From positions 3,586,501 through 3,650,500 of the forward strand of contig NZ_CP075189.1 of assembly GCF_020510565.1 (NCBI RefSeq): a stretch of DNA of 64,000 nt, written 5' to 3'. Source of the DNA: Ferribacterium limneticum. Lineage in GTDB: Bacteria > Pseudomonadota > Gammaproteobacteria > Burkholderiales > Rhodocyclaceae. Of this stretch, positions 1 through 64,000 are shown in pieces (the stretch's first letter is position 1; each line of letters opens with the position of its first letter). A model generated the notes under the pieces. That model had not been told where the DNA came from, searched no databases, and saw only the letters and a program-made list of their open reading frames with translations. The position numbers and the translations under genes were made by a program.

Positions 1-680
1 GCGCCCTGCTGCTCGGCTTCATCCTTGGCTACGAACGCTCCTACCACGGCCGTGCCGCCGGCATGCGGACCTACGGACTGGTTTGCGTCGCCTCCTGCGC
101 CTGCACGGTCATTGCCGGTTACCCCGGTTCCTGGTACGGCGGCGCCGCGCTGCTCCAGGCCGGTGGTGCCGCCGTTCCCATGCCGGATCCGACGCGGGTC
201 ATCCAGGGTATCGTCACCGGTGTCGGCTTCCTCGGCGCCGGTGTCATCATGAAGGAAGGCCTCAACATCAGCGGCCTGACCACCGCCGCCTCGATCTGGT
301 CGGCATCGGTCATCGGCATCCTGGTCGGTATCGGTTTCTACGGCGCCGCCATCCTGCTCACGCTGCTCTCGGCCGCTTGCATGCTCTATGTTTCCAAGCT
401 CGAAGCCTGGCTACCATCGCGCCACGCCATCTCGGTCAGCCTGCGTTTCTTGCCTGAATTCATGCCACAGGAAGTCTACATCCGGAAAGCCCTGCTCGAT
501 ATGGGCTACGAAGTGGCCGGTGGCTCGTTTTCCGTTGGCTACCATGGCCGCGCCCAGGAATGGCGTTTTGTCGCGGTGGCCCTCGGCCAGGGCATCGGCA
601 AACCACTCGCCGAAATGCCCGTCAAGCTGATCGGACTCGACGGCGTCGACAGCTTCAACGTCGCCCACGCCCGGAATTAA
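1..680 (+). CDS. MgtC/SapB family membrane protein (5' truncated)
   Basis: This gene enters the window from the left and reads in the frame that starts at base 3. The first visible residues include [18 protein letters not shown], which matches the conserved G-x-E-R...A-G-x-R-T signature of MgtC/SapB/YhiD inner-membrane proteins. At least three further hydrophobic segments follow, including one near [14 protein letters not shown]. The last 100 or so residues form a soluble C-terminal extension, probably an ACT-like domain. Family members are linked to magnesium stress and membrane ATPase control, but no substrate can be read here. An internal ATG at 63 is not the start, since the conserved ER motif lies before it. 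The stop overlaps the convergent tsaD stop by 4 bases. Confidence 0.85.
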
Positions 681-1699
681 CCGATCAAATCGCTCAACGG
701 CCAGCGCGGCTGAATGGCAAAACTGCCCGCCGCCTTGGCCGGCGTTCCGGCCTGCAGGCGCAGGCAACCGGCCAGCGCGATCATCGCGCCGTTATCGGTA
801 CAGAACTCCAGCTCCGGGTAATAAACGCTGAACCGCTTGCGCCGTGCCTCGTCGTCGAGCGTCGCCCGCAACTGCTTGTTGGCGCCAACGCCACCGGCCA
901 CCACCAACTGCTTGAGGCCGGTCTGCTTCATCGCCTTGAGCGATTTCTTGACCAGCACCTCGACAATGGCCTCCTGAAAAGCCCGCGCCGCATCAGCCTT
1001 GAAAGGCTCACTCATGTCCTCGGCGTGCTCACGCACCAGCGTCAGCACCGCCGTCTTGAGCCCGGAAAAACTGAAACTCAGATCACCCGAATGCAGCATC
1101 GGCCGCGGCAATTCATAAACCCCCGGCGTGCCCGACTCAGCCAGCTTCGACAGCAAGGCACCACCCGGATAGGGCAGGCCGAGCAGCTTCGCGCTCTTGT
1201 CGAAAGCCTCGCCGGCCGCATCATCCAGCGTCTCGCCGAGCAGTTCGTACTCGCCGACGCCGGTCACCCGCATCAATTGCGTGTGACCGCCAGAGACCAG
1301 CAAGGCGACAAACGGAAAGGTCGGCGGCGTGGCCGACAACAGCGGCGACAACAAATGCCCTTCGAGGTGATGCACCGGAATGGTCGGCTTGTCGATGGCC
1401 AGCGCCAACGCTTCGGCAAAGGCGCAACCAACGAGCAGCGCCCCGGCCAGCCCCGGACCGCGCGTGTAGGCCACGGCATCGACCTCGTCGAGCGAGCGAT
1501 TGCCCTGCGCCAGCGCCTCACGCAGCAAGGGCACGACGCGCCGGATGTGATCGCGCGAAGCCAGTTCGGGAACGACACCACCGTACTCGGCGTGCATCGC
1601 CACTTGCGAGTGGAGCGCATGCGACAGGAGGCCGGCTGCGCTGTCGTAGAGCGCAATACCGGTTTCGTCGCAGGAAGATTCAATACCAAGAACTAGCAT
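677..1699 (-). CDS. tsaD: tRNA N6-adenosine threonylcarbamoyltransferase TsaD
   Basis: Transfers threonylcarbamoyl from threonylcarbamoyl-AMP to A37 of ANN-decoding tRNAs, acting in the cytoplasm with TsaB and TsaE. The product is 340 residues, the normal family length. It opens with [17 protein letters not shown], the ASKHA nucleotide-binding start, and carries the metal-binding motif HHLEGH near residue 110. The glycine-rich LVSGGHTQL and FSFSGLKTA blocks are also present. A start 30 codons further upstream is open but precedes the conserved N-terminus, so the ATG whose complement is at 1697-1699 was chosen. The gene is divergent from rpsU, and a tsaD-rpsU neighbourhood is common in proteobacteria. 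Confidence 0.96.
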
Positions 1700-1716
1700 G
1701 GCGTCGATTTTAACAC

Positions 1717-1746
1717 TTGGACCAACAAGGTTTTCTCGCATATACT
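1717..1746 (+). promoter_or_regulatory. Probable sigma-70 promoter of the rpsU operon
   Basis: TTGGAC at 1717-1722 and TATACT at 1741-1746 are separated by 18 bases, in the gap between divergent tsaD and rpsU. They match -35 and -10 hexamers at a plausible distance of about 90 bases upstream of the rpsU start. Inferred from sequence only. Confidence 0.5.
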
Positions 1747-1837
1747 GTTGGGCTACCCGCAAAGTCTGCGGAACAAATTTTGCGCGCACTGCCTTTCACT
1801 TGACCTGGCAGGCGCCTAACGGAAGGGGGTGATTTAT

Positions 1838-2050
1838 ATGCCAAACGTTCGTGTCAAGGAAAATGAGCCGTTCGAAGTTGCGATCCGCCGCTTCAAGCGC
1901 ACCGTCGAAAAAACGGGTCTGCTGACCGAGCTGCGCGCCCGTGAGTTTTACGAAAAGCCCACCGCCGAGCGCAAGCGTAAGGCTGCCGCTGCTGTCAAAC
2001 GCCAGCACAAGCGCCTCCGTAGCCTGACCCTGCCGCCGAAACTTTTCTAA
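1838..2050 (+). CDS. rpsU: 30S ribosomal protein bS21
   Basis: Small-subunit ribosomal protein needed for initiation on mRNAs. The 70-residue product [19 protein letters not shown]... is the typical length and sequence of bS21, with a basic C-terminus ([19 protein letters not shown]). The ATG at 1838 has a strong upstream purine run (GGAAGGGGGTG); an in-frame ATA codon nine bases earlier is an unlikely start. It heads the macromolecular-synthesis operon rpsU-yqeY-dnaG-rpoD, and a hairpin with a T-rich tail directly after the stop could reduce read-through into the later genes. Confidence 0.97.
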
Positions 2051-2071
2051 TCAGAAAAATTTCGCAGCACA

Positions 2072-2110
2072 AAAGAGCCGCCCGCCCAACAGCTGGCGGC
2101 TCTTTGCTTT
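2072..2110 (+). terminator. Hairpin terminator/attenuator after rpsU
   Basis: AAAGAGCCGCC (2072-2082) pairs with GGCGGCTCTTT (2095-2105), followed by GCTTT. It sits between rpsU and yqeY inside the operon. Partial termination here would give more S21 than primase and sigma factor, as is known for the E. coli rpsU-dnaG gap. Confidence 0.75.
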
Positions 2111-2123
2111 AAGAAAGCCGAAA

Positions 2124-2570
2124 ATGAGTTTGAAAGCACGCATCACCGAAGACATGAAGTCGGCCATGAAGGCCAAGGAAACGGCCAAGCTGAGCGCGAT
2201 TCGTCTGCTGCTCGCCGCCCTCAAGCAAAAGGAAGTCGACGAGCGCATTGAACTCGATGACACCGCCGTCGTCGCCATCATCGAAAAGCTGACCAAGCAG
2301 CGCAAGGACAGCGTCACCCAGTACGAAGCTGCCGGTCGCCAGGAACTGGCCGACGCCGAAAAATTTGAAATCGCCGTCCTCGCTGTCTATCTGCCGGAAA
2401 AAATGAGCACCGAGGAAACCGCCGCGGCGGTCGCCGCCGCTGTTGCTGCCACTGGCGCCAAAGGCCCGGCCGACATGGGCAAGCTGATGGCAGTGCTCAA
2501 GCCGCAACTGGCCGGCAAGGCCGACATGGCCGAGGTTTCGAAACTGGTCAAAGCGGCGCTAGCCGGTTAA
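2124..2570 (+). CDS. yqeY: GatB/YqeY domain protein
   Basis: A 148-residue soluble protein of the YqeY family, which resembles the tRNA-binding tail of the amidotransferase subunit GatB. The sequence begins MSLKARITEDMKSAMKAKET and has the expected conserved blocks IRLLLAALKQKEVDER and GPADMGKLMAVLKPQLAGKADM. The biochemical role is unsettled, although tRNA or mRNA association is often suggested from the GatB homology. Its position between rpsU and dnaG is conserved in many proteobacteria. Only 15 bases separate it from dnaG, so it is almost certainly cotranscribed. Confidence 0.93.
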   Translation: MSLKARITEDMKSAMKAKETAKLSAIRLLLAALKQKEVDERIELDDTAVVAIIEKLTKQRKDSVTQYEAAGRQELADAEKFEIAVLAVYLPEKMSTEETAAAVAAAVAATGAKGPADMGKLMAVLKPQLAGKADMAEVSKLVKAALAG

Positions 2571-2585
2571 GCCGCGAGGCACGTC

Positions 2586-4322
2586 GTGATTCCGGATTCT
2601 TTTATCCAGGATCTGCTGGCCCGGGTCGACATCGTCGACCTGGTGGACAGCTACGTACCACTCAAGAAAGCGGGTGCCAATTACGCCGCCTGCTGCCCTT
2701 TCCACAATGAAAAATCGCCGTCCTTCACGGTCAGCCCGACCAAGCAGTTCTACCATTGCTTCGGCTGCGGCGCCCACGGCACGGCAATCAGCTTCGTCAT
2801 GGAATACCAGGGCCTCGGCTTCGTCGATGCCGTCAAGGATCTCGCCACTCGCGCCGGCATGCAGGTGCCGGAAAGCGAAGGGCGCAGCTTCAAGGACGAA
2901 AAGCCCGGCCAGACGCGAACGCTGATCGAGATCATGGCGCGCGCCGCGCAGTACTACAAAGACCAGCTCAAGCAGTCACCGAAAGCCATCGAATATTGCA
3001 AGAAACGCGGCTTGACCGGAGAAATCGCCGCCCGCTTCGGCATGGGCTACGCGCCGGATGGCTGGCAGAATCTGCAGGGAGTTTTCCCCGACTACAACGC
3101 TGACGAACTGAAGGTCGCCGGACTGGTCATCGAAAACGAGTCCGGCCGCCGCTACGACCGTTTCCGCGACCGCCTGATGATTCCAATCATCAATCCCAAG
3201 GGCGAGATCATCGCCTTCGGCGGCCGTATCATCGACCAGGGCGAACCGAAATACCTCAATTCGCCGGAAACACCGCTCTTCGAAAAGGGCCGCGAACTGT
3301 TCGGTCTGCCGCAAGCCCGTCAGACCCTGCGCGAAACCGACACCGCCATCGTCACCGAAGGCTACATGGACGTCATCGCGCTGGCCCAGAACGGCGTCGG
3401 CAACGCCGTCGCCACACTCGGCACGGCCACAACCGCCACCCACGTCACCAAGCTGCTACGCCAGGTCGACCGCATCGTTTTCTGTTTCGACGGCGACAAC
3501 GCCGGGCGTAAAGCGGCGTGGCGGGCCCTGGAAAACTCGCTAGAAGCACTGGCCGACAACAAGCGTCTGGCCTTCATCTTCCTGCCCCAGGAACATGACC
3601 CGGACAGCTACATCCGCGAATTCGGCAAGGAACAGTTCGACCGGCAAGTCATCCAGGCCATGCCGCTCTCCGACTTCCTGCTGCGCGAACTGGCCCAGCG
3701 CTGCGACCTGACCAGCTCTGAAGGCAAGGCGCAACTGATCTACGAAGCCAAGCCGCTGCTGCTCAAACTGCCGACGCCGTTGCTGCGCCTGCAGTTAGTC
3801 AAGCGCTTGGCCGAAGCCAGCGGCTTTGCCCAGGGTGAAGTCGAGCGCCTGTGCGAACTCAAATCCTACACGCCGTCCGCCCCGCCCAAGGCCAAGCGGA
3901 CCGCGCCGTCGCTGACCCGCAACCTGCTGCGCATCGTGTTGCACAAGCCGCAACTGGCCAGCCAGCTGCCGATCGATCTTCTGCCCGACACCCCTGAGCG
4001 CGCCGCGCTGATTCGCCTGCACGACCTGGTCAGCGCCAACGATGATGCCAGCAGCTACGCCGGGATACGTGAGCAATTGCGTGGCCAACCGGAGGAAAGC
4101 ATGATCGAAAACGCCGCATCGGAACTTCTCGGCCAGCCGTTTGACGAAGATGAAGCAGACGAAGAGTTTCGCGACACCCTCGACAAGTTGCAGGAAGGCG
4201 GCCAGAAACGTGCTTTTGCCGAATTGCAGGCGAAAGCCCATCAATTTGGCGTGGCCGGACTCAGCGCTGCGGAAAAAATGGCTTACATACAACTGCTCAG
4301 CAAGCAAGCAAATCGCAGCTAA
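2586..4322 (+). CDS. dnaG: DNA primase
   Basis: Synthesises the RNA primers for replication forks and works with the replicative helicase. The product is 578 residues with a GTG start. The N-terminal CHC2 zinc-binding domain shows CPFH (about residues 38-41) and the C-x2-C of CFGCG (about 57-61). The TOPRIM domain follows, with the catalytic EGYMD (about residue 258) and the metal-binding DGDNAGR (about 302). The remaining C-terminal part would contain the helicase-interacting region. It is the third gene of the rpsU-yqeY-dnaG-rpoD operon, and 46 bases separate its stop from the rpoD start. Confidence 0.97.
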   Translation: MIPDSFIQDLLARVDIVDLVDSYVPLKKAGANYAACCPFHNEKSPSFTVSPTKQFYHCFGCGAHGTAISFVMEYQGLGFVDAVKDLATRAGMQVPESEGRSFKDEKPGQTRTLIEIMARAAQYYKDQLKQSPKAIEYCKKRGLTGEIAARFGMGYAPDGWQNLQGVFPDYNADELKVAGLVIENESGRRYDRFRDRLMIPIINPKGEIIAFGGRIIDQGEPKYLNSPETPLFEKGRELFGLPQARQTLRETDTAIVTEGYMDVIALAQNGVGNAVATLGTATTATHVTKLLRQVDRIVFCFDGDNAGRKAAWRALENSLEALADNKRLAFIFLPQEHDPDSYIREFGKEQFDRQVIQAMPLSDFLLRELAQRCDLTSSEGKAQLIYEAKPLLLKLPTPLLRLQLVKRLAEASGFAQGEVERLCELKSYTPSAPPKAKRTAPSLTRNLLRIVLHKPQLASQLPIDLLPDTPERAALIRLHDLVSANDDASSYAGIREQLRGQPEESMIENAASELLGQPFDEDEADEEFRDTLDKLQEGGQKRAFAELQAKAHQFGVAGLSAAEKMAYIQLLSKQANRS

Positions 4323-4368
4323 GTTGTGGTAAAATTTATGGTTTTCTCGAATTCTATGGATCGTGTTC

Positions 4369-6345
4369 ATGGCTAAGGCAAAAGACCCCGTTAAGGAAGC
4401 CCCGAAGGCTCGCATCAGCAAGGCCAAGGAGAAGGCAGCCGAGAAGGCGCTGCTGCAAGGCCAGATGGCTGAAGCCCCCGAACCGCTCGACGCCGAAGCG
4501 CGCAAGACGCGCCTCAAGACGCTGATCAAGCTCGGCAAGGAGCGCGGCTACCTGACCTACGCCGAGATCAACGACCACCTGCCGGACGACGTGGTCGACG
4601 CCGAAAGTATCGAAGCGATCATTTCGACCTTCAGCGAAATGAGCATCCAGGTTTTCGACGAAGCCCCGGCTGCCGAAGACCTGCTGATGTCGGACACCGC
4701 TGCCGTTGCTGCCGATGACGAAGAAGTCGAAGCGCAAGCTGAACAGGCGTTGTCCACCGTCGATTCCGAATTCGGCCGCACCACCGACCCGGTCCGCATG
4801 TACATGCGCGAGATGGGCACGGTTGAACTCCTCACCCGCGAAGGCGAAATCGAGATCGCCAAGCGCATCGAGGAAGGCCTCAAGCACATGATCCAGGCGA
4901 TTTCCGCCTGCCCGACCACGATTACCGACATTCTCGACATGGCCGCCAAGGTCGAGAACGACGAGATGCGCATCGACGAACTGGTCGATGGCCTGATCGA
5001 CCCGAACGCCACCGAAGAAGTCGCCGCAGCTCCCGAAATGCCCGAAGCCGAAGAAGAGGAAACGGACGACGAGGATGAGGACGGCGACGGAGGTGCCGCT
5101 GGCGCTGCTTCCGCCTCGCTGCTGCAACTCAAGACCGATGCCCTGGAGCGTTTCAAGGCCATCAAGAGCGTGCATGCCAAGATGCAGAAGCTGCTGTCGA
5201 GCAAGGGCCCGCATGACAAGGCCTACCTCAAACTGCAACAGCAGATTTCCGATGAACTGCTCAACATCCGCTTCACCTCGCGCTCGATCGAACGCCTGTG
5301 CGACAGCGTGCGCGGCATGGTCGAACAGATTCGCGGCTCCGAGCGCAAGATTCAGCAAATCTGCGTCGACCGCGTCAAGATGCCACGTCCGCACTTTATC
5401 CAGACCTTCCCGGGCAAGGAAACGACGCTGGAGTGGGTGGACGCCGAAATCGCCGCCGCCCCCAAGACCTACCTGGCCATCCTGACGCGCTGTGCACCGG
5501 ACATCAAGGAAGAGCAGAAGAAGCTGATCGCCCTCCAGGATCGCATCGGCATTCCGCTCAAGGACCTCAAGGACATCAACAAGCAGATGTCCACCGGTGA
5601 AGCCAAGGCCCGTCGCGCCAAGCGCGAAATGACCGAGGCCAACCTGCGTCTGGTCATCTCGATTGCCAAGAAATACACCAACCGCGGCCTGCAGTTCCTC
5701 GACCTCATCCAGGAAGGCAACATCGGCCTCATGAAGGCCGTGGACAAGTTCGAATACCGTCGCGGCTACAAGTTCTCGACCTACGCCACGTGGTGGATCC
5801 GTCAGGCCATCACGCGCTCCATCGCCGACCAGGCGCGGACCATCCGCATCCCGGTGCACATGATCGAAACGATCAACAAGATGAACCGGATCAGCCGCCA
5901 GATCCTGCAGGAAACGGGTGCCGAACCCGATCCGGCAACGCTGGCCAAGAAGATGGACATGCCGGAAGACAAGATCCGCAAGATCATGAAGATTTCCAAG
6001 GAGCCGATCTCCATGGAAACCCCGATCGGCGACGACGACGACTCGCATCTTGGCGATTTCATCGAAGATCAGCTGACCCTGGCGCCGGCCGATGCAGCCA
6101 TGTACTCCAGCCTGCGCGGCGTCACCAAGGAAATCCTCGACACGCTGACGACGAGGGAGGCCAAGGTCCTGCGCATGCGCTTCGGTATCGAAATGAACAC
6201 CGACCACACGCTGGAAGAAGTCGGCAAACAGTTCGACGTCACCCGCGAGCGTATCCGCCAAATTGAAGCCAAGGCGCTGCGCAAGCTGCGTCACCCAACC
6301 CGCTCCGACAAGCTGCGCAGCTTCCTGGACCAAAACGGCAACTAA
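4369..6345 (+). CDS. rpoD: RNA polymerase primary sigma factor RpoD (sigma-70)
   Basis: The housekeeping sigma factor. The 658-residue product has region 1.1 at the N-terminus and a non-conserved acidic spacer ([15 protein letters not shown], about residue 226). Region 2 ([19 protein letters not shown] and [12 protein letters not shown]) melts the -10 element. Region 3 follows, and region 4.2 near the C-terminus ([20 protein letters not shown]) reads the -35 element. ATG 4369 is preferred because GGA lies 8 bases upstream; a GTG two codons earlier is also open. A CAU tRNA gene begins 7 bases after the stop. Confidence 0.97.
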
Positions 6346-6352
6346 GCTTTCC

Positions 6353-6429
6353 GGGCCTGTAGCTCAGTTGGTTAGAGCAGAGGACTCATAATCCTTTGGT
6401 CCACGGTTCAAGTCCGTGCAGGCCCACCA
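6353..6429 (+). tRNA. tRNA with CAU anticodon, probably tRNA-Ile2 (lysidine type)
   Basis: A complete 77-base cloverleaf with encoded CCA. The acceptor stem is GGGCCTG paired with CAGGCCC; the anticodon arm is GAGGA-CTCATAA-TCCTT, giving CAU at positions 34-36; the T arm contains GGTTCAAGTCC. CAU can mean elongator Met or Ile2. C4-G69 and C5-G68 in the acceptor stem, the G27-U43 pair and the TTCAAGTCC loop look more like E. coli tRNA-Ile2, the TilS substrate, than tRNA-Met. I therefore favour Ile2, which would read AUA after lysidine modification. Confidence 0.9.
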
Positions 6430-6445
6430 ACTTGCAGTTCTGCGA

Positions 6446-6463
6446 CCAAGCCTCCGGGCTTGG
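6446..6463 (+). terminator. Possible hairpin after the tRNA
   Basis: CCAAGCC (6446-6452) can pair with GGCTTGG (6457-6463) across a 4-base loop, 17 bases past the tRNA CCA end. The T-run behind it is poor, so termination is uncertain. Confidence 0.35.
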
Positions 6464-6562
6464 CCGCATGTTTCAGAAGTACCCGGTAGGCACTTCGACG
6501 AAAGCCCCGTTGCTGACGCGAAGTGGCAGGTTTTTTAGGCATTTTTTGTAAAGGCATTCGAC

Positions 6563-6814
6563 ATGAATACAGAATCCATCCTCACGCACCTCAAGAAGCA
6601 CGGCCAATTGCTCGATGCTGATATTGCGAAAGGCACAGGCATTGCGTTGTCGGATGTTCGTACATCGATCCTCGAACTGTCCGCTCAAAAAGCCATTTCG
6701 GTATGCAGCATGACGACGTTCAAGAACGGCACGCCGACCGAAGGCATGTTCTGCCGCGTTTCCGGCTACATGCCGTCAGCCGCTCCGGGCCGCAAGCCGG
6801 GCGTCAAGACCTAA
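6563..6814 (+). CDS. Small winged-helix-like protein of unknown function
   Basis: An 83-residue protein (MNTESILTHLKKHGQLLDAD...) whose first 60 residues read like a small winged-helix fold: helix (ESILTHLKKHGQ), helix (DADIAKGTGIALSDV), recognition helix (RTSILELSAQKAIS), then a short hairpin. The C-terminus is basic and proline-rich (SAAPGRKPGVKT). That suggests a nucleic-acid-binding regulator, but I do not recognise a named family. It stands alone between the tRNA gene and the convergent arfB operon, with a hairpin between the two stops. A true gene is likely from its codon usage and helical pattern. Confidence 0.7.
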   Translation: MNTESILTHLKKHGQLLDADIAKGTGIALSDVRTSILELSAQKAISVCSMTTFKNGTPTEGMFCRVSGYMPSAAPGRKPGVKT

Positions 6815-6839
6815 ATAAAAGGGTCAGCCAGGCTGACCC
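6813..6839 (-). terminator. Hairpin terminator downstream of arfB
   Basis: GGGTCAGCC (6821-6829) and GGCTGACCC (6831-6839) form an inverted repeat. Read on the minus strand, the hairpin is followed by TTTTATTT, which fits termination of the arfB operon. On the plus strand no T-run follows. Confidence 0.7.
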
Positions 6840-6851
6840 AAAAGCTTCCTG

Positions 6852-7253
6852 CTATTCACTAACGCGGCCGCGCTGTAGTTTGACCTGGCCGCGTTTTATT
6901 TTGCTCTCGATGCGCTTGCGCTGTGCGCTTCGGCTGGGCTTGGTTGGCCGCCGGACAACCGGCACAAAGGCCGCCGCGGCAATCAGTTCGCGCAAGCGAA
7001 CCAGCCCGTCTTCGCGGTTGCGCTCAAGGCTGCGATGCTTTTGTGCCTTGATGACGACGATGCCATCGCTACTGATCCGCTGATCGCGCATGGCCCGCAG
7101 CTTTTCCTTGATTTCACCGGGCAGGCTGGAGGCTGCGATATCAAAGCGCAAATGCACGGCGTTCGACACCTTGTTGACGTTCTGCCCGCCCGCGCCTTGA
7201 GCGCGGATGGCGGTGAATTCAACTTCGCTTTCGTTCAAAACAAGGGCGTTCAT
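6852..7253 (-). CDS. arfB: Alternative ribosome-rescue factor ArfB (peptidyl-tRNA hydrolase)
   Basis: Rescues ribosomes stalled on mRNAs without a stop codon by hydrolysing peptidyl-tRNA. The 133-residue product has the class-I release-factor catalytic motif GGQ in GAGGQNVNKVSNAVHLRF (about residues 21-38). Its basic C-terminal tail (RSAQRKRIESKIKRGQVKLQRGR) is the part that in ArfB/YaeJ enters the empty mRNA channel. It has no codon-recognition domain, as expected for ArfB rather than a true release factor. The start overlaps the anti-sigma stop by 4 bases, which makes it the last gene of an ECF sigma operon. Confidence 0.94.
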   Translation of the reverse strand: MNALVLNESEVEFTAIRAQGAGGQNVNKVSNAVHLRFDIAASSLPGEIKEKLRAMRDQRISSDGIVVIKAQKHRSLERNREDGLVRLRELIAAAAFVPVVRRPTKPSRSAQRKRIESKIKRGQVKLQRGRVSE

Positions 7254-8062
7254 TTTTTTGCTTCGAGTTGGTCGTAAACCGCCGTCGCCACTTTGGCCAG
7301 TTCGCCCTTGGCGGTGCTCGCCGACAGGGCGTAGCCGAATTTACCATCGACCCAGTAGAAAACGTTGACCTGCCCTTCGCGGGCGAAACGGAAGCCGGTT
7401 TCGGGCTGGGTTGCATTTTCGGTCGTCACGTACAGCGTCATGCGCTGGCCGGTGGCCTCCTGATACATGAACTGGGCGACCGGGCCGGCATTGCCGGGGA
7501 GCAGACGGCCGCCAACCAGTTCGTAACCGAGGGCGCCGAGTTTGGGCGGACTGACCGGGGTACCGAGACGTTTGGACAACCATTTGACCAGCGCCTCCTC
7601 CTGATCGGCCGTGACCTCAACGGGGCGGCGCGCATCGGGGCTGTAAACCACGTGGGCGACGGCGGCCTGTCGGGATAGCGGCACGACGACCTGCGCCATG
7701 TGTTCGGCGCTCTGGTACTGACCATGCCCCAGCCAACCAGCGACACCGCCGAGCGTGGCGACAACCACACCGGCGGCTATCTGCTGCAGCGGCCAGGATT
7801 TCAAATTTGGCCATTTTTTCCGGTTGACCGTGGCATTCACCGGTTGCACGGTCAGCGCCTGCAAATGGTCCGGCAAAGGCTCGACCAGCACCGGATTGAA
7901 CAACGCCTTGAGCGCCTCGTTCTGGGCGCGATAGGCGCGAACGCGTTCGGCGTCCTCGGGATAGAGAACCAGATAAGCTTCGATCTCGGCCCGCCGCGCT
8001 GGCGTCAAGGCGCCGTCGACGTAGGCGTGCAGGTCGTCTTCGGTGATATTGAGCGGGCTCAT
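7250..8062 (-). CDS. Membrane-anchored anti-sigma factor
   Basis: A 270-residue protein whose N-terminal 70 residues (ITEDDLHAYVDGALTPARRAEIEAYL) match the anti-sigma domain that clamps ECF sigma factors. It lacks the His-Cys-Cys zinc residues of ZAS proteins. One membrane segment (AAGVVVATLGGVAGWLGHG, about residues 96-114) follows, and the C-terminal 150 residues should lie in the periplasm as a sensor. Its start overlaps the sigma gene stop by 4 bases, so the pair is translationally coupled. The segment just before the membrane helix (TVNRKKWPNLK) is encoded by a copy of the dispersed 31-base motif. Confidence 0.88.
   Translation of the reverse strand: MSPLNITEDDLHAYVDGALTPARRAEIEAYLVLYPEDAERVRAYRAQNEALKALFNPVLVEPLPDHLQALTVQPVNATVNRKKWPNLKSWPLQQIAAGVVVATLGGVAGWLGHGQYQSAEHMAQVVVPLSRQAAVAHVVYSPDARRPVEVTADQEEALVKWLSKRLGTPVSPPKLGALGYELVGGRLLPGNAGPVAQFMYQEATGQRMTLYVTTENATQPETGFRFAREGQVNVFYWVDGKFGYALSASTAKGELAKVATAVYDQLEAKK
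7803..7833 (-). repeat. Dispersed uptake-signal-like motif, copy 1
   Basis: Read on the minus strand: core CCACGGTCAACCGG, A-tract AAAAAAT, GGCC, then AAATTT. It lies inside the anti-sigma factor gene, in the frame that encodes TVNRKKWPNLK, just before the membrane segment. It is a near-perfect copy. Confidence 0.85.
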
Positions 8063-8559
8063 CGTACAACCCTCAAATTGGCGCCAGACTGCCGGCCTTC
8101 CATGATCTGGCGCAAGCGTTCGCGTCCACGCGACAGGCGGGACATCACGGTGCCGATCGGAATGCCCAGCGCTGCGGCGATTTCGGCATAAGTCATTTCC
8201 TCCAGCCCGACGAGCAACAGCACTTCACGCTGGTCGTCCGGCAATTGGCGGAGGGCGGACTCGATATCCATCACTTCGAGCCGGTCGTTTTGGGTAGCGC
8301 GCGTCGGCACCTCGCAGGCATCGTCGTCGAGCGAATGGGTCGGCAAGCTGCCGCACCGCAGTTGGTCTACGCGCAGGTTGTGCATGATGCCGAACAGCCA
8401 GGCCCGCAAATCGCTGCCCGCCCGCCATTGAGCAAAGCGGTTCCAGGCGCGTTCAAGGGTGTCCTGCACGAGGTCGTCCGCCGCCGCGCGGTCGCCCAGC
8501 ATCGCCCGCGCGTAACGGCGTAGGCGAGGCAATTCGGCGATGATCGCGCGGCTGTCCAC
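8059..8559 (-). CDS. ECF-family RNA polymerase sigma factor
   Basis: A 166-residue alternative sigma factor. Region 2 is at residues 12-75 (ARAMLGDRAAADDLVQDTLE...RAWLFGIMHNLRVDQLR). Region 4 is at residues 105-155 (QLPDDQREVLLLVGLEEMTYAEIAAALGIPIGTVMSRLSRGRERLR), with the helix-turn-helix typical of extracytoplasmic-function factors. Regions 1 and 3 are absent, as expected. It is followed by its likely anti-sigma factor with a 4-base overlap, and starts 7 bases after the stop of a small lipoprotein gene. The whole set of four genes, ending with arfB, is probably one transcript. The inducing signal cannot be read from the sequence. Confidence 0.94.
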   Translation of the reverse strand: MDSRAIIAELPRLRRYARAMLGDRAAADDLVQDTLERAWNRFAQWRAGSDLRAWLFGIMHNLRVDQLRCGSLPTHSLDDDACEVPTRATQNDRLEVMDIESALRQLPDDQREVLLLVGLEEMTYAEIAAALGIPIGTVMSRLSRGRERLRQIMEGRQSGANLRVVR

Positions 8560-8566
8560 GGTCTGC

Positions 8567-8953
8567 TTAAGGTTTAGCTACGTGCCAAACGTTGTTGAAG
8601 CCGTCACCGGTCTTGTCACCGGCCTTCTGGTCCTTGGCCCAGAAATACAGTGGCTTGCCCTTGAAGGCCCATTGTTTCTTGCCATCGTCGCGGGTGACAA
8701 CACTGTAGTCGCCACTCGCCATGTCGCCATCCATGGCCATCAGCGGCGGCCAGTTGGCGGCGCACGGGCCGTTGCACATGCTCTTGCCGCTGCCGGCGGC
8801 ATCCTTGTCGAAGACATAAAGCGTCATGCCATTGCTGCCGGTCAGCATGCCATCCGACACCATGGCCGGCGCAGCGGCACGCGTACCGACACCTGAACAA
8901 GCCGCCAGCGTGGCCGACATGAGCAGCGTGAGAAGCAGGTTTTTCGTTTTCAT
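8567..8953 (-). CDS. COG4315-type lipoprotein
   Basis: A 128-residue predicted lipoprotein. The signal peptide ends in the lipobox LAAC (residue 19). The mature part carries two copies of the secreted beta-rich repeat of this family: MTLYVFDKDAAGSGKSMCNGPCAANWPPL and a second around GKPLYFWAKDQKAGDKTGDGF. Functions of this family are not established. It is the first gene of the sigma/anti-sigma/arfB operon, so it may be a target or a sensor partner of the ECF pair. The Cys pair in MCNGPC could form a disulphide in the periplasm. Confidence 0.88.
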   Translation of the reverse strand: MKTKNLLLTLLMSATLAACSGVGTRAAAPAMVSDGMLTGSNGMTLYVFDKDAAGSGKSMCNGPCAANWPPLMAMDGDMASGDYSVVTRDDGKKQWAFKGKPLYFWAKDQKAGDKTGDGFNNVWHVAKP

Positions 8954-9005
8954 GATGATCTCCGTTGGTTTTGGGGGGCTACACCAAGGTATACGGAAGA
9001 CGCAT

Positions 9006-10163
9006 TCAGTTTATTCCATCGGCCCGGCCGAGCCGCCACAACGAAGTCACCTCGGCGGCCCGTGCCGCGTGCAGCGGATCACTCGCATCCTGCGCCTTGG
9101 GATGTTTCGGCCGGGTATCGAGACGGGCTATGACTTTCAACCCGGCCATCTCGATCCAGCCGAGCAGCTTTTGCCGCGAGCGCAGGCCGAGGTGTTCGGC
9201 GATATCCGAAATAATCAGCCAGCCCTCGCCATCGACCTCCAGATGCGAGGCCAGACGACCGAGAAAACCGCGCAACATGCGCGAGTCCGGATCATAGACC
9301 GCGTACTCGACCGGCGAAGTCGGCTGCGCCGGCAACCACGGTGGATTGCACACAACCAGTTTCGCCCGCCCTTCCGGGAACAGATCGGTCTTCACAAGGC
9401 GGATTGCTGCGGTCAACCCCAATTTTTCGACATTTTCGGAGGCGCAAGCCAAGGCGCGCTCGTTCATGTCGGTCGCGACGATCTGCTTGACACCACGCCG
9501 GGCCAGAATCGCCGCGATGATGCCGGAACCGGTGCCGATATCGAAGGCCAGATCACAATTGGCCGGCAACGGCGCCTTGGCAACGAGATCGACATACTCC
9601 CCGCGCACCGGCGAAAACACGCCGTAATGCGGATAGATGCGCCCCTCCACTGCCGGCACCGGCACGCCCTTCTTGCGCCATTCGTGGGCGCTGACGACAG
9701 CCAGCAACTCGCGTAAAGACAGCACGGAATCCTCGCCAGTCGGCGGCCCGTAAGCCTCGACGCAAGCCTGCCGGACATCCTGCGCTCGCCGTAGCGGAAT
9801 GCTGTAATCGGCAGCGAGCGGCACCAGCAACAGGCCGAGCGCCTGCGCCCGTCGCCCCTGATTCCGGCGATGCAGATCGAATGCCTCGGCTGGCGTTGCC
9901 GGCTTTTTCTGGCTGCCCGACCGCGGTGGACGCTCGGCACGGCGACTCAAGCCCTGCAACAGATGGCGGGCGTTCTGCCAGTCGCCCCGCCACAGCATCG
10001 CCGTTCCCTCGCTGGCCAACTTCCAGGCAGCATCGACACTCAGGCGGTCATCGGCCACGACGACCTTGTCATGCGCCGGCAAGCCAGCCTCGGAGCGCCA
10101 GCGGGCGGATTTGGTCTCACTCCCTTCAAGCCAGGCGATAACAGGAAATTCAGTAGCAGTCAT
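9006..10163 (-). CDS. SAM-dependent methyltransferase (RlmG/RsmC/PrmC-like)
   Basis: A protein of about 385 residues with a class-I methyltransferase domain in its C-terminal half. Motif I is FDIGTGSGIIAAILARRG, followed by the acidic ATDMNERAL, and the catalytic motif is NPPW (LVVCNPPWLPAQ). NPPW/NPPY motifs are typical of enzymes that methylate exocyclic amines of guanine or adenine in RNA, or glutamine in proteins. The N-terminal half (about 150 residues) is not recognised and may be a degenerate methyltransferase-like or RNA-binding domain. Two neighbouring ATGs (10172 and 10163) are possible starts; neither has a clear ribosome-binding site. The exact substrate is not assigned. Confidence 0.8.
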   Translation of the reverse strand: MTATEFPVIAWLEGSETKSARWRSEAGLPAHDKVVVADDRLSVDAAWKLASEGTAMLWRGDWQNARHLLQGLSRRAERPPRSGSQKKPATPAEAFDLHRRNQGRRAQALGLLLVPLAADYSIPLRRAQDVRQACVEAYGPPTGEDSVLSLRELLAVVSAHEWRKKGVPVPAVEGRIYPHYGVFSPVRGEYVDLVAKAPLPANCDLAFDIGTGSGIIAAILARRGVKQIVATDMNERALACASENVEKLGLTAAIRLVKTDLFPEGRAKLVVCNPPWLPAQPTSPVEYAVYDPDSRMLRGFLGRLASHLEVDGEGWLIISDIAEHLGLRSRQKLLGWIEMAGLKVIARLDTRPKHPKAQDASDPLHAARAAEVTSLWRLGRADGIN

Positions 10164-10475
10164 GGGACGCATTGTAGGGCAGAAGCGCAACACCAATCGC
10201 GAGCCGCTCCGATGTGAATATGCCAATCAACGAAACTGTGAATTATTCGATAGTCGATAAAAGCACGCAGGTTAACAATGTCAGCGAATCAGCACATTCG
10301 TCGCAGTACTCACCCCCAGAGGATCAGCCCTGTGGCCATTTCGCCCCCCCTCCCCGCCAGCGGCATCATCGAATCAGCAACCGCATTTTTCGCAAGCAGC
10401 GAGTCAAAAAGCGTCCGTTCAACCCACAGTCCGAGACACCCGGCCAATCCTGACAACAACAAACAGGAACGTGCC
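10164..10475. other. Intergenic region between divergent genes, 312 bases
   Basis: This gap separates the minus-strand methyltransferase from the plus-strand Cds6-like gene. It is richer in A/T around 10205-10275, where promoters for either gene could lie, but I see no clear -35/-10 pair, tRNA or repeat. An in-frame extension of the downstream gene to 10278 is open, but its composition (many Ser, Arg, Pro) does not look like a conserved protein. Confidence 0.5.
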
Positions 10476-11138
10476 ATGGCACGCCGTCTTGAGCAATTAC
10501 AGGCAGCTCTGGGCGAACCGGACGCTTCGGGCACAGCAGCAGACCTCCCAAATACCCCGAAAACAAGCGACACCGGGAAATCCTTCGGGACTGGCTCCCT
10601 CATCCTCACCGCCCTGATTTCCGCCCTGTTTGGCGCAGGAATGATGTGGCTGGGCGCCCCTCACCAACAAGTTCCGGCCACCCCGCCCGTCCCCCTCCTG
10701 ACATTGACAGCGCCCCCGACGGTCGCACCGGCGCCTCCCGAGTCCGCATTGATTGCGCCAGCTACGACAGAAATTAGCGACAAGGCGCAGGTTGGCGAGC
10801 TATTGGCTGGCTGGCGAAACGCGTGGGCACAACGCGACATCGCGAACTACCTGAACGCCTATAGCCAGAAATTTACGCCCGCCGACGGCAGTTCGCGCGA
10901 GGCGTGGGCAGCCGCAAGAACAAAGAAACTCTCGGCCGGCGCCCCGATCGACATCCAGATCCGCGAGCTCGGCATCGAGCGCCTCAACGCCGATCAGTTC
11001 AAGGCCACCTTCCTGCAGGACTATGCCGCGGGCAGCTATCGGGAAATGGCGCGGACCAAGGTTCTGCTGGTCATCCGCGAAAATGGCGAATGGAAAATCG
11101 CCAAGGAATGGATGACTGAAAACAAGATCGCGATGTAA
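10476..11138 (+). CDS. Membrane-anchored protein with Cds6-like (NTF2-fold) domain
   Basis: A 220-residue protein: a short cytoplasmic N-terminus (MARRLEQLQAALGEPDASG), one membrane segment near residues 45-62 (GSLILTALISALFGAGMMWLG), a Pro/Ala-rich linker, and a C-terminal domain of about 110 residues (VGELLAGWRNAWAQRDIANYLNAYSQKF...). This last part resembles the NTF2-like domain found at the end of Cds6-type L,D-transpeptidase family proteins. No transpeptidase domain is present. The start at ATG 10476 has AGGAACG upstream. It is convergent with rnpB, with 21 bases between. A role at the cell wall is inference from the domain only. Confidence 0.75.
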   Translation: MARRLEQLQAALGEPDASGTAADLPNTPKTSDTGKSFGTGSLILTALISALFGAGMMWLGAPHQQVPATPPVPLLTLTAPPTVAPAPPESALIAPATTEISDKAQVGELLAGWRNAWAQRDIANYLNAYSQKFTPADGSSREAWAAARTKKLSAGAPIDIQIRELGIERLNADQFKATFLQDYAAGSYREMARTKVLLVIRENGEWKIAKEWMTENKIAM

Positions 11139-11159
11139 TGCGTAAAACGGTTCAGGATT

Positions 11160-11566
11160 GGAAAGTCGGCCGATAAGCCGGGTTCTGTTCCCCCCTTGCG
11201 GGGTTCGGCAATCATTCCTCTAGGCCTGCCGTTACCGACAGGCTCAAGCAACCTACCCGGAAGCAGCGCGGGCCACGCCTCAGCTTCCCTATTTGGTCTT
11301 GCTCCGGATGGGGTTTACCGTGCCGTCCGCCGTTACCGTGGACGCGGTGAGCTCTTACCTCGCCGTTTCACCCTTACCTGTGCGTCTTGCGACGCCATCG
11401 GCGGTCTATTCTCTGTTGCACTTTCCGTTGCCTTGGGTCGCCCGACTTTCGTCTGGCAACTTATAGCACCCAGCCGTTAACTGGCATCCCGCCCAATGGA
11501 GCCCGGACTTTCCTCCCGGCGCCGAAGTTTCCCCCGGACGCCCAGCGATTGCCTGGCCAACTTTCC
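11160..11566 (-). ncRNA. rnpB: RNase P RNA (class A)
   Basis: The catalytic RNA that matures tRNA 5' ends. On the minus strand the first bases (GGAAAGTTGGCC, 11566-11555) pair with the last (GGCCGACTTTCC, 11171-11160) as helix P1. Conserved blocks are visible: GAGGAAAGTCCGGGCTCC near the 5' side, ACAGGTAAGGGTGAAACGG in the middle, and AACAGAACCCGGCTTATCG near the 3' end. The length of about 407 bases is normal for a bacterial class A RNA. The ends are taken from P1 and may be off by a few bases. No protein gene overlaps it. Confidence 0.96.
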
Positions 11567-11765
11567 GCTGCGGATTATACGCGCCTGCAAGCTAGCCCCG
11601 GGCCGCATTGTGGACACCAATAAAAAGCAGCCGAATCGCATCGCCCGACATCCGATTCGTGAAAAATCTGACAGCCGCTATCGCCATCCATGGCTATGCT
11701 TCGCGTCCGAGCGTCAAAAACAATGCAAAATAGATAGTCGCCGGTTTTTTCTGGAGAACAATTTC

Positions 11766-12323
11766 ATGTCCATGCACAGCGCACTCAGGCGAGCCATCGA
11801 AAAGGGAAATCTTGATGCGGTCAAAGCAGCGCTCGATCACGGCGCCGTGATCGAGGAAGCCGACATGCACGGCGACCCCGGCCTGCCGATGCGGATCGCC
11901 TGTTTCAAGGGCCATGCCGACATCGTGCGCGAACTGATCGAACGCGGGGCCGACATCCATGCTCCCAACGCCCAGGGCGCCGGCGGCCCCATCCGCATGG
12001 CATCCCGGGGCCAGCATACGCATATCGTCGAGCTGCTTTTGGCCCATGGCGCCAAAGTACCAGAAGACCTCCAACTGCCGACCGCCAACGCCGGGGAACG
12101 TCGCAAACGAGGCGAACGAAGAAGGCGGGATATGGGCCCACCGAGCGACATTCGGGAAAGACGCCAGTCGCGCGAACGGCGCGTTACCTCGGTCCGCGAA
12201 GTCGAGTTGTCTGACCGGCAATGGGAACGTTACTTCGCCCAAACACAACCGAGTCCGCGGCCCTCGCATATTCACGATCCGGCCGACACCGTGTCGATGG
12301 TCTTCGACCGCGTCCGCGACTAA
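11766..12323 (+). CDS. Ankyrin-repeat protein with Arg-rich C-terminal half
   Basis: A 185-residue soluble protein. Residues 1-105 contain three ankyrin repeats (SALRRAIEKGNLDAVKAALDHGA; PMRIACFKGHADIVRELIERGADIHAP; IRMASRGQHTHIVELLLAHGAKV), which usually mediate protein binding. Residues 110-150 are strongly basic (GERRKRGERRRRDMGPPSDI, RERRQSRERR), followed by an acidic-to-mixed tail. ATG 11766 has GGAG at 11753-11756. An open frame continues upstream into rnpB but is not coding-like. It is a single gene between rnpB and the Lrp regulator. The partner is unknown; the Arg-rich part could bind nucleic acid. Confidence 0.8.
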   Translation: MSMHSALRRAIEKGNLDAVKAALDHGAVIEEADMHGDPGLPMRIACFKGHADIVRELIERGADIHAPNAQGAGGPIRMASRGQHTHIVELLLAHGAKVPEDLQLPTANAGERRKRGERRRRDMGPPSDIRERRQSRERRVTSVREVELSDRQWERYFAQTQPSPRPSHIHDPADTVSMVFDRVRD

Positions 12324-12368
12324 GTCACACAAGAACAATGCCAGACGAGCCCCATTGCCTGGACACGC

Positions 12369-12830
12369 CTAAGCGGGCAAGGTCGTACGATCGATCACCT
12401 TGCGCAGGACAAAACTGGTGTGCACGCCGGTCACCCCTTGAATGCGCGTGATCTTGTTGAGCAGCAGATCCTGGTAGGCATCCATGTCCCGGACGACCAC
12501 TTTCAACTGATAGTCCGACTGCTGACCGGTGATCAGCAAACACTCCAGCACCTCGGGAATATCACCGATGGCCGTCTCCAGATTGGCGAAACGCTCCGGC
12601 GTGTGCTGATCCATCGAAATGCCGATCAACGCCATGAGCGACAACCCCAGCTTCTTGGCGTCGAGCATGGCGCGGTAGCCGGTAATCAGCCCCGACTCCT
12701 CAAGCACCCGAACCCGGCGCAAGCATGGCGAGGGCGACAGGCCGATGCGATCAGCCAGATCCTGGTTGCTGACACGTCCATCGACTTGCAGGATGGCAAG
12801 AATTTGCCGGTCGTAGCGATCCAGTTCCAT
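12369..12830 (-). CDS. Lrp/AsnC-family transcriptional regulator
   Basis: A 153-residue regulator. The N-terminal helix-turn-helix is at residues 5-60 (DRYDRQILAILQVDGRVSNQDLADRIGLSPSPCLRRVRVLEESGLI) and the C-terminal RAM (ACT-like) effector domain follows (MALIGISMDQHTPERFANLE...). Such proteins usually sense amino acids and bind as dimers or octamers. It is divergent from leuA with 131 bases between the starts, so leucine-pathway control or autoregulation is a reasonable inference. The exact effector is not known. Confidence 0.92.
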   Translation of the reverse strand: MELDRYDRQILAILQVDGRVSNQDLADRIGLSPSPCLRRVRVLEESGLITGYRAMLDAKKLGLSLMALIGISMDQHTPERFANLETAIGDIPEVLECLLITGQQSDYQLKVVVRDMDAYQDLLLNKITRIQGVTGVHTSFVLRKVIDRTTLPA

Positions 12831-12961
12831 AAAATTCCCAATATCAAATAATTACCACAACTTTCTGCCAATAATACATCGAACCAGACATCAATTCGCA
12901 ATCGCCTGCCGGCGCCTTTGGCCTAATATTTCGCTATCGAAAATTTTATCCGGAGCACGCC
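12831..12961. promoter_or_regulatory. Divergent promoter region of the lrp-type gene and leuA
   Basis: The 131-base gap is A/T-rich near 12831-12870 and 12925-12950 (for example CCTAATATTTCGC before leuA). It should hold both promoters and the Lrp-type operator. A GGAG (12952-12955) serves leuA. No single operator sequence is clear enough to name. Confidence 0.5.
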
Positions 12962-14656
12962 ATGATCACCCAGCCCGCCACCAAATACACCGCCTTCCCG
13001 CCGGTCCGCCTCGCTGACCGCCAGTGGCCGAACCGCGTCATCGAGAAGCCGCCGATCTGGATGAGCACCGATCTTCGCGATGGCAACCAGGCGCTTTTCG
13101 AACCGATGAACGCCGAGAAGAAAATGCGCATGTTCAAGACACTTTGCGCCATAGGCTTCAAGGAAATCGAGATCGCCTTTCCCTCGGCCTCGGAAACCGA
13201 ATTCGGCTTCGTACGAGAATTGATCGAAGGCGGCCACATTCCTGACGACGTCACCATCGAAGTCCTCACCCAGGCCCGCGAACACCTCATCCGCCGCACC
13301 TTCGAATCGATCAAGGGCGCCAAGCAGGCTATCGTCCACGTCTATAACGCCACCTGCAAAACCTTCCGCGACAACGTTTTCGGCATGAGCAAGGCAGAAG
13401 TCGTCAGCATGGCCGTTGATGCCGTCAAGCTCATCCGCCAGCTTGCCGATGAAATGCCGGAAACGAAGATCACGCTCCAGTACAGCCCGGAACTTTTCAC
13501 TGCCACCGAACTCGATTTCGCCCTCGAGGTCTGCGATGCCGTGACCGCCACCTGGGGGGCCACGCCGGAATGCAAGGTCATCCTCAACCTCCCGACCACT
13601 GTCGAAATCGCCACACCGAACATTTACGCCGACCAGATCGAGTGGATGCACAAGAATCTCGCCCGCCGCGACAGCGTGCTCATCAGCCTCCACCCGCACA
13701 ATGACCGCGGCACGGCCGTCGCTGCCGCCGAACTCGGCCTCATGGCCGGCGCCGACCGCGTCGAGGGTTGTCTTTTCGGCAATGGCGAGCGGACCGGCAA
13801 TGTGGACCTCGTCACCCTCGCCCTCAACATGTACACGCAGGGCGTTCATCCCGGCCTCGATTTCTCGGACATCAATGCCATCGCCCGCACCGTCGAACAC
13901 TGCACCCAGCTCCCAATCCATCCGCGCCACCCGTACGTCGGGGATCTCGTTTTCACGGCCTTCTCCGGCTCCCACCAGGATGCCATCAAGAAGGGGTTCT
14001 CGGCTCAAGAGGCAGACGAGCAATGGGCGGTGCCCTATCTTCCGATCGATCCGGCCGATGTCGGCCGTTCATACGACTCGGTCATTCGGGTGAACAGCCA
14101 GTCGGGCAAAGGTGGCATCGCCTATCTCATGGAAACCGAGCACGGCGTGGTCATGCCGCGCCGTTTGCAGGTCGAGTTCTCGGGCGTCGTCCAGCAGCAT
14201 ACCGACGCCCATGGCGGCGAAGTAAGCGCTGACGGCATCTGGACCATGTTCGCCAAGACCTACCTCGACGCAGCCAGCCCGATCCGCTACCGCGAACATC
14301 ACCTTTTCGAGCATGGCAGCGCCCAGGGCATTCGTCTCAACATCGATATCGATGGCACGCCGCATATTCTCACCGGCGAGGGCAACGGTCCGATCAATGC
14401 CGCGGTACACGCCTTGCAGAGTGCCGGCATCAACATCCAGGTGCGCAGCTACGAGGAACGTTCGATGGTACCGATGGGCGAGGACGGCAACGCCCGGGCC
14501 TGCGCCTTCATGGAGGTGGCTGGCAAAGACAGCGGCGAGTGCTACGGTGTCGGCGTCGACAGCAATATCGTCACCGCCTCGATCAAGGCCTTGCTGAGTG
14601 GTGTCAATCGCCTCGGCGTCATGCAGATGCGCGGAGAGCAACCGCAGGCCGCCTGA
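12962..14656 (+). CDS. leuA: 2-isopropylmalate synthase (long form)
   Basis: First committed enzyme of leucine synthesis: acetyl-CoA plus 2-oxoisovalerate gives 2-isopropylmalate. The 564-residue product is of the longer LeuA type. The TIM-barrel domain starts with [13 protein letters not shown], carrying the R-D-G-N-Q signature, and has the metal-binding [16 protein letters not shown]. The C-terminal LeuA dimerisation/allosteric domain follows from about residue 425 ([17 protein letters not shown]...). It is transcribed away from an Lrp-type regulator and followed by an 11-bp inverted repeat. Leucine feedback through the C-terminal domain is known for the family. Confidence 0.96.
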
Positions 14657-14666
14657 AACGCCCCAA

Positions 14667-14696
14667 AATCCCTTGCCAAAACACCGGCAAGGGATT
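14667..14696 (+). terminator. Inverted repeat after leuA
   Basis: AATCCCTTGCC (14667-14677) and GGCAAGGGATT (14686-14696) are perfect 11-base arms with an 8-base loop. The following sequence is only moderately T-rich (GAATATTCGGCGCTTTTC), so efficient termination is uncertain. Confidence 0.6.
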
Positions 14697-14947
14697 GAAT
14701 ATTCGGCGCTTTTCATTTCCGTCCCTTGCCACACATGGGATCGGCGCGTAAGATGCTGGCTTCGTCGGAGTAAAAATATCCGACTCCACCGTTCTGCCCG
14801 CGTAAATGCCGTTCCTCTGCCGCCCCGTCAATCGACGATTTCCGGCACGCCGAAGTCACCATTTCCCGTCGCAAAGCGCTGTTTCATTGCTCGCCCGAGC
14901 CTGTCCGGATTGCCGGATATCGGACGATCATCACTTTCGGGGAATAA

Positions 14948-15835
14948 ATGGTCCGCATTCAGTTCACTATCGATCTTCACTATGAACTGGGTTTTCAGGG
15001 CGCCGATTTCGTTTTCAACATCCACGCGGCCAAGACGGCCAGCCAGACGATCATCAACGAACAGTTGATCATCAGTCAGCAGGTTCCGCACACGATTCAG
15101 ACCGACCCGGCGACCTGCACCCGCTACCTGCGCCTGACCGGCGCCCCCGGTCCGCTGCATATCAGCTACAAGGCCGTGCTTGACATCAAACAGCAGGTCG
15201 ACCAGCCCGACCTGATCCAGGAAACGCCGATCGCCAAGCTCCCGCTGTCGGCCCTGACCTACATCTATCCGAGCCGCTACTGCCAGTCCGACCGGCTGGC
15301 AGCTCTGGCGATGAGCGAGTTCGGCCATCTGCCCAAGGGCTACCGCCGGGTCGAAGCCATCCGCAACTGGGTCAACAAGCATGTGACCTTCAAGGGCAAC
15401 ACCACCAATTCAGCCACTGCCGCGCTCGATACGCTGATTGACCGGGTGGGCGTCTGCCGCGACTTCGCGCACCTGATGATCGCCATCTGCCGCGCCCTGA
15501 ACATTCCGGCCCGTTTTACCACCGGTATCGATTACGGTGCCGACCCGTTGCTGGGCCCGACCGATTTCCATGCCTACGTCGAGGTCTTCCTCGGCGACCG
15601 CTGGTATCTGTTCGACCCGTCCGGCACGGCGATCCCGATGGGCTTTGTCCGTCTGGCCACCGGCCGCGATGCCGCCGACGTATCCTTTGCGACCATCTTC
15701 GGCGGCGTTCTCTCGCCACCGCCGGTGATCACCATCAGCGCCATCACCGAAGCCGGCCAGCCGTGGGAATTACCGCGCCACCGGCACGAGGCGCTTTCTA
15801 CCGACGCGGCACCAGCCGCCGTCACCACCCCCTGA
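14948..15835 (+). CDS. Transglutaminase-like cysteine protease-fold protein
   Basis: A 295-residue protein with the bacterial transglutaminase-like N-terminal beta domain (MVRIQFTIDLHYELGFQGAD...) and a catalytic core. The triad is visible: Cys in RVGVCRDFAHLM (about residue 160), His in TDFHAYVEVFL (about 200) and Asp in WYLFDPSG (about 215). No signal peptide is present, so it acts in the cytoplasm. Relatives hydrolyse or cross-link peptide side chains; the substrate is unknown. It precedes infA by 30 bases and may share its transcript. ATG 14948 is closely preceded by GGGGAATAA. Confidence 0.88.
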   Translation: MVRIQFTIDLHYELGFQGADFVFNIHAAKTASQTIINEQLIISQQVPHTIQTDPATCTRYLRLTGAPGPLHISYKAVLDIKQQVDQPDLIQETPIAKLPLSALTYIYPSRYCQSDRLAALAMSEFGHLPKGYRRVEAIRNWVNKHVTFKGNTTNSATAALDTLIDRVGVCRDFAHLMIAICRALNIPARFTTGIDYGADPLLGPTDFHAYVEVFLGDRWYLFDPSGTAIPMGFVRLATGRDAADVSFATIFGGVLSPPPVITISAITEAGQPWELPRHRHEALSTDAAPAAVTTP

Positions 15836-15865
15836 ACATTTTTTACGATTACTGGAGTACAACAC

Positions 15866-16126
15866 TTGGCAAAAGAAGAACTACTGGAAATGCAAGGCGT
15901 CGTCGAAGACGTGCTTCCGGATGGTCGTTTCCGCGTGACGCTGGAAAACGGTCACGTGATGATCGCCTACACGGCCGGCAAGATGAAGAAGAACCACATC
16001 CGCATTCTGCTCGGTGACAAAGTGACGCTGGAGCTGTCGCCCTACGACCTGACCAAGGGTCGCATCACGTTCCGCCACATCGAAAACCGCGGCTCGCCGA
16101 TGCCGCAGCAACGCCGCCGCTACTAA
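15866..16126 (+). CDS. infA: Translation initiation factor IF-1
   Basis: An OB-fold protein that binds the 30S A site during initiation. The 86-residue product ([20 protein letters not shown]...) has the full S1/OB domain with [20 protein letters not shown] and a basic tail (MPQQRRRY). It is longer than the usual 72 residues because of this tail. The apparent start codon is TTG (15866) with GGAG 9 bases before it. Many betaproteobacteria have a second infA outside the ribosomal protein operons, and this location suggests that copy. It is convergent with the DUF3025 gene, with the stops overlapping by 4 bases. Confidence 0.93.
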
Positions 16127-16902
16127 GCAGCCGGTTTTGCCGTCGCCCGACGGCCTGGCCTGAACTGCCAGGTATCGTCGTAGTACGCCGGATCTTCGCT
16201 GTCCGGCGTAACGCCAGGAATCCCCAGCAAGGGTAGCGGTTGAAAATCGCGAGGCCGGGTGTAACGACCGCTGATCAAATCGGCGGCCAGAAGCTTGTCG
16301 ACCGCAGCAAGCTGCTCTGAATCGCCCATCTCAAGCCAAGCCTCGCTCACTTCGTAGAGCACCGCCTTGGCCGTCAGGCCGCGAAAAGGCCTGAGCATCT
16401 GCTCGTAGGTGGCGTGGCCGAAAATCACGAAACGCATGCAGCGAATCACCTCGGCGCGTCGCTCGACGAACAATTCCTTCCACTGGAAATTACGCAGCAG
16501 CTCAAGCAGTTCCGGCTGACTGGACAACACGACGATGCCGCATTCGTCGAAGTGGGTCAGCGCATCGCGGGTCGTGCCGCGCGCCTCGCCCGGCGCCTGC
16601 ATGGCGCGCATGTGAGCGGCGCTGACAGCAATCTTGGTTTGCGGAAAACGGAGCCAGACCAGGGCATTGAAGAAGTCATGCCAGTTGTCGGGTCGGGTTT
16701 CGACTTCGCCGCTGTCCCAGATCCGGCATTCGTAGACCAGGCCATCAGGACGCGGCGGGACGAAACGGATGCGCTGGCCGTTCGCGGCATGAATGGGAAA
16801 CTGTTCGGCCAGTTCGGCTACCGCCGAGGCGTCCGGCATTTGCGGCAGGCGATCCAGCCACGGCCGTAGCGGATTGAACAGCGGCGACGCGTAAAGACTC
16901 AC
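16123..16902 (-). CDS. DUF3025 domain protein
   Basis: A 259-residue soluble protein that matches the DUF3025 family by its typical pattern: [44 protein letters not shown] near residues 43-86, then [22 protein letters not shown] and [12 protein letters not shown]. The W-H-D-x-F-N-A-x-V-W-L-x-F-P block is the hallmark. No catalytic role is known. It is the last gene of a minus-strand set with pyrC and a small lipoprotein, and its start overlaps the lipoprotein stop by 4 bases. Confidence 0.88.
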
Positions 16903-17336
16903 TCGTCAGCCGACGATTCGCCTTGCTCTTCCTTGACGAAAACCAGCTCGCCCTTCTTGACGCGGAAGGAACCCATCAGCTGGCCCATGCCTTCGGGCGG
17001 TTCGCTGTCCATTTTGGCGAAGCTCTCGCAGGTCTGCGTTTCGGTGGCGAACATTTTTTTGCCAGCCTTGATGATGAAAGCCCCGGACGGTACCTGATAA
17101 ACCTCGACCCTGGTCTTTTCCGTAGCCGCCCCCAGACTGTGCCGACGCATGCAGGCCGGCATCCGCGAAACAACCATGTACAACTCGACCTTGCTGTCCC
17201 AGAAATACGGCTGTTCACGAATCAGCGACAGCACGTGCTCGCGGGTGTTGTCGATTTCATACGTCGCGCCGTCGTTGACGCAGGCGGTGAGTAGCGGAGC
17301 GGCCAGCAGCGGCAGCAGGAGGTGGCGCAGACGCAT
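16899..17336 (-). CDS. Small predicted lipoprotein of unknown function
   Basis: A 145-residue protein with signal peptide MRLRHLLLPLLAAPLLTACVNDG; the lipobox LTAC places the lipidated Cys at residue 19. The mature part has two further Cys residues (MPACMRRHS and TQTCESFAKMD) and no recognised domain. It is exported to the envelope. It lies 11 bases after pyrC and overlaps the DUF3025 gene by 4 bases, so the three genes are one unit. I do not assign a function. Confidence 0.8.
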   Translation of the reverse strand: MRLRHLLLPLLAAPLLTACVNDGATYEIDNTREHVLSLIREQPYFWDSKVELYMVVSRMPACMRRHSLGAATEKTRVEVYQVPSGAFIIKAGKKMFATETQTCESFAKMDSEPPEGMGQLMGSFRVKKGELVFVKEEQGESSADE

Positions 17337-17347
17337 GATGGTTTTCC

Positions 17348-18379
17348 TCAGAGCATTTTCCAGGACAGCGTTTCGCCAGCGCGCAGCGGAACGATCGTAT
17401 CAGTACTGATGTAGGGGTAGTCGGCCGGCACGGTCCAGTCCTGTTTGGCCAGCGTGATCTTGCCGCTGTTGCGCGGCAGGCCATACCAATCGGGGCCATT
17501 CAAGCTGGCGAAGGCTTCGAGCTTATCCAGCGCCCCGGCCTGTTCGAAGGCTTCGGCATAGAGCTCCATGGCGGCATAGGCGGTATAACAGCCGGCGCAG
17601 CCGCAGGCGGCCTCCTTGGCGCCCTTGGCGTGCGGCGCCGAATCGGTGCCGAGGAAGAATTTCGGATTGCCGGAAATCGCCGCGGCAACCAGTGCCTCGC
17701 GGTGCGTTTCGCGCTTGAGCACGGGCAGGCAGTACCAGTGCGGCCGGACGCCGCCCTGGAAGATGGCGTTGCGGTTGTAGAGCAGGTGATGGGCGGTGAT
17801 GGTCGCTGCCACGGTCAACCCGGAATTTTGCACAAAATCGGAAGCATCCTTGGTCGTGATGTGCTCCATGACCACCTTGAGCTGCGGAAAACGCTGAGTC
17901 AGCGGCAGCAGTACGGTATCGATGAAGACCTTTTCGCGGTCGAAGAGATCGATTTTCGGGTCGGTCACTTCGCCATGCACGAGCAGCGGCAGGCCGACGC
18001 GCTCCATTTCGGCCAGCGCGTCGTAGGCCTTGGCGATGTCGGTCAGGCCGGCGTCGGAATTGGTCGTCGCCCCGGCCGGGTAGAGCTTGACTGCCTTGAC
18101 GAAGCCGGAAGCGGCAGCCTTGGCGACTTCGCTGGCCGGCGTGTTGTCGGTCAGGTAGAGCGTCATGAGCGGCTCGAAGCTGGCGCCTGCCGGCAGCGCC
18201 GCGACGATGCGGTCACGGTAGGCGGCCGCCTGATCGACGGTGGTCACTGGCGGCTTGAGGTTGGGCATGACAATGGCCCGGCCAAACTGGGCGGCCGTGT
18301 GGGCAAGGACGGAAGCCAGGGCTTCGCCGTCGCGCAGGTGAAGGTGCCAGTCGTCGGGGCGAGTGATGGTGATCTGCAT
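17348..18379 (-). CDS. pyrC: Dihydroorotase
   Basis: Catalyses reversible cyclisation of N-carbamoyl-aspartate to dihydroorotate in pyrimidine synthesis. The 343-residue product is the E. coli PyrC type. The metal-binding HLHLRDG is at the N-terminus ([17 protein letters not shown]). The carboxylated Lys is in [17 protein letters not shown], and metal-binding histidines occur in LLVHGEV and [18 protein letters not shown] holds the catalytic Asp. The ATG at 18379 begins at the conserved N-terminus; a longer upstream frame is not conserved. Residues [14 protein letters not shown] include a copy of the dispersed 31-base motif. Confidence 0.96.
17809..17840 (+). repeat. Dispersed uptake-signal-like motif, copy 2
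   Basis: Plus strand: core CCACGGTCAACC with one extra C, then CGG, AATTTT, GCAC and AAAATCG. It lies within pyrC (minus strand), in the frame reading [10 protein letters not shown]. Core and both A/T tracts are present. Confidence 0.75.
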
Positions 18380-18621
18380 GACGGTTCTCGGGTCGGTTTG
18401 CAGTAATTTTAACAGGCTGCCCGGCGTAGTCGGGACGATTCGCCACAACAGAACCAGCTCACTTTTTGCAAACCAGCCACAAAGCTTTACAAAATGACAA
18501 GCGCAAACTGTTAATCTGGGTGTGCCGATTTCTCTACATCCCGGTTGCCGGGAGGAACCCCACCTAGGCCGCCCACGCATTCTGGACATCGGCGCCAAAA
18601 AAATCCGGTTATCAGACTGCC

Positions 18622-19560
18622 ATGTACGACACCCCACTCCGCCCCCTCGCCGGTGCAACGCCAGCCACCGGCGAGCCCGCCAATATCTATCTGCTGCACG
18701 CCGCGGTACTCAAGGTTTCGGCCCAAGCCAACGCGCCCGACGAAGCCTTGCTGGGCAAGCTGTTTCGCCGCCGGCTCAGCCGCCTGGAGCGGGTTCTTGC
18801 CTCGTACGGCGGTTCGCTCATCCGGCAAATGCCGCAGGGTCTGCTGGCCGCCTTCGATACGGCCGAGGCGGCGGTCCTGGTAGCCTGCGAAATGCAGCGG
18901 CGCTGCGCCGTTATCCCGCAGATTCTGGAAACCCAGATCGGCTTGAAGATCGGCATCCACCCGGCGAAATCCGGACGCGACCAAAGCGACGGAGAAACAG
19001 CGGCCGCCCGGCTGGCAACGCTGCTCGGGGAAGGCAGCATTGTCGCGGCGGGGACGGTTGTCGAAGCCTTGCCCGAAATACTGCGCGAAAAAACCGCACT
19101 CCTCGTCCGCGAAAATATTGGCATTGCCGCCCATCTCGTCGACTGGGGGACCATTCCCATGCTGCCCGCGCCGACACCGACTCCGCCGCTAAGAGCCCGA
19201 GCACCAGTAGCGCCGCCAGAGACCGCCAAGCCCCCGGGCGTCAGCCTGATCCTGCGCCAGGGTGAGCGCAGCTACCGCTTCGACGGGGAAAAGTCAGTCA
19301 TCACGATCGGCCGTTCGCCCGAGAATGACGTGGTGATCCGGACCCCGAATGCGTCCCGCCAGCATTGCCGGATCATCTATAAACTCGACAACCACGTCCT
19401 CGTCGACCTGAGCATGAACGGCACCTTCGTCAAATCAGGCAACGCCCCGGAAAAAGCGGTCCGGAAAAACATGGTGACCCTAAGCGGCAGCGGACAAATC
19501 GGCTTCGGCCACTCCTGCGAGGTTGCTGGCGAGCAGGTTTTCGAGTTCGAAATCGGCTGA
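18622..19560 (+). CDS. FHA-domain protein with degenerate adenylate-cyclase-like domain
   Basis: A 312-residue soluble protein. Residues 20-175 follow the outline of a class III nucleotide cyclase domain ([44 protein letters not shown], then GLKIGIH), but the metal-binding aspartates are missing: the usual F-x-D-I is LLHAAVL and the usual G-D-G is PQG. It is therefore probably inactive. A Pro-rich linker ([18 protein letters not shown]) leads to a forkhead-associated domain at residues 210-310 ([13 protein letters not shown]...SRQHCRI...DLSMNGTFV), which binds phosphothreonine. Isolated between pyrC and rsmI. A kinase partner is not in the window. Confidence 0.85.
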
Positions 19561-19584
19561 CTTCAAACGACCAAAGGCTGCGCC

Positions 19585-20424
19585 CTATCCAGCCTTGAGC
19601 GCCAGCGCCAGGTCGTAAAGCGCATTCTTCGCCGCGCCGGTAATCGCCGAGGCCAGTTTGGCCGCCTGTTTGACCGGCAACCCCTCAGCCAACAGCAACT
19701 TCAAAACCCGTTCGCCTTCGCCGCTTTCGGCATTCGCCGGGGCACCCGAGAGCATGAGCACGAACTCGCCGCGCTGGCGGTTGGGATCTTCCTTGAGCCA
19801 GGCCAGCCCTTCGGCCACCGGCAGGGAATGGATCGATTCGAACAGCTTGGTCAGTTCGCGAGCGATGACCAGCGTGCGGTTGCCGAACACCGTCGCCATG
19901 TCCTCGACCGTTTCGAGTACGCGGTGCGGCGCTTCGTAGAATACCAACGCACATTCATGCTCACGCAGTTCCTCCAGGGCTTGCCGGCGCTGGCCGCCCT
20001 TGCTCGGCAGAAAACCGTAGAACAGGAAATGTTCGTCGAGCAGGCCGGAGCCGGACAGCGCCGTCGTCGCGGCACACGGGCCGGGCAGCGGGATGACCTT
20101 GCAGCCGGCAGCGCGCACGGCAGCGACGATGCGGGCACCCGGATCGGAAATACCCGGCGTACCGGCATCGGAAATCAGCGCCACGGCTTCGCCGGCCTGC
20201 AGTTTTTCGACGATGCGGGCAGCGGCTTCGTGTTCGTTGTGCTGATGGGCCGGAATGGTCCGCGCCTGGGCGCCAAGTTGCTTGAGCAGCGGGCCGCTGT
20301 GGCGGGTGTCCTCGGCGGCGACCCAGGGCACGGTGCGCAGGATTTCCTCGGCGCGACGCGTCAAATCGGCGAGATTCCCGAGCGGTGTCGGGACGACATA
20401 CAATGCGGCGGATTCTTCCGTCAT
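19585..20424 (-). CDS. rsmI: 16S rRNA (cytidine-1402 2'-O)-methyltransferase RsmI
   Basis: Methylates the ribose of C1402 in the 30S decoding centre using SAM. The 279-residue product begins MTEESAALYVVPTPLGNLADLTRRA and has the tetrapyrrole-methylase fold signatures VAAEDTRHSGPLLKQL, ALISDAGTPGISDPGARIV and the RGEFVLMLSG segment. A frame open 13 codons further upstream is less likely because the conserved ALYVVPTPLGNL block should be close to the start. It is divergent from yraN with 10 bases between the starts, an arrangement like the rsmI/yraN region of E. coli. Confidence 0.95.
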   Translation of the reverse strand: MTEESAALYVVPTPLGNLADLTRRAEEILRTVPWVAAEDTRHSGPLLKQLGAQARTIPAHQHNEHEAAARIVEKLQAGEAVALISDAGTPGISDPGARIVAAVRAAGCKVIPLPGPCAATTALSGSGLLDEHFLFYGFLPSKGGQRRQALEELREHECALVFYEAPHRVLETVEDMATVFGNRTLVIARELTKLFESIHSLPVAEGLAWLKEDPNRQRGEFVLMLSGAPANAESGEGERVLKLLLAEGLPVKQAAKLASAITGAAKNALYDLALALKAG

Positions 20425-20434
20425 TATTATCAAC

Positions 20435-20797
20435 ATGCAGGCAAAGACCAACGATACCACCACGACGCGCGGCCGCGAAGCCGAAGAGCGGGCGGCGCGT
20501 TATCTCGAATCCCACGGTCTACCGGAAATTTCGCGCAATTTCAGAATCCGCGGCGGCGAAATCGACCTCATTTGCCGCGACGGCAAGGTGCTGGTTTTCG
20601 TCGAAGTCCGCCAGCGCAGCCGCAGCGACTTCGGCGGGGCCGGGGCGAGCATCACAGCGAGCAAGCGGCGGCGCATCATCCTCGCCGCCCAGCACTACCT
20701 GCTCGGCAAGCGGGATTGCGATTGCCGTTTCGACTGCGTGCTGATCGATGGCGACCAGCTCGAATGGATAAAAAATGCGTTTTCTGCTGACGATTAG
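20435..20797 (+). CDS. yraN: YraN (UPF0102) family protein
   Basis: A 120-residue protein of the UPF0102 family, which has a restriction-endonuclease-like fold. The core GGEIDLICRDGKVLVFVEVR contains the D...E-x-R pattern equivalent to a PD-(D/E)XK site, followed by ASKRRRIILAAQHYL. Relatives are proposed to be Holliday-junction or structure-specific nucleases, but the function is not settled. ATG 20435 begins MQAKTNDTTTTRGREAEERAARYL. The last 23 bases overlap the start of the next, HIRAN, gene, so the two are translationally coupled. Confidence 0.93.
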   Translation: MQAKTNDTTTTRGREAEERAARYLESHGLPEISRNFRIRGGEIDLICRDGKVLVFVEVRQRSRSDFGGAGASITASKRRRIILAAQHYLLGKRDCDCRFDCVLIDGDQLEWIKNAFSADD

Positions 20798-21140
20798 CCT
20801 GGCCTTGTGGCTGACGACGGCGCAGGCAGAAAGCGTGCGCATGCTCGTGCAGAATTCGCCGCTGGCCGGCAGCCAGTTTTACGCGCTGGAAACGTTCTGG
20901 TCGGAAATCAAGGTCGGCGACGCCCTCGCCCTGATCCGCGAACCCGACAACAAGCATGACCGCAACGCCATCCGCGTCGAGTGGCAAGGCCACCAGCTCG
21001 GCTACGTGCCGCGCGCCCAGAACCGCGCCGTGGCCGCCGCGATGGACGCCGGCGACCGGCTGAGCGCCCGCGTGTCGTCGCTGAGCGACAACAAAAATCC
21101 ATGGCAACGACTGGCGTTCGAAGTCTTCGTCGAGCTGTGA
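20775..21140 (+). CDS. Exported HIRAN-domain protein
   Basis: A 121-residue protein with a clear cleavable signal peptide (MRFLLTISLALWLTTAQA, cut after about residue 18). The mature part is a single HIRAN domain: LAGSQFYALETFWSEIKVGDALALIREPDNKHDRNAIRVEWQGHQLGYVPR, with the conserved R-E-P-x-N-x-x-D-x-N-A-I-x-V signature. HIRAN domains are best known in DNA-repair proteins such as HLTF, where they bind 3' DNA ends, so an exported copy is unusual. It overlaps yraN by 23 bases and lies 41 bases before diaA. Function is unknown; a cell-envelope role is inferred from the signal peptide. Confidence 0.85.
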   Translation: MRFLLTISLALWLTTAQAESVRMLVQNSPLAGSQFYALETFWSEIKVGDALALIREPDNKHDRNAIRVEWQGHQLGYVPRAQNRAVAAAMDAGDRLSARVSSLSDNKNPWQRLAFEVFVEL

Positions 21141-21181
21141 GGTAGAATGCTTTCACTTCTAGCCCCAACTCATTGAACGAT

Positions 21182-21772
21182 ATGGATTTGATCGCCCGCG
21201 TTGCCAAGCATTTCGAAGACAGCGCCCAAACCAAGCTGAACGCCGTTGAAATGATGGCTGCCCCGATTGCCGCGGCGATCGAAACGATGACCAACTGCCT
21301 GATCAATGGCGGCAAGATCCTGGCCTGCGGCAACGGCGGCTCGGCCGGCGATGCCCAGCATTTCGCCGCCGAACTGATCGGCCGCTTCGAGGCCGAGCGC
21401 CAGGAACTGGCGGCCATCGCGCTGACCACCGACACCTCGATCATCACCGCCGTCGCCAACGACTATTCGTTCAGCCAGATTTTCTCCCGCCAGGTACGCG
21501 GTCTCGGCCATGCCGGCGACGTGCTGCTGGCCATTTCGACCTCGGGCAACTCGGCCAACGTCATCGAAGCGATCAAGTCGGCGCACGAGCACGACATGCA
21601 CATCGTCGCGCTGACCGGCAAGGGCGGTGGCCTGATCGGCGAAATGCTGCGTGACGACGATATTCATCTCTGCGTGCCGGCCGAACGGACGGCGCGAATT
21701 CAGGAAACCCACCTGCTCGTCATCCATTGCCTGTGCGATGGGATCGATGCACTTTTATTGGGAGTCGAATGA
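21182..21772 (+). CDS. diaA: SIS-domain protein DiaA / phosphoheptose isomerase family
   Basis: A 196-residue protein of the GmhA/DiaA group with a single SIS sugar-phosphate-binding domain: [27 protein letters not shown], then [16 protein letters not shown] and [17 protein letters not shown]. The place between yraN and a dolP-like BON lipoprotein matches E. coli, where DiaA binds DnaA and times replication initiation; by sequence alone a GmhA isomerase cannot be excluded. ATG 21182 was chosen; a TTG three codons earlier is also open. The stop shares one base with the dolP start. Confidence 0.85.
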
Positions 21773-22431
21773 TGCAAAAAGCCAAACTCACCCTCGCCGC
21801 TGCGGCGCTGATCCTTGCCCTGCCCATGCTCCAGGGCTGCGTCCCGGTCATTGTCGGCGGCGCTGCGGCCGGCGTCATGTCGGCCCATGATCGCCGCTCG
21901 ACCGGCACGCAAACCGACGACGAAACGACCGAATGGAAGGCTGGCCAGCGCGTTCCTGATCAATACAAGACTTTCTCGCACATCAACTTCACCTCGTACA
22001 ACCGCCGCGTGCTGATCACCGGCGAAGTGCCGAACGAGGAAGCCAAGGCCGCCGTCGAAGCCGAAACGCGCAAGCTTGACGGCGTCCGCGAGGTGTACAA
22101 CGAACTCGGTGTCGGCCCGGCCTCGTCGCTCGGCAGCCGCAGCACCGATTCCTACATAGACTCCAAGGTCAAGGCCCGCCTGGTCGACTCCAACCAGATC
22201 TCGGCCAACCACATCAAGGTCGTCACCGAGCGCGCCATCGTCCATCTGATGGGCATCGTCAACGCCCGCGAAGCCAAGGTTGCCGTCGATGTCGCGCGCA
22301 CCACCTCGGGTGTCAAAAAAGTGGTCAATGTGCTCGAAGTCGTCGGCGATGAAGACACCCGCCGTCTCGACAACCAGACGTTGGGCGCGCGCACCCCGCC
22401 GCCGGCCAGTGCGCCGGTCGAAAGCCGCTGA
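21772..22431 (+). CDS. dolP: Outer-membrane lipoprotein with two BON domains (DolP/YraP-like)
   Basis: A 219-residue lipoprotein. The signal peptide [23 protein letters not shown] gives the lipidated Cys near residue 23. Two BON domains follow: FTSYNRRVLITGEVPNEEAKAAVEAETRKLDGVREVYNEL and KVKARLVDSNQISANHIKVVTERAIVHLMGIVNAREAKVAVDVARTTSGVKKVVNVLEVV. In E. coli DolP supports outer-membrane integrity and BAM function at division sites. It is the last gene of the yraN-HIRAN-diaA-dolP operon. ATG 21772 has GGAG 7 bases before it; an ATG at 21769 is less well spaced. A strong terminator follows. Confidence 0.92.
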   Translation: MQKAKLTLAAAALILALPMLQGCVPVIVGGAAAGVMSAHDRRSTGTQTDDETTEWKAGQRVPDQYKTFSHINFTSYNRRVLITGEVPNEEAKAAVEAETRKLDGVREVYNELGVGPASSLGSRSTDSYIDSKVKARLVDSNQISANHIKVVTERAIVHLMGIVNAREAKVAVDVARTTSGVKKVVNVLEVVGDEDTRRLDNQTLGARTPPPASAPVESR

Positions 22432-22440
22432 ACCATCGCT

Positions 22441-22470
22441 CAGGCCGCCGCAAGGCGGCCTGATTGCTTT
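22441..22470 (+). terminator. Rho-independent terminator after dolP
   Basis: CAGGCCGCC (22441-22449), loop GCAA, GGCGGCCTG (22454-22462), then ATTGCTTT. It sits between convergent dolP and the TRAP transporter operon. Confidence 0.8.
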
Positions 22471-22475
22471 AAGCC

Positions 22476-24293
22476 TCAGTGCACGCCGAAAGCCTGTGGC
22501 AACCAGGTCGCCAGGAAAGGCAGCGCCGAAATGATCAACGCCCCGATGAACATGGCGAACACCGCCGGCAAGACTGCGGCGGCGACATAACGGATCGGCT
22601 TGGCGAACATCGCCGAGGCGAAATAGATGTTCATGCCGGCCGGCGGGCAGAGAAAACCCATCTCGATATTGGCCAGGAAAATCACCCCAAAGTGCACCGG
22701 ATCGATGCCGTAGGCGAGCGCCACGGGCAACAGCAGCGGGACGAGAACGACGATGGCCGCGTAGATTTCCATCAAGGCCCCGGCCAGCAGCAGGAAGAGG
22801 TTCAGGGCAATCAGGAAGGCGAACTTGTTGGGCAGCACCGACTGCACCCATTCGATGGCCGCATCGGGAATGCCGGCATCGACGAGGTAGTTGGTCAGGC
22901 CGAGCGCCATGCCGAGGATGAGCATGATGCCGCCGATGACTTCGGCGCAATCAACCAGCGTTTTCCGGAAATGCGGCCAGTCGAGTTCGCGATGCGCGAT
23001 GGACTGCGTGAGCAGCGCGTACATGGCCGTCAGCGCGGCGCTCTCGGTCGGCGTGGCGATGCCGCTGACCAGTGAGCCGATGGCGACGACCGGCGCCAAC
23101 AACTCCCATTTGGCGACCCACAGGGCGCTACCCAGACTTTTCGTTTTTGGCTCTTTTTCCCGGTTGACCGTAGCAATGCCGCCCCGCCGCAAATAACCGC
23201 CGACCAACAGCAGGCAGGCAACCATGAGCACCGCCGGCAGCACGCCGGCGAGGAACATGGTGTTGATCGGCACGCGGGCGATGATGGCGTACATGATCAG
23301 CGGCACCGACGGCGCCAGCAGCACGCCGAGGGCGCTGGCGCTGGTCACCAGGCTGATGCCGCGCTGTTCGGGGAAGCCGGCCTTGGTCAGCAGGGGCAGG
23401 AGCAGGCCGCCGAGAGCCAGAATGGTGACGCCGCTACCGCCCGTGAAGGCGGTGAAGAAGGAACAAAGCACCGCCGCGGCAATCGCCGTACCGGCCACGC
23501 CGCTGCCGAACGCAGCCGTGAACACCTCGCCGAGTCGGGCCGCCGCGCCGGTCCGGGCGAAGAGCAGGCCGGCCAGCGTGAACAGCGGCAACGCCGGCAA
23601 CGAAGGATTGACGGTAATCTGGTAGTGGCTGAGCGGCACCGAAGCGAGCGGCTGGCCTTCGCTCCAGAACAGCGCCAGGGCCAGCCCGCCGAGCACGGCG
23701 AAGATCGGCGCGCCGCAGAAGAGGATCAGCGTCAGCCACAGGGCGAAGGGCCAGATCGGCAAGCTGCTGCCGTCGAAATGCTGGGCGAAGGCGTAGCCGG
23801 CGGCTGGCAGGGCCAGCGCCAGGGCGACGCGGCCGGCCAGGTTGGGCGTGATGCGTGAGGCGAGTTTGAGGCCAAGCAGCGCGAAGCCGACCGGCATGGC
23901 GATTTCGAACATCCAGCCGGCGATGCCGTAGGCGATGTCGCGCGGCATTTCCATTTCCGTGGTGACGAAAGTCCAGCTGGCCTGCGCCAGCATGCCGCAG
24001 AGCACGGCGGCGCTGGCCTTGCCGAAAACCACCGCGCTATTGCGGACGAGCGGATTGGTCGAGGCGGTGAAGCCGGCACCGAGCGCACTCAGGTGCAGGC
24101 CGCGTTCGGCGAGCAGCGCCCCGAACATGGCGAGCAACAAGCCGCAGTGCTGGACGAGCACCGGCGCATTATCGATGCCCGAGCCGAACAGCGGGCGCAG
24201 AACGATTTCAAGCAGCGGCACGAGCAGCATGACGAGCAGCGCGCCACCAGCAATCAGCGCATCGAATTCACCGAGACGGCGCCAGGGATTCAT
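22476..24293 (-). CDS. TRAP transporter fused small and large permease (DctQM)
   Basis: A 605-residue inner-membrane protein. Residues 1-165 form the four-helix DctQ part (FDALIAGGALLVMLLVPLLEIVLRPLFG...). From about residue 175 the DctM large permease follows, with some twelve membrane helices and the typical LPALPLFTLAGLLFARTG, GVTILALGGLLLP and PPAGMNIYFASAMF blocks. TRAP systems use sodium or proton gradients to take up carboxylates or similar acids. It is downstream of dctP and tatT in a minus-strand operon. A cytoplasmic loop (IATVNREKEPKTKS) is encoded by a copy of the dispersed motif. Confidence 0.93.
   Translation of the reverse strand: MNPWRRLGEFDALIAGGALLVMLLVPLLEIVLRPLFGSGIDNAPVLVQHCGLLLAMFGALLAERGLHLSALGAGFTASTNPLVRNSAVVFGKASAAVLCGMLAQASWTFVTTEMEMPRDIAYGIAGWMFEIAMPVGFALLGLKLASRITPNLAGRVALALALPAAGYAFAQHFDGSSLPIWPFALWLTLILFCGAPIFAVLGGLALALFWSEGQPLASVPLSHYQITVNPSLPALPLFTLAGLLFARTGAAARLGEVFTAAFGSGVAGTAIAAAVLCSFFTAFTGGSGVTILALGGLLLPLLTKAGFPEQRGISLVTSASALGVLLAPSVPLIMYAIIARVPINTMFLAGVLPAVLMVACLLLVGGYLRRGGIATVNREKEPKTKSLGSALWVAKWELLAPVVAIGSLVSGIATPTESAALTAMYALLTQSIAHRELDWPHFRKTLVDCAEVIGGIMLILGMALGLTNYLVDAGIPDAAIEWVQSVLPNKFAFLIALNLFLLLAGALMEIYAAIVVLVPLLLPVALAYGIDPVHFGVIFLANIEMGFLCPPAGMNIYFASAMFAKPIRYVAAAVLPAVFAMFIGALIISALPFLATWLPQAFGVH
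23143..23173 (-). repeat. Dispersed uptake-signal-like motif, copy 3
   Basis: On the minus strand: CTACGGTCAACCGGG, then AAAAAG, AGCC and AAAAACG. It lies within the TRAP permease gene in the frame ATVNREKEPKTK, a loop between membrane helices. The second core base is T instead of C. Confidence 0.8.
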
Positions 24294-24314
24294 ACTTTTC
24301 AGCTCCGGGCAGCC

Positions 24315-25316
24315 CTATTTCTTGCCGGCGCGGAAGGCCTTGAGCAGCCCGACGACCTCATCGAACTGCTCGGCCGGCACCAGCTTGCCGCGGATACGCG
24401 GGTAGAGCCCGTCGGCCAGCGCGTTCCATTCTTTCATTTGTTCGGCATTGGGCTTGTTGACGGTGAGACCGCGCTTTTTCATCGCCTCGACCGCCTCATC
24501 GACTTCCTGCCGCGCCTTGGCGCGCAACTGGACGCCGGCCTTGGCACCGGCTTCACGGACGATGGCCTGACCTTCCGGCGTCAGTTCGTCCCAGGCTTTT
24601 TTGGTGACGATCAGGGCGCCGACAATCGGCGACCAGTTCATGTCCAGCATGTTGTTGGCCGTCGTGTAGATCTGCGTCGCCAACGCGAAATACGGTGTCG
24701 ACGGCACGGCGTTGATCATCCCGGTCTGGATGGCCGGCAGGATGTCGGCGGTTTCGAGCGGTACCGGCGTGTAGCCGAGGTTCTTCATGATTTCCTGCTG
24801 GTCGGCCTCGGCCCCCCAGGCAAAGAACTTCATGCCCTTGAAATCATTCGGCGCGAAGGCCGGCGTCTTGCTGAAAAAGCGCACCCAGCCGGCATCGCCC
24901 CAAGCAAGCACGACAAAACCCTTTTCGAGGAACTTCTTTTCCATGGCCGGGCGCATCTTTTCGCGCACGTAATCGACCTCTTCCCAGCTCTTGAACATCA
25001 TCGGCATGTTCTGCAGCGCGGCAATCGACGGCTCGATCTCGCGCAACCCGACCACCGAGAGCAGGCCGCCCTGCAACTGGCCGATGCGCATGCGGCGCAC
25101 CATGTCCGTCTCTCCCCCCTGGCTGCCATCCGGATAGACCAGATACTTGCCATTGCCGCCTTGCGCCGTGCGCCAGGCTTCGCCAAGTTCCATGAGCTGG
25201 CGGTGATAGAGCGAATTCTTCGAAGCCAGCGTGCCGATGCGCAACTGCTTGTCGGCGGCGTAGGCATTGAGGGCAAGCACGGTGCCGAGCAGGAGCGCAG
25301 CCAGTCTGGTTTTCAT
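24315..25316 (-). CDS. TRAP transporter substrate-binding protein (DctP type)
   Basis: Periplasmic solute-binding protein of a TRAP system, 333 residues. A signal peptide (MKTRLAALLLGTVLALNAYA, cut before ADKQLRIGTLASKNS) is followed by the DctP fold, with PLETADILPAIQTGMINAVPSTPYFALATQIY and the conserved Trp/Asp region (FAPNDFKGMKFFAWG). The ligand is a small acid in known members but cannot be named here. ATG 25316 has GGAG upstream; two ATGs 6 bases apart are possible. It sits between tatT and the dctQM fusion in one operon. Confidence 0.93.
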   Translation of the reverse strand: MKTRLAALLLGTVLALNAYAADKQLRIGTLASKNSLYHRQLMELGEAWRTAQGGNGKYLVYPDGSQGGETDMVRRMRIGQLQGGLLSVVGLREIEPSIAALQNMPMMFKSWEEVDYVREKMRPAMEKKFLEKGFVVLAWGDAGWVRFFSKTPAFAPNDFKGMKFFAWGAEADQQEIMKNLGYTPVPLETADILPAIQTGMINAVPSTPYFALATQIYTTANNMLDMNWSPIVGALIVTKKAWDELTPEGQAIVREAGAKAGVQLRAKARQEVDEAVEAMKKRGLTVNKPNAEQMKEWNALADGLYPRIRGKLVPAEQFDEVVGLLKAFRAGKK

Positions 25317-25333
25317 TGTCATCTCCAGGAATT

Positions 25334-26236
25334 TCAGAACAGGTCGGGCGCCTGTTCCAGCAGCCATGCCGCACGACGGCGCATGACTTCGTTTTGCAGC
25401 GCCTGCGGGCTATCCGGCGCATCCTTGATGGCCACGGCCCGCTTGAGCAGCGACTCGAACAGCGCACGGTCGCCGGCCGGCTGGACGTAGCCCTCGGCCT
25501 TGCCGACCAGCGCGCCGGCACTGTTTCCGCCGCCCTGAGCGATGGCCTGGTCGTACCAGACCAGCGCCTGGGCCTGACTGCCGCCCGGGCGTGACGCTTC
25601 AAAGGTAGCCAGCAATCCGATCAGCGCGCCCTGCCCCCAGGCCGGGTCAGCCTGCCAGGCCAGTTGCGTCAGGCGCACGGCCTGCGGCAGATCGGCCACC
25701 ACGTCCGGATCATCCTTCGACAGCGAAATCCAGCCGCCCCACGAGGCTGCGGCCCAGTAAGCCAGGCCGACCTGGGCCGGCGCCAACTTCGGCTGGTCGG
25801 CCGCCAGCGGCGCGCTGAGTGCATGGGCGAAACCAGGCGTTTCCTTTTCCAGCGCCGCCATCGCATGCTGATGGGCCCGGCGATAAAGCTGAGCGGCCCG
25901 GCGGCGCAGGCGTTCTGCCGCCTTGGCATCCTTAGCCTCGATGCGGTCAGCTTCGAAAGCGACGAAGGCGTAGGCGTACTGCGTGAAGCCACCGGCCACA
26001 GCCTCGGCCAGCCCGCGATGACCAGGGTCACTGCGCAGCACGGACTCCGACAGCTTCAGGTAAAAGGCGCTCGCTTCGCGGGCCAGATCGAGATCGTTTT
26101 CGCTGGCCTGGCCTTGTGCCGCCAGTTCGTCGGCGATGCTGCCGACGACCATCTGGCGCGGCGAACAGCCCGTCAGCGAGACGCTGACAAATAGCGCAAA
26201 GAGGGCCAGAAAGGTGCTGCGCCGGAGCAAGGGCAA
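25334..26236 (-). CDS. TRAP-associated TatT-family lipoprotein
   Basis: A 300-residue predicted lipoprotein. Its signal peptide is MPLLRRSTFLALFALFVSVSLTGC, with the lipidated Cys near residue 24. The mature part is helical and repetitive, in the manner of the TatT component of TRAP transporters (AAERLRRRAAQLYRRAHQHAMAALEKETPGF, YWAAASWGGWISLSKDDP, ALIGLLATFEASRPGG). TatT proteins are TPR-like trimeric lipoproteins that bind the DctP partner. It is the first gene of the tatT-dctP-dctQM operon, 17 bases before dctP. Confidence 0.85.
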   Translation of the reverse strand: MPLLRRSTFLALFALFVSVSLTGCSPRQMVVGSIADELAAQGQASENDLDLAREASAFYLKLSESVLRSDPGHRGLAEAVAGGFTQYAYAFVAFEADRIEAKDAKAAERLRRRAAQLYRRAHQHAMAALEKETPGFAHALSAPLAADQPKLAPAQVGLAYWAAASWGGWISLSKDDPDVVADLPQAVRLTQLAWQADPAWGQGALIGLLATFEASRPGGSQAQALVWYDQAIAQGGGNSAGALVGKAEGYVQPAGDRALFESLLKRAVAIKDAPDSPQALQNEVMRRRAAWLLEQAPDLF

Positions 26237-26362
26237 GTGAATTCCGCTGGGTTCGATGGAGTGCCCTGCACACTAGCCAGCCGATGTTACGTGGGGATGA
26301 CAGGCCGCGCCGACAGCCAAAGCCACTAAAATGATGCCCTGTCCTCAACTCGTGATGTCGCC

Positions 26363-26851
26363 ATGACCTACGCCGCCCCCCGCTTCGAAACGAAAATCTG
26401 CCCGCCCGACCAGTTGACCGCCAGAGTCGCCCAGCTCGCCCGCCCGCTGGTCTTCACCAACGGCTGTTTCGACATCCTGCATCGCGGCCATGTCACCTAT
26501 CTGGCGCAAGCGGCGGCGCTTGGGACCAGCATGGTCGTCGCGCTCAACACCGACGCCTCGGTCAAACGCCAGGGCAAGGGGGATGATCGGCCGGTCAATC
26601 TGCTCGAAGACCGGCTGGCGGTCATGGCTGCGCTCGAATGTGTGGCGCTGGTGACGTGGTTCGACGAGGACACGCCGCTGCAGCGCATCCTCGAATGTCG
26701 GCCGGACATTCTCGTCAAGGGCGGCGACTGGCCGGTGGACAAGATTGTCGGCTGCACGGAGGTGCGGGGCTGGGGGGGGACGGTGCACTCCATACCATTC
26801 ATTCACCAGAAATCCACCACGGCCTTGCTGGAGAAGATTCGGCGGCTTTGA
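26363..26851 (+). CDS. rfaE2: D-glycero-beta-D-manno-heptose 1-phosphate adenylyltransferase
   Basis: Forms ADP-heptose precursor for the lipopolysaccharide inner core. The 162-residue product corresponds to the C-terminal nucleotidyltransferase half of E. coli HldE, encoded separately as in other betaproteobacteria. The cytidylyltransferase signature H-x-G-H is in VFTNGCFDILHRGHVTYL. VALNTDASVKRQGKGDDRPV and PDILVKGGDWPVDKIVG also match. It is isolated, divergent from tatT, and followed by a long non-coding repeat region. Confidence 0.94.
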   Translation: MTYAAPRFETKICPPDQLTARVAQLARPLVFTNGCFDILHRGHVTYLAQAAALGTSMVVALNTDASVKRQGKGDDRPVNLLEDRLAVMAALECVALVTWFDEDTPLQRILECRPDILVKGGDWPVDKIVGCTEVRGWGGTVHSIPFIHQKSTTALLEKIRRL

Positions 26852-26939
26852 TTAGGCGCCGGGGTCTTACACCCGGTGGGTTTCACGCTTGAGGTGCCGG
26901 TGCCCCTTCGCAACCGCAGGTTTTCGCGCTTGAGGCGCG

Positions 26940-27130
26940 AGCGTACTTTCTTCTTGCTTCGCCAAGAAGAAAGTAGCCAAAGAAGAAGGCGACCCTGGGT
27001 CGGTGCCGGCTGCGCCGGTTCCCTGCGCTACTCGAGCCTGGCGGGGGCTGCGGAACTCGGGCTTCGCCCTCAGACAGTCCTCGCCCTTTTCCCGCCAGCC
27101 CCTGCGTTGCTCGGCACCTCTCAAGGGGCC
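26940..27130 (+). repeat. Structured intergenic repeat of unknown function
   Basis: It starts with the 12-base-arm hairpin at 26945-26974, then AAAGAAGAAGGCGACCCTGG, a GGTGCCGGCTGCGCCGG palindrome, and a G/C-rich segment with CTGGCGGGGGCTGCGG and its near inverse CCCGCCAGCCCCTGCG. It has no coding character. The recurring type is recognised from memory of proteobacterial genomes; copy number here cannot be judged from one window. Confidence 0.5.
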
Positions 27131-27178
27131 CGGTGAAACGATCCGGGCTCGGGCTTGGGTGCTTGAATAGTGGATTTC

Positions 27179-27209
27179 ATTTTTGGCCATTTTTTCCGGT
27201 TGACCGTGG
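27179..27209 (-). repeat. Dispersed uptake-signal-like motif, copy 4
   Basis: Minus strand: CCACGGTCAACCGG, AAAAAAT, GGCC, AAAAAT. It is intergenic, 62 bases upstream of the LysR-type start. This is one of the two best copies and lies outside any coding region. Confidence 0.9.
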
Positions 27210-27271
27210 AACCCACCTCGGCGTTAAACTATCGCTTACCAAACACCCAAAAAACCCGAGCGACCCTGAAC

Positions 27272-28222
27272 ATGAACTTCATCCGCACCTTGACGCTCCG
27301 CCAGTTGCAGATCTTCGTCGTCGCCGCCCGCCACCTGAGCTACGCCCGTGCCGCCGAGGAACTGCACCTGACGCCGCCGGCCGTCTCGATGCAGCTCAAG
27401 CAGCTCGAAGACAACGTCGGTCTGCCGCTGTTCGAGCGCATGGGCCGCGGCGTCGCCCTGACCGATGCTGGCGACCTGCTCATGCACCACGCCCTGCGCG
27501 TCCTCGGCGAGATCAAGGATGCCGAGGCCAACCTGCAAGGGCTGCTCGGTGGCGAAACCGGCCAGTTGTCGGTCGGTCTGGTCAGCACTGCCAAGTATTT
27601 CATGCCGCGTCTGCTCGCCCAGTTCTCGCAGGCCCATCCCGGCATTGAGGTGCAATTCTCGGTCGGCAACCGCGAGAGCCTGCTCCAGAAGCTGCAGGAC
27701 AACGCCATCGACCTCGCCGTCATGGGCCGCATCCCGGTCGAGATCGACGCCCACGCCGAGCCGATGGCCAGCCATCCCTACGTGCTGATCGGGCCGGCCG
27801 ACCACCCGTTGCGCGACGCCCGCCGTTTCGACTTGCAGGAACTCCGCCACGAAACCTTCCTCCTGCGCGAAGAGGGTTCCGGCTCCCGCCGCGTCGCCGA
27901 GGAAATGTTCAAGAACCACCTGTTCACGCCGGCCAAGACAATCAGCATGGGCAGCAACGAGACGATCAAGCAGGCGGTGATGGCCGGCATGGGCGTGGCG
28001 CTCATTTCGCTGCACACCCTGCCGCTCGAATTGAAGACGTCCGAGGTCAGCGTTTTGGACATCATCGGCACGCCGATCGAGCGTACCTGGTACGTCGTGC
28101 ACATGAACAGCAAGCGCCTGTTGCCGGCCGGCCAGCGCTTCCGCGAATTCCTTCTGGAACAGGCGGCACCGGGTCTGGAAAAGGAATTCGGCCGCTACCT
28201 GGCCGCCCGCACCGCATCCTGA
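27272..28222 (+). CDS. LysR-family transcriptional regulator (CbbR-like)
   Basis: A 316-residue regulator. The N-terminal winged helix-turn-helix is at residues 5-65 (TLRQLQIFVVAARHLSYARAAEELHLTPPAVSMQLKQLEDNVGLPLFERMGRGVALTDAG) and a substrate-binding-like effector domain follows. The sequence style (VAARHLSYARAAEELHLTPPAVSMQ) is that of the CbbR/CysB-like branch, but no cbb genes are in the window, so the target is unknown. ATG 27272 was preferred over an upstream ATG at 27170, since the upstream 34 codons are mainly the motif copy. It lies 53 bases before a DUF3422 gene. Confidence 0.9.
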   Translation: MNFIRTLTLRQLQIFVVAARHLSYARAAEELHLTPPAVSMQLKQLEDNVGLPLFERMGRGVALTDAGDLLMHHALRVLGEIKDAEANLQGLLGGETGQLSVGLVSTAKYFMPRLLAQFSQAHPGIEVQFSVGNRESLLQKLQDNAIDLAVMGRIPVEIDAHAEPMASHPYVLIGPADHPLRDARRFDLQELRHETFLLREEGSGSRRVAEEMFKNHLFTPAKTISMGSNETIKQAVMAGMGVALISLHTLPLELKTSEVSVLDIIGTPIERTWYVVHMNSKRLLPAGQRFREFLLEQAAPGLEKEFGRYLAARTAS

Positions 28223-28275
28223 AGTGCTTACGCTACAATCTGCTGCACCGCACCATTGACGAATCGACCTCGATC

Positions 28276-29592
28276 ATGCACCCACGCCTGATGCTTTCCG
28301 AACTGCAGGAGCACCCGCTCCGCCAGCGCCTCAACAACGAGTTCCACGCCCGGCCGCCCGTGCCGCTGGTCGGCGCGGTGCTCGTCTCGCACCTGGTCTT
28401 CAAGCACAGCACCGAGAAGGCACCGGCCGCCCGCGACAACCTCACCAAGCTCTGCCAGGGCCACGTCTGCAACTCGATCGACAGTTCCGATTCGCACATG
28501 ATGATCGACACCGGCGCCTTCCGCATGCGCTGGGAGCTGCACACCGAATTTTCGAGCTACACCTTCTTCCGGCCGCTGGCCACCGGCGAGGAGCTGCACC
28601 CGGATGTCACCGCCTTCGACGCCGTGCATCCCGAGTGGATCTCCGGCATCCCGGGAAAACTGATCGTCGCCACCCACGTAGAGCTGCGGTCGACCGACGA
28701 AATCAGCCCGGATTCAGTGCTCGCCAGCCTGACGCCGAACGGCCGGACGATGGTCGCCGCCCGGGTCGCCGACGACACCGCCTGGATCTTCACCGACTTC
28801 AAGATCGACAACGGCTTCTCGCGCTTTCTTGTCCTCAATGACGGCATGACCCAGCGCCAGACCGGCCGCACCGTACAGCGCCTGGTCGAGATCGAAACCT
28901 ACCGCCTGATGTCCCTGCTCGGCCTGCCCGTCGCCAAGGAAGTCAGCCGCTGGCTCTACGACGGCGAAAAGCAGCTGGCCGAACTGATGGACAGCATCGG
29001 CCAGGCCAAGACACCGGATGACGAGCGCGGCGTGCTCGGCACCCTGTCGGCGCTGGCCGCCGATGTCGAACACTCGGTGGCCCGCACCACCTTCCGCTTT
29101 GGCGCCTCGCGCGCCTATCACGGGCTGGTCATGCAGCGCATCGAAGAACTGCGCGAGACGCGCATTTCCGGCCTGCCGACCTTCTTCGAATTCATGCAGC
29201 GCCGCCTGCTGCCGGCGATGAACACCTGCGAAGCGATCAGTCGCCGCCAGGAAGAACTCTCGGCCCGCGTCGCCCGCAACAGCCAGTTGCTGCGCACCCG
29301 CGTCGACATTGAACTGGAACGCCAGAACCAGGAACTGCTTGGCCAGATGAACCAACGTGCGAAGTTGCAACTTCGCCTGCAGGAAACGGTCGAAGGCCTC
29401 TCCGTCGTCGTCCTCACCTATTACGGCTCGCAACTTGTGCAGTATCTGGCCAAGGGCACGAAGGAGCTGCATCATCTCAACACCGACGTCATCACCGCGA
29501 TTTCGATCCCGGTCATCGCCGGACTGGTGTTCTGGGGCACCCGCCAGATGCGCAAGAAACTCGCGGCCGAAGCCGGTGAAACGCCGCATTAA
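28276..29592 (+). CDS. DUF3422 family membrane protein
   Basis: A 438-residue protein of the DUF3422 family. It opens with [25 protein letters not shown], the family signature; the central part is soluble ([27 protein letters not shown]) and the last 80 residues hold a coiled segment and two membrane helices ([15 protein letters not shown] and [25 protein letters not shown]). The function is unknown. It is downstream of the LysR gene and only 38 bases before purC, where TATAAT at 29595-29600 could be part of a purC promoter. Confidence 0.92.
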
Positions 29593-29630
29593 TTTATAAT
29601 CCTTCCTTTTTCGCCTTCAGGAAATCTGCC

Positions 29631-30563
29631 GTGACCACTCCGCTCTTCCAGTCCTCCATCACCAGCCTGCCCCTGCTCAACAAGGGCAAGGTTCGCGACA
29701 TCTACGCCGTCGATGCCGACAAGCTGCTGATCGTTACGACCGACCGCCTCTCTGCCTTCGACGTCATCCTGCCGGACCCGATTCCGCGCAAGGGCGAAGT
29801 GCTCACCGCCGTCGCCGATTTCTGGTTTGAAAAGCTCGGCCACATCGTCCCCAACCAGCTGACCGGCATCGATCCGGAAACCGTCGTCGCCGAAAACGAG
29901 CGCGACCAAGTCCGCGGCCGCGCCGTCGTCGTCAAGCGCCTCAAGCCGCTGCCCATCGAAGCCGTCGTCCGCGGCTACGTCATTGGCTCCGGCTGGAAGG
30001 ACTACCAGGAAACCGGCGCCATCTGCGGCATCGCCCTGCCGGCTGGTCTGAAAATGGCCCAGAAGCTGCCGTCCCCGATCTTCACACCGGCCACCAAGGC
30101 GGCAGTCGGCGATCATGACGAAAACGTCTCCTTCGCCGTCGCCCAGGCCAACTGCGCCGCCGACCTGGCCGAAGCCCTGGCCGGCACTGGCAAGAACGGC
30201 GCCCAACTGGCCGACGAAGCCCGCATCGCCGCCATCCGCCTCTACGAAGAAGCCTGCGCCTACGCCAAGGGCCGCGGCATCATCATCGCCGACACCAAAT
30301 TCGAATTCGGCATCGACGCCGCCGGCACCCTGCACCTCATCGACGAAGCCCTGACCCCGGACTCCTCGCGTTTCTGGCCGGCCGACCAGTACGAGGAAGG
30401 CAAGAACCCGCCCTCCTACGACAAGCAGTTCGTCCGCGACTACCTCGAAACCCTGGACTGGGGCAAAGTCGCTCCCGGCCCCAAGCTGCCAGCCGACGTC
30501 ATCGCCAAGACCAGCGCCAAGTACATCGAAGCCTACGAAAAACTCACCGGCAAGACGTTGTAA
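29631..30563 (+). CDS. purC: Phosphoribosylaminoimidazole-succinocarboxamide synthase
   Basis: Joins CAIR with aspartate in purine synthesis, using ATP. The 310-residue product has [44 protein letters not shown] near the N-terminus, [20 protein letters not shown] (central), and the C-terminal [10 protein letters not shown] and [12 protein letters not shown] blocks. The start is GTG with AGGAAAT upstream. A 7.0 kb transposable element is inserted 14 bases after the stop, and purC's own terminator is now beyond it at 37592. Confidence 0.96.
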
Positions 30564-30569
30564 GCGACC

Positions 30570-30577
30570 GTCGCTTC
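30570..30577. repeat. Left target-site duplication
   Basis: GTCGCTTC directly precedes the left inverted repeat and recurs exactly at 37581-37588 behind the right inverted repeat. An 8-base duplication is what IS1595-family transposition leaves. Confidence 0.92.
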
Positions 30578-30615
30578 CGGTATTAGGTAGCACCTGCCCC
30601 TAGACAAGCTAACCG
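30578..30615 (+). repeat. Left terminal inverted repeat of the element
   Basis: Begins CGGTATTAGGTAGCACCTGC; 30 bases match the right end perfectly, and TAACCG matches again after a two-base mismatch. Confidence 0.92.
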
Positions 30616-30632
30616 CCGCGCGGCAGCCTGAC

Positions 30633-30680
30633 GGGGGCAATCCCATACAAGCGCAACGCCTGTATGTAGCACTTGCCCCC
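30633..30680. repeat. Subterminal palindrome at the left end of the element
   Basis: GGGGGCAA (30633-30640) pairs with TTGCCCCC (30673-30680), and inside it CATACA (30644-30649) pairs with TGTATG (30661-30666). The right part, GTAGCACTTGCCCCC (30666-30680), repeats 13 of 15 bases of the TIR segment GTAGCACCTGCCCCT, so it is likely a second transposase-binding site. Confidence 0.7.
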
Positions 30681-30759
30681 CGAACTCTGCTCCGACATCA
30701 AGGTATCCCCTCCCTAAACTCAAGAGTGGCCTACGAGCCACTTGATTAGAGAGGACCTT

Positions 30760-31272
30760 ATGGCAGTTACGATGGGCCAGCTTGGCCTGCGACATGCGCG
30801 TTGCCGGCTGGCCGGCGATAACCAAAAGCTAGGCAGACGACAACAGAAGCTGCTCGCCCAGATTGAGAGCTTAAAGGAACAGGTCGCGGCGCTCGACGCC
30901 CTGCTGCAGGGGAACACGGAGAAGATGCTAGCCATCGACTCGGCCTTGCAGGTGGTGTTCAGTGACCAGCAACCCTTGATAGCCCGCCAAACATTCCCAA
31001 AAAGGCATGCCTTAGCATGGGGCGCTATTACGCGAGGAGTCCTCACCGTAATGCGCGACTCGAATGGCGCGATTTTGAGCACCCACGAGGTTACCCTCTG
31101 CTTAGCGGACCAAACCGGGTTCGAGTTGCAAACCGGGGACGATTTTCAAGGCTTACGCAAAGCAGTTCGGCATAGATTAGCGGCCCTGGCAAACAAGGGA
31201 ACGATAGAGCGACTTCACGAGCACGAGTCTAACCAGGCAGGATTATGGCGTCTCAAGGCTCCGTCCGAGTAA
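30760..31272 (+). CDS. Passenger protein, coiled coil plus winged-helix-like domain
   Basis: A 170-residue protein of unknown function, the first passenger gene. Residues 25-60 form a coiled coil (KLGRRQQKLLAQIESLKEQVAALDALLQG). The C-terminal 70 residues look like a winged helix (LRKAVRHRLAALANKGTIERLHEHESNQAGLWRL), whose wing follows the ALANKGTIER recognition segment. This implies DNA binding. ATG 30760 has a GAGAGGACC ribosome-binding site. The last 28 bases overlap the next gene, which has a related C-terminal domain, so the two proteins are probably made together. No homologue is recognised. Confidence 0.75.
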   Translation: MAVTMGQLGLRHARCRLAGDNQKLGRRQQKLLAQIESLKEQVAALDALLQGNTEKMLAIDSALQVVFSDQQPLIARQTFPKRHALAWGAITRGVLTVMRDSNGAILSTHEVTLCLADQTGFELQTGDDFQGLRKAVRHRLAALANKGTIERLHEHESNQAGLWRLKAPSE

Positions 31273-31715
31273 GGCCAGTCCACAGCGACAGCCTGGTCAA
31301 GCAATACCGCCAGCTCCTCGGCGAGCGCAAGTTCTGGGCTGAACGCCGCGACCACCCGCGGGCCGCCCCCGAGCTGGCCAGGCTCAACTCGGCAATCGAG
31401 GCGCTGGCCAACGCGCTCCCGCTAGTTGCCCCTACGGTCGTCCTGGCTGAGCTGAGACAGCTACGATTCCACTTGGCGTTTCCCTTACCAGGGAGTGCTC
31501 TCAAGCGGGCCGTCCTCGCCGGCCTGCGGAAGCTCGACAGCCCTACGATAGATGAGCTGACCACGCATATCGTGGAGACTCAATGCATCGACCTCGAGCT
31601 TCACGACATCGGCCGGCTACACCAACGGGTACAGAGGGTGCTGGACGGATTGGTCGCCAAGGACAGTATCGTAGCCACACCAGCACAGCCGACGCGGTGG
31701 TCCCTGAATCCATAA
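31245..31715 (+). CDS. Passenger protein, winged-helix-like, coupled to the preceding gene
   Basis: A 156-residue protein (MASQGSVRVRPVHSDSLVKQYRQLLGERKFW...) overlapping the previous gene by 28 bases in another frame. A helical N-terminal part is followed by a winged-helix-like end (LKRAVLAGLRKLDSPTIDELTTHIVETQCIDL...LHQRVQRVLDGLVAKDSIVATPAQPTRWSL). Both genes share the V-R-x-L-x-x-L-x-x-K-(G/D)-x-I pattern near the C-terminus, and together may form a hetero-oligomeric regulator or toxin/antitoxin-like pair; that is inference. I do not recognise a family. Confidence 0.7.
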   Translation: MASQGSVRVRPVHSDSLVKQYRQLLGERKFWAERRDHPRAAPELARLNSAIEALANALPLVAPTVVLAELRQLRFHLAFPLPGSALKRAVLAGLRKLDSPTIDELTTHIVETQCIDLELHDIGRLHQRVQRVLDGLVAKDSIVATPAQPTRWSLNP

Positions 31716-31718
31716 GCC

Positions 31719-31931
31719 CTACTGGGCAACCCCGAAGTGCGTTCGTCCCCAGACAGCGACCCCGACCAGCAGAATCAGTAGCACCCAAATCCAAACACCA
31801 GCCCTCGCTGTCTGGCTATTTGCTGTGGTTGTCGAAGCCGCAAGGCGAGTCCGTACCTCAGCCAAACGACGCTCCTTTTCTCGTTCGCTTAGCCGAAAGC
31901 GGTCAGCTGGGCTCTCAGGGTGATGGGACAT
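31719..31931 (-). CDS. Small single-span membrane protein
   Basis: A 70-residue protein: a charged N-terminal half (ERKKER-like stretch REKERRLAEVRTRLA) and one membrane helix near the C-terminus (AGVWIWVLLILLVGVAVWG). It lies in the element, convergent with the upstream helix-turn-helix pair (3 bases between the stops). Not recognised; it may be a small membrane effector or an uncharacterised passenger. No ribosome-binding site stands out. Confidence 0.5.
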   Translation of the reverse strand: MSHHPESPADRFRLSEREKERRLAEVRTRLAASTTTANSQTARAGVWIWVLLILLVGVAVWGRTHFGVAQ

Positions 31932-32005
31932 GCCTCCGTATAGCGAACTGCTGAGCTAGGCGCTGCGACTCCGTAGGGCTGAGATTGCCGGTTAGGCCTA
32001 TCTCC

Positions 32006-32016
32006 TAGCTATACAG
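32006..32016 (+). promoter_or_regulatory. TAGCTATACAG element upstream of the 130-aa membrane gene
   Basis: TAGCTATACAG at 32006-32016 is repeated at 35807-35817. Here it is framed by CTCCT and AGGAG (32003-32019). It may be a -10/operator element shared by two passenger promoters; weak evidence. Confidence 0.3.
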
Positions 32017-32043
32017 GAGGTAGCGTTTCAAGGAGGTATTTCA

Positions 32044-32436
32044 ATGCGCGCGGCCCACGTTGTGGCAATACTGGCATCGGTGCCAGGAGCAATTGCCCTG
32101 GCCATAGACCAGGCGGGAGTCAGTCCTTTATTTCTGGGTTTTCCCGTCTCCCTGGTATGTCTAATCGGTTCGTTAATTATCCCGGCGCACCCCAAAATCG
32201 CACCACCGGAGCCAGACGGCTTCAACCGCCGCGTTGATGCCGCAAGGGCAAATGATTCTGGAAGGTTGCTCCTCGTCGCGTTAGGGTTGTTCTTCCTCTA
32301 CGGGGTGTATGCGCTGGCTCTCCCCGATAAAGCTAGTCGCCGGCCTGCAGCTACTACTAGCCAGCCGACTGTAAGCAGTGGCGATGGCAAGGAGTCCTAT
32401 TCCCCGGAAAAGCAAAGCGTGGAGGCAGCTAAGTGA
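32044..32436 (+). CDS. Passenger membrane protein of unknown function
   Basis: A 130-residue protein with three hydrophobic segments: VVAILASVPGAIALAI (residues 5-20), FLGFPVSLVCLIGSLII (30-46) and LLLVALGLFFLYGVYAL (75-91). The C-terminal 35 residues are hydrophilic (SRRPAATTSQPTVSSGDGKE). ATG 32044 has AAGGAGG at 32030-32036, a strong ribosome-binding site. It sits between the small membrane gene and the transposase. I do not recognise the family. It could be an effector acting at the inner membrane. Confidence 0.65.
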   Translation: MRAAHVVAILASVPGAIALAIDQAGVSPLFLGFPVSLVCLIGSLIIPAHPKIAPPEPDGFNRRVDAARANDSGRLLLVALGLFFLYGVYALALPDKASRRPAATTSQPTVSSGDGKESYSPEKQSVEAAK

Positions 32437-32459
32437 CAGCCTTAGTCGCGGCACTTCAA

Positions 32460-33542
32460 TCACGTCTCTATGCCCCTCTTGGCCGTCGCAGGCGCCACAT
32501 ACAACCGACGCACCGGCCGCCCATCCTCAAAGCTGACCACCGAGTCATGCAGTCGCTTGTTACCCTGCCAGTACGCGGACCAGTCCCTCGACGGTCGAGC
32601 CCTTAGGCAGGCCTCCAGCACCCGAGCAAAGATGCTGCCATTGTCCTGCCGCCGGGTGTCCTCCCGGAACGCAATTTCATAGGCATACACGTCCAGATAC
32701 TTCCGCTTCAGCTTGTGTATCTGGCCGAACAACAGCCGTCGGAACCGCGCGATGAACGACTCCGATTGGTTCTGGTTGGTGCCATCCTCGGTGCAATAGG
32801 TCTCGTTGTGCGGGACCACCTTGTGCTCGAACCAGATGCCTAGCTCCGTGAAACCATTGGCCTCGTCGGTAACCACCGTCGCATCCTCATCAACGTTGGC
32901 CCGGACCGCGGCCACGATGTCGTTGGAATTCTCCGACGGGATGACCACGATGCGGCTGCGGTCCGCCCCTTCGCCATCGTTGGAGCCTCGCTGCCGAATG
33001 ACCAGGACGGAACACTTCTCCGGGTTCTGGTTCTCGGCCAGGCGCCGGTCCTTGCGCTCGGCCTTCTTGTTCTTCGGCCGGCGGTAGGTATGGACGTAGG
33101 CGCCATCCACCTCGACCGTTCCCTCGAACTTGGTCAGGTCCTGCTTGAGCCACAGGGATTCCCGGACCTTGTGCAGGAGCACCAGGGCGGTCTTGTACTG
33201 GACATCCAGGTCGCGCATCAGCTGGCAGGCCGACAGGCCTTTGACCGCATTCACGTAGAGAGCGATGGCGCCCAGGATTTTTTGGAGGGGCAGCTTCGCG
33301 TTGGCGAAGACGGTGCCTGACGTGACGGAGAAATACTCTTTACAATCACGGCAACGCCAGCGGTCCTGGCGCTCCCGAAAATAGTGCTCCCGAACCACCC
33401 CGCAATGCGGGCAGACCTGCTTGCGCTCCGCACCCCAGCGGACACGCGCGAACATGGCGCGCGCCTCGGCATCGCTGAAGGCCAGTAGCTTGGCCAGCGA
33501 TAGCGTGCGTGCTTGGGCGGAGAGGAGATAGTGCTGAGACAT
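32460..33542 (-). CDS. IS1595-family transposase
   Basis: The 360-residue transposase of the element. Its N-terminal zinc ribbon has C44-x2-C47 and C64-x2-C67 (CPHCG...CRDC), as in the IS1595 zinc-ribbon domain. The DDE-type catalytic domain has D146 (VEVDGAYV), D226 (VTDEANGF) and E261 (NQNQSESFIARF). It appears complete, with no frameshift. It lies near the middle of the element rather than at an end. The 8-base target duplication agrees with this family. The 170-base upstream region holds two direct repeats that could be operators. Confidence 0.92.
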   Translation of the reverse strand: MSQHYLLSAQARTLSLAKLLAFSDAEARAMFARVRWGAERKQVCPHCGVVREHYFRERQDRWRCRDCKEYFSVTSGTVFANAKLPLQKILGAIALYVNAVKGLSACQLMRDLDVQYKTALVLLHKVRESLWLKQDLTKFEGTVEVDGAYVHTYRRPKNKKAERKDRRLAENQNPEKCSVLVIRQRGSNDGEGADRSRIVVIPSENSNDIVAAVRANVDEDATVVTDEANGFTELGIWFEHKVVPHNETYCTEDGTNQNQSESFIARFRRLLFGQIHKLKRKYLDVYAYEIAFREDTRRQDNGSIFARVLEACLRARPSRDWSAYWQGNKRLHDSVVSFEDGRPVRRLYVAPATAKRGIET

Positions 33543-33609
33543 CGGGCATGACAGGGCCTTGGGTTAACTGTGTACGCACCGCTTTTTCGGAATCCGGGCT
33601 TCGTATTCA

Positions 33610-33641
33610 CCAATGCGTCGATTCACATCGCCAATGGGTCG
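33610..33641. promoter_or_regulatory. Two direct repeats between the transposase and DUF6471 genes
   Basis: CCAATGCGTCG (33610-33620) and CCAATGGGTCG (33631-33641) are 21 bases apart, two helical turns. They lie between divergent genes, where a dimeric regulator could bind. A CGGCCA/TGGCCG pair follows at 33650-33671. Confidence 0.4.
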
Positions 33642-33712
33642 TTTTGCACCGGCCAAAAACCTGGCTGGCCGAAGCCCCTGTCGGTGCGCGCGGCACAACA
33701 TAAGGACAGACG

Positions 33713-33985
33713 ATGAAGGACCATTGGGAAAACGAGGCCGCAGGCATCCTGAAGGGCCTGCTGGCGCGCGATGACGTCGGCTACAAGAAGCTGGCGCTCG
33801 AGCTAGGGAAGCTGGGCATTCAGGAAACAGAGCGGGCGTTGCGGAACAAGATTAACCGTGGCTCCTTCTCCTTTCCGTTCTTTCTCAGCTGCCTGGTGGC
33901 ACTGGGTTATGAGGACATTCGCTTCACTGTTCGGCCGCCGAAGCCGAAGAATGAAGGCGTACGCGAGACCCCGCATATCGTCTGA
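33713..33985 (+). CDS. DUF6471-type small protein
   Basis: A 90-residue protein with the pattern of DUF6471: ILKGLLARDDVGYKKLALELGKLGIQETERALRNKINRGSFSFPFFLSCLVALGYEDIRF. The helix-turn-helix-like core (YKKLALELGKLGIQETERALRNKI) suggests DNA binding. Relatives often accompany integrative elements and defence genes. The 3' end overlaps the convergent S24 repressor gene by 62 bases. ATG 33713 follows AAGGACAG. A control role in the element is inference. Confidence 0.75.
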   Translation: MKDHWENEAAGILKGLLARDDVGYKKLALELGKLGIQETERALRNKINRGSFSFPFFLSCLVALGYEDIRFTVRPPKPKNEGVRETPHIV

Positions 33986-34547
33986 AGGACCCGACGACCT
34001 TCCCAAATACCTCGAAGCTGAACTCGGGGCGGATGGGGGCGTAAGCCTTGTTGCCGGGCTGTAGGTAGAAGTCTTCTGCCTTGTCGTCGTAGGCCAGGAA
34101 CTTCACGGTGAAGTCGTTATCGACGATGGCCACGACGATATCGCCGGGTTTGGCCGGCGCGCCTTTCTGGACCACCACGATGTCGCCTTCGAAGAGACCA
34201 GCATCCTCCATGGAATCCCCACGAACCTCGAGCAGGACGGACTTGGACGGGATGGCCACCAGGTGCTCGTCGATGGACAGGGTCTTGAGGGGATTACCGA
34301 AGGCCGGATGGGGTGTGCCGGCGCGGACGGTATCGACCACCTCGCGCTCGAAGAAGCGCTTGGCTGGCGCCAGGCGGCCTGTTGGACCGGACTCGAGGTA
34401 GCCACGTTCCTTGAAGCGTTTGGCGAGGGCGGCGACCGAGGAGGAGGACTTGAGGCCGAGCAGTTCGCCTATCTGGGCGAAGGACGGCAGGACGCGATGG
34501 GTCGCGTAATAGTCTTGGAGCCGCTGCAGGTATGTTTCATCGCTCAT
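33924..34547 (-). CDS. S24/LexA-type self-cleaving repressor
   Basis: A 207-residue regulator. Residues 1-65 form a winged-helix like that of LexA (RVLPSFAQIGELLGLKSSSSVAALAKRFKERGYLE). The C-terminal S24 peptidase domain has the probable cleavage site A-G in RAGTP (about residue 77), the nucleophile Ser in GDSMEDAG (about 112) and the Lys in FTVKFLA (about 149). RecA-stimulated self-cleavage would relieve repression after DNA damage. The second ATG (34547) is preferred because GAGG is better spaced to it. A CTG-N10-CAG box fills its promoter spacer. The 3' end overlaps the DUF6471 gene. Confidence 0.9.
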   Translation of the reverse strand: MSDETYLQRLQDYYATHRVLPSFAQIGELLGLKSSSSVAALAKRFKERGYLESGPTGRLAPAKRFFEREVVDTVRAGTPHPAFGNPLKTLSIDEHLVAIPSKSVLLEVRGDSMEDAGLFEGDIVVVQKGAPAKPGDIVVAIVDNDFTVKFLAYDDKAEDFYLQPGNKAYAPIRPEFSFEVFGKVVGSFRRYAGSRVRLHSSASAAEQ

Positions 34548-34550
34548 CAT

Positions 34551-34580
34551 GCCCTCGTCGAATGTTTGTTCGATGAAGGC
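34551..34580. promoter_or_regulatory. Large inverted repeat before the S24 repressor gene
   Basis: GCCCTCGTCGAA and TTCGATGAAGGC are 12-base arms with two mismatches and a 6-base centre (TGTTTG). It lies between the -10 box and the start codon, a good position for an autoregulatory operator distinct from the adjacent LexA-type box. Confidence 0.6.
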
Positions 34581-34608
34581 ATGATACTGTATAAATAGCC
34601 AGTGTCAA
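34581..34608 (-). promoter_or_regulatory. Promoter of the S24 repressor gene with a LexA-type (SOS) box
   Basis: On the minus strand TTGACA (34608-34603) and TATCAT (34586-34581) are 16 bases apart. That spacer is CTGGCTATTTATACAG, a CTG-N10-CAG operator like the SOS box of beta- and gammaproteobacteria. LexA bound there would block RNA polymerase. Strong in-sequence evidence for promoter; SOS control itself is inference. Confidence 0.72.
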
Positions 34609-34623
34609 CTGGCCAGCGATAGG

Positions 34624-35706
34624 CTAGAGATAGCCTTGTACGGTCTTTCTGAGGAAGTCCGCGTGTTTGTAGATGTCATCCAAGTCAGCCAGTGAGACGC
34701 GCTCCTCGTTCTTATCGTCCATCAGGCCGATAACGAGGCGGGCCGTATTGTTAAAGCGCAGACGGCAAATCGGCTTGCGGTTGTTGTCGTCCAAGAGGAT
34801 GGCGCAATAGCTTTGAGCGTCACGCATTACGATGCGCTTGGCGGAGACCAGGTCGCGCAGGATGGCGCGGACAATGTGGAAGCCTTCGATTTCCTCAAGG
34901 GTCGTGGTAATGGCAGCCATATCGGTGGCGGGGTCCGCCGGGCCTTGCTGTGCGGCTTCGGGGGTGCTGGGCGCAGCCTCAGCGGCGTGCTCCGGCGCCA
35001 TGGCTACGCGCAGCCGGTCGTTGATGCGGTCCCCGATTAGCCGCTGGAAGGCGCGCTTGGTGATGGCCGTGAACTGCTCCTTGACCGCTGGGGTGAAGCG
35101 CTTGCCGGCGAGGTGGTCGGCGGCAACCAGGCGGACAAAGTCTTCCGAGGGATTCACCATCCACTCAGCCAGTTGGTTTTGGATAATCCGCGTGTATTTT
35201 AGGTCGTTCGCGGTCACCAGAATCGTATCGACATCGAAGCTGGCCTTGGCGAATTTCTTGAGCTCGTCGACCTCCTGGTCTTTGAAGTCGAGGATGTTGA
35301 ATTCGAGGAAGGGCTTCTCGTCCATCTTGTTGGGCTGTTCCAGGTCGGTGAAGAACTGGTAGCGGATGCCGTTGGTCAGGACGCCGAAGCGGGCTTCGGT
35401 GACGTGGAAGTAGCGGAACAGCTGGGACGCGTGATTGACGTTGAGCTCGGCGCCAGATTTCTTGCATTCGAACAGGAGGATGGGCTTGCCGGCGCTGAGG
35501 ATGGCGTAATCGACCTTTTCGCCCTTTTTCATGCCGACGTCCGCGACCAGTTCAGGGGTGACCTCGAGCGGGTCGAACACGTTGTATCCAAGTGCCTGGA
35601 TGAAGGGCATCACCATGGCGTTCTTGGTGGCCTCTTCTGTCTGAATGAGGTCCTTGGTGCTGGCGATGCGGGTAGCCAGGGCGCGAAGCTGGTCGATAAA
35701 GTCCAT
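34624..35706 (-). CDS. Solitary HsdR-N (type I restriction enzyme R-like) nuclease domain protein
   Basis: A 360-residue protein carrying the N-terminal nuclease domain of type I restriction R subunits, without the helicase motor. PD-(D/E)XK residues appear in KVDYAIL (D67) and PILLFECKK (E80, K82), with E49 upstream. The region NVNHASQLFRYFHVTEARFGVLTNGIRYQFFTDLE is typical of this family. A C-terminal domain of about 110 residues (EIEGFHIVRAILRDLVSAKR...) is not recognised and may bind DNA or a partner. ATG 35706 has AAAGGA; no hsdM or hsdS gene exists in the window. It is upstream of the S24 gene on the same strand. Confidence 0.85.
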   Translation of the reverse strand: MDFIDQLRALATRIASTKDLIQTEEATKNAMVMPFIQALGYNVFDPLEVTPELVADVGMKKGEKVDYAILSAGKPILLFECKKSGAELNVNHASQLFRYFHVTEARFGVLTNGIRYQFFTDLEQPNKMDEKPFLEFNILDFKDQEVDELKKFAKASFDVDTILVTANDLKYTRIIQNQLAEWMVNPSEDFVRLVAADHLAGKRFTPAVKEQFTAITKRAFQRLIGDRINDRLRVAMAPEHAAEAAPSTPEAAQQGPADPATDMAAITTTLEEIEGFHIVRAILRDLVSAKRIVMRDAQSYCAILLDDNNRKPICRLRFNNTARLVIGLMDDKNEERVSLADLDDIYKHADFLRKTVQGYL

Positions 35707-35837
35707 TGCTAATCCTTTGCTAGGTAGATTTTTGGCATATTCCAAGATAATAGCCGTGAACGCATGGCGCCAGCTAGCCCTTAGGTGGCTGCATAGATGA
35801 CGCTCATAGCTATACAGTAAGCTGCCGACAGTGCCGT

Positions 35838-35849
35838 ACCTTATAAGGT
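35838..35849. promoter_or_regulatory. 12-base palindrome upstream of the HNH-like gene
   Basis: ACCTTATAAGGT is a perfect palindrome 57 bases before the start codon at 35906, in the gap between divergent genes. It could be an operator; a single site, so weak evidence. Confidence 0.35.
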
Positions 35850-35905
35850 CAGCGGCTAGTTGAGACCTGCTCGAAAAACAAACTGAGCATCATGGAGAGC
35901 TTCAG

Positions 35906-36736
35906 ATGTATCGAAAACTCAACCCGCTGCCCGGGTGTATTCTCTGTGGTGAGCCTAAGCAGTTGGTTTTGAGCCATGTCGTGCCAAATTTCTTTCGGCG
36001 ATGGATGGCCAAAGAATTAGGCGAAGCCCCTCGCTTTCAAAACCCCCATACGCGAGTTGGCCAGTACCACCAAGACCTATCTAAGCACCGGCTATGCTGT
36101 TCGGACTGTGAATTAGCAATGAGCCGTGATGAAGCCTTCGCGCAGAAAAAATTTCTAGTTGAATGGCAAATTAAAGGGACTCGCAATCTCAGCTACGAGT
36201 CGTGGATGGCTAGATTTTTAGCGGGGATGGCGGCAAAAGCTGCTGCTGTGCTACTACACTCGCCGCCGTCGACTAAACGCGAAAGTGACTTAGACCTACC
36301 ATTTAACCAATTAACGAGAGTGTCGCTGCCTGAGCTTGAACGCGATATGTTGGCAAAAGCGCTTGAGGTATGGCGACAGTTTGTATTGGGTAAGTTGTCG
36401 ACGCCCGGTAGTCATGAACTCCATCTTCTAGGAATCGATACGAATAGGCTGCCTGGCTTACAAGGGGTGCTTGGCCACAACTACCTTCACTCTGAGGATT
36501 GCTCGGGTATTCTCCTCTTGCTGAATGGTGTTGCTGCTATCGGCGTGGTTCGGGGTAGCTCCGACTTCGTGCGCCGGTCAACCAGGGTAGCCATTCGGCA
36601 GGGGTGGGTTGGTCAGCAAAACTATGACATCCCATCAATGACGAAGGAAGTCCTGAAGGACTTGAGCGACGCAAACGTTAATACGTGGCAGATTGAACGA
36701 CAGCTCCTTGACGCAAAACAGTCAATGAAGCGGTAG
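35906..36736 (+). CDS. HNH-like zinc-finger protein of unknown function
   Basis: A 276-residue protein with an N-terminal HNH-like zinc site: C11-x2-C14 (CILCG), S23-H24 (VLSHVVPNFFRRW) and C65-x2-C68 (CCSDCE). This pattern resembles proteins annotated as HNH endonucleases, but the classical HNH asparagine/histidine triad is not clear. The rest (about 190 residues; MARFLAGMAAKAAAVLLH, LEVWRQFVLGKL) is unrecognised. Its A/T content is higher than the backbone, which suggests different ancestry. It is divergent from the nuclease gene, and might be a defence effector; inference only. Confidence 0.75.
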   Translation: MYRKLNPLPGCILCGEPKQLVLSHVVPNFFRRWMAKELGEAPRFQNPHTRVGQYHQDLSKHRLCCSDCELAMSRDEAFAQKKFLVEWQIKGTRNLSYESWMARFLAGMAAKAAAVLLHSPPSTKRESDLDLPFNQLTRVSLPELERDMLAKALEVWRQFVLGKLSTPGSHELHLLGIDTNRLPGLQGVLGHNYLHSEDCSGILLLLNGVAAIGVVRGSSDFVRRSTRVAIRQGWVGQQNYDIPSMTKEVLKDLSDANVNTWQIERQLLDAKQSMKR

Positions 36737-36754
36737 CTTTTTTGTGGATTTACC

Positions 36755-37051
36755 TTACCAAAGCTGATGCGCTGGATATCCCTCAAGCCGCCTCGCCGAG
36801 AGGATTTGCCATTCTTGAAGGAGTCCTGTCTCGGGCTCCTTTCCTCCAAGCACCAACCCGTCAAAATCAGCCATTGCGAACTCGGGGTCCAGCAACGGAC
36901 CTAGTTGAAGCTCGCCTTTGGAATTCACCAGGCTGAGCGACCGCCGGCCATCATGGTGGCCGACTCGCAGCAAACCCACGTAGACTTTCTCTAGCTCGGT
37001 GGCGCGCTGGCCTGCAACTCGCAGTGGCCGGACATCCAATACCTGAGCCAT
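36755..37051 (-). CDS. Passenger small protein of unknown function
   Basis: A 98-residue protein (MAQVLDVRPLRVAGQRATELEKVYVGLLRVG...LSLVNSKGELQLGPLLDPEFAMADFDGLVLGG), mostly beta-like. It follows the 37058 gene on the same strand with 6 bases between, so the two are cotranscribed. I recognise no family. A charged, compact protein with no signal peptide or membrane helix. Confidence 0.6.
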   Translation of the reverse strand: MAQVLDVRPLRVAGQRATELEKVYVGLLRVGHHDGRRSLSLVNSKGELQLGPLLDPEFAMADFDGLVLGGKEPETGLLQEWQILSARRLEGYPAHQLW

Positions 37052-37057
37052 GGCGCG

Positions 37058-37399
37058 CTACCAGCCCAGCAGGGCTTTGACCTGGCCCACTATCCACTGC
37101 TGCTCCTCAACTGAGAGGTCCCAAGCCTCGGCCTTCTGGGCGACGCCTCTCGCCATCCGGTCCAGGTTGGCTTCATAAGTCCAGTCGGGATGCTCCAGTG
37201 CCTTCCGTTGGCAATATGCCATGAGCTGCTGCGCAAGGTCATCGCAGTAGGAGTAGCGCCTCTGCAGTTCTTCCTCGGTGAGCCCGACGATGTACCGGTC
37301 GCCGACCTTTCGAGCGGCCAGCTTCGGTTGGGCGCCGGCCACCGCGCTGAGCGGTGTGCTGCGGGGGAAATCGTCAGGGATGGGCTTGTCGGTGGTCAT
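37058..37399 (-). CDS. Passenger small protein, possibly an immunity/antitoxin-like partner
   Basis: A 113-residue helical protein (MTTDKPIPDDFPRSTPLSAVAGAQPKLAARKVGDRYIVGLTEEELQRRYSYCDDLAQQL...WIVGQVKALLGW). The N-terminal pattern A-V-x-G-x-Q-P-K-L occurs in a family of plasmid- and island-borne proteins that I recall only as hypothetical. It begins 181 bases from the right end of the element and is transcribed inwards, before the 98-residue gene. Function unknown. Confidence 0.65.
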   Translation of the reverse strand: MTTDKPIPDDFPRSTPLSAVAGAQPKLAARKVGDRYIVGLTEEELQRRYSYCDDLAQQLMAYCQRKALEHPDWTYEANLDRMARGVAQKAEAWDLSVEEQQWIVGQVKALLGW

Positions 37400-37455
37400 G
37401 GCGCAACTCCGGTGGAGGGGTACGTCAACGCTAAGCCCTGGTCAGACGGTATTGG

Positions 37456-37470
37456 AGGGGCAACTGCTAC
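37456..37470 (-). repeat. Subterminal repeat at the right end of the element
   Basis: On the minus strand GTAGCAGTTGCCCCT, 13 of 15 bases equal to the TIR segment GTAGCACCTGCCCCT. It mirrors the second site at the left end (30666-30680). Confidence 0.6.
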
Positions 37471-37542
37471 ACAGTGCGGTTGCCGACCTTCATGGGGTTG
37501 GGGTGGCACCTGCCACCAAGCTGGATACGGCCAGCCAGGCCG

Positions 37543-37580
37543 CGGTTAATTTGTCTAGGGGCAGGTGCTACCTAATACCG
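37543..37580 (-). repeat. Right terminal inverted repeat of the element
   Basis: The minus strand begins CGGTATTAGGTAGCACCTGC at 37580; the first 30 bases equal the left end exactly. Confidence 0.92.
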
Positions 37581-37588
37581 GTCGCTTC
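37581..37588. repeat. Right target-site duplication
   Basis: GTCGCTTC follows the right inverted repeat and equals 30570-30577. The original sequence at the insertion site therefore read GACC-GTCGCTTC-AAGAAAAACG. Confidence 0.92.
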
Positions 37589-37591
37589 AAG

Positions 37592-37620
37592 AAAAACGCC
37601 CGCGCAATGCGGGCGTTTTT
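37592..37620 (+). terminator. Original purC terminator, displaced by the element
   Basis: AAAAACGCCCGC, loop GCAAT, GCGGGCGTTTTT followed by GTTTT. It is 4 bases after the right target duplication; without the element it would lie 28 bases beyond the purC stop. Confidence 0.85.
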
Positions 37621-37742
37621 GTTTTGCGATTCAGGACCGGGAATAAAAAGCTGCGGGGGCGATGGTATCTTTTTAGAGGCTGGGTTATGCCCGAAGGCGA
37701 CGTTCGGTGCCAAGAAAGGCAAATTCAACATTTATTGCTAAA

Positions 37743-38336
37743 TTAGCCACAAACCTTGTGGTTTGGACCTACCTGCAAGTGCTTGTTTCTAACGCCTACG
37801 TAGTTATTTCTGATGCGTTTATCTTTCAAACTGACGAGCGCCGGCATTTCTTTGTGGCTTCCAAAAAGAAGGTTCGTTGTGCGCTGAGCAAATTGTTCGG
37901 GGAGCGGCTCTTCAATCCATCGACCATCCTGATGAACGTATTTTGAATAAACCTCACAACCAGGCGAGATAGCCACTATCGAAAGGAGGACAGGCTTGCC
38001 GGATGCCATGTCAAGAACCAGCGGTATTTCAGGCCAAGTTTGCGGAGATTTTTTTATCGAACGCCACTCGATTACCTTTCCCGATTGATCTGGATTTACG
38101 AATCTAATGACATATTCTTTTGGCTTTGTGCCTGAACGGTTGCTTGCCCATTCGTCCCCTCCACCCTCCGAAATAAGCTCTCTTTCGACAACTAGAATGC
38201 GACCGTCTTGTAACTGAACCTCCTCTTTCCAGCTTTCAGAACAGGCACTGAGACATAGCCCAATCATCACGATGCCCATGTATTTTGCTGAATGGGTCAT
38301 TAACTGGCTAAGAAATTTTTTTCTGTCGTCCGACAT
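37743..38336 (-). CDS. Predicted lipoprotein of unknown function
   Basis: A protein of about 197 residues, right of the transposable element. Using ATG 38336 (AGGA upstream) it starts MSDDRKKFLSQLMTHSAKYMGIVMIGLCLSACSESW; the lipobox LSAC follows a hydrophobic stretch after residue 20, so the true start may be one of the inner ATGs (38300, 38279). The mature part (VQLQDGRILVVERELISEGGGD, RFVNPDQSGKVIEW) is not recognised. It is A/T-richer than its neighbours and has no clear operon partner, so horizontal origin is possible. Confidence 0.65.
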   Translation of the reverse strand: MSDDRKKFLSQLMTHSAKYMGIVMIGLCLSACSESWKEEVQLQDGRILVVERELISEGGGDEWASNRSGTKPKEYVIRFVNPDQSGKVIEWRSIKKSPQTWPEIPLVLDMASGKPVLLSIVAISPGCEVYSKYVHQDGRWIEEPLPEQFAQRTTNLLFGSHKEMPALVSLKDKRIRNNYVGVRNKHLQVGPNHKVCG

Positions 38337-38489
38337 GAATGAAGTCCTAATAAAATGACTTGGCATTGAGATTGGCAATCATATCGCATAACGTTTGACC
38401 GCTCCTGGCTGATCCCGGACCAACCCTTCAACTGAACCCCGCCCCCTCTCCCCGGTCAAATGTCCGTAACCCTGACAGAGGAGGCTGCC

Positions 38490-39263
38490 ATGAACCTGCT
38501 TTCCGATTTCCATGCGCAAGGGGTGCCCTTACCCCACATCCGGCGCATTGCCGCTGACCGCCCCTTGCACTGGCTGCGCGCCGGCTGGCAGGACGTCAAG
38601 GCCAACCCGCTGCCCTCGCTGGCCTATGGCCTGCTCTTCGCGCTGGGTGGCGACCTGATCATCCTCGCCCTGCTCCAGAGCCCGCATCTGCTCTCGGTTT
38701 CCATTTCCGGCTTCTTCCTCGTCGCGCCGCTGCTCGCGGCCGGGCTTTACGAGTTGAGCCGGCGCACCGAGGCCGGCGAGAAAATCCTGTTCATCGATTC
38801 GCTCAAGTGTTTCCGGCGCAACGGCCAGTCACTGGCCTTTTTTGGGCTGATCCTGGCCCTCATCATGCTGATGTGGGAACGTTTTTCCGCCGTCGCCTTC
38901 GCCCTGATCGACGCCACCTCGGCGCCGATGGCCAGCGCCTACCTCAACGAAATCCTCTTCGACGGCCAGCACCTGGCTTTCGCCGCCACCTGGTTCCTGC
39001 TCGGCGGCGTATTGGCGCTCTTCGTCTATGCGCTGAGCGTCGTTGCGGTCCCGCTCATGCTCGACCGCGACGCCGACGTGGCCACGGCCATGATGACCAG
39101 CCTGCGCGCCTTCGTGCGCAATGCCGGTCCCCTGCTGCTATGGGCAGCCATACTCGTCGGTCTGACTCTGCTCGGCTTCGCCACCCTGCTCTTCGGCCTG
39201 GTCCTGATCATGCCGATTCTCGGCCATGCCTCGTGGCATGCCTACCGCGAGCTTGTAGAATAG
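38490..39263 (+). CDS. DUF2189 family membrane protein
   Basis: A 257-residue inner-membrane protein of the DUF2189 family. It has a soluble N-terminus (LPHIRRIAADRPLHWLRAGWQDVKANPLPSLAYGLLFAL), about six membrane helices, and the motif AAGLYELSRRTEAGE. The start at ATG 38490 has GAGGAGG. The function is unknown. It is followed by a strong terminator and then by the M3 peptidase gene. Confidence 0.9.
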   Translation: MNLLSDFHAQGVPLPHIRRIAADRPLHWLRAGWQDVKANPLPSLAYGLLFALGGDLIILALLQSPHLLSVSISGFFLVAPLLAAGLYELSRRTEAGEKILFIDSLKCFRRNGQSLAFFGLILALIMLMWERFSAVAFALIDATSAPMASAYLNEILFDGQHLAFAATWFLLGGVLALFVYALSVVAVPLMLDRDADVATAMMTSLRAFVRNAGPLLLWAAILVGLTLLGFATLLFGLVLIMPILGHASWHAYRELVE

Positions 39264-39284
39264 GGTTTCTGCCCCCAGATTCAA

Positions 39285-39308
39285 CGGGCGGCCTGACCGC
39301 CCGTTTTT
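39285..39308 (+). terminator. Rho-independent terminator after the DUF2189 gene
   Basis: CGGGCGG (39285-39291), loop CCTGA, CCGCCCG (39297-39303), followed by TTTTTCTT. Confidence 0.85.
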
Positions 39309-39326
39309 CTTGCCTGGAATATAAAA

Positions 39327-41381
39327 ATGACGACCGCCAATCCCCTGCTCGATTTCTCCGACCTGCCGCGTTTTGACACCGTTCAGCCCGAACACGTCAA
39401 ACCGGCCATCGAATCGCTATTGACCGCCGGCCGCGAGCTGATCGAACGCCTGACCGCCGACACCACCCCGGCCACCTGGCAGGACTTTGCCGGTGCGCTA
39501 TCCGATGGCCTGGAGCCGTTCGGCCGCGCCTGGGGCATCGTCGGCCACCTGCATTCGGTCAATGACATTCCCGCCTGGCGCGAGGCTTACAACGAGATGC
39601 TGCCGGAAGTCTCGCGCTTCTACGCCGAACTCGGCCAGAACCTCAAGCTGTTCGAGAAATACAAGGCGCTGCGCGACAGCGCCGAATACGCCACGCTGAG
39701 CGTCGAACAGAAAAAGGTCGTCAACAACGAAGTGCGCGATTTCCGCTTGTCCGGCGCCGAATTGCCGGATGACCAGAAGCCGCGCTTCCAGGCGATCATG
39801 GAAGAACTGTCGCAGCTCTCGGCCAAGTTCGCCGAAAACCTGCTCGACGCGACCAACGCCTTCGCTGAAATCGTTACCGACGAAGCTGTGCTCGCCGGCC
39901 TGCCCGACGATGCCAAGGAAGCCGCCAAGACCGCCGCCGAGAAAGCTGGCGTCGAGGGCTGGCGTTTCAGCCTGCAAGCCCCGTCCTACGGCCCGGTCAT
40001 GCAGTACGCCGACAACCGCGAGCTGCGCGCCCGCATGTACCGCGCCTACGCGACGCGCGCCGCCGAATTCCACGATGGTTCGAGCAAGCCGGAATGGGAC
40101 AACACGCCGATCATCCAGCGCATGCTTGAACTGCGCGTCGAAGATGCGAAGATGCTCGGCTTCAACAATTTCGCCGAAGTGTCGCTGGCCCCGAAAATGG
40201 CCGACACGCCGGCCCAGGTGCTCGCTTTCCTGCGTGAACTCGCGGCCAAGGCCAAGCCGTTTGCCGAGAAGGACATCGCCGAACTGCGCGCCTTCGCCAA
40301 GGATGAACTCGGCCTGACCGACTTCCAGCCATGGGATGCGGCCTACGTTTCGGAAAAGCTGCTGCAGGCCCGCTACGCTTTCTCCGAGCAGGAAGTGAAG
40401 CAGTATTTCACCGAGCCCAAGGTGCTGGGCGGCCTGTTCAAGGTCATCGAGAGCCTGTTCAACGTCAAGGTCAAGCCCGATACGGCGCCGGTCTGGCACG
40501 AGGATGTCCGTTTCTACCGGCTGGAAAGCCCGGCCGGCGATCTGGTCGGCCAGTTCTACCTCGACCTTTACGCCCGCGAAACCAAGCGCGGCGGCGCCTG
40601 GATGGACGAAGCCCGCTCACGGCGCCGGGTGCTCAACGGCATTCAGAAGCCGATTGCCTACCTCAATTGCAACTTCTCGCGACCGAACGGCGGCAAACCG
40701 GCGACTTTCACGCACGACGACGTCACCACGCTGTTCCACGAAACCGGCCACGGCCTGCACCATCTGCTGACGCGCGGCGAAGAACTCGGCGTTTCGGGCA
40801 TCCACGGCGTCGAATGGGATGCCGTCGAACTGCCGTCGCAGTTCATGGAAAACTATTGCTGGGAATGGGAAGTGGTCGAGGGCATGACGGCCCACGTCGA
40901 TACCGGAGCCACCTTGCCGCGCGAACTGTTCGACAAGATGCTGGCCGCCAAGAACTTCCAGAGCGGCATGATGGCCGTGCGCCAGATCGAGTTCTCGCTG
41001 TTCGACATGCTGATCCATTCCGATTTTGACCCGAAATCCGGGTTGACCGTGATGGACGTGCTCAAGGACGTGCGCAAGGAAGTCGCCGTACTGCTGCCGC
41101 CGGAATGGCACCGTTTCCCGAACAGTTTTTCGCACATTTTCGGCGGCGGTTACGGGGCGGGCTATTTCAGCTACAAATGGGCCGAAGTGCTGTCGGCTGA
41201 CGCCTATGCGGCCTTCGAAGAGGCTGGAAATCCGTTCGATGCGACGGTCGGCAAGCGCTTCCTCGACGAAATCCTGTCGGTCGGCGGCTCGCGCCCGGCC
41301 ATCGAGTCGTTCAAGGCTTTCCGTGGTCGCGAACCGAGCGTCGATGCACTGCTTCGTCATAGCGGTATGATTGCGGCTTAA
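39327..41381 (+). CDS. prlC: M3-family oligopeptidase A
   Basis: A zinc metallopeptidase degrading short peptides in the cytoplasm, 684 residues. The HEXXH zinc site appears as FHETGHGLHHLL near residue 472, and the third zinc ligand glutamate follows in GVEWDAVELPSQFMENYCWE. The N-terminal half is helical and typical of the M3 family. E. coli OpdA/PrlC is the likely equivalent. The segment SDFDPKSGLTVMDV is encoded in part by a weaker copy of the dispersed motif. It lies 20 bases before a small exported glutaredoxin-like gene. Confidence 0.94.
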   Translation: MTTANPLLDFSDLPRFDTVQPEHVKPAIESLLTAGRELIERLTADTTPATWQDFAGALSDGLEPFGRAWGIVGHLHSVNDIPAWREAYNEMLPEVSRFYAELGQNLKLFEKYKALRDSAEYATLSVEQKKVVNNEVRDFRLSGAELPDDQKPRFQAIMEELSQLSAKFAENLLDATNAFAEIVTDEAVLAGLPDDAKEAAKTAAEKAGVEGWRFSLQAPSYGPVMQYADNRELRARMYRAYATRAAEFHDGSSKPEWDNTPIIQRMLELRVEDAKMLGFNNFAEVSLAPKMADTPAQVLAFLRELAAKAKPFAEKDIAELRAFAKDELGLTDFQPWDAAYVSEKLLQARYAFSEQEVKQYFTEPKVLGGLFKVIESLFNVKVKPDTAPVWHEDVRFYRLESPAGDLVGQFYLDLYARETKRGGAWMDEARSRRRVLNGIQKPIAYLNCNFSRPNGGKPATFTHDDVTTLFHETGHGLHHLLTRGEELGVSGIHGVEWDAVELPSQFMENYCWEWEVVEGMTAHVDTGATLPRELFDKMLAAKNFQSGMMAVRQIEFSLFDMLIHSDFDPKSGLTVMDVLKDVRKEVAVLLPPEWHRFPNSFSHIFGGGYGAGYFSYKWAEVLSADAYAAFEEAGNPFDATVGKRFLDEILSVGGSRPAIESFKAFRGREPSVDALLRHSGMIAA
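41022..41051 (-). repeat. Dispersed uptake-signal-like motif, copy 5 (degenerate)
   Basis: On the minus strand CACGGTCAACCCGG, then ATTTC, GGGTC, AAAATCG. It resembles copy 2, including the extra C, but the proximal tract is weak. It is within the M3 peptidase gene, so chance similarity is possible. Confidence 0.5.
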
Positions 41382-41401
41382 GCGTTTCAGGGAGAAAAGC
41401 C

Positions 41402-41881
41402 ATGCGTTATCTGCTCACTTTGTGTCTGGTGCTGGCGACTGCCGGCGTGCAAGCCGAAACCTATCGATGGACCGATACCGGCGGCCAAACCGTCGTTTCG
41501 GACACCCCGCCGCCGGGCCGGGCGAAAGGCGTTGTCAAGGTCGGCGGCAAGCCGGAAGCCAGCGATGGTCTGTCCTTTGCCACCAAACGGGCGATGGAGT
41601 CGTTTCCGGTCACGCTGTACACCTCCGCCGACTGCGTCAATGACTGCAAGAATGCACGCGACCTGCTGAGCGGGCGCGGCGTGCCTTTCACCGAAAAGAT
41701 GGTGCAAAAGCCGGAAGATGTCGCCGAACTCAAGGATCTGGTCGGCGACACTTTCGTGCCTTCACTGAAAGTCGGCAAGCAGAGTTCGCGCGGTTTTGAA
41801 GCAGGCGCCTACAACAACCTGCTCGACCTCGCCGGCTACCCGAAGAGCGCAGCCAAGATCACGAGCGGCGAGAGCAAGTGA
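41402..41881 (+). CDS. Exported glutaredoxin-like protein with DUF4124 domain
   Basis: A 159-residue periplasmic protein. The signal peptide MRYLLTLCLVLATAGVQA precedes a DUF4124 segment (ETYRWTDTGGQTVVSDTPPPG). Residues 70-145 have a glutaredoxin/thioredoxin fold: VTLYTSADCVNDCKNARDLLSGRGVPFTEKMVQKPEDVAEL and the cis-Pro region DTFVPSLKVG. The C-x3-C spacing of DCVNDC is not a usual redox CxxC, so disulphide chemistry is uncertain. The stop overlaps the xth start by 4 bases. Confidence 0.85.
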   Translation: MRYLLTLCLVLATAGVQAETYRWTDTGGQTVVSDTPPPGRAKGVVKVGGKPEASDGLSFATKRAMESFPVTLYTSADCVNDCKNARDLLSGRGVPFTEKMVQKPEDVAELKDLVGDTFVPSLKVGKQSSRGFEAGAYNNLLDLAGYPKSAAKITSGESK

Positions 41882-42645
41882 AGATCGCCAGCTGGAATGT
41901 AAACTCGCTCAAGGTCCGCCTGCCGCATCTACTCGACTGGCTGGCCTCGGCGAAACCGGACGCGCTATGCCTGCAGGAACTCAAGCTCGAAGACCACAAT
42001 TTCCCGCGCGCCGAGATCGAGGCGGCCGGCTACCACGTCGCTTTCTCCGGCCAGAAGACCTACAACGGCGTCGCCCTGCTCGCCCGCGAACCGATTGCCG
42101 ATGTCGTCTGCGGCAACCCGCATTTTCCGGACGAACAGAAGCGCCTGATCAGCGGCACAATCGGCGACACGCGCGTCATCTGCGCCTACATGCCGAACGG
42201 CCAGGAAGTGGGCTGCGACAAGTACGACTACAAGCTGCGCTGGCTTGACGGGCTGGCCGTCTGGATTGGCGAGGAAATGGCCAAGTACCCGAAGCTCGCG
42301 CTGTGCGGCGACTACAACATCGCCCCGGACGAGCGCGATGTGCACGACCCGAAACGCTGGGCCGACTGCATTCTCGTCTCGCCGCCCGAACGCGCCGCCT
42401 TCCAGCGCCTCATCGGACTCGGCCTGAGCGACAGTTTCCGGCTCTTCGAGCAGCCGGAAAAGACCTTCTCGTGGTGGGATTACCGGATGCTCGGCTTCCA
42501 GAAAAACCAGGGCCTGCGCATCGACCATGTCCTGCTCTCGAAACCGCTGGCCGACAGCTGCACAGCGGCCGGCGTCGACCGCGCCCCGCGCAAGCTGGAG
42601 CGGCCGTCGGATCACGCCCCGGTGTGGGCGGAAGTAGGCGGCTGA
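41878..42645 (+). CDS. xth: Exodeoxyribonuclease III (AP endonuclease)
   Basis: Repairs abasic sites and trims 3' DNA ends. The 255-residue product has the standard fold signatures: IASWNVNSLKVRLPHLLDWL, CLQELKLED (metal-binding Glu), GDYNIAPDERDVHDP (catalytic Asn and Asp), RIDHVLLS, and SDHAPVWAE (catalytic His). The GTG start (41878) overlaps the previous stop. It is followed after 2 bases by a Crp-type gene, so all three genes may be cotranscribed. Confidence 0.95.
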   Translation: MKIASWNVNSLKVRLPHLLDWLASAKPDALCLQELKLEDHNFPRAEIEAAGYHVAFSGQKTYNGVALLAREPIADVVCGNPHFPDEQKRLISGTIGDTRVICAYMPNGQEVGCDKYDYKLRWLDGLAVWIGEEMAKYPKLALCGDYNIAPDERDVHDPKRWADCILVSPPERAAFQRLIGLGLSDSFRLFEQPEKTFSWWDYRMLGFQKNQGLRIDHVLLSKPLADSCTAAGVDRAPRKLERPSDHAPVWAEVGG

Positions 42646-42647
42646 CC

Positions 42648-43316
42648 ATGAATTCCACGGTCAACCGGGAAAAAGTGCTGAATTTGTACCCGGCGCTGCG
42701 CGGCCTGCCAGCCGACCGGCTCGCCGCCCTGCTCCCGCCACAGGCCATCATGCAGCTACCGGCCGGCACCCAGGTTTTTGCCGAACACCAGCCCTGCCAG
42801 GGCTTCCCGCTGCTGCTCGAAGGCAGCATCAAGGTCATCAAGCTGGCCGCCAGCGGCCGCGAACTCATGCTCTACCGCGTCGCGCCCGGCGGCTCGTGCA
42901 TCATTTCATCGAGCTGCCTGCTCGGCCACACCGACTACAACGCCCGCGGCATCGCCGAAACGCCGCTCACCCTGCTCGCCCTGCCGGTCGGCGCCTTTGC
43001 TGCGTTGATGGTCGAGCACGCCCCGTTCCGCGATTTCGTCTTTCACCTGTTCGCCGACCGCATCGGCGAACTCATGCAACTGGTCGAGGAAGTCGCCTTC
43101 GCCCGCCTCGATCAGCGACTGGCCAAACTGATCCTGGCCCGCAATGAAACGGTGCTCGGCGTCACGCACCAGCAACTGGCCGACGAACTGGGCAGCGTCC
43201 GCGAAATCGTCAGCCGCCTGCTCAAAGGTTTTGCCGAGCAGGGTCTGGTCACGCTGGGCCGCGAACAGCTGACGGTAACCGACCGCGCCGGTCTGCAAAA
43301 ACTCGCTGCTGTGTGA
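42648..43316 (+). CDS. Crp/Fnr-family transcriptional regulator
   Basis: A 222-residue regulator: a cyclic-nucleotide-binding-like N-terminal beta-roll (FPLLLEGSIKVIKLAASGRELMLYRVAPGGSC), a dimerisation helix (FADRIGELMQLVEEVAFARLDQRLAKLI) and a C-terminal helix-turn-helix (VTHQQLADELGSVREIVSRLLKGFAEQGLV). Cysteines in GGSCIISSSCLLG and near HQPCQGF could serve redox or iron-sulphur sensing, but no classic Fnr cluster motif is seen. ATG 42648 is directly behind xth. Residues 3-13 (STVNREKVLNL) are encoded by a dispersed-motif copy. A DUF2892 gene follows and is a likely target. Confidence 0.92.
   Translation: MNSTVNREKVLNLYPALRGLPADRLAALLPPQAIMQLPAGTQVFAEHQPCQGFPLLLEGSIKVIKLAASGRELMLYRVAPGGSCIISSSCLLGHTDYNARGIAETPLTLLALPVGAFAALMVEHAPFRDFVFHLFADRIGELMQLVEEVAFARLDQRLAKLILARNETVLGVTHQQLADELGSVREIVSRLLKGFAEQGLVTLGREQLTVTDRAGLQKLAAV
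42655..42686 (+). repeat. Dispersed uptake-signal-like motif, copy 6
   Basis: Plus strand: CCACGGTCAACCGGG, AAAAAG, TGCTG, AATTT. It lies at codons 3-13 of the Crp-type regulator gene, in the same frame (TVNRE) as copies 1 and 3. Confidence 0.8.
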
Positions 43317-43388
43317 CCGAGGTTACATACGCCGCCGGGCCAGCCCGTTACATTGGCGTTGTACACATAACCTGACGGAGAACACACC

Positions 43389-43577
43389 ATGGCTGCAAAT
43401 GTTGGCGGTATCGACAAAATCCTTCGCATCGTTGCTGGCGCCGGCCTGATCGGCGCAACTGCTGCCGGCCTACTGCCGGTCTGGGGCTACATTGGCATTG
43501 TGCCGCTGGCCACCGGCTTGATGGGCTGGTGCCCGGCCTACACGCTGTTCGGCATCAAGACCTGCTCGACGAAGTAA
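43389..43577 (+). CDS. DUF2892 membrane protein (YgaP-like membrane part)
   Basis: A 62-residue protein with two short membrane helices (LRIVAGAGLIGATAAGLLPVWG and IGIVPLATGLMGWCPAYTLFG). The family signature G-W-C-P-A-Y-T-L-F-G-I-K-T-C is complete. In E. coli the same domain is fused to a rhodanese (YgaP) and links to sulphur metabolism. It directly follows a Crp-type gene, with 72 bases between that contain TTACATACG and TTGTACACATAA segments where a promoter may lie. It ends before a strong terminator. Confidence 0.93.
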   Translation: MAANVGGIDKILRIVAGAGLIGATAAGLLPVWGYIGIVPLATGLMGWCPAYTLFGIKTCSTK

Positions 43578-43593
43578 ACAACTTCGAGTCCGC

Positions 43594-43620
43594 AAAAAAA
43601 CCCGCTTCGGCGGGTTTTTT
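43594..43620. terminator. Bidirectional terminator between DUF2892 and rsmA
   Basis: AAAAAAACCCGC, loop TTCG, GCGGGTTTTTT (43594-43620). A and T tracts on either side make it functional for both strands. Confidence 0.9.
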
Positions 43621-43638
43621 CATGGGTCCGAACATTTC

Positions 43639-43669
43639 AATTTCGGGCATTTTTTACGGTTGACCGTGG
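43639..43669 (-). repeat. Dispersed uptake-signal-like motif, copy 7
   Basis: Minus strand: CCACGGTCAACCGT, AAAAAAT, GCCCG, AAATT. It is intergenic, between the DUF2892 terminator and the rsmA stop, comparable to uptake signals that often sit near terminators in Neisseria and Haemophilus. Confidence 0.88.
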
Positions 43670-43677
43670 GATTCTCG

Positions 43678-44454
43678 CTACGCCCCGGCGGTCAGGTAAT
43701 TGGCAATGCGCACGTAGTCATCGACCGAAACATCCTCCGGACGCAGGGTCGGGGCGATGCCGAGCTCGGCGAATCCGGCGTCGCTGAGCATGCCTTTCAT
43801 CGTATTGCGCAGCATCTTGCGGCGTTGCGAGAAGGCGGTCAGGACGACCTGCGAGAGCTTTTCCTGGCTCTTGGCATTGAGTTCGGAAACCGGTTTCGGG
43901 ATCAGGCGGACAACGGCTGATTGAACCTTGGGCGGCGGATCGAAGCTTTCCGGCGGCACGTCGATCAGCCATTCGAGATAAAAACGGTATTGCAGCATGA
44001 CCGACATGCGGCCGAAATCGGCATTGCCCGGCTCGGCGACCATGCGCTCGACAACTTCCTTCTGCAGCATGAAATGCATGTCGTGCAGGACGTCGACATA
44101 GTCAGCGAGGTGGAAGAGCAGCGGCGTCGAGATGTTGTAGGGTAGGTTGCCGACCAGGCGCAGGTTCTTGCCAATTTTGGCGAAATCGAAGGCCAGGGCG
44201 TCGCCTTCGTGGATCGTCATACGTTCCGGCGGGTGCTGTTTTTTGAGGCGGGCGATCAGGTCACGGTCGATTTCGACGACGTGCAGGTGATCGACGCGCT
44301 GCATGAGCGGCTCGGTAATCGCCCCCAGACCGGGGCCGATTTCGACGACGACATCGTCGCGCTTCGGGTTGATCGCCGAAACGATGGCGGCGATGACGCC
44401 GTGGTCGACGAGAAAATTCTGGCCGAAGCGTTTGCGGGCGACGTGACCCTTCAT
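43678..44454 (-). CDS. rsmA: 16S rRNA (adenine1518-N6/adenine1519-N6)-dimethyltransferase
   Basis: KsgA/RsmA dimethylates A1518 and A1519 at the end of 30S maturation. The 258-residue product starts [28 protein letters not shown] and has SAM motif I ([12 protein letters not shown]), the [15 protein letters not shown] acid and the catalytic NLPYNIS. It is the last gene of lptD-surA-pdxA-rsmA, an order conserved in Gram-negatives, and its start overlaps pdxA by 4 bases. Confidence 0.97.
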
Positions 44455-45440
44455 TGTTTTTTCCTTGTGGCCATGCGCGCGGCTTCGGCGACGGCTTCGA
44501 ACAGGCTGCCCGGATCGGCCTTGCCGGTGCCGGCCAGTTCGAGCGCCGTGCCGTGATCGACCGAGGTGCGGATGATGGGCAGGCCGAGCGTGACGTTGAT
44601 GCCTTTGCCGAAGGTGGCGTACTTGAGGGCGGTCAGGCCCTGGTCGTGGTACATGGCGAGCACGGCATCGCCCTGGGCGAGGATGGGCGGCGTGAACATG
44701 GTGTCAGCCGGATATGGGCCGGACAGTTGCATGCCTTCGCCACGTAGCTTTTCGAGCACCGGCGTGATGACTTCGATTTCTTCCATGCCGAGGTAACCAC
44801 CTTCGCCGGCATGCGGGTTGAGACCGGCGACGAGGATGCGCGGCTGCACGATGCCGTACTTGCCGCGCAGATCGGCATGGAGGATGCGCAATGTTTTTTC
44901 CAGCACCTCGGAGGTGATGGCCGCCGAGACGTCCTTGAGCGGCAGATGCGTGGTGGCCAGCGCAACGCGCAGCGGGCCGCGCTCGGTGTCGCCGGCCAGC
45001 ATCATGACGACGAGTGGCGTTCCGGTCTTGTCGGCAAGGTATTCGGTGTGGCCTGTGAAATGCACGCCGGCGTCGTTGATGACGCCTTTATGCACCGGCG
45101 CCGTCGCCATCGCGGCAAATTCGCCGGACTGGCAACCGGCCAGGGCGCGGTCGAGCAGCGCCAGCACGTAGGGGCCGTTTGCGGCATCGAGCTGGCCAGC
45201 TTGCGCGGGTACGGCGAGCGGAATGTGGATAACGGGTAGACTGCCACGGTCAACCGGAATTTTCGGCGAAAAATCGACAATGCGAACCGGCAGCCCGAGC
45301 GCGGCTGCCCGCGCTTCAAGCAGATTGCGGTCACCAAGAATGACCGGCTGGGCATCGCCTTCATAGCCGGCCAGACGCAGGCAGAGCTCCGGACCGATGC
45401 CGGCCGGCTCGCCGCTGGTCACGGCTATGACCGGGGGCAT
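44451..45440 (-). CDS. pdxA: 4-hydroxythreonine-4-phosphate dehydrogenase
   Basis: NAD-dependent enzyme of pyridoxal-phosphate synthesis. The 329-residue product has [12 protein letters not shown] at the N-terminus, the metal-binding histidines in [33 protein letters not shown] and the C-terminal [18 protein letters not shown] 45440 overlaps the surA stop (TGATG); a GTG one codon earlier is also open. The segment [14 protein letters not shown], variable in the family, is partly encoded by a motif copy. Confidence 0.96.
45244..45275 (+). repeat. Dispersed uptake-signal-like motif, copy 8
   Basis: Plus strand: CCACGGTCAACCGG, AATTTT, CGGCG, AAAAATC. Within pdxA (minus strand), reading as [10 protein letters not shown]. 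Core is perfect and both A/T tracts are present. Confidence 0.85.
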
Positions 45441-46759
45441 CACTTTTCTTCGAGTCGGTTTTCGACGTAGCTACGGTCACGTAGCTGGCGCAGCCAGTCC
45501 TGGTAGGCTTCATCGAGCTTGCGTTCGCGCAGGGCCTGACGGGCCACGCCGCGCTGGCGCTCTTCGGAAACGTCGCGTTCGCGGCGCTCGATGACCTGGA
45601 TCAGGTGCATGCCGAAGGGCGACTGGACGACCGGACTCAGTTCGTTGATTTTCAGGGAATTCATGGCACGCTCGAATTCCGGTACGGTATCGCCCGGGCT
45701 GAGCCAGCCGAGGTCGCCGCCCTTGGCGGCCGAACCGTCCTGTGAGTTGAGGCGTGCCTGTTCGGCAAAATCGACGCCGTTGACGATGCGGTCGCGAATG
45801 GTTTCGAGCTTGTGCCGCGCATCGGACTCGGAGACCACTTCGTTGATGCGGATCAGGATGTGACGGGGATGCGTCTGCTGCACCGAAGCCGGGGCGCTGC
45901 CGCCGCGCTTGTTGAGCAGCTTGACGACGTGAAAACCGGCCGACGAGCGCAATAGCTCGCTGACCTGGCCGGCCTGCAGCCGGCCGGCCGCTTCGGCGTA
46001 CAGGGACGGCAGGCGATTCAGCGCCCGCCAGCCGAGATCGCCGCCTTGCAAGGCGTCCGGCGCATCGGAGAAGGCGGCGGTCAGTTGGGCAAAATTTTCG
46101 CCGGCCTGCGCCCGTTTGAGCGCCTGCTCGCCGCGCAGACGCAGTTTCTGCAATTGCTCCGGGCTGGCCGACTCCGGCGCGCGCAAGAGGATATGCGCCA
46201 GCTGGTATTCCTCGCCACCGCCACCACTGGCCGCCTGTGTGGCCAGGTAGTTGTCGATTTCGCCATCGGAAATAATCAGTTTGCTGTCGACCTCGCGTTC
46301 GCGCAGGCGAACGGTCACCATCTCGTTGCGAATTTCCTCACGGAACTGGGCGTACTGCACGCCGTCCTTTTCCAGCGCGGCACGGAACTGCGGCAGGGTC
46401 ATCTTGTTGCCGGCGGCAATGCGGCCAATGGCCTGTTCGAGCTGGTTGTCATCGACCCGCATGCCCGAATCGCGGGCGTATTGCAGTTGCACGCGCTCCA
46501 TGATCAGGCGTTCAAGCATCTGACGCTCCAGCACATCCTGCGGCGGCAGCGGCGTTCCCTGCTTCTGCAACTGCTTGAGTGCGGCTTCGAGGCGAGTGCG
46601 CAAATCATAATAAGTGACGACCTCGTCGCCCACGACAGCGACGATGCGGTCGGCTTCGATAGGTTCCTCCGGCGCGGCGGACACGGGATGCGCCAGCAGG
46701 CCGCCGAGGCAGCAGATGAGGACAAGCAGGGTGCGAATAAATGGGGTCATGGTCTTCAT
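45440..46759 (-). CDS. surA: Periplasmic chaperone/peptidyl-prolyl isomerase SurA
   Basis: Chaperone for outer-membrane beta-barrels. The 439-residue product has a signal peptide ([24 protein letters not shown]), an N-terminal SurA domain ([30 protein letters not shown]) and two parvulin domains, each beginning with a HILLR/HILIR motif (about residues 190 and 300). The overlap with lptD (4 bases) and pdxA shows one operon. An inner ATG three codons later is an equally plausible start. Confidence 0.96.
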
Positions 46760-49305
46760 TGGGAGGTGAGCAGGCTGCTGCTATTGGGCAACTCGTTGAT
46801 CTTGCCATAGCCCGGAATACTACGCCGGAGCAGGCCTATCGGATTGGTGCCGATACTACCGAAATCGTTGAGTTCCAGCTGGAAAAACAGCGTGTCGTTG
46901 GGGGTACCGGAAATCGCCGCCAGGCGCTGACCGACAACGCGAACGGCCCAGCAACCGGCGTTGTACTCGACACCGGCAATCGACTCAAGGGTCTTCTTGT
47001 CACGCAGCGAATAGTTGTAGCGGCCGACGGCGTACCACTTCGAGGCGATCGGCCACTGGCCGGCGACATCGATCTGGTCGACGGTCGAATCGCCGGTCAG
47101 CGGATTGCGCGTATAGCGATAACTGCCTGACAGTACCTTGCCGAGCTCCGGCTGGAAGCGTACACCGGCCGAGAAACGTTCGCTGACGTTGTCGCGGAAG
47201 TTGTACTCCCAGGCCACGTCGGTATAGGTTTTTGGCGCAACCAGGCCGTTGACCGCAGCGACCAGATTGGAAAAATCGGCAGTGCGCGCCGTCTCGCCGG
47301 TAATCGCAACGCGCTGCGGCTTGAAATAGTGACGCTGGCCGACCATGGCCTTGAAACGCTCGACACCGGTTTCGCCGTCGAGCAGGCGCGTCGTCACGGC
47401 GGCGGTCAGCTGATTGGCATCGTTGATCCGGTCGTAGCCGCTGTAGCGGTTTTCGGAAAAGATCTGGGCGAAGTTGAAGTCGGACAGCGCTGTATCGAAG
47501 AGCGGAATCTGACTCTGATCGTTGTACGGAATATTCACGTAGTAGAGGCGCGGCTCCAGCGTCTGGATGTAGCCGTTGCCAAACCAGTCGCCCTCGCGTT
47601 CGAAAACCATCGTCGAATCGAGCGTGAAGGTCGGCAGAACGCGGTTGAAGCTGCTCTCCTGACCGACCAGCTGATTGCTCAATCCATAGTGGCTCATGTG
47701 CAGGCCGACCTTGGGCGTAATCTGGAAGGCCGGATGGACGAGGGGCAGCGAGACCTGTGGATAGAAGACGAGACGGTCGCCCTGTATCTTCGTGCTATCG
47801 ACATGGGTGAAGCGCGAGAACTGGCCGATCATGCTGAGATCGGTGTGCAGCACATTCGGCCGGTAGCCGGTGATGTTGAGCTGCGGCTCGAGAGAATAAG
47901 GACGGGTGATCGGCACCAACGGGTCCAGTTGCAGGGTCTGGTAACGCAAGACCTGCATGCTGCTCTGCAGCCAGGGCGACGGCGCGTAGCTCAGCGAAAC
48001 CTGCTTGGGCAACTGCGTCGCGGAGGTCTGCAACAGGCGGGACGACAGATCCTGCCAGTAGTAATCGTCGGAAACGCCGTTCCAGTTGATGGCGGCCGAT
48101 ACCCCTTGCCCGAGGTTGTGCTGATGCTGGATCCGGTAACCATAGCGTTGACGATTCGCCGACTCGTCGTTCGGCAGATACTCAACGCGGGTCACACCCT
48201 GAAAATTGTGGTCGAGGTAGCGAGCCTCGACCCCGAGCTGGAAGCCACGCTTGCTCATGTAACGCGGAAACAGCGTCAGGTCGTAGTTCGGCGCGATGTT
48301 CCAGTAATAGGGCAGGGTGAAATCGACGCCACTGCGCGTCGAGGTCGAGAAATGCGGGTGCAGAATGCCGGAACGGCGCTGGCCGTTGAGCGAAAACGAA
48401 GCGATCGGTGAATAAAAGAGCGGCACACCGCCGAACCACAGCGATGCGTGCTTGGCCGTGCCTTCATTGTTGTCGTAATCGAGGTGCGTTTCCGCGGTTT
48501 GCAGGTACCAGTCTTCCTGCCCAGGCTTGCAGGTCGAAAAGGAATTCGAGAAGAAGGTGTACTGGTTTTCGCCCTCAAACTCGACACGTTCCGCCCGGCC
48601 GTTTGCTTCCGTCGGGCGCTGCGGCGGCGATTGCGTCGGCAGGCCGTAGCTGTTCGCGACATTGAGCATCATCGGCGCGCCGGAGGTATTGGCGTTGGTG
48701 CCGGCGACCGTCACGACAGTCGGCGTCGAGCTGTAGAACTTGCTCGGCGTTTCCTTGAGAATACGGTAGCGCACGTCTTCGGCCGAGCCGATTTGCTCGT
48801 CGAGTTTCATCTTCAAATGCGGCGTATCGATTTCGGTGCCGTCCTGCAGCACACGCACCGAGCCAAAGGCCTCGATCTCGTCGTCGAGCATACGATAAGT
48901 CAGACGGTCGGCGAGAATCAGCGAACCGGTCTTGCGCAGTTCGACATTGCCTTCGGCGACCGTAAGCTCTTCTGCCTGACCTTCGATCTGTTCGGCGCTG
49001 AGAAACAGCGGGTAATCGTCATCTTTCTTCAGCACGGCCGGAAACTCGATGCCGACCACAGCCGGCGTCGACGCTTGGCGCTTCTTGCCCTGCACATTGA
49101 AACGGCGTTCCTGACGCAGGCGAAGCGGCACATCGGCGGCCGCCAACAGCATGACTTCGGGCGACTCCACCGGCGCCTCGGCACTCAATCCGCCCCCCGA
49201 AAGCTGCAGGCGCAGCACGTCGTCGGCGGCATGGCTCGCCTGCGCCCCGACAAACAGGCAGCAGACGAAAACAGCGAGCGGACGGCGCGAAAAACCGGGC
49301 ATCAA
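46756..49305 (-). CDS. lptD: LPS-assembly outer-membrane protein LptD
   Basis: Inserts lipopolysaccharide into the outer leaflet of the outer membrane, with LptE. The 849-residue product has a signal peptide ([20 protein letters not shown]), an N-terminal beta-jellyroll/OstA domain ([30 protein letters not shown]), and a long C-terminal beta-barrel ending in a region of aromatic strands ([32 protein letters not shown]). It is first in the lptD-surA-pdxA-rsmA operon and divergent from amgK, with 88 bases between. Confidence 0.96.
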
Positions 49306-49393
49306 GGCAATCAGTAGTGGTTTGGGACCGGAACGGCCGATGCCCGAGTGTTAAAATCGCGCCATTTTACAACGAAGCGAACCCTAGCCGCTT

Positions 49394-52394
<3,001 letters not shown>

Positions 52395-52402
<8 letters not shown>

Positions 52403-53540
52403 GCCCGTTGTCGAAAACGTCGACATCCTGATCATCGGCGCCGGCCCGGTCGGCATGACCCTGCATCTGGCGCTCGCCGCCGGCGGTCAGAAATCGCTGC
52501 TCATTGACCGTCGACCGCAGCAAGCTCAGCAAGACGACCCGCGCGCCCTCGCACTGTCGCACGGCGCCCGCCAGTTGCTGGAACAGATCAACAGCTGGCC
52601 GACGCGCGCCGCGACGCCGATCGAAACCATCCACATCTCGCAAAAGGACGGTTTCGGCCGGACGCTGATCGACCACCGGGAATACGACCTGCCCGCCCTC
52701 GGCTACGTCGTCCGCTACCGCGATCTGGCCGGTGCGCTGGCAAAAAACCTGGCCGCCGATGCCGTGCTCGCCGAAGCAGAAATCCTCGACATCACGCCCG
52801 ACGACGACGGCGTCACGGTAGCGCTGCGCCATGCCGGCCAGTTGCGCACCATCCGGACCAAGCTGCTCGTCCACGCCGAAGGCACGCCCGGCGACGATCC
52901 GGCCGTCAAGGTCAGCGACTACGAACAGCATGCCGTTATCTGCGAAGTCACCCCAACGCCGGGCCACAACAAGCGCGCCTGGGAACGCTTCACCCCCGAC
53001 GGCCCGCTCGCCCTGCTGCCGCTCGGCGACGAATTCTCCATCGTGTTCACCCTGCCGCCAGCCAAGGCCGACGCCGTCATGGCGATGGACGACGACACCT
53101 TCATTGCCGCCCTGCAACAACAGTTCGGCCAACGCCTGCGCTTCGCCAAGCCCGGCATACGCAGCCGCTTCCCGCTCTTTCTTCGCCTGCGCGGCACCCT
53201 GGTCAAGGGCAACGAAGTGTGGATCGGCAACACGGCGCAAACCCTGCACCCTGTCTCCGGCCAAGGCTTCAACCTCGGCATCCGCGACGCCTGGCAACTA
53301 TCCGAAATTTTGCTCAAAAACGGCGTTGACCGTAGCAATCTGGCCACCTACGCCGCCAGTCGCCGCCTCGACCGCCGCGCCAGCGCCTTCTTCACCGACC
53401 AGATCGTCCGCACCTTCTCCAACGACTTCGCCCCGCTCAAACTCGCCCGCGGCCTCGGTCTGCTCGCCCTCGACATCTGCCCGCCGGCCCGCCATTTCGT
53501 CGCCAAGCGCATGATCTGGGGCGCCCGCGCCTGGCCTTGA
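52395..53540 (+). CDS. ubiH: UbiH/UbiF/VisC-type FAD monooxygenase
   Basis: A flavin hydroxylase of ubiquinone synthesis, 381 residues. The FAD-binding site is ILIIGAGPVGMTLHLALAAGG, and the conserved GNTAQTLHPVSGQGFNLGIRDAW (about residues 275-297) is the signature of this family. Position next to pepP recalls E. coli pepP-ubiH-ubiI. The ring position hydroxylated cannot be decided by eye, so the symbol is by family. A motif copy underlies LLKNGVDRSNLA. The start overlaps pepP by 8 bases. Confidence 0.88.
53304..53335 (-). repeat. Dispersed uptake-signal-like motif, copy 10 (degenerate)
   Basis: Minus strand: CTACGGTCAACGCCG, TTTTTGAGC, AAAATTTC. Within the ubiH-like gene, reading LLKNGVDRSN. 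The core diverges after CAAC, so this is one of the weakest copies. Confidence 0.55.
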
Positions 53541-53607
53541 TCCAGACCAAAGGCGGCAAGCCCGGGCATCGGTTACAGTGCCGCTCCGCCCATCCTCCCA
53601 CCGACGC

Positions 53608-54480
53608 ATGAAAACAAGTACCGCCTGGTTCTTCGCCTGCCGCCCGAAGACGCTCTCCGTATCGCTGTCGCCAGTACTCGTCGGGACGGCCATCGCCTGG
53701 CACGACAGCAGCACGCGGCTCTGGCTGCCGCTCCTCGCCGCCGCACTCGGCGCCGCCTTCATCCAGATCGGCACCAATCTGTTCAACGACGTCGGCGATT
53801 TCCTGCGCGGTACCGACACACCGGGCCGCCTCGGCCCGAAACGCGCCACCGCCGAAGGCTGGCTGACACCGAACAAGGTCAAGACCGGCGCCTGGCTCAG
53901 TTTCGCCTTGGCCTTCCTGTGCGGCATCTATCTGGTCGCCCACGGCGGCTGGCCCATCGTCGCCATCGGCCTCGCCTCGCTGGCCGCCGGCTGGGCCTAC
54001 ACCGGCGGGCCGAAGCCAATTGCCTACGGGCCGCTCGGTGAAATCTTCGTTTTTATTTTTTTCGGCCTGGTCGCGGTCGGCGGCAGTTATTACCTGCAAA
54101 CCTTTGGCCTGACGCCCACCGCACTGCTGGCCGCAACGCTGGTCGGCCTCCACGCCGCGGCCGTGATCACCGTCAACAATTACCGCGACCTCGACGGCGA
54201 TGCCAAAAGCGGCAAACGCACGCTGGCCGTCCGCCTTGGCCGGCCACTGACTCGCCACCTCTACGCCGCCGAAATGCTTGCCCCCTACGCCTTGCTGCCG
54301 CTGCTCGCCGACCTCGGCTGGCCGTGCGCCCTGCCACTGCTGTCGCTGCCGCTCGCCGTCAAACTGATCCGCCGCTTCCACCGCGAAGCCCCCGGCCCGG
54401 GGTTCAACAACATCCTCGCCGCGACAGCCGGACTGCAACTTATTTTTGCTTTGCTGTTAACCCTGAGCTTCACGATTTGA
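53608..54480 (+). CDS. menA: UbiA/MenA-type polyprenyltransferase
   Basis: A 290-residue inner-membrane prenyltransferase with about eight helices. The two Asp-rich sites are NLFNDVGDFLRGTD (about residue 60) and NNYRDLDGDAKSGKRTLAV (about 190), as in MenA, which prenylates 1,4-dihydroxy-2-naphthoate. MenA fits better than UbiA from the N-terminal CRPKTLSVSLSPVLVGTA. No other men gene is in the window, so the symbol is tentative. It follows ubiH after 67 bases. Confidence 0.82.
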   Translation: MKTSTAWFFACRPKTLSVSLSPVLVGTAIAWHDSSTRLWLPLLAAALGAAFIQIGTNLFNDVGDFLRGTDTPGRLGPKRATAEGWLTPNKVKTGAWLSFALAFLCGIYLVAHGGWPIVAIGLASLAAGWAYTGGPKPIAYGPLGEIFVFIFFGLVAVGGSYYLQTFGLTPTALLAATLVGLHAAAVITVNNYRDLDGDAKSGKRTLAVRLGRPLTRHLYAAEMLAPYALLPLLADLGWPCALPLLSLPLAVKLIRRFHREAPGPGFNNILAATAGLQLIFALLLTLSFTI

Positions 54481-54549
54481 CTATTTTTTAGGCGCCAACT
54501 CAGGTAAAATTCCCGGCTTCCCGAGATTCACCAGAGCCCTCGTACGCCC

Positions 54550-55566
54550 ATGGAATTTGCCGGTTTCCAGCTCCGAAATAATTTGTTTGTTGCTCCCATG
54601 GCCGGCGTGACGGATCGTCCTTTCCGCCAGTTGTGCAAGAAGATGGGCGCCGGGCTGGCTGTCTCTGAAATGGTCACCTCGAACTCGCTGCTCTACGGCA
54701 GCAAGAAGACGTTGCGCCGGGCCAACCACGAAGGCGAAGTCGCGCCGATCTCCGTACAGATCGCCGGCGCCGACCCGGCCATGATGGCCGAAGCGGCCAA
54801 GCACAACGTCGACAACGGCGCCCAGATCATCGACATCAACATGGGCTGCCCGGCCAAGAAAGTCTGCAACGTCATGGCCGGCTCGGCGCTGATGCAGGAC
54901 GAGGAGCAGGTCGGCCGCATTCTCGATGCCGTCGTCGCCGCCGTCCCGAACACCCCGGTCACCCTCAAATTCCGCACCGGTTGGAACATCGCCAACAAGA
55001 ACGCCCCGACCATTGCGCGCATCGCCGAATCCGCCGGCATCCGTGCCGTCGCCATCCACGGCCGGACGCGCTGCCAGCAATACACCGGCGAAGCCGAATA
55101 CGACACCATCGCGCTGGTCAAGACGCTGATCCGCATTCCGGTCATCGCCAACGGCGACATCACGACGCCGGAAAAGGCCAAGCACGTGCTCGATGTCACC
55201 GGCGCCGACGGCATCATGATCGGCCGCGCCGCCCAGGGCCGTCCCTGGCTGTTCCGCGAGATCGAACACTTTCTGAAAACCGGCGAGCATCTGCCGCCGG
55301 CCAGGGTCACCGAGATTCACAGCATCCTGCTGGCGCATCTCGAAGACCTTTACGCTTTCTACGGCCCGGAAACGGGGTTCAAGGTCGCCCGCAAGCACAT
55401 CTCCTGGTACACCAAGGGATTGGTCGGCTCGGCGGCCTTCCGCAAGGAAATGAACGTCCTGCCCAGCATCGAACAACAGATGCAGGCAGTGAACGAGTTT
55501 TTCATCCGCCAGGCGGAAGAAAACGATATTTTAAAATATGACAAAGAGGAGGCGTTGGCAGCATGA
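54550..55566 (+). CDS. dusB: tRNA-dihydrouridine synthase B
   Basis: An FMN-dependent enzyme reducing uridine in tRNA D-loops. The 338-residue product shows APMAGVTDRPFRQLCKKMGAGLAVSEM, the active-site Cys in NMGCPAKKVCNVMAGSALM, IHGRTRCQQYTGEAEY and IANGDITTPEKAKHVL. It precedes fis with a 4-base overlap, as in enterobacteria, and so is probably growth-phase regulated with it. Confidence 0.96.
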   Translation: MEFAGFQLRNNLFVAPMAGVTDRPFRQLCKKMGAGLAVSEMVTSNSLLYGSKKTLRRANHEGEVAPISVQIAGADPAMMAEAAKHNVDNGAQIIDINMGCPAKKVCNVMAGSALMQDEEQVGRILDAVVAAVPNTPVTLKFRTGWNIANKNAPTIARIAESAGIRAVAIHGRTRCQQYTGEAEYDTIALVKTLIRIPVIANGDITTPEKAKHVLDVTGADGIMIGRAAQGRPWLFREIEHFLKTGEHLPPARVTEIHSILLAHLEDLYAFYGPETGFKVARKHISWYTKGLVGSAAFRKEMNVLPSIEQQMQAVNEFFIRQAEENDILKYDKEEALAA

Positions 55567-55796
55567 GCCAACATGATTTGGGGCAGTGCGTCATCAACGC
55601 ACTGGAGCAGTATTTCCGCGATCTGGACGGGGAAAAGCCGGGCGCGATCTATGACATGGTTTTGAAGAGCGTCGAAAAACCGATGCTCGAAGTGGTGCTC
55701 GCCAAGGCCGGCACCAACCAGACGCTGGCGGCGGAGATGCTCGGCATCAACCGCAATACCCTGCGCAAGAAACTCACCGAACACCAACTACTGTAA
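55563..55796 (+). CDS. fis: DNA-binding protein Fis
   Basis: Nucleoid-associated regulator, 77 residues. The C-terminal helix-turn-helix is [30 protein letters not shown]. The N-terminal beta-arm region (about 20 residues shorter than in E. coli Fis) is reduced, as in other betaproteobacteria. It is translationally coupled to dusB by 4 bases and lies 5 bases before purH. Confidence 0.95.
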
Positions 55797-55801
55797 TCGC
55801 C

Positions 55802-57394
55802 ATGACCATCAAGCAAGCACTGATTTCCGTTTCCGACAAAACCGGCGTTCTTGAATTCGCCCAGGGCCTCGCCGCCCAAGGCGTCAAGCTGCTGTCCACC
55901 GGCGGCACCGCCAAAATGCTGCGTGACGCCGGCCTCGCCGTCACCGAAATCGGCGACTACACCGGCTTCCCGGAAATGCTCGACGGTCGCGTCAAGACCC
56001 TGCACCCGAAGGTGCACGGCGGCATCCTGGCCCGTCGTGATCTGCCGGAACACCTGGCGACCATCGAAGCGCACGGCATTCCGACCATCGACATCGTCTG
56101 CGTCAACCTCTACCCCTTCGCCGCGACCATCGCCAAGGCTGGCGTGACGCTGGAAGATGCCATCGAGAACATCGACATCGGTGGTCCGGCCATGGTCCGC
56201 TCCTCGGCCAAGAACTATGCCGGCGTCGCCATCGTCACCGATCCGGAAGACTACGCTCCGCTGCTCGCCGAAATGAAGGCCAATGCCGGCGCCCTGCAAC
56301 TGGCGACGCGTTTCGGTCTGGCCAAGAAGGCCTTCACCCACACCGCCCGCTACGACAGCATGATCGCCAACTGGCTGACCGGCCTGGACGAAGGCGCCGA
56401 AGCCAAGCCGGCCGACGCCGCTCCGGTGCCGGCCATCTTCCCGGCCAAGCTGCAACTGGCCTTCGACCGCACGGAAATCCTGCGTTACGGCGAAAACTCG
56501 CACCAGTCCGCCGCCTTCTACCGCGAACCGAACCCGGTTGCCGGCAGCATCGCCGCCTACACCCAGTTGCAAGGCAAGGAACTGTCCTACAACAACATCG
56601 CCGACTCCGATGCCGCCTGGGAATGCGTCAAGTCCTTCGACGCCCCGGCCTGCGTTATCGTCAAGCACGCCAACCCGTGCGGTGTGGCCATTGACGGCAC
56701 GCTGCTCGGCGCTTATGAAAAGTCCTTCAAGACCGACTCGACCTCGGCCTTCGGCGGCATCATCGCCTTCAACGGCGAAGTCGGCCTCGATGTGGTGAAC
56801 GCCATGAACGAGCGCAAGCACTTCGTCGAAGTGCTGATCGCCCCATCCTTCACAGCTGAAGCGAAGGCCGCGCTGGCCGGCAAGACCAACCTGCGCGTCC
56901 TCGTCGTGCCGATTTCCCGCGTACTGAACACGCTGGAATTCAAGCGCGTCGGTGGCGGCCTGCTCGTCCAGACGCCGGACGATTTCACGGCGCAGGCTTC
57001 CGGCCTGAAGATCGTCACCAAGGTTCAGCCAACTGCCCAGCAGATCGAAGACCTGCTCTTCGCCGAGCGCGTCGCCAAGTTCGTCAAGTCCAACGCCATC
57101 GTCTTCTGCGGCAATGGCATGACCCTCGGCGTCGGTGCAGGACAAATGAGCCGGGTCGATTCGACCAAGATCGCCAGCATCAAGGCCCAGCACGCTGGCC
57201 TCGACCTCAACGGTTCGGTCGTTGCGTCGGATGCCTTCTTCCCGTTCCGCGATGGCGTCGATGTGCTGGCTGCGGCCGGGGCCAAGGCCGTCATCCAGCC
57301 GGGCGGTTCAATGCGCGACGAGGAAGTCATCGCAGCGGCCGACGAACATGGTCTGGCCATGGTCTTCACCGGCGCCCGTCACTTCCGTCACTAA
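55802..57394 (+). CDS. purH: Bifunctional AICAR formyltransferase/IMP cyclohydrolase
   Basis: Final two steps of purine synthesis to IMP. The 530-residue product has the N-terminal MGS/cyclohydrolase domain ([33 protein letters not shown] and [20 protein letters not shown]) and the C-terminal transformylase with the catalytic Lys-His in [10 protein letters not shown] (about residue 290). It is in a dusB-fis-purH-purD cluster; 27 bases separate it from purD. Confidence 0.96.
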
Positions 57395-57421
57395 TAAAAC
57401 AAAACCCAACAGAGATCAGCC

Positions 57422-58699
57422 ATGAAACTTCTAGTCATCGGTTCCGGCGGCCGCGAGCACGCCATGGCATGGCGCCTGGCGCAGACCCAAGGCATGCAGA
57501 AGGTGTTCGTTGCCCCGGGCAATGCCGGCACGGCGCGCGAGCATGAGCTGGAAAACGTCAACATCACCGATCCGGAAGCCCTGGCTGATTTCGTCGAGCA
57601 GAACAAGGTTCACCTCACCGTCGTCGGCCCGGAAGCGCCGCTGGCCGCCGGCATCGTCAATGTGTTCCGCGCTCGTGGCCTGAAGATTTTTGGCCCGACC
57701 AAGGAAGCTGCCCAGCTTGAGTCCTCCAAGGATTTCGCCAAGCGTTTCATGGCTCGCCACAACATTCCGACGGCTGGTTTTGAGACTTTTTCCGAGTCGA
57801 CCGCAGCACATGCCTACATCGACAAGCAAGGTGCGCCGATTGTCATCAAGGCCGACGGCCTGGCTGCCGGCAAGGGCGTCGTCGTCGCCATGTCGCTGGA
57901 AGAAGCGCATGCCGCCATCGACGACATGCTGTCTGGCAACAAGCTCGGCGATGCCGGCGCCCGCGTCGTCATCGAGGATTTCCTCGACGGCGAGGAAGCC
58001 AGCTTCATCGTCATGGTCGACGGCAAGAACGTCCTCGCCCTCGCCTCCAGTCAGGACCACAAGCGCATCGGTGACGGTGACACCGGCCCGAATACCGGCG
58101 GCATGGGCGCCTACTCGCCTGCTCCGTGCGTCACCCCGGAAATCCACGCCCGGGCCATGCGCGAAATCATTCTACCAACCGTGCGCGGCATGGCGGCCGA
58201 CGGCATCCCGTTCACCGGCTTCCTCTACGCCGGCCTGATGATCGGCAAGGATGGCTCGCTCAAGACACTCGAATTCAATTGCCGCATGGGCGACCCGGAA
58301 ACCCAGCCGATCCTCATGCGCCTGAAGTCTGATTTCGTCGATCTGCTCGAACACGGCATCGCCGGCACGCTCGATCAGGTCGAAGCCGAATGGGACCGCC
58401 GCATTGCGCTGGGCGTCGTGCTTGCCGCCGCCAACTACCCGGACACCCCGAAGAAGGGTGACGTCATCCAGGGCCTGCCGGTTGGCAACAGCTTCGGCGA
58501 TGACGCCCACGTCTTCCATGCCGGCACCGCTGAACTGGATGGCAAGGTGGTCACCAATGGCGGCCGCGTGCTGTGTGTCACCGCGCTCGGCGAAAACGTC
58601 AAGTTGGCCCAGAAGCGCGCCTACGAGGCCGCCGTGCAGATTAGTTGGGATGGCATGCAGTTCCGCAAGGACATCGGCTACCGAGCCATCTCCCGCTAA
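57422..58699 (+). CDS. purD: Phosphoribosylamine-glycine ligase
   Basis: Forms GAR from phosphoribosylamine and glycine; an ATP-grasp enzyme of 425 residues. Blocks include KLLVIGSGGREHAMAWRLAQ at the start, FGPTKEAAQLESSKDFAKRFMARHNIPTA, IKADGLAAGKGVVVA and NTGGMGAYSPAPCV. It is downstream of purH in the same direction, and 12 bases before the diguanylate cyclase gene. Confidence 0.96.
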   Translation: MKLLVIGSGGREHAMAWRLAQTQGMQKVFVAPGNAGTAREHELENVNITDPEALADFVEQNKVHLTVVGPEAPLAAGIVNVFRARGLKIFGPTKEAAQLESSKDFAKRFMARHNIPTAGFETFSESTAAHAYIDKQGAPIVIKADGLAAGKGVVVAMSLEEAHAAIDDMLSGNKLGDAGARVVIEDFLDGEEASFIVMVDGKNVLALASSQDHKRIGDGDTGPNTGGMGAYSPAPCVTPEIHARAMREIILPTVRGMAADGIPFTGFLYAGLMIGKDGSLKTLEFNCRMGDPETQPILMRLKSDFVDLLEHGIAGTLDQVEAEWDRRIALGVVLAAANYPDTPKKGDVIQGLPVGNSFGDDAHVFHAGTAELDGKVVTNGGRVLCVTALGENVKLAQKRAYEAAVQISWDGMQFRKDIGYRAISR

Positions 58700-58711
58700 G
58701 GACTCAGGGCG

Positions 58712-60346
58712 ATGATGCCGTGGTTCGGCAGCAGTCTGAAAATGCGGATTGCCGTCGTATCGGTTCTGCTGTTTCTGGCCGGCATCAGCCTGATTACCTT
58801 TTTCGCCACCCGCATCCTGCATGACGACATGCAGGAGGTGCTGTCCAAGCAGCAGCTGACCACGGTCAACTACATTGCCCGGGACATCGACGCCAAGGTC
58901 ACGCTGCGCCTGGAAAGCCTCAAACGGGTCGCGCTCAACATGCCGGAGGCGCTGTTCAGCAATCCGCCGGCGATGCAGCAATGGCTGGAAGACCGCAAGG
59001 CCATCCACACCCTGTTTCCGATTGGCTTGATGGTGATCCCGCCCGATGGCGGGCCGACCATCGGCGATGCCCCGCGCCTGAAAACCCGGCCGAAATCCTT
59101 TGTCGACCGTGACTGGTTCATCGGCGCGACAACTACCCGCCAGCCCTTCATCAGCAAACCGCTGATCGCCCGGGCAACCAAGGAGCCGGCACTGGTCATT
59201 GCGATTCCAATTTTCGATGCAAACCAGAAACTGCTCGGTGTTCTCGCCGGCGTGACTCCACTGGCAACCCCCGGCTTTCTCGACCTGATTCTCGGTACCA
59301 GCCCTGGGAAAAATGGCAGTTACCAGCTCGTTTCGCCGCAACATCACCTCGTTGTTCTGACCTCTGACGCAGAAACCGCCGTGACACCGATGCCCAACAC
59401 CGGCGATGACCCGGTGCTCGATGCGGCGGTCAACGGCCTGCGCGGCATCAAAATCATTCGCAACGCAGCCAATCAGGACGAGCTGGTCGCTAGCGCCGAA
59501 GTGCCGCGCAGCAACTGGCTGCTGGTTGCCCGCCAATCGACCGATGATGCTTTCGAGCCCGTTTCGAACACGCTGCGCAACACCCTGTTGATCACTGCGC
59601 TACTCTCCTTGCCAAGCATCGTCGTTCTGTTCGCCGTGCTCAGCCGGCTGCTCAAGCCGATTGCCCTGCTCGCCCGGGAGCTCCACGAAATGGCCGAAGG
59701 CAAGCGCCCGATGCAACCCGTGGCGACCCACACCGCCGATGAAGTGGCCGATGTCGCGCATAGCTTTAATCGCCTGCAGGACCGCCTGCTGGAACAGGAG
59801 CAACGTCTGGCCGAAATGGCCCACCATGACATGCTGACCGGCCTGCCGAATCGCCGGCTGATCGACGAGCGCCTGGAAAACGAACTGCACCGGATACAGC
59901 GCAATCACCTCGGCCTGGCCCTGCTTTTCCTTGATCTCGATGGTTTCAAGCCGGTAAATGACACGCATGGTCATGGCATCGGCGACCGCGTTTTGGGTGA
60001 AATTGCCCACCGTCTGCAGGCCGCCGTTCGCGATGTGGATACCGTCGCCCGCCTCGGCGGCGATGAATTTCTGATCCTGCTCACCGATACCGAGAAACCG
60101 CAGAAAGCCGCCGAGCGGGTCGCCCAGAAATGCATCAATGCGCTCGCCGAAGCGATCGTCATCAACGACCTGCAGATTCATGTCGGCGTTTCGATCGGCA
60201 TTGCCGTCTGCGCCGGAGAGCAGGCCGGGACGACAACCGTCAAGCAACTGGTTAGCCAGGCCGACAGCGCGATGTACCAAGCCAAGGCGGAAGGCCGAAA
60301 CCGCTATGTATTGCAGGCCTCGGCCACCCCCTCAACAGATTCCTGA
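58712..60346 (+). CDS. Sensor diguanylate cyclase (Cache-HAMP-GGDEF)
   Basis: A 544-residue membrane protein. One helix (MRIAVVSVLLFLAGISLITFFATRIL, residues 11-36) starts a periplasmic Cache-like sensor domain (residues 40-285, with FVDRDWFIGA and TKEPALVIAIPIFDANQKLLGVLAG), a second helix (about residues 289-310) leads to HAMP (SRLLKPIALLARELHEMAEG), and the C-terminal GGDEF domain is intact: LTGLPNRRL and LGGDEFLIL. An RxxD inhibitory site (RDVD) stands five residues before GGDEF. It makes c-di-GMP in response to an unknown periplasmic ligand. No EAL domain. Confidence 0.94.
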   Translation: MMPWFGSSLKMRIAVVSVLLFLAGISLITFFATRILHDDMQEVLSKQQLTTVNYIARDIDAKVTLRLESLKRVALNMPEALFSNPPAMQQWLEDRKAIHTLFPIGLMVIPPDGGPTIGDAPRLKTRPKSFVDRDWFIGATTTRQPFISKPLIARATKEPALVIAIPIFDANQKLLGVLAGVTPLATPGFLDLILGTSPGKNGSYQLVSPQHHLVVLTSDAETAVTPMPNTGDDPVLDAAVNGLRGIKIIRNAANQDELVASAEVPRSNWLLVARQSTDDAFEPVSNTLRNTLLITALLSLPSIVVLFAVLSRLLKPIALLARELHEMAEGKRPMQPVATHTADEVADVAHSFNRLQDRLLEQEQRLAEMAHHDMLTGLPNRRLIDERLENELHRIQRNHLGLALLFLDLDGFKPVNDTHGHGIGDRVLGEIAHRLQAAVRDVDTVARLGGDEFLILLTDTEKPQKAAERVAQKCINALAEAIVINDLQIHVGVSIGIAVCAGEQAGTTTVKQLVSQADSAMYQAKAEGRNRYVLQASATPSTDS

Positions 60347-60355
60347 AAACACAAA

Positions 60356-61258
60356 ATGAGCATAGACACCGCCCAGCTGAAAACCTATTTCACGGGACTG
60401 CAAGCCTGCATCGTCGCCGAACTTGAAGCCTTCGATGGCCAGCCTTTCCGCACCGATTCATGGGAGCGCCCGGAAGGCGGCGGCGGCATTTCGCGGCTGA
60501 TCGAGGAAGGTGGTTTCTTCGAGCGCGGCGGCGTCAATTTCTCGCACGTCACCGGTTCGTCGCTACCCGCCTCGGCCACCGCCGTCCGTCCGCAACTGGC
60601 CGGCCGCGCCTGGGAGGCGATGGGTGTTTCGCTCGTTCTCCATCCGCGCAATCCGTACTGCCCGACAGCGCACATGAATGTGCGCTGCTTCGTCGCCCGT
60701 AAGGAAGGCGAAGAGGATGTCTGGTGGTTCGGTGGCGGCATGGACATGACGCCTTACTACGGTCAAACGGAAGATGTGGTCCATTTTCACCAGACCTGCA
60801 AGGATGCGCTGGCGCCGTTCGGCGACGAGGTCTATCCGAAGTACAAGAAGTGGTGTGACGAGTATTTCTTCCTCAAGCACCGCAACGAGCCGCGCGGCGT
60901 CGGCGGCGTGTTTTTCGACGACCTCAACGAAGGCAGTTTCGAGCGCTGTTTCAACCTGACCCAGGCTGTAGGCAACGCGTTCACCCAAGCCTATCTGCCG
61001 GTCCTGGCCAAACGTCGCGACACGCCTTACGGCGAGCTCGAACGCGATTTCCAGGCCTACCGCCGCGGGCGTTACGTCGAGTTCAATCTGGTCTGGGATC
61101 GCGGTACCTTATTCGGCCTGCAATCGGGCGGCCGCACCGAATCGATCCTGATGTCGATGCCGCCGATCGTCAAATGGCGCTACGACTGGCAACCGGAAGC
61201 CGGCACGCCTGAAGCCGAACTCTACGAAGTCTTTCTCAAACCGCAGGACTGGGTTTGA
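60356..61258 (+). CDS. hemF: Oxygen-dependent coproporphyrinogen III oxidase
   Basis: Converts coproporphyrinogen III to protoporphyrinogen IX with oxygen. The 300-residue product has [26 protein letters not shown] and the C-terminal [36 protein letters not shown] 60356 follows the cyclase gene by 9 bases. It is convergent with hemY, so haem genes of both strands meet here. Confidence 0.96.
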
Positions 61259-61261
61259 GAT

Positions 61262-61286
61262 AAAAAGCCAGGCGCCAGCGGCGCCT
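61262..61286 (-). terminator. Terminator hairpin overlapping the hemY stop
   Basis: AGGCGCC (61270-61276) pairs with GGCGCCT (61280-61286). On the minus strand it is followed by GGCTTTTTATC, so it fits termination of the hemDXY transcript. Confidence 0.65.
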
Positions 61287-62469
61287 AGCGGGCGTCGAGC
61301 AGGGCGCTGGCGCGGTAGTGCTTGTTGGCTTCTTCGGCCCGGTCGAGCTGGTCGAACAGCCGGGCCAGTTCGAGGTGGCCCTGTTGCGAAGGGGCGACCG
61401 ACAAGGAAGCTTCGAGATAGCTTTGCGCCTTGCCCCACAGGCGCTGGCGGATGCACATGCGGCCTAGCGCCTTGAGCAGGCGGGCGTCGTCCGGGTGCTG
61501 GCGTAACCAGCCCTCAGCCTTGGCGATGCGGGCGGTCTGCTCATTGTTGGTCAGGCGGCCGTAAATGGCCACCAGCTCGGGTTGCCACTCTTCGTTTTTC
61601 ACCGCATCGAGCACGGATTCAATCAGTTTCTGTGCTTCGGCCTCGGCCCCCAGGGCGACCAGTGCTCGTGCCGCAGCGAGGACGACACGACGGCCGCGCT
61701 CGTCTTCGGGCACCGTGCGCAGATAGGTAGTCAGTTTTCCCTGATCAGCGACGCGTTTGGCGATGTTGCCGAGATGGGCCTGCGTGCGGATTTCGCTAAC
61801 CACTTCGACCGGCAGCGCGTCGCGCTTGACCAGTTGACGAGCCAGCTTGAGCACGCCGTCCCAGTCGCCGACGCCCTGACGGGCACGCAACTCGAGACGC
61901 AGCGCCGCGATGTGGCGGCCCTGCTTGCCCTGCAGTTTTTCGAGGGCGGCCAGCGCTTCGTCGAAACGACGCGCTTCGTTGGCCATTTCGGCATCGAGCA
62001 TGAGCGTTGCCGCTTCGGTGCGCGGGTCATCGGTCTTGGCGTGTTCGAGCCAGTATTGCTGCTTTTCCGGCTCGCGCATGCGCTGGGCGGCGCGGGCGGC
62101 GATCAGTGCCGAGAGGCCGGGCGCGGTGCCGGCCCCGTGGGCTTCCGTCGCCTTTTTGAGCGCCTGGCCGAAACGGCCTTCAAAGAGCAGACGAACGGCG
62201 TCCTGAAAAACCAGGCCGGCGCTTTCACGCTGGCGCTGGGCGCGGTATTCACGGACGCGTTTCGGCAAGCCGAAGGTTACCGCCAGCGCCCGCGTTCCGG
62301 CGTAGAGCACGAAGAACAGGGTGAGCAGCGCGATGATGAAGAGATTGAGCGAGACCTCGGCCCGCCACGGCGGAAAAACCACGAGCACGTAGCCATCGTT
62401 ATAGCGGGCGCCGAGCGCGACGGCGACGGCCAGGCCGCACAGGGCGACAATCCAGAACAGCCCTCTCAC
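61285..62469 (-). CDS. hemY: HemY-like TPR membrane protein
   Basis: A 394-residue protein of the haem-biosynthesis-associated HemY family (not the B. subtilis oxidase of that name). Two membrane helices occupy the N-terminus (FWIVALCGLAVAVALGARY and LNLFIIALLTLFFVLYAGTRAL); the rest is TPR-type helical repeats (GEARRFDEALAALEKLQGKQGRHIAALRLELRARQG... and RLLKALGRMCIRQRLWGKAQSYLEASLSV). It overlaps hemX by 4 bases. Biochemical role is uncertain; a scaffold for haem enzymes has been suggested. Confidence 0.92.
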   Translation of the reverse strand: MRGLFWIVALCGLAVAVALGARYNDGYVLVVFPPWRAEVSLNLFIIALLTLFFVLYAGTRALAVTFGLPKRVREYRAQRQRESAGLVFQDAVRLLFEGRFGQALKKATEAHGAGTAPGLSALIAARAAQRMREPEKQQYWLEHAKTDDPRTEAATLMLDAEMANEARRFDEALAALEKLQGKQGRHIAALRLELRARQGVGDWDGVLKLARQLVKRDALPVEVVSEIRTQAHLGNIAKRVADQGKLTTYLRTVPEDERGRRVVLAAARALVALGAEAEAQKLIESVLDAVKNEEWQPELVAIYGRLTNNEQTARIAKAEGWLRQHPDDARLLKALGRMCIRQRLWGKAQSYLEASLSVAPSQQGHLELARLFDQLDRAEEANKHYRASALLDAR

Positions 62470-63506
62470 CGCTTTTCCTTGCCCGGACGCAGGTTGCGCA
62501 AGGCCGCCTGAGTTTCATTGAGAGTCGGCAGCTCGACGTTGATTTCACTTGCCGTCATCTGGCGCAGCGTGGTCTGGGCCGTCTGCACAGCCTTGTCGTT
62601 GCCGTCGAAATGGCGTGTCAGCATGTCCTGCGCGGCTTTGAGCTCGTTGCGATAAGTCCATTGATCGCGCGCAAACAAGGCGAGGCGGGCATTGAGCAGG
62701 CGCAGCTTTAGATTTTCACGGAGCAGGTAGCCCTGACCGGGCGCCAGCAGCGCCACGTCCTCGCGGTCGAAGCGCTGGATGCGAATCAGCCCCTTCATTT
62801 CCTGCCAGATGGCGCCGCCGGTGCGTTCCCACCACGATTGCGCGCCCGCAGCCTTTTCATTTTCGGCCGTTTTTCCCGGTCGACCGTGGGAAACCAGCGG
62901 CAGCTTGTCGACACCGACCAGCACCTGTTCCAGGCGCAGGCTGATGCCCGGCATATCGACGAAAGGCAGGGCGTTGAGACGGGCCAGATCCTTGGCCAGC
63001 GCCTTGCGCAGGGCCAGGTGAGCCGGACGGTCGAGGCGGGCCAGCTGGGCATCAGCAGTTTGCAGCGCGAGCACGGCGACCGGCAGATTGCCGGCCAGTT
63101 GCAATTGCTGCCCGGCGAGCACGATGGCCTGCTCGACTTCAATCAGGGCAAGCTCTTCGCGGCTGCGCGCAATGTCCTGATAGAGCGCTTGTAGGGTCGC
63201 TGACTGGGCCTGGAATTCGGCAATCTTGCCATCGACGGCGCCGAGGCGGGCCTGCAGTGCTTCGACCTGTTCACGCGACTGTTTCTGGGCGCCGCGGTCC
63301 TCCTTGTTGCCGGTGTCGAACTCGGCCAATTTCTGGCTGACTTCCTGCTGGACATCGAGCAGCTTCTGGCGGGTTTCAAACCACTGCCAGCCGGCCAGCG
63401 CCAGCGCGGCTATCGCTACAAACAGCCACGGACTGATCTTTTTGGCGCGCGGCGCCGGGAGATAAGTCATCGTGGTCGGGGAGGGATTTTCGTTTTCGGG
63501 CATCAT
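62466..63506 (-). CDS. hemX: HemX-family membrane protein
   Basis: A 346-residue protein of the HemX family, annotated in some genomes as uroporphyrinogen-III C-methyltransferase but lacking that enzyme's fold. A Pro-rich start (MMPENENPSPTTMTYLPAPRAKKI), one membrane helix (WLFVAIAALALAGWQWFE, about residues 25-42) and a long coiled coil (LLDVQQEVSQKLAEFD...EQVEALQARLGAVDGKIAEFQ) make up the protein. ATG 63506 overlaps the hemD stop. A motif copy encodes SHGRPGKTAENEK in its central linker. Confidence 0.9.
   Translation of the reverse strand: MMPENENPSPTTMTYLPAPRAKKISPWLFVAIAALALAGWQWFETRQKLLDVQQEVSQKLAEFDTGNKEDRGAQKQSREQVEALQARLGAVDGKIAEFQAQSATLQALYQDIARSREELALIEVEQAIVLAGQQLQLAGNLPVAVLALQTADAQLARLDRPAHLALRKALAKDLARLNALPFVDMPGISLRLEQVLVGVDKLPLVSHGRPGKTAENEKAAGAQSWWERTGGAIWQEMKGLIRIQRFDREDVALLAPGQGYLLRENLKLRLLNARLALFARDQWTYRNELKAAQDMLTRHFDGNDKAVQTAQTTLRQMTASEINVELPTLNETQAALRNLRPGKEKR
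62859..62889 (-). repeat. Dispersed uptake-signal-like motif, copy 11
   Basis: Minus strand: CCACGGTCGACCGGG, AAAAAC, GGCC, GAAAAT. Within hemX in the frame HGRPGKTAEN, different from the TVNRE frame of copies 1, 3 and 6. One core base differs (TCGAC for TCAAC). Confidence 0.8.
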
Positions 63507-64000
63507 GCCGGCCAATTATAAGCAACTAAGCCGGCGAGGATGCCGGCGTCGGCTGCTTCGGTGAGGAGAATGTTGCTTAAACCCAAAGCCCGGGCGTTTT
63601 CCGCGATGCGGGCGTGGGGGACGAAGAGCGGCGTCTTTTGCAGGAAGGCACGGCCTTCGGCGTCGAGCAGATCGACCAGATAACGCAGGCCTTCGCTGCT
63701 CGATACGGTCAGCGCATCGAGATGGCCAAACCGCCAGGCCGAGATCAGCGGCGCGACACCGGCGGACGGCCCGGAACGGCGGTAGCAAGTGATGCAATCG
63801 ACCGTCGCCCCGCGTTCGCGCAGCGTATCAGCGAGCAGTTCGCGGCCGCCATCGCCACGAAAAATGGCGACACGTTTGCCCTTGATACGCTCGGCGGCGA
63901 CCTCCGGCAACTCGAGCAAGGCTTCGGAATCGAAACGCTCGGTCGGCGCGATGCAGCCGTGGATACCGCGCTCGGCCAGCAACTTCACGGTGCCTTGGCC
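63503..64000 (-). CDS. hemD: Uroporphyrinogen-III synthase (5' truncated)
   Basis: Closes the tetrapyrrole ring of hydroxymethylbilane with inversion of ring D. The visible 165 residues are the C-terminal two thirds: ERIKGKRVAIFRGDGGRELLADTLRERGATVDCITCYRR, then ALTVSSSEGLRYLVDLLD and LFVPHARIAENARALG, typical of HemD. The gene continues beyond the right edge, and the frame is open to base 64000. It is first of the hemD-hemX-hemY order and overlaps hemX by 4 bases. Confidence 0.93.
   Translation of the reverse strand, partial: GQGTVKLLAERGIHGCIAPTERFDSEALLELPEVAAERIKGKRVAIFRGDGGRELLADTLRERGATVDCITCYRRSGPSAGVAPLISAWRFGHLDALTVSSSEGLRYLVDLLDAEGRAFLQKTPLFVPHARIAENARALGLSNILLTEAADAGILAGLVAYNWPA

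Follow-up and report, generated by a model that had tools for sequence, protein, structure and literature searches.

Bacteria of a competent lineage of the Azonexus/Dechloromonas type probably use the motif dispersed through the stretch of DNA analysed here (64,000 nt, hereafter the window) as a DNA-uptake signal; we put the probability of this reading at roughly 0.8. Uptake would start when a type IV minor pilin, or less probably some other surface receptor, contacts CGGTC(A/G)AC and the A/T tracts. Tagged fragments would then enter and recombine more often, so that site-improving mutations would spread and sites would accumulate in sequence that is free to change. The sequence shows the pattern that such a process would be expected to leave: sites are numerous, favour neither strand, seldom have close neighbours, are in intergenic excess away from divergent promoters, differ between orthologs by base substitution, and fall into species dialects that keep CGGTCRAC and equal tract distances. 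These properties support the uptake signal proposed in the initial annotation, and it is from them that we infer the function.

The element and its copies in the window

In full, the element is about 41 bp long (conserved from −5 to +35), holds 47 bits and runs in the order GATTn, core, A/T tract, YGGCC, second A/T tract, GAAAT. Its consensus core in this genome is CCACGGTCAACCGG, a near-palindrome (CGGTcaACCG). The layout described earlier, a core followed by two A/T tracts at one-turn spacing, was borne out: the tracts are centred at index 16.5 and 27.5 (core first base = 0), 11 bp apart. In 130 matches from this genome that were not selected for tracts, the A/T fraction was 0.84-0.99 in the first tract (index 14-19) and 0.72-0.98 in the second (index 25-30). 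That description lacked two further parts: GATT ahead of the core, with T at −2 in 124 of the 130 matches, and one more short run of A, the third tract, at index 32-35.

All eleven copies originally listed were found at their places. Ten fit the 14-mer at 0-2 mismatches, and the eleventh (53300..53341, minus strand, 28.0 bits), with the core CTACGGTCAACGCC, retains CGGTCAAC and both A/T tracts. At up to three mismatches the 14-mer matched the window 23 times versus 8.6 ± 3.3 times in shuffles (0 of 100 shuffles reached 23). A weight matrix built from a genome sample that included the window gave 14 window sites above the cut-off of 16 bits, three more than the original eleven. The additional ones are a good copy with the core CCACGGTCTACCGG (20506..20547, plus strand, 43.6 bits), a weaker copy with the core CTGCGGTCAACCCC (9401..9442, plus, 24.9 bits) and a weak motif-like site within a coproporphyrinogen oxidase gene (60751..60792, plus, 20.8 bits).

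Several of the remaining copies lie within genes: that of an M3 peptidase (41017..41058, minus, 28.7 bits), pdxA (45238..45279, plus, 44.3 bits), a nucleotidyltransferase gene (50758..50799, minus, 59.9 bits) and a HemX-family gene (62854..62895, minus, 53.3 bits; core CCACGGTCGACCGG). Another falls where a LysR-type gene is predicted to begin (27174..27215, minus, 61.4 bits) and might lie upstream of it, since the gene start is uncertain; one more is at the predicted, likewise uncertain, start of a Crp-family gene (42649..42690, plus, 42.7 bits). The copy at 43634..43675 (minus, 58.2 bits) is intergenic and flanked by convergent predicted genes. Copies with core and A/T tracts are also found at 7798..7839 (minus, 66.5 bits), 17803..17844 (plus, 42.2 bits) and 23138..23179 (minus, 57.0 bits).

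Abundance and spacing in the genome

With at most one mismatch allowed, the 4.15-Mb genome contains 582 copies of the core (286 forward and 296 reverse) but only five of the reversed control; the general pattern has 758 matches and its control two. Genome-wide counts, the check suggested in the initial annotation, are thus far above control; rather than matching expectation or forming a few local copies, the motif is spread through the genome and the genus. The 12-mer core has 70 perfect and 73 single-mismatch copies, the control 1 and 11.

We used a genome sample of 41 stretches (864 kb, 21% of the genome) to examine weight-matrix sites, their spacing and their gene context. This sample holds 182 sites above 16 bits and none for the reversed matrix, and site density is about 0.21 per kb. 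Gaps shorter than 1 kb between sites number only 11 versus 30.6 ± 4.4 expected, a value as low as which appeared in 0 of 2000 simulations. Long gaps (>8 kb) are not reduced in the sample (13 versus 14.4), which, like a density below that of USS and DUS, counts against an uptake signal. No strand bias by replichore was found among the sampled sites (plus-strand sites 53/111 before and 40/71 after the GC-skew turn), nor any origin-terminus trend in density across the 41 stretches. A replication-oriented site was rejected on strand and density.

Distribution and dialects within the genus

Of 76 congeneric genomes, 43 are rich in the general form of the motif (at least 39 copies each); the other 33 have fewer than 39 copies, and 24 of these fewer than 10. 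Outside the genus, each of 992 genomes has 0-6 copies. Among the congeners sampled, several core dialects occur (TGCGGTCGAC-, CGCGGTCGAC- or TCACGGTCGAC-like), which share CGGTCRAC and tracts at equal distances, and one dialect is common to G000 and G002. In congeners whose matches were not selected for tracts, both tracts are evident in G020, and in G008 the second is clear and the first weak. In a seven-genome comparison, for which the dialect matches had been selected for tracts, the tracted share of GGTCRAC exceeded that of motif-poor G018 (1/70) in six genomes (p < 0.05); the share in G076 was 8/98 (p 0.08).

Alternatively, a nucleoid or segregation protein of the genus might bind the motif and space or loop the chromosome. 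This reading, which the initial annotation had offered alongside uptake, appears improbable. The scarcity of close neighbours together with 47 bits could suit an architectural protein, and the near-palindromic core could suit a dimeric binder. However, strands are balanced by replichore. KOPS and matS show strand skew by replichore or clustering at the terminus, and the motif is unlike both because it has neither a replichore strand bias nor an origin-terminus trend. Moreover, its core varies between congeners, and the low copy numbers of the 33 motif-poor congeners would be odd for an essential function. Accumulation in unconstrained sequence is also better explained by drive.

Gain and loss at orthologous sites

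Judging from aligned orthologs, some sites have been gained or lost by substitution without indels. At the pdxA site the L087 ortholog, which lacks the motif, aligned over 736 b with no gaps. Orthologs of an IleRS-like gene with and without the motif likewise align without gaps (L297 from G041 and L339 from G018 versus L278). The nucleotidyltransferase site is identical in L079, L080 and L093 and has core swaps in L083, L085 and L097. Where orthologs retain the general motif, identity is 0.907 at the site versus 0.876 in the flanks, and is higher at the site in 36 of 45 cases. Gaps occur within the site in 77 of the 91 alignments of motif-less orthologs, and these 77 are uninformative on substitution versus insertion because the gaps fall inside the site.

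Seven composite sites differ from this pattern. They share identical 18-bp inserts or linkers, are intergenic and, by eye, end at motif borders; they look copied rather than mutated, which counts against the uptake reading. They suggest occasional copying as an exception to an origin by point mutation. Their 18-mer had no exact match in viral contigs, and a composite site used as query against plasmids found nothing. Together with the strong consensus, the composites are what might be expected if the motif were a very small mobile repeat, REP- or MITE-like, dispersed by copying. Nevertheless, it is very unlikely that the motif is such a repeat, given the gapless pairs of orthologs with and without it within genes and the presence of copies within genes in both sense and antisense.

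Position relative to genes

In the genome sample, 76 of the 182 sites are intergenic, compared with 10.9% of random placements, and 95 lie within predicted genes, sense as well as antisense. Convergent intergenic regions are enriched (28 versus 10.3) and divergent ones, which hold promoters, are avoided (8 versus 19.3). Among pairs of sites in opposite orientation, the smallest distance is 151 bp, followed by 534 bp. A promoter or regulator site was rejected on gene context. The convergent enrichment might reflect a transcription terminator or regulator-binding site, but this is highly improbable with so many sites inside genes, opposite-orientation pairs so far apart and divergent regions avoided. 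It is just as improbable that the motif marks self DNA for a repair or defence enzyme as a Chi-like or modification site. In favour, it is abundant in the chromosome, and one sampled stretch of 20 kb that carries F-type conjugation genes has no sites, an absence that also favours the uptake reading. Chi-type sites, however, are short and strand-biased, whereas the element here is about 41 bp, strand-neutral and furnished with A/T tracts.

Competence genes and candidate receptors

Of the competence genes that were to be looked for, ComEC and ComP/FimT-like minor pilins are present, in line with uptake. ComEC was found in 71 of 76 congeneric genomes and in all 51 good ones, and in this genome a single operon contains pilW, pilX and the genes of two minor pilins, one FimT-like with a GspH domain, the other matching PF16732. 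The PF16732 pilin, which matches the ComP_DUS model, is present in 70 of 76 congeners. The expected tie between the motif and a ComP-like receptor did not emerge: strong and weak forms of PF16732 show no relation to how rich a genome is in the motif (21 and 21 in rich genomes, 18 and 10 in poor ones; Fisher p 0.33), and the pilE/fimT genes found differ between G000 and G002 despite their common dialect. A ComP-like pilin was therefore rejected as the obvious receptor. Among the pilins compared (PF16732, pilE/fimT), no receptor gene tracks the motif or its dialects, an observation that counts against uptake.

Damage to comEC, another point counted against uptake, is not significantly associated with loss of the motif (disrupted, 3 rich and 6 poor; intact, 34 and 22; p 0.16; 11 ambiguous genomes excluded), and G002 carries 673 motif copies despite a split comEC. 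Six of the nine disrupted genes were inspected (G002, G079, G050, G091, G018 and G059) and three were taken from the match table (G005, G075 and G090). In a ComEC tree of 20 of 30 loci, with weak deep support, rich and poor labels are interleaved (6 changes, 3 of them forced) and cluster no more than shuffled labels. HHH_3 (PF12836) does not provide a clean test for ComEA because its best matches fall in long frames (about 800 residues) that we take to be Tex-like.

Comparison with known uptake signals

Uptake signals are described, in the sources as far as they were accessible, for Pasteurellaceae (USS) and Neisseriaceae (DUS) only. Such signals act as 'self' tags by which some bacteria select the free DNA that they import. 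Both families are mostly host-associated. The literature searched, which did not extend to bioRxiv and most subscription papers, lists none for Rhodocyclales, Rhodocyclaceae, Azonexus or Dechloromonas. If the motif is an uptake signal, it would be a third case beside these two. Its rich, poor and differently tuned congeners would then allow a test of spread by uptake bias alone and the study of dialect shift and receptor co-evolution. Dechloromonas-type bacteria include perchlorate reducers and denitrifiers, for whose transformation the motif would be a practical tag.

Like the DUS of Neisseriaceae (GCCGTCTGAA and dialects), the motif is an abundant word of one lineage with several dialects (accessible text of PMC3630211). 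Unlike it, the motif has an unrelated core and flanking elements, the DUS being described in the accessible part of PMC1626085 as without flanking motifs. No GCCGTCTGAA-type word was among the 14 top 10-mers of eight stretches of this genome (160 kb). FimT-like and PF16732 pilins, as noted, are encoded here as are the DNA-binding minor pilins FimT, ComP and ComN (PpdA) elsewhere, but without a detected link to motif or dialect.

Differences from the Pasteurellaceae USS include another family and another outer core, the one here being neither of the cores given in the accessible text of PMC1626085 and PMC1939737 (Hin AAGTGCGGT, Apl ACAAGCGGT). When the two are aligned, the distance from CGGTC to the start of tract 1 is about 5-6 bp (about half a turn) greater here, and the conserved element is longer. 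Density is lower than the roughly one per kb that the accessible part of PMC1626085 gives for USS and DUS, and the ratio of perfect to single-mismatch copies is less extreme than in H. influenzae (1471 versus 764, from the part of PMC1939737 accessible). Spacing is a likeness: according to PMC1939737, Karlin et al. described USS as evenly spaced, although the accessible text of that paper judges the evenness short of what a compaction site would require. The extended USSs AAAGTGCGGTCAATTTT and AACAAGCGGTCAAATTT, as given in the accessible part of PMC12616744, share CGGTCAA with the core here, which is a lead only, because the chance probability is about 1-3%. It is conceivable, if rather unlikely, that the motif represents a third, environmental and Haemophilus-like family of bacterial uptake signals, whose inner CGGTCAA would be shared through receptors related by descent or transfer. 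Its receptor would then lie outside pilE/fimT, since two species of the same dialect differ in these genes.

Of the general hallmarks of uptake sequences, over-representation on both strands, many perfect relative to single-mismatch copies and, composites aside, an origin by point mutation are found here. In the accessible text of PMC1626085 and PMC1939737, the USS resembles the motif in having a short core with two A/T-rich tracts on its 3' side, spaced by about one turn, a strong consensus, no orientation bias, a mutational origin and subclade dialects. If the uptake reading is true, the motif would show whether a core with two tracts is a recurring solution.

Abundance and anatomy of the motif

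All eleven copies listed in the initial annotation occur at the positions reported there, with both strands represented. Ten match CCACGGTCAACCGG with 0-2 mismatches, and the divergent one (53300-53341) has CTACGGTCAACGCC and retains CGGTCAAC and both A/T tracts. Three sites absent from that list were also found, a good copy at 20506-20547 and weaker ones at 9401-9442 and 60751-60792. The window corresponds to 3586501-3650500 on a single contig of 4,150,051 bases, and its site-bearing genes (13 scanned) are mostly ordinary chromosomal ones, e.g. PdxA, HemX, coproporphyrinogen oxidase, M3 peptidase and DctM.

Genome-wide, allowing one mismatch, CCACGGTCAACCGG has 286 forward and 296 reverse occurrences, far above the reversed-word control (2 forward and 3 reverse). 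A weight matrix (information content ~47 bits) derived from the window and 40 chromosome-wide stretches of 20 kb, together 864 kb or 21% of the genome, found 182 sites above 16 bits in that sequence, 93 plus and 89 minus, and the reversed matrix found none; extrapolation from this sample suggests ~870 matrix sites in the whole genome. Conservation covers ~41 bp, positions -5 to +35 counted from the first core base (position 0). In order, these positions comprise GATTn, the core, a first A/T tract (14-19), YGGCC, a second A/T tract (25-30) and GAAAT. With 11 bp from one tract to the next, the spacing agrees with the one helical turn originally proposed, and a T-rich upstream element lies about two turns ahead of tract 1. 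Two 10-mers were also in excess in our first eight own-genome stretches (L031-L038), CGGCGTCACC (26 vs 1.1 expected) and ACCAGCTACA (14 vs 0.1 expected), perhaps because of a repetitive gene.

Spacing and gene context

The 20-kb stretches carried a mean of 4.2 sites with a variance of 2.8, a sub-Poisson distribution. After overlapping hits were merged (179 sites, 140 gaps), 11 inter-site gaps were shorter than 1 kb versus 30.6 +/- 4.4 expected, with 0 of 2000 simulations as low, whereas gaps longer than 8 kb were not reduced (13 observed vs 14.4 expected). The evenness is thus a shortage of close neighbours. Two stretches had no site and two others had one each; one empty stretch (L045) carries the F-type conjugation genes TraC, TrbI and TraN, and one of the one-site stretches (L049) has a gene for a phage tape-measure protein, but the emptiness of the other (L044, with at least one GGDEF/EAL gene) is not accounted for by conjugation or phage genes. 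Replichore strand bias was absent, the plus strand holding 53 of the 111 sites that precede the GC-skew turn and 40 of the 71 that follow it.

Relative to 786 genes called with our own codon-usage script (starts approximate), 95 matrix sites fell within genes, 76 between genes and 11 at gene edges, versus 85.5%, 10.9% and 3.7% expected from random placement. Among the 73 intergenic sites having genes on both flanks, convergent intervals were favored (28 vs 10.3 expected) over tandem (37 vs 43.4) and divergent ones (8 vs 19.3; p = 5e-9). Coding sites were sense in 62 cases and antisense in 33, with 42 in one single sense frame, and their median score (44 bits) was lower than that of intergenic sites (59 bits), as expected if amino-acid constraint limits coding sites.

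Gain and loss of sites

Three named relatives (L079, L080 and L093) have the 50758-50799 site unchanged, and in other relatives its core is changed in place from CCA to CTG, TGA or CTA. The pdxA site (45238-45279) falls in a 736-base gapless alignment with a relative's stretch (L087) that is without the motif. We surveyed 23 own sites in 136 alignments, which are mutually non-independent. The general motif was retained in 45 of the 136 orthologs, with identity of 0.907 in the site vs 0.876 outside (site higher in 36 of 45), and was missing from 91, with identity of 0.659 vs 0.790. Of the motif-less orthologs, 77 are gapped inside the site and so uninformative on insertion vs substitution; another 12 align gap-free across 50 bp to each side.

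The clearest substitution case is the site at 4959-5000 of stretch L278, inside a 935-residue frame with isoleucyl-tRNA synthetase domains. Its orthologs, all gapless, keep CCACGGTCGAC in four congeners (G056, G074, G073 and G002), read CTGCGGTCGAC in G003 and CCGCGGTCGAC in G064, and have no motif in motif-poor G041. The gene has a second site (L278 6386-6427), which eight genomes share and which G041 and G018 lack in gapless alignment. These gapless comparisons show that the element changes by substitution at several orthologous places, so that some of the ordinary sites, at least, are gained and lost in this way.

Seven sites of the own genome are double, and our gene calls place all of them between genes. 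Four (L033 11016; L048 12819; L056 11346; L067 10134) have core and tract 1 separated by one and the same 18-mer, GTTTACTACGTGAAACGT, which by eye resembles a decayed second core, and three (L046 10551; L048 11463; L060 11481) repeat the core 19 bp further along, ahead of the first A/T tract, and have the linker GCTTG in common. Judged by eye, the similarity between sites ends at the motif borders. No composites were found in relatives, for which samples were smaller than for the own genome. The identical linkers suggest that composite sites were copied from one another, which is no prediction of a simple drive model, in which sites spread through biased uptake.

Dialects and limits in relatives

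When stretches of seven further genomes (four congeners, three other families) were scanned for k-mers, the sister word TGCGGTC(G/A)AC was found in congeners G008, G020 and G024 but neither in congener G018 nor in the other families. Among hits not chosen for tracts, G020 has both A/T tracts and G008 a clear second and weak first tract, at distances as in the own genome. Consensus sequences from GGTCRAC hits chosen for tracts (8-23 sites per genome) gave the core dialects TCACGGTCGACC in G042, GTCGCGGTCGACC in G024, GTTGCGGTCGAC in G020 and CTGCGGTCGAC in G008, G064 and G076. The tracted share of GGTCRAC words was above that of G018 (1/70) in six of seven genomes; that of the seventh, G076 (8/98), was not significantly higher (p 0.08). 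Over-represented words in two genomes of other families, AACGACAAAG with CGCCTTTAAC in G028 (L215-L219) and TTTTTAGAGG with TAATAGAAAA in G039 (L209-L214), are unrelated to the motif and possibly represent other dispersed repeats.

A general pattern covering all dialects, CGGTCRAC-N4-W4-N7-W4, has 758 matches in the own genome vs 2 in the control. Counts in relatives, as called for in the initial annotation, showed that the motif is widespread in the genus: of its 76 genomes, 43 contain 39 copies or more (our chosen cut for motif-rich), 9 have 10-38 and 24 fewer than 10. Azonexus and Dechloromonas are among the named near relatives of the window's LptD gene. In 992 genomes sampled from larger groups outside the genus, counts were 0-5 each in 386 from other families of the order, 0-5 in 241 from 67 other genera of the family and 0-6 in 365 from elsewhere in the class. 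Two genomes of other genera of the family, one with three copies within 2.7 kb (G540:C150:38771-41480) and one with five (G495), have perhaps received DNA from the motif-bearing genus. The ~41-bp element is limited to the genus, strand-neutral, dialect-forming and short of close neighbours. In a weakly supported ComEC tree of 20 genomes, motif-rich and motif-poor species interleave, which makes repeated loss or gain of the trait probable.

Competence genes

Minor pilins like ComP and FimT are present, as is ComEC, but no pilin was found to track the motif. ComEC occurs in 71 of the 76 congeneric genomes, including all 51 good ones, and PF16732 (ComP_DUS) matches occur in 70. One own-genome cluster contains fimT-like, pilW, pilX and pilY1-like genes and a PF16732 pilin; the names pilV and pilY1 in this cluster are presumptive, given by position. 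Strong and weak PF16732 matches numbered 21 and 21 in motif-rich and 18 and 10 in motif-poor genomes (p 0.33). CCACGGTCAACCGG is the dialect of both the own genome (582 copies) and G002 (637), yet their pilE/fimT genes differ in the stretches compared. In the own genome, L328 (755001-775000) carries two tandem major-pilin-like genes (9067-9435 and 9745-10080) with differing C-termini.

The comEC gene is broken in several species of the genus, and its disruption relates to motif poverty in the expected direction, not significantly. Several congeners have comEC split near residue 245-265 (also L284, L286 and L287), among them G002 (L280 2811-5530, L283 2311-3870) and G079 (L281 2914-5634, L282 2157-3716). 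In these two the halves are ~32-34 kb apart and an ORF that looks by eye like a serine recombinase adjoins the N-terminal half, so that comEC appears to be the target of an integrative element.

Comparison with known uptake signals

From its sequence properties, we consider the element to be probably a DNA-uptake signal (probability about 0.8). No earlier report of an uptake sequence in this lineage was found in the literature searched, whose scope excluded preprints and most subscription journals. Published accounts (PMC1626085, PMC1939737, PMC3630211, PMC7811141, PMC12616744) describe the USS of Pasteurellaceae as a 9-bp core with two A/T tracts, a strong consensus, origin by mutation and no orientation bias, with the second tract of Hin-type USSs centred 12 positions after the first and with even spacing as cited within them; the DUS of Neisseriaceae is described there as having dialects and no flanking motifs. 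CGGTCAA is common to extended USSs and the present core. The chance of a random word of this size sharing seven bases with extended USSs is ~1-3%, so common descent with the USS receptor would be a lead only. The element is like the USS in most sequence-visible respects, yet it belongs to neither USS nor DUS, differing in core, tract register and lineage.
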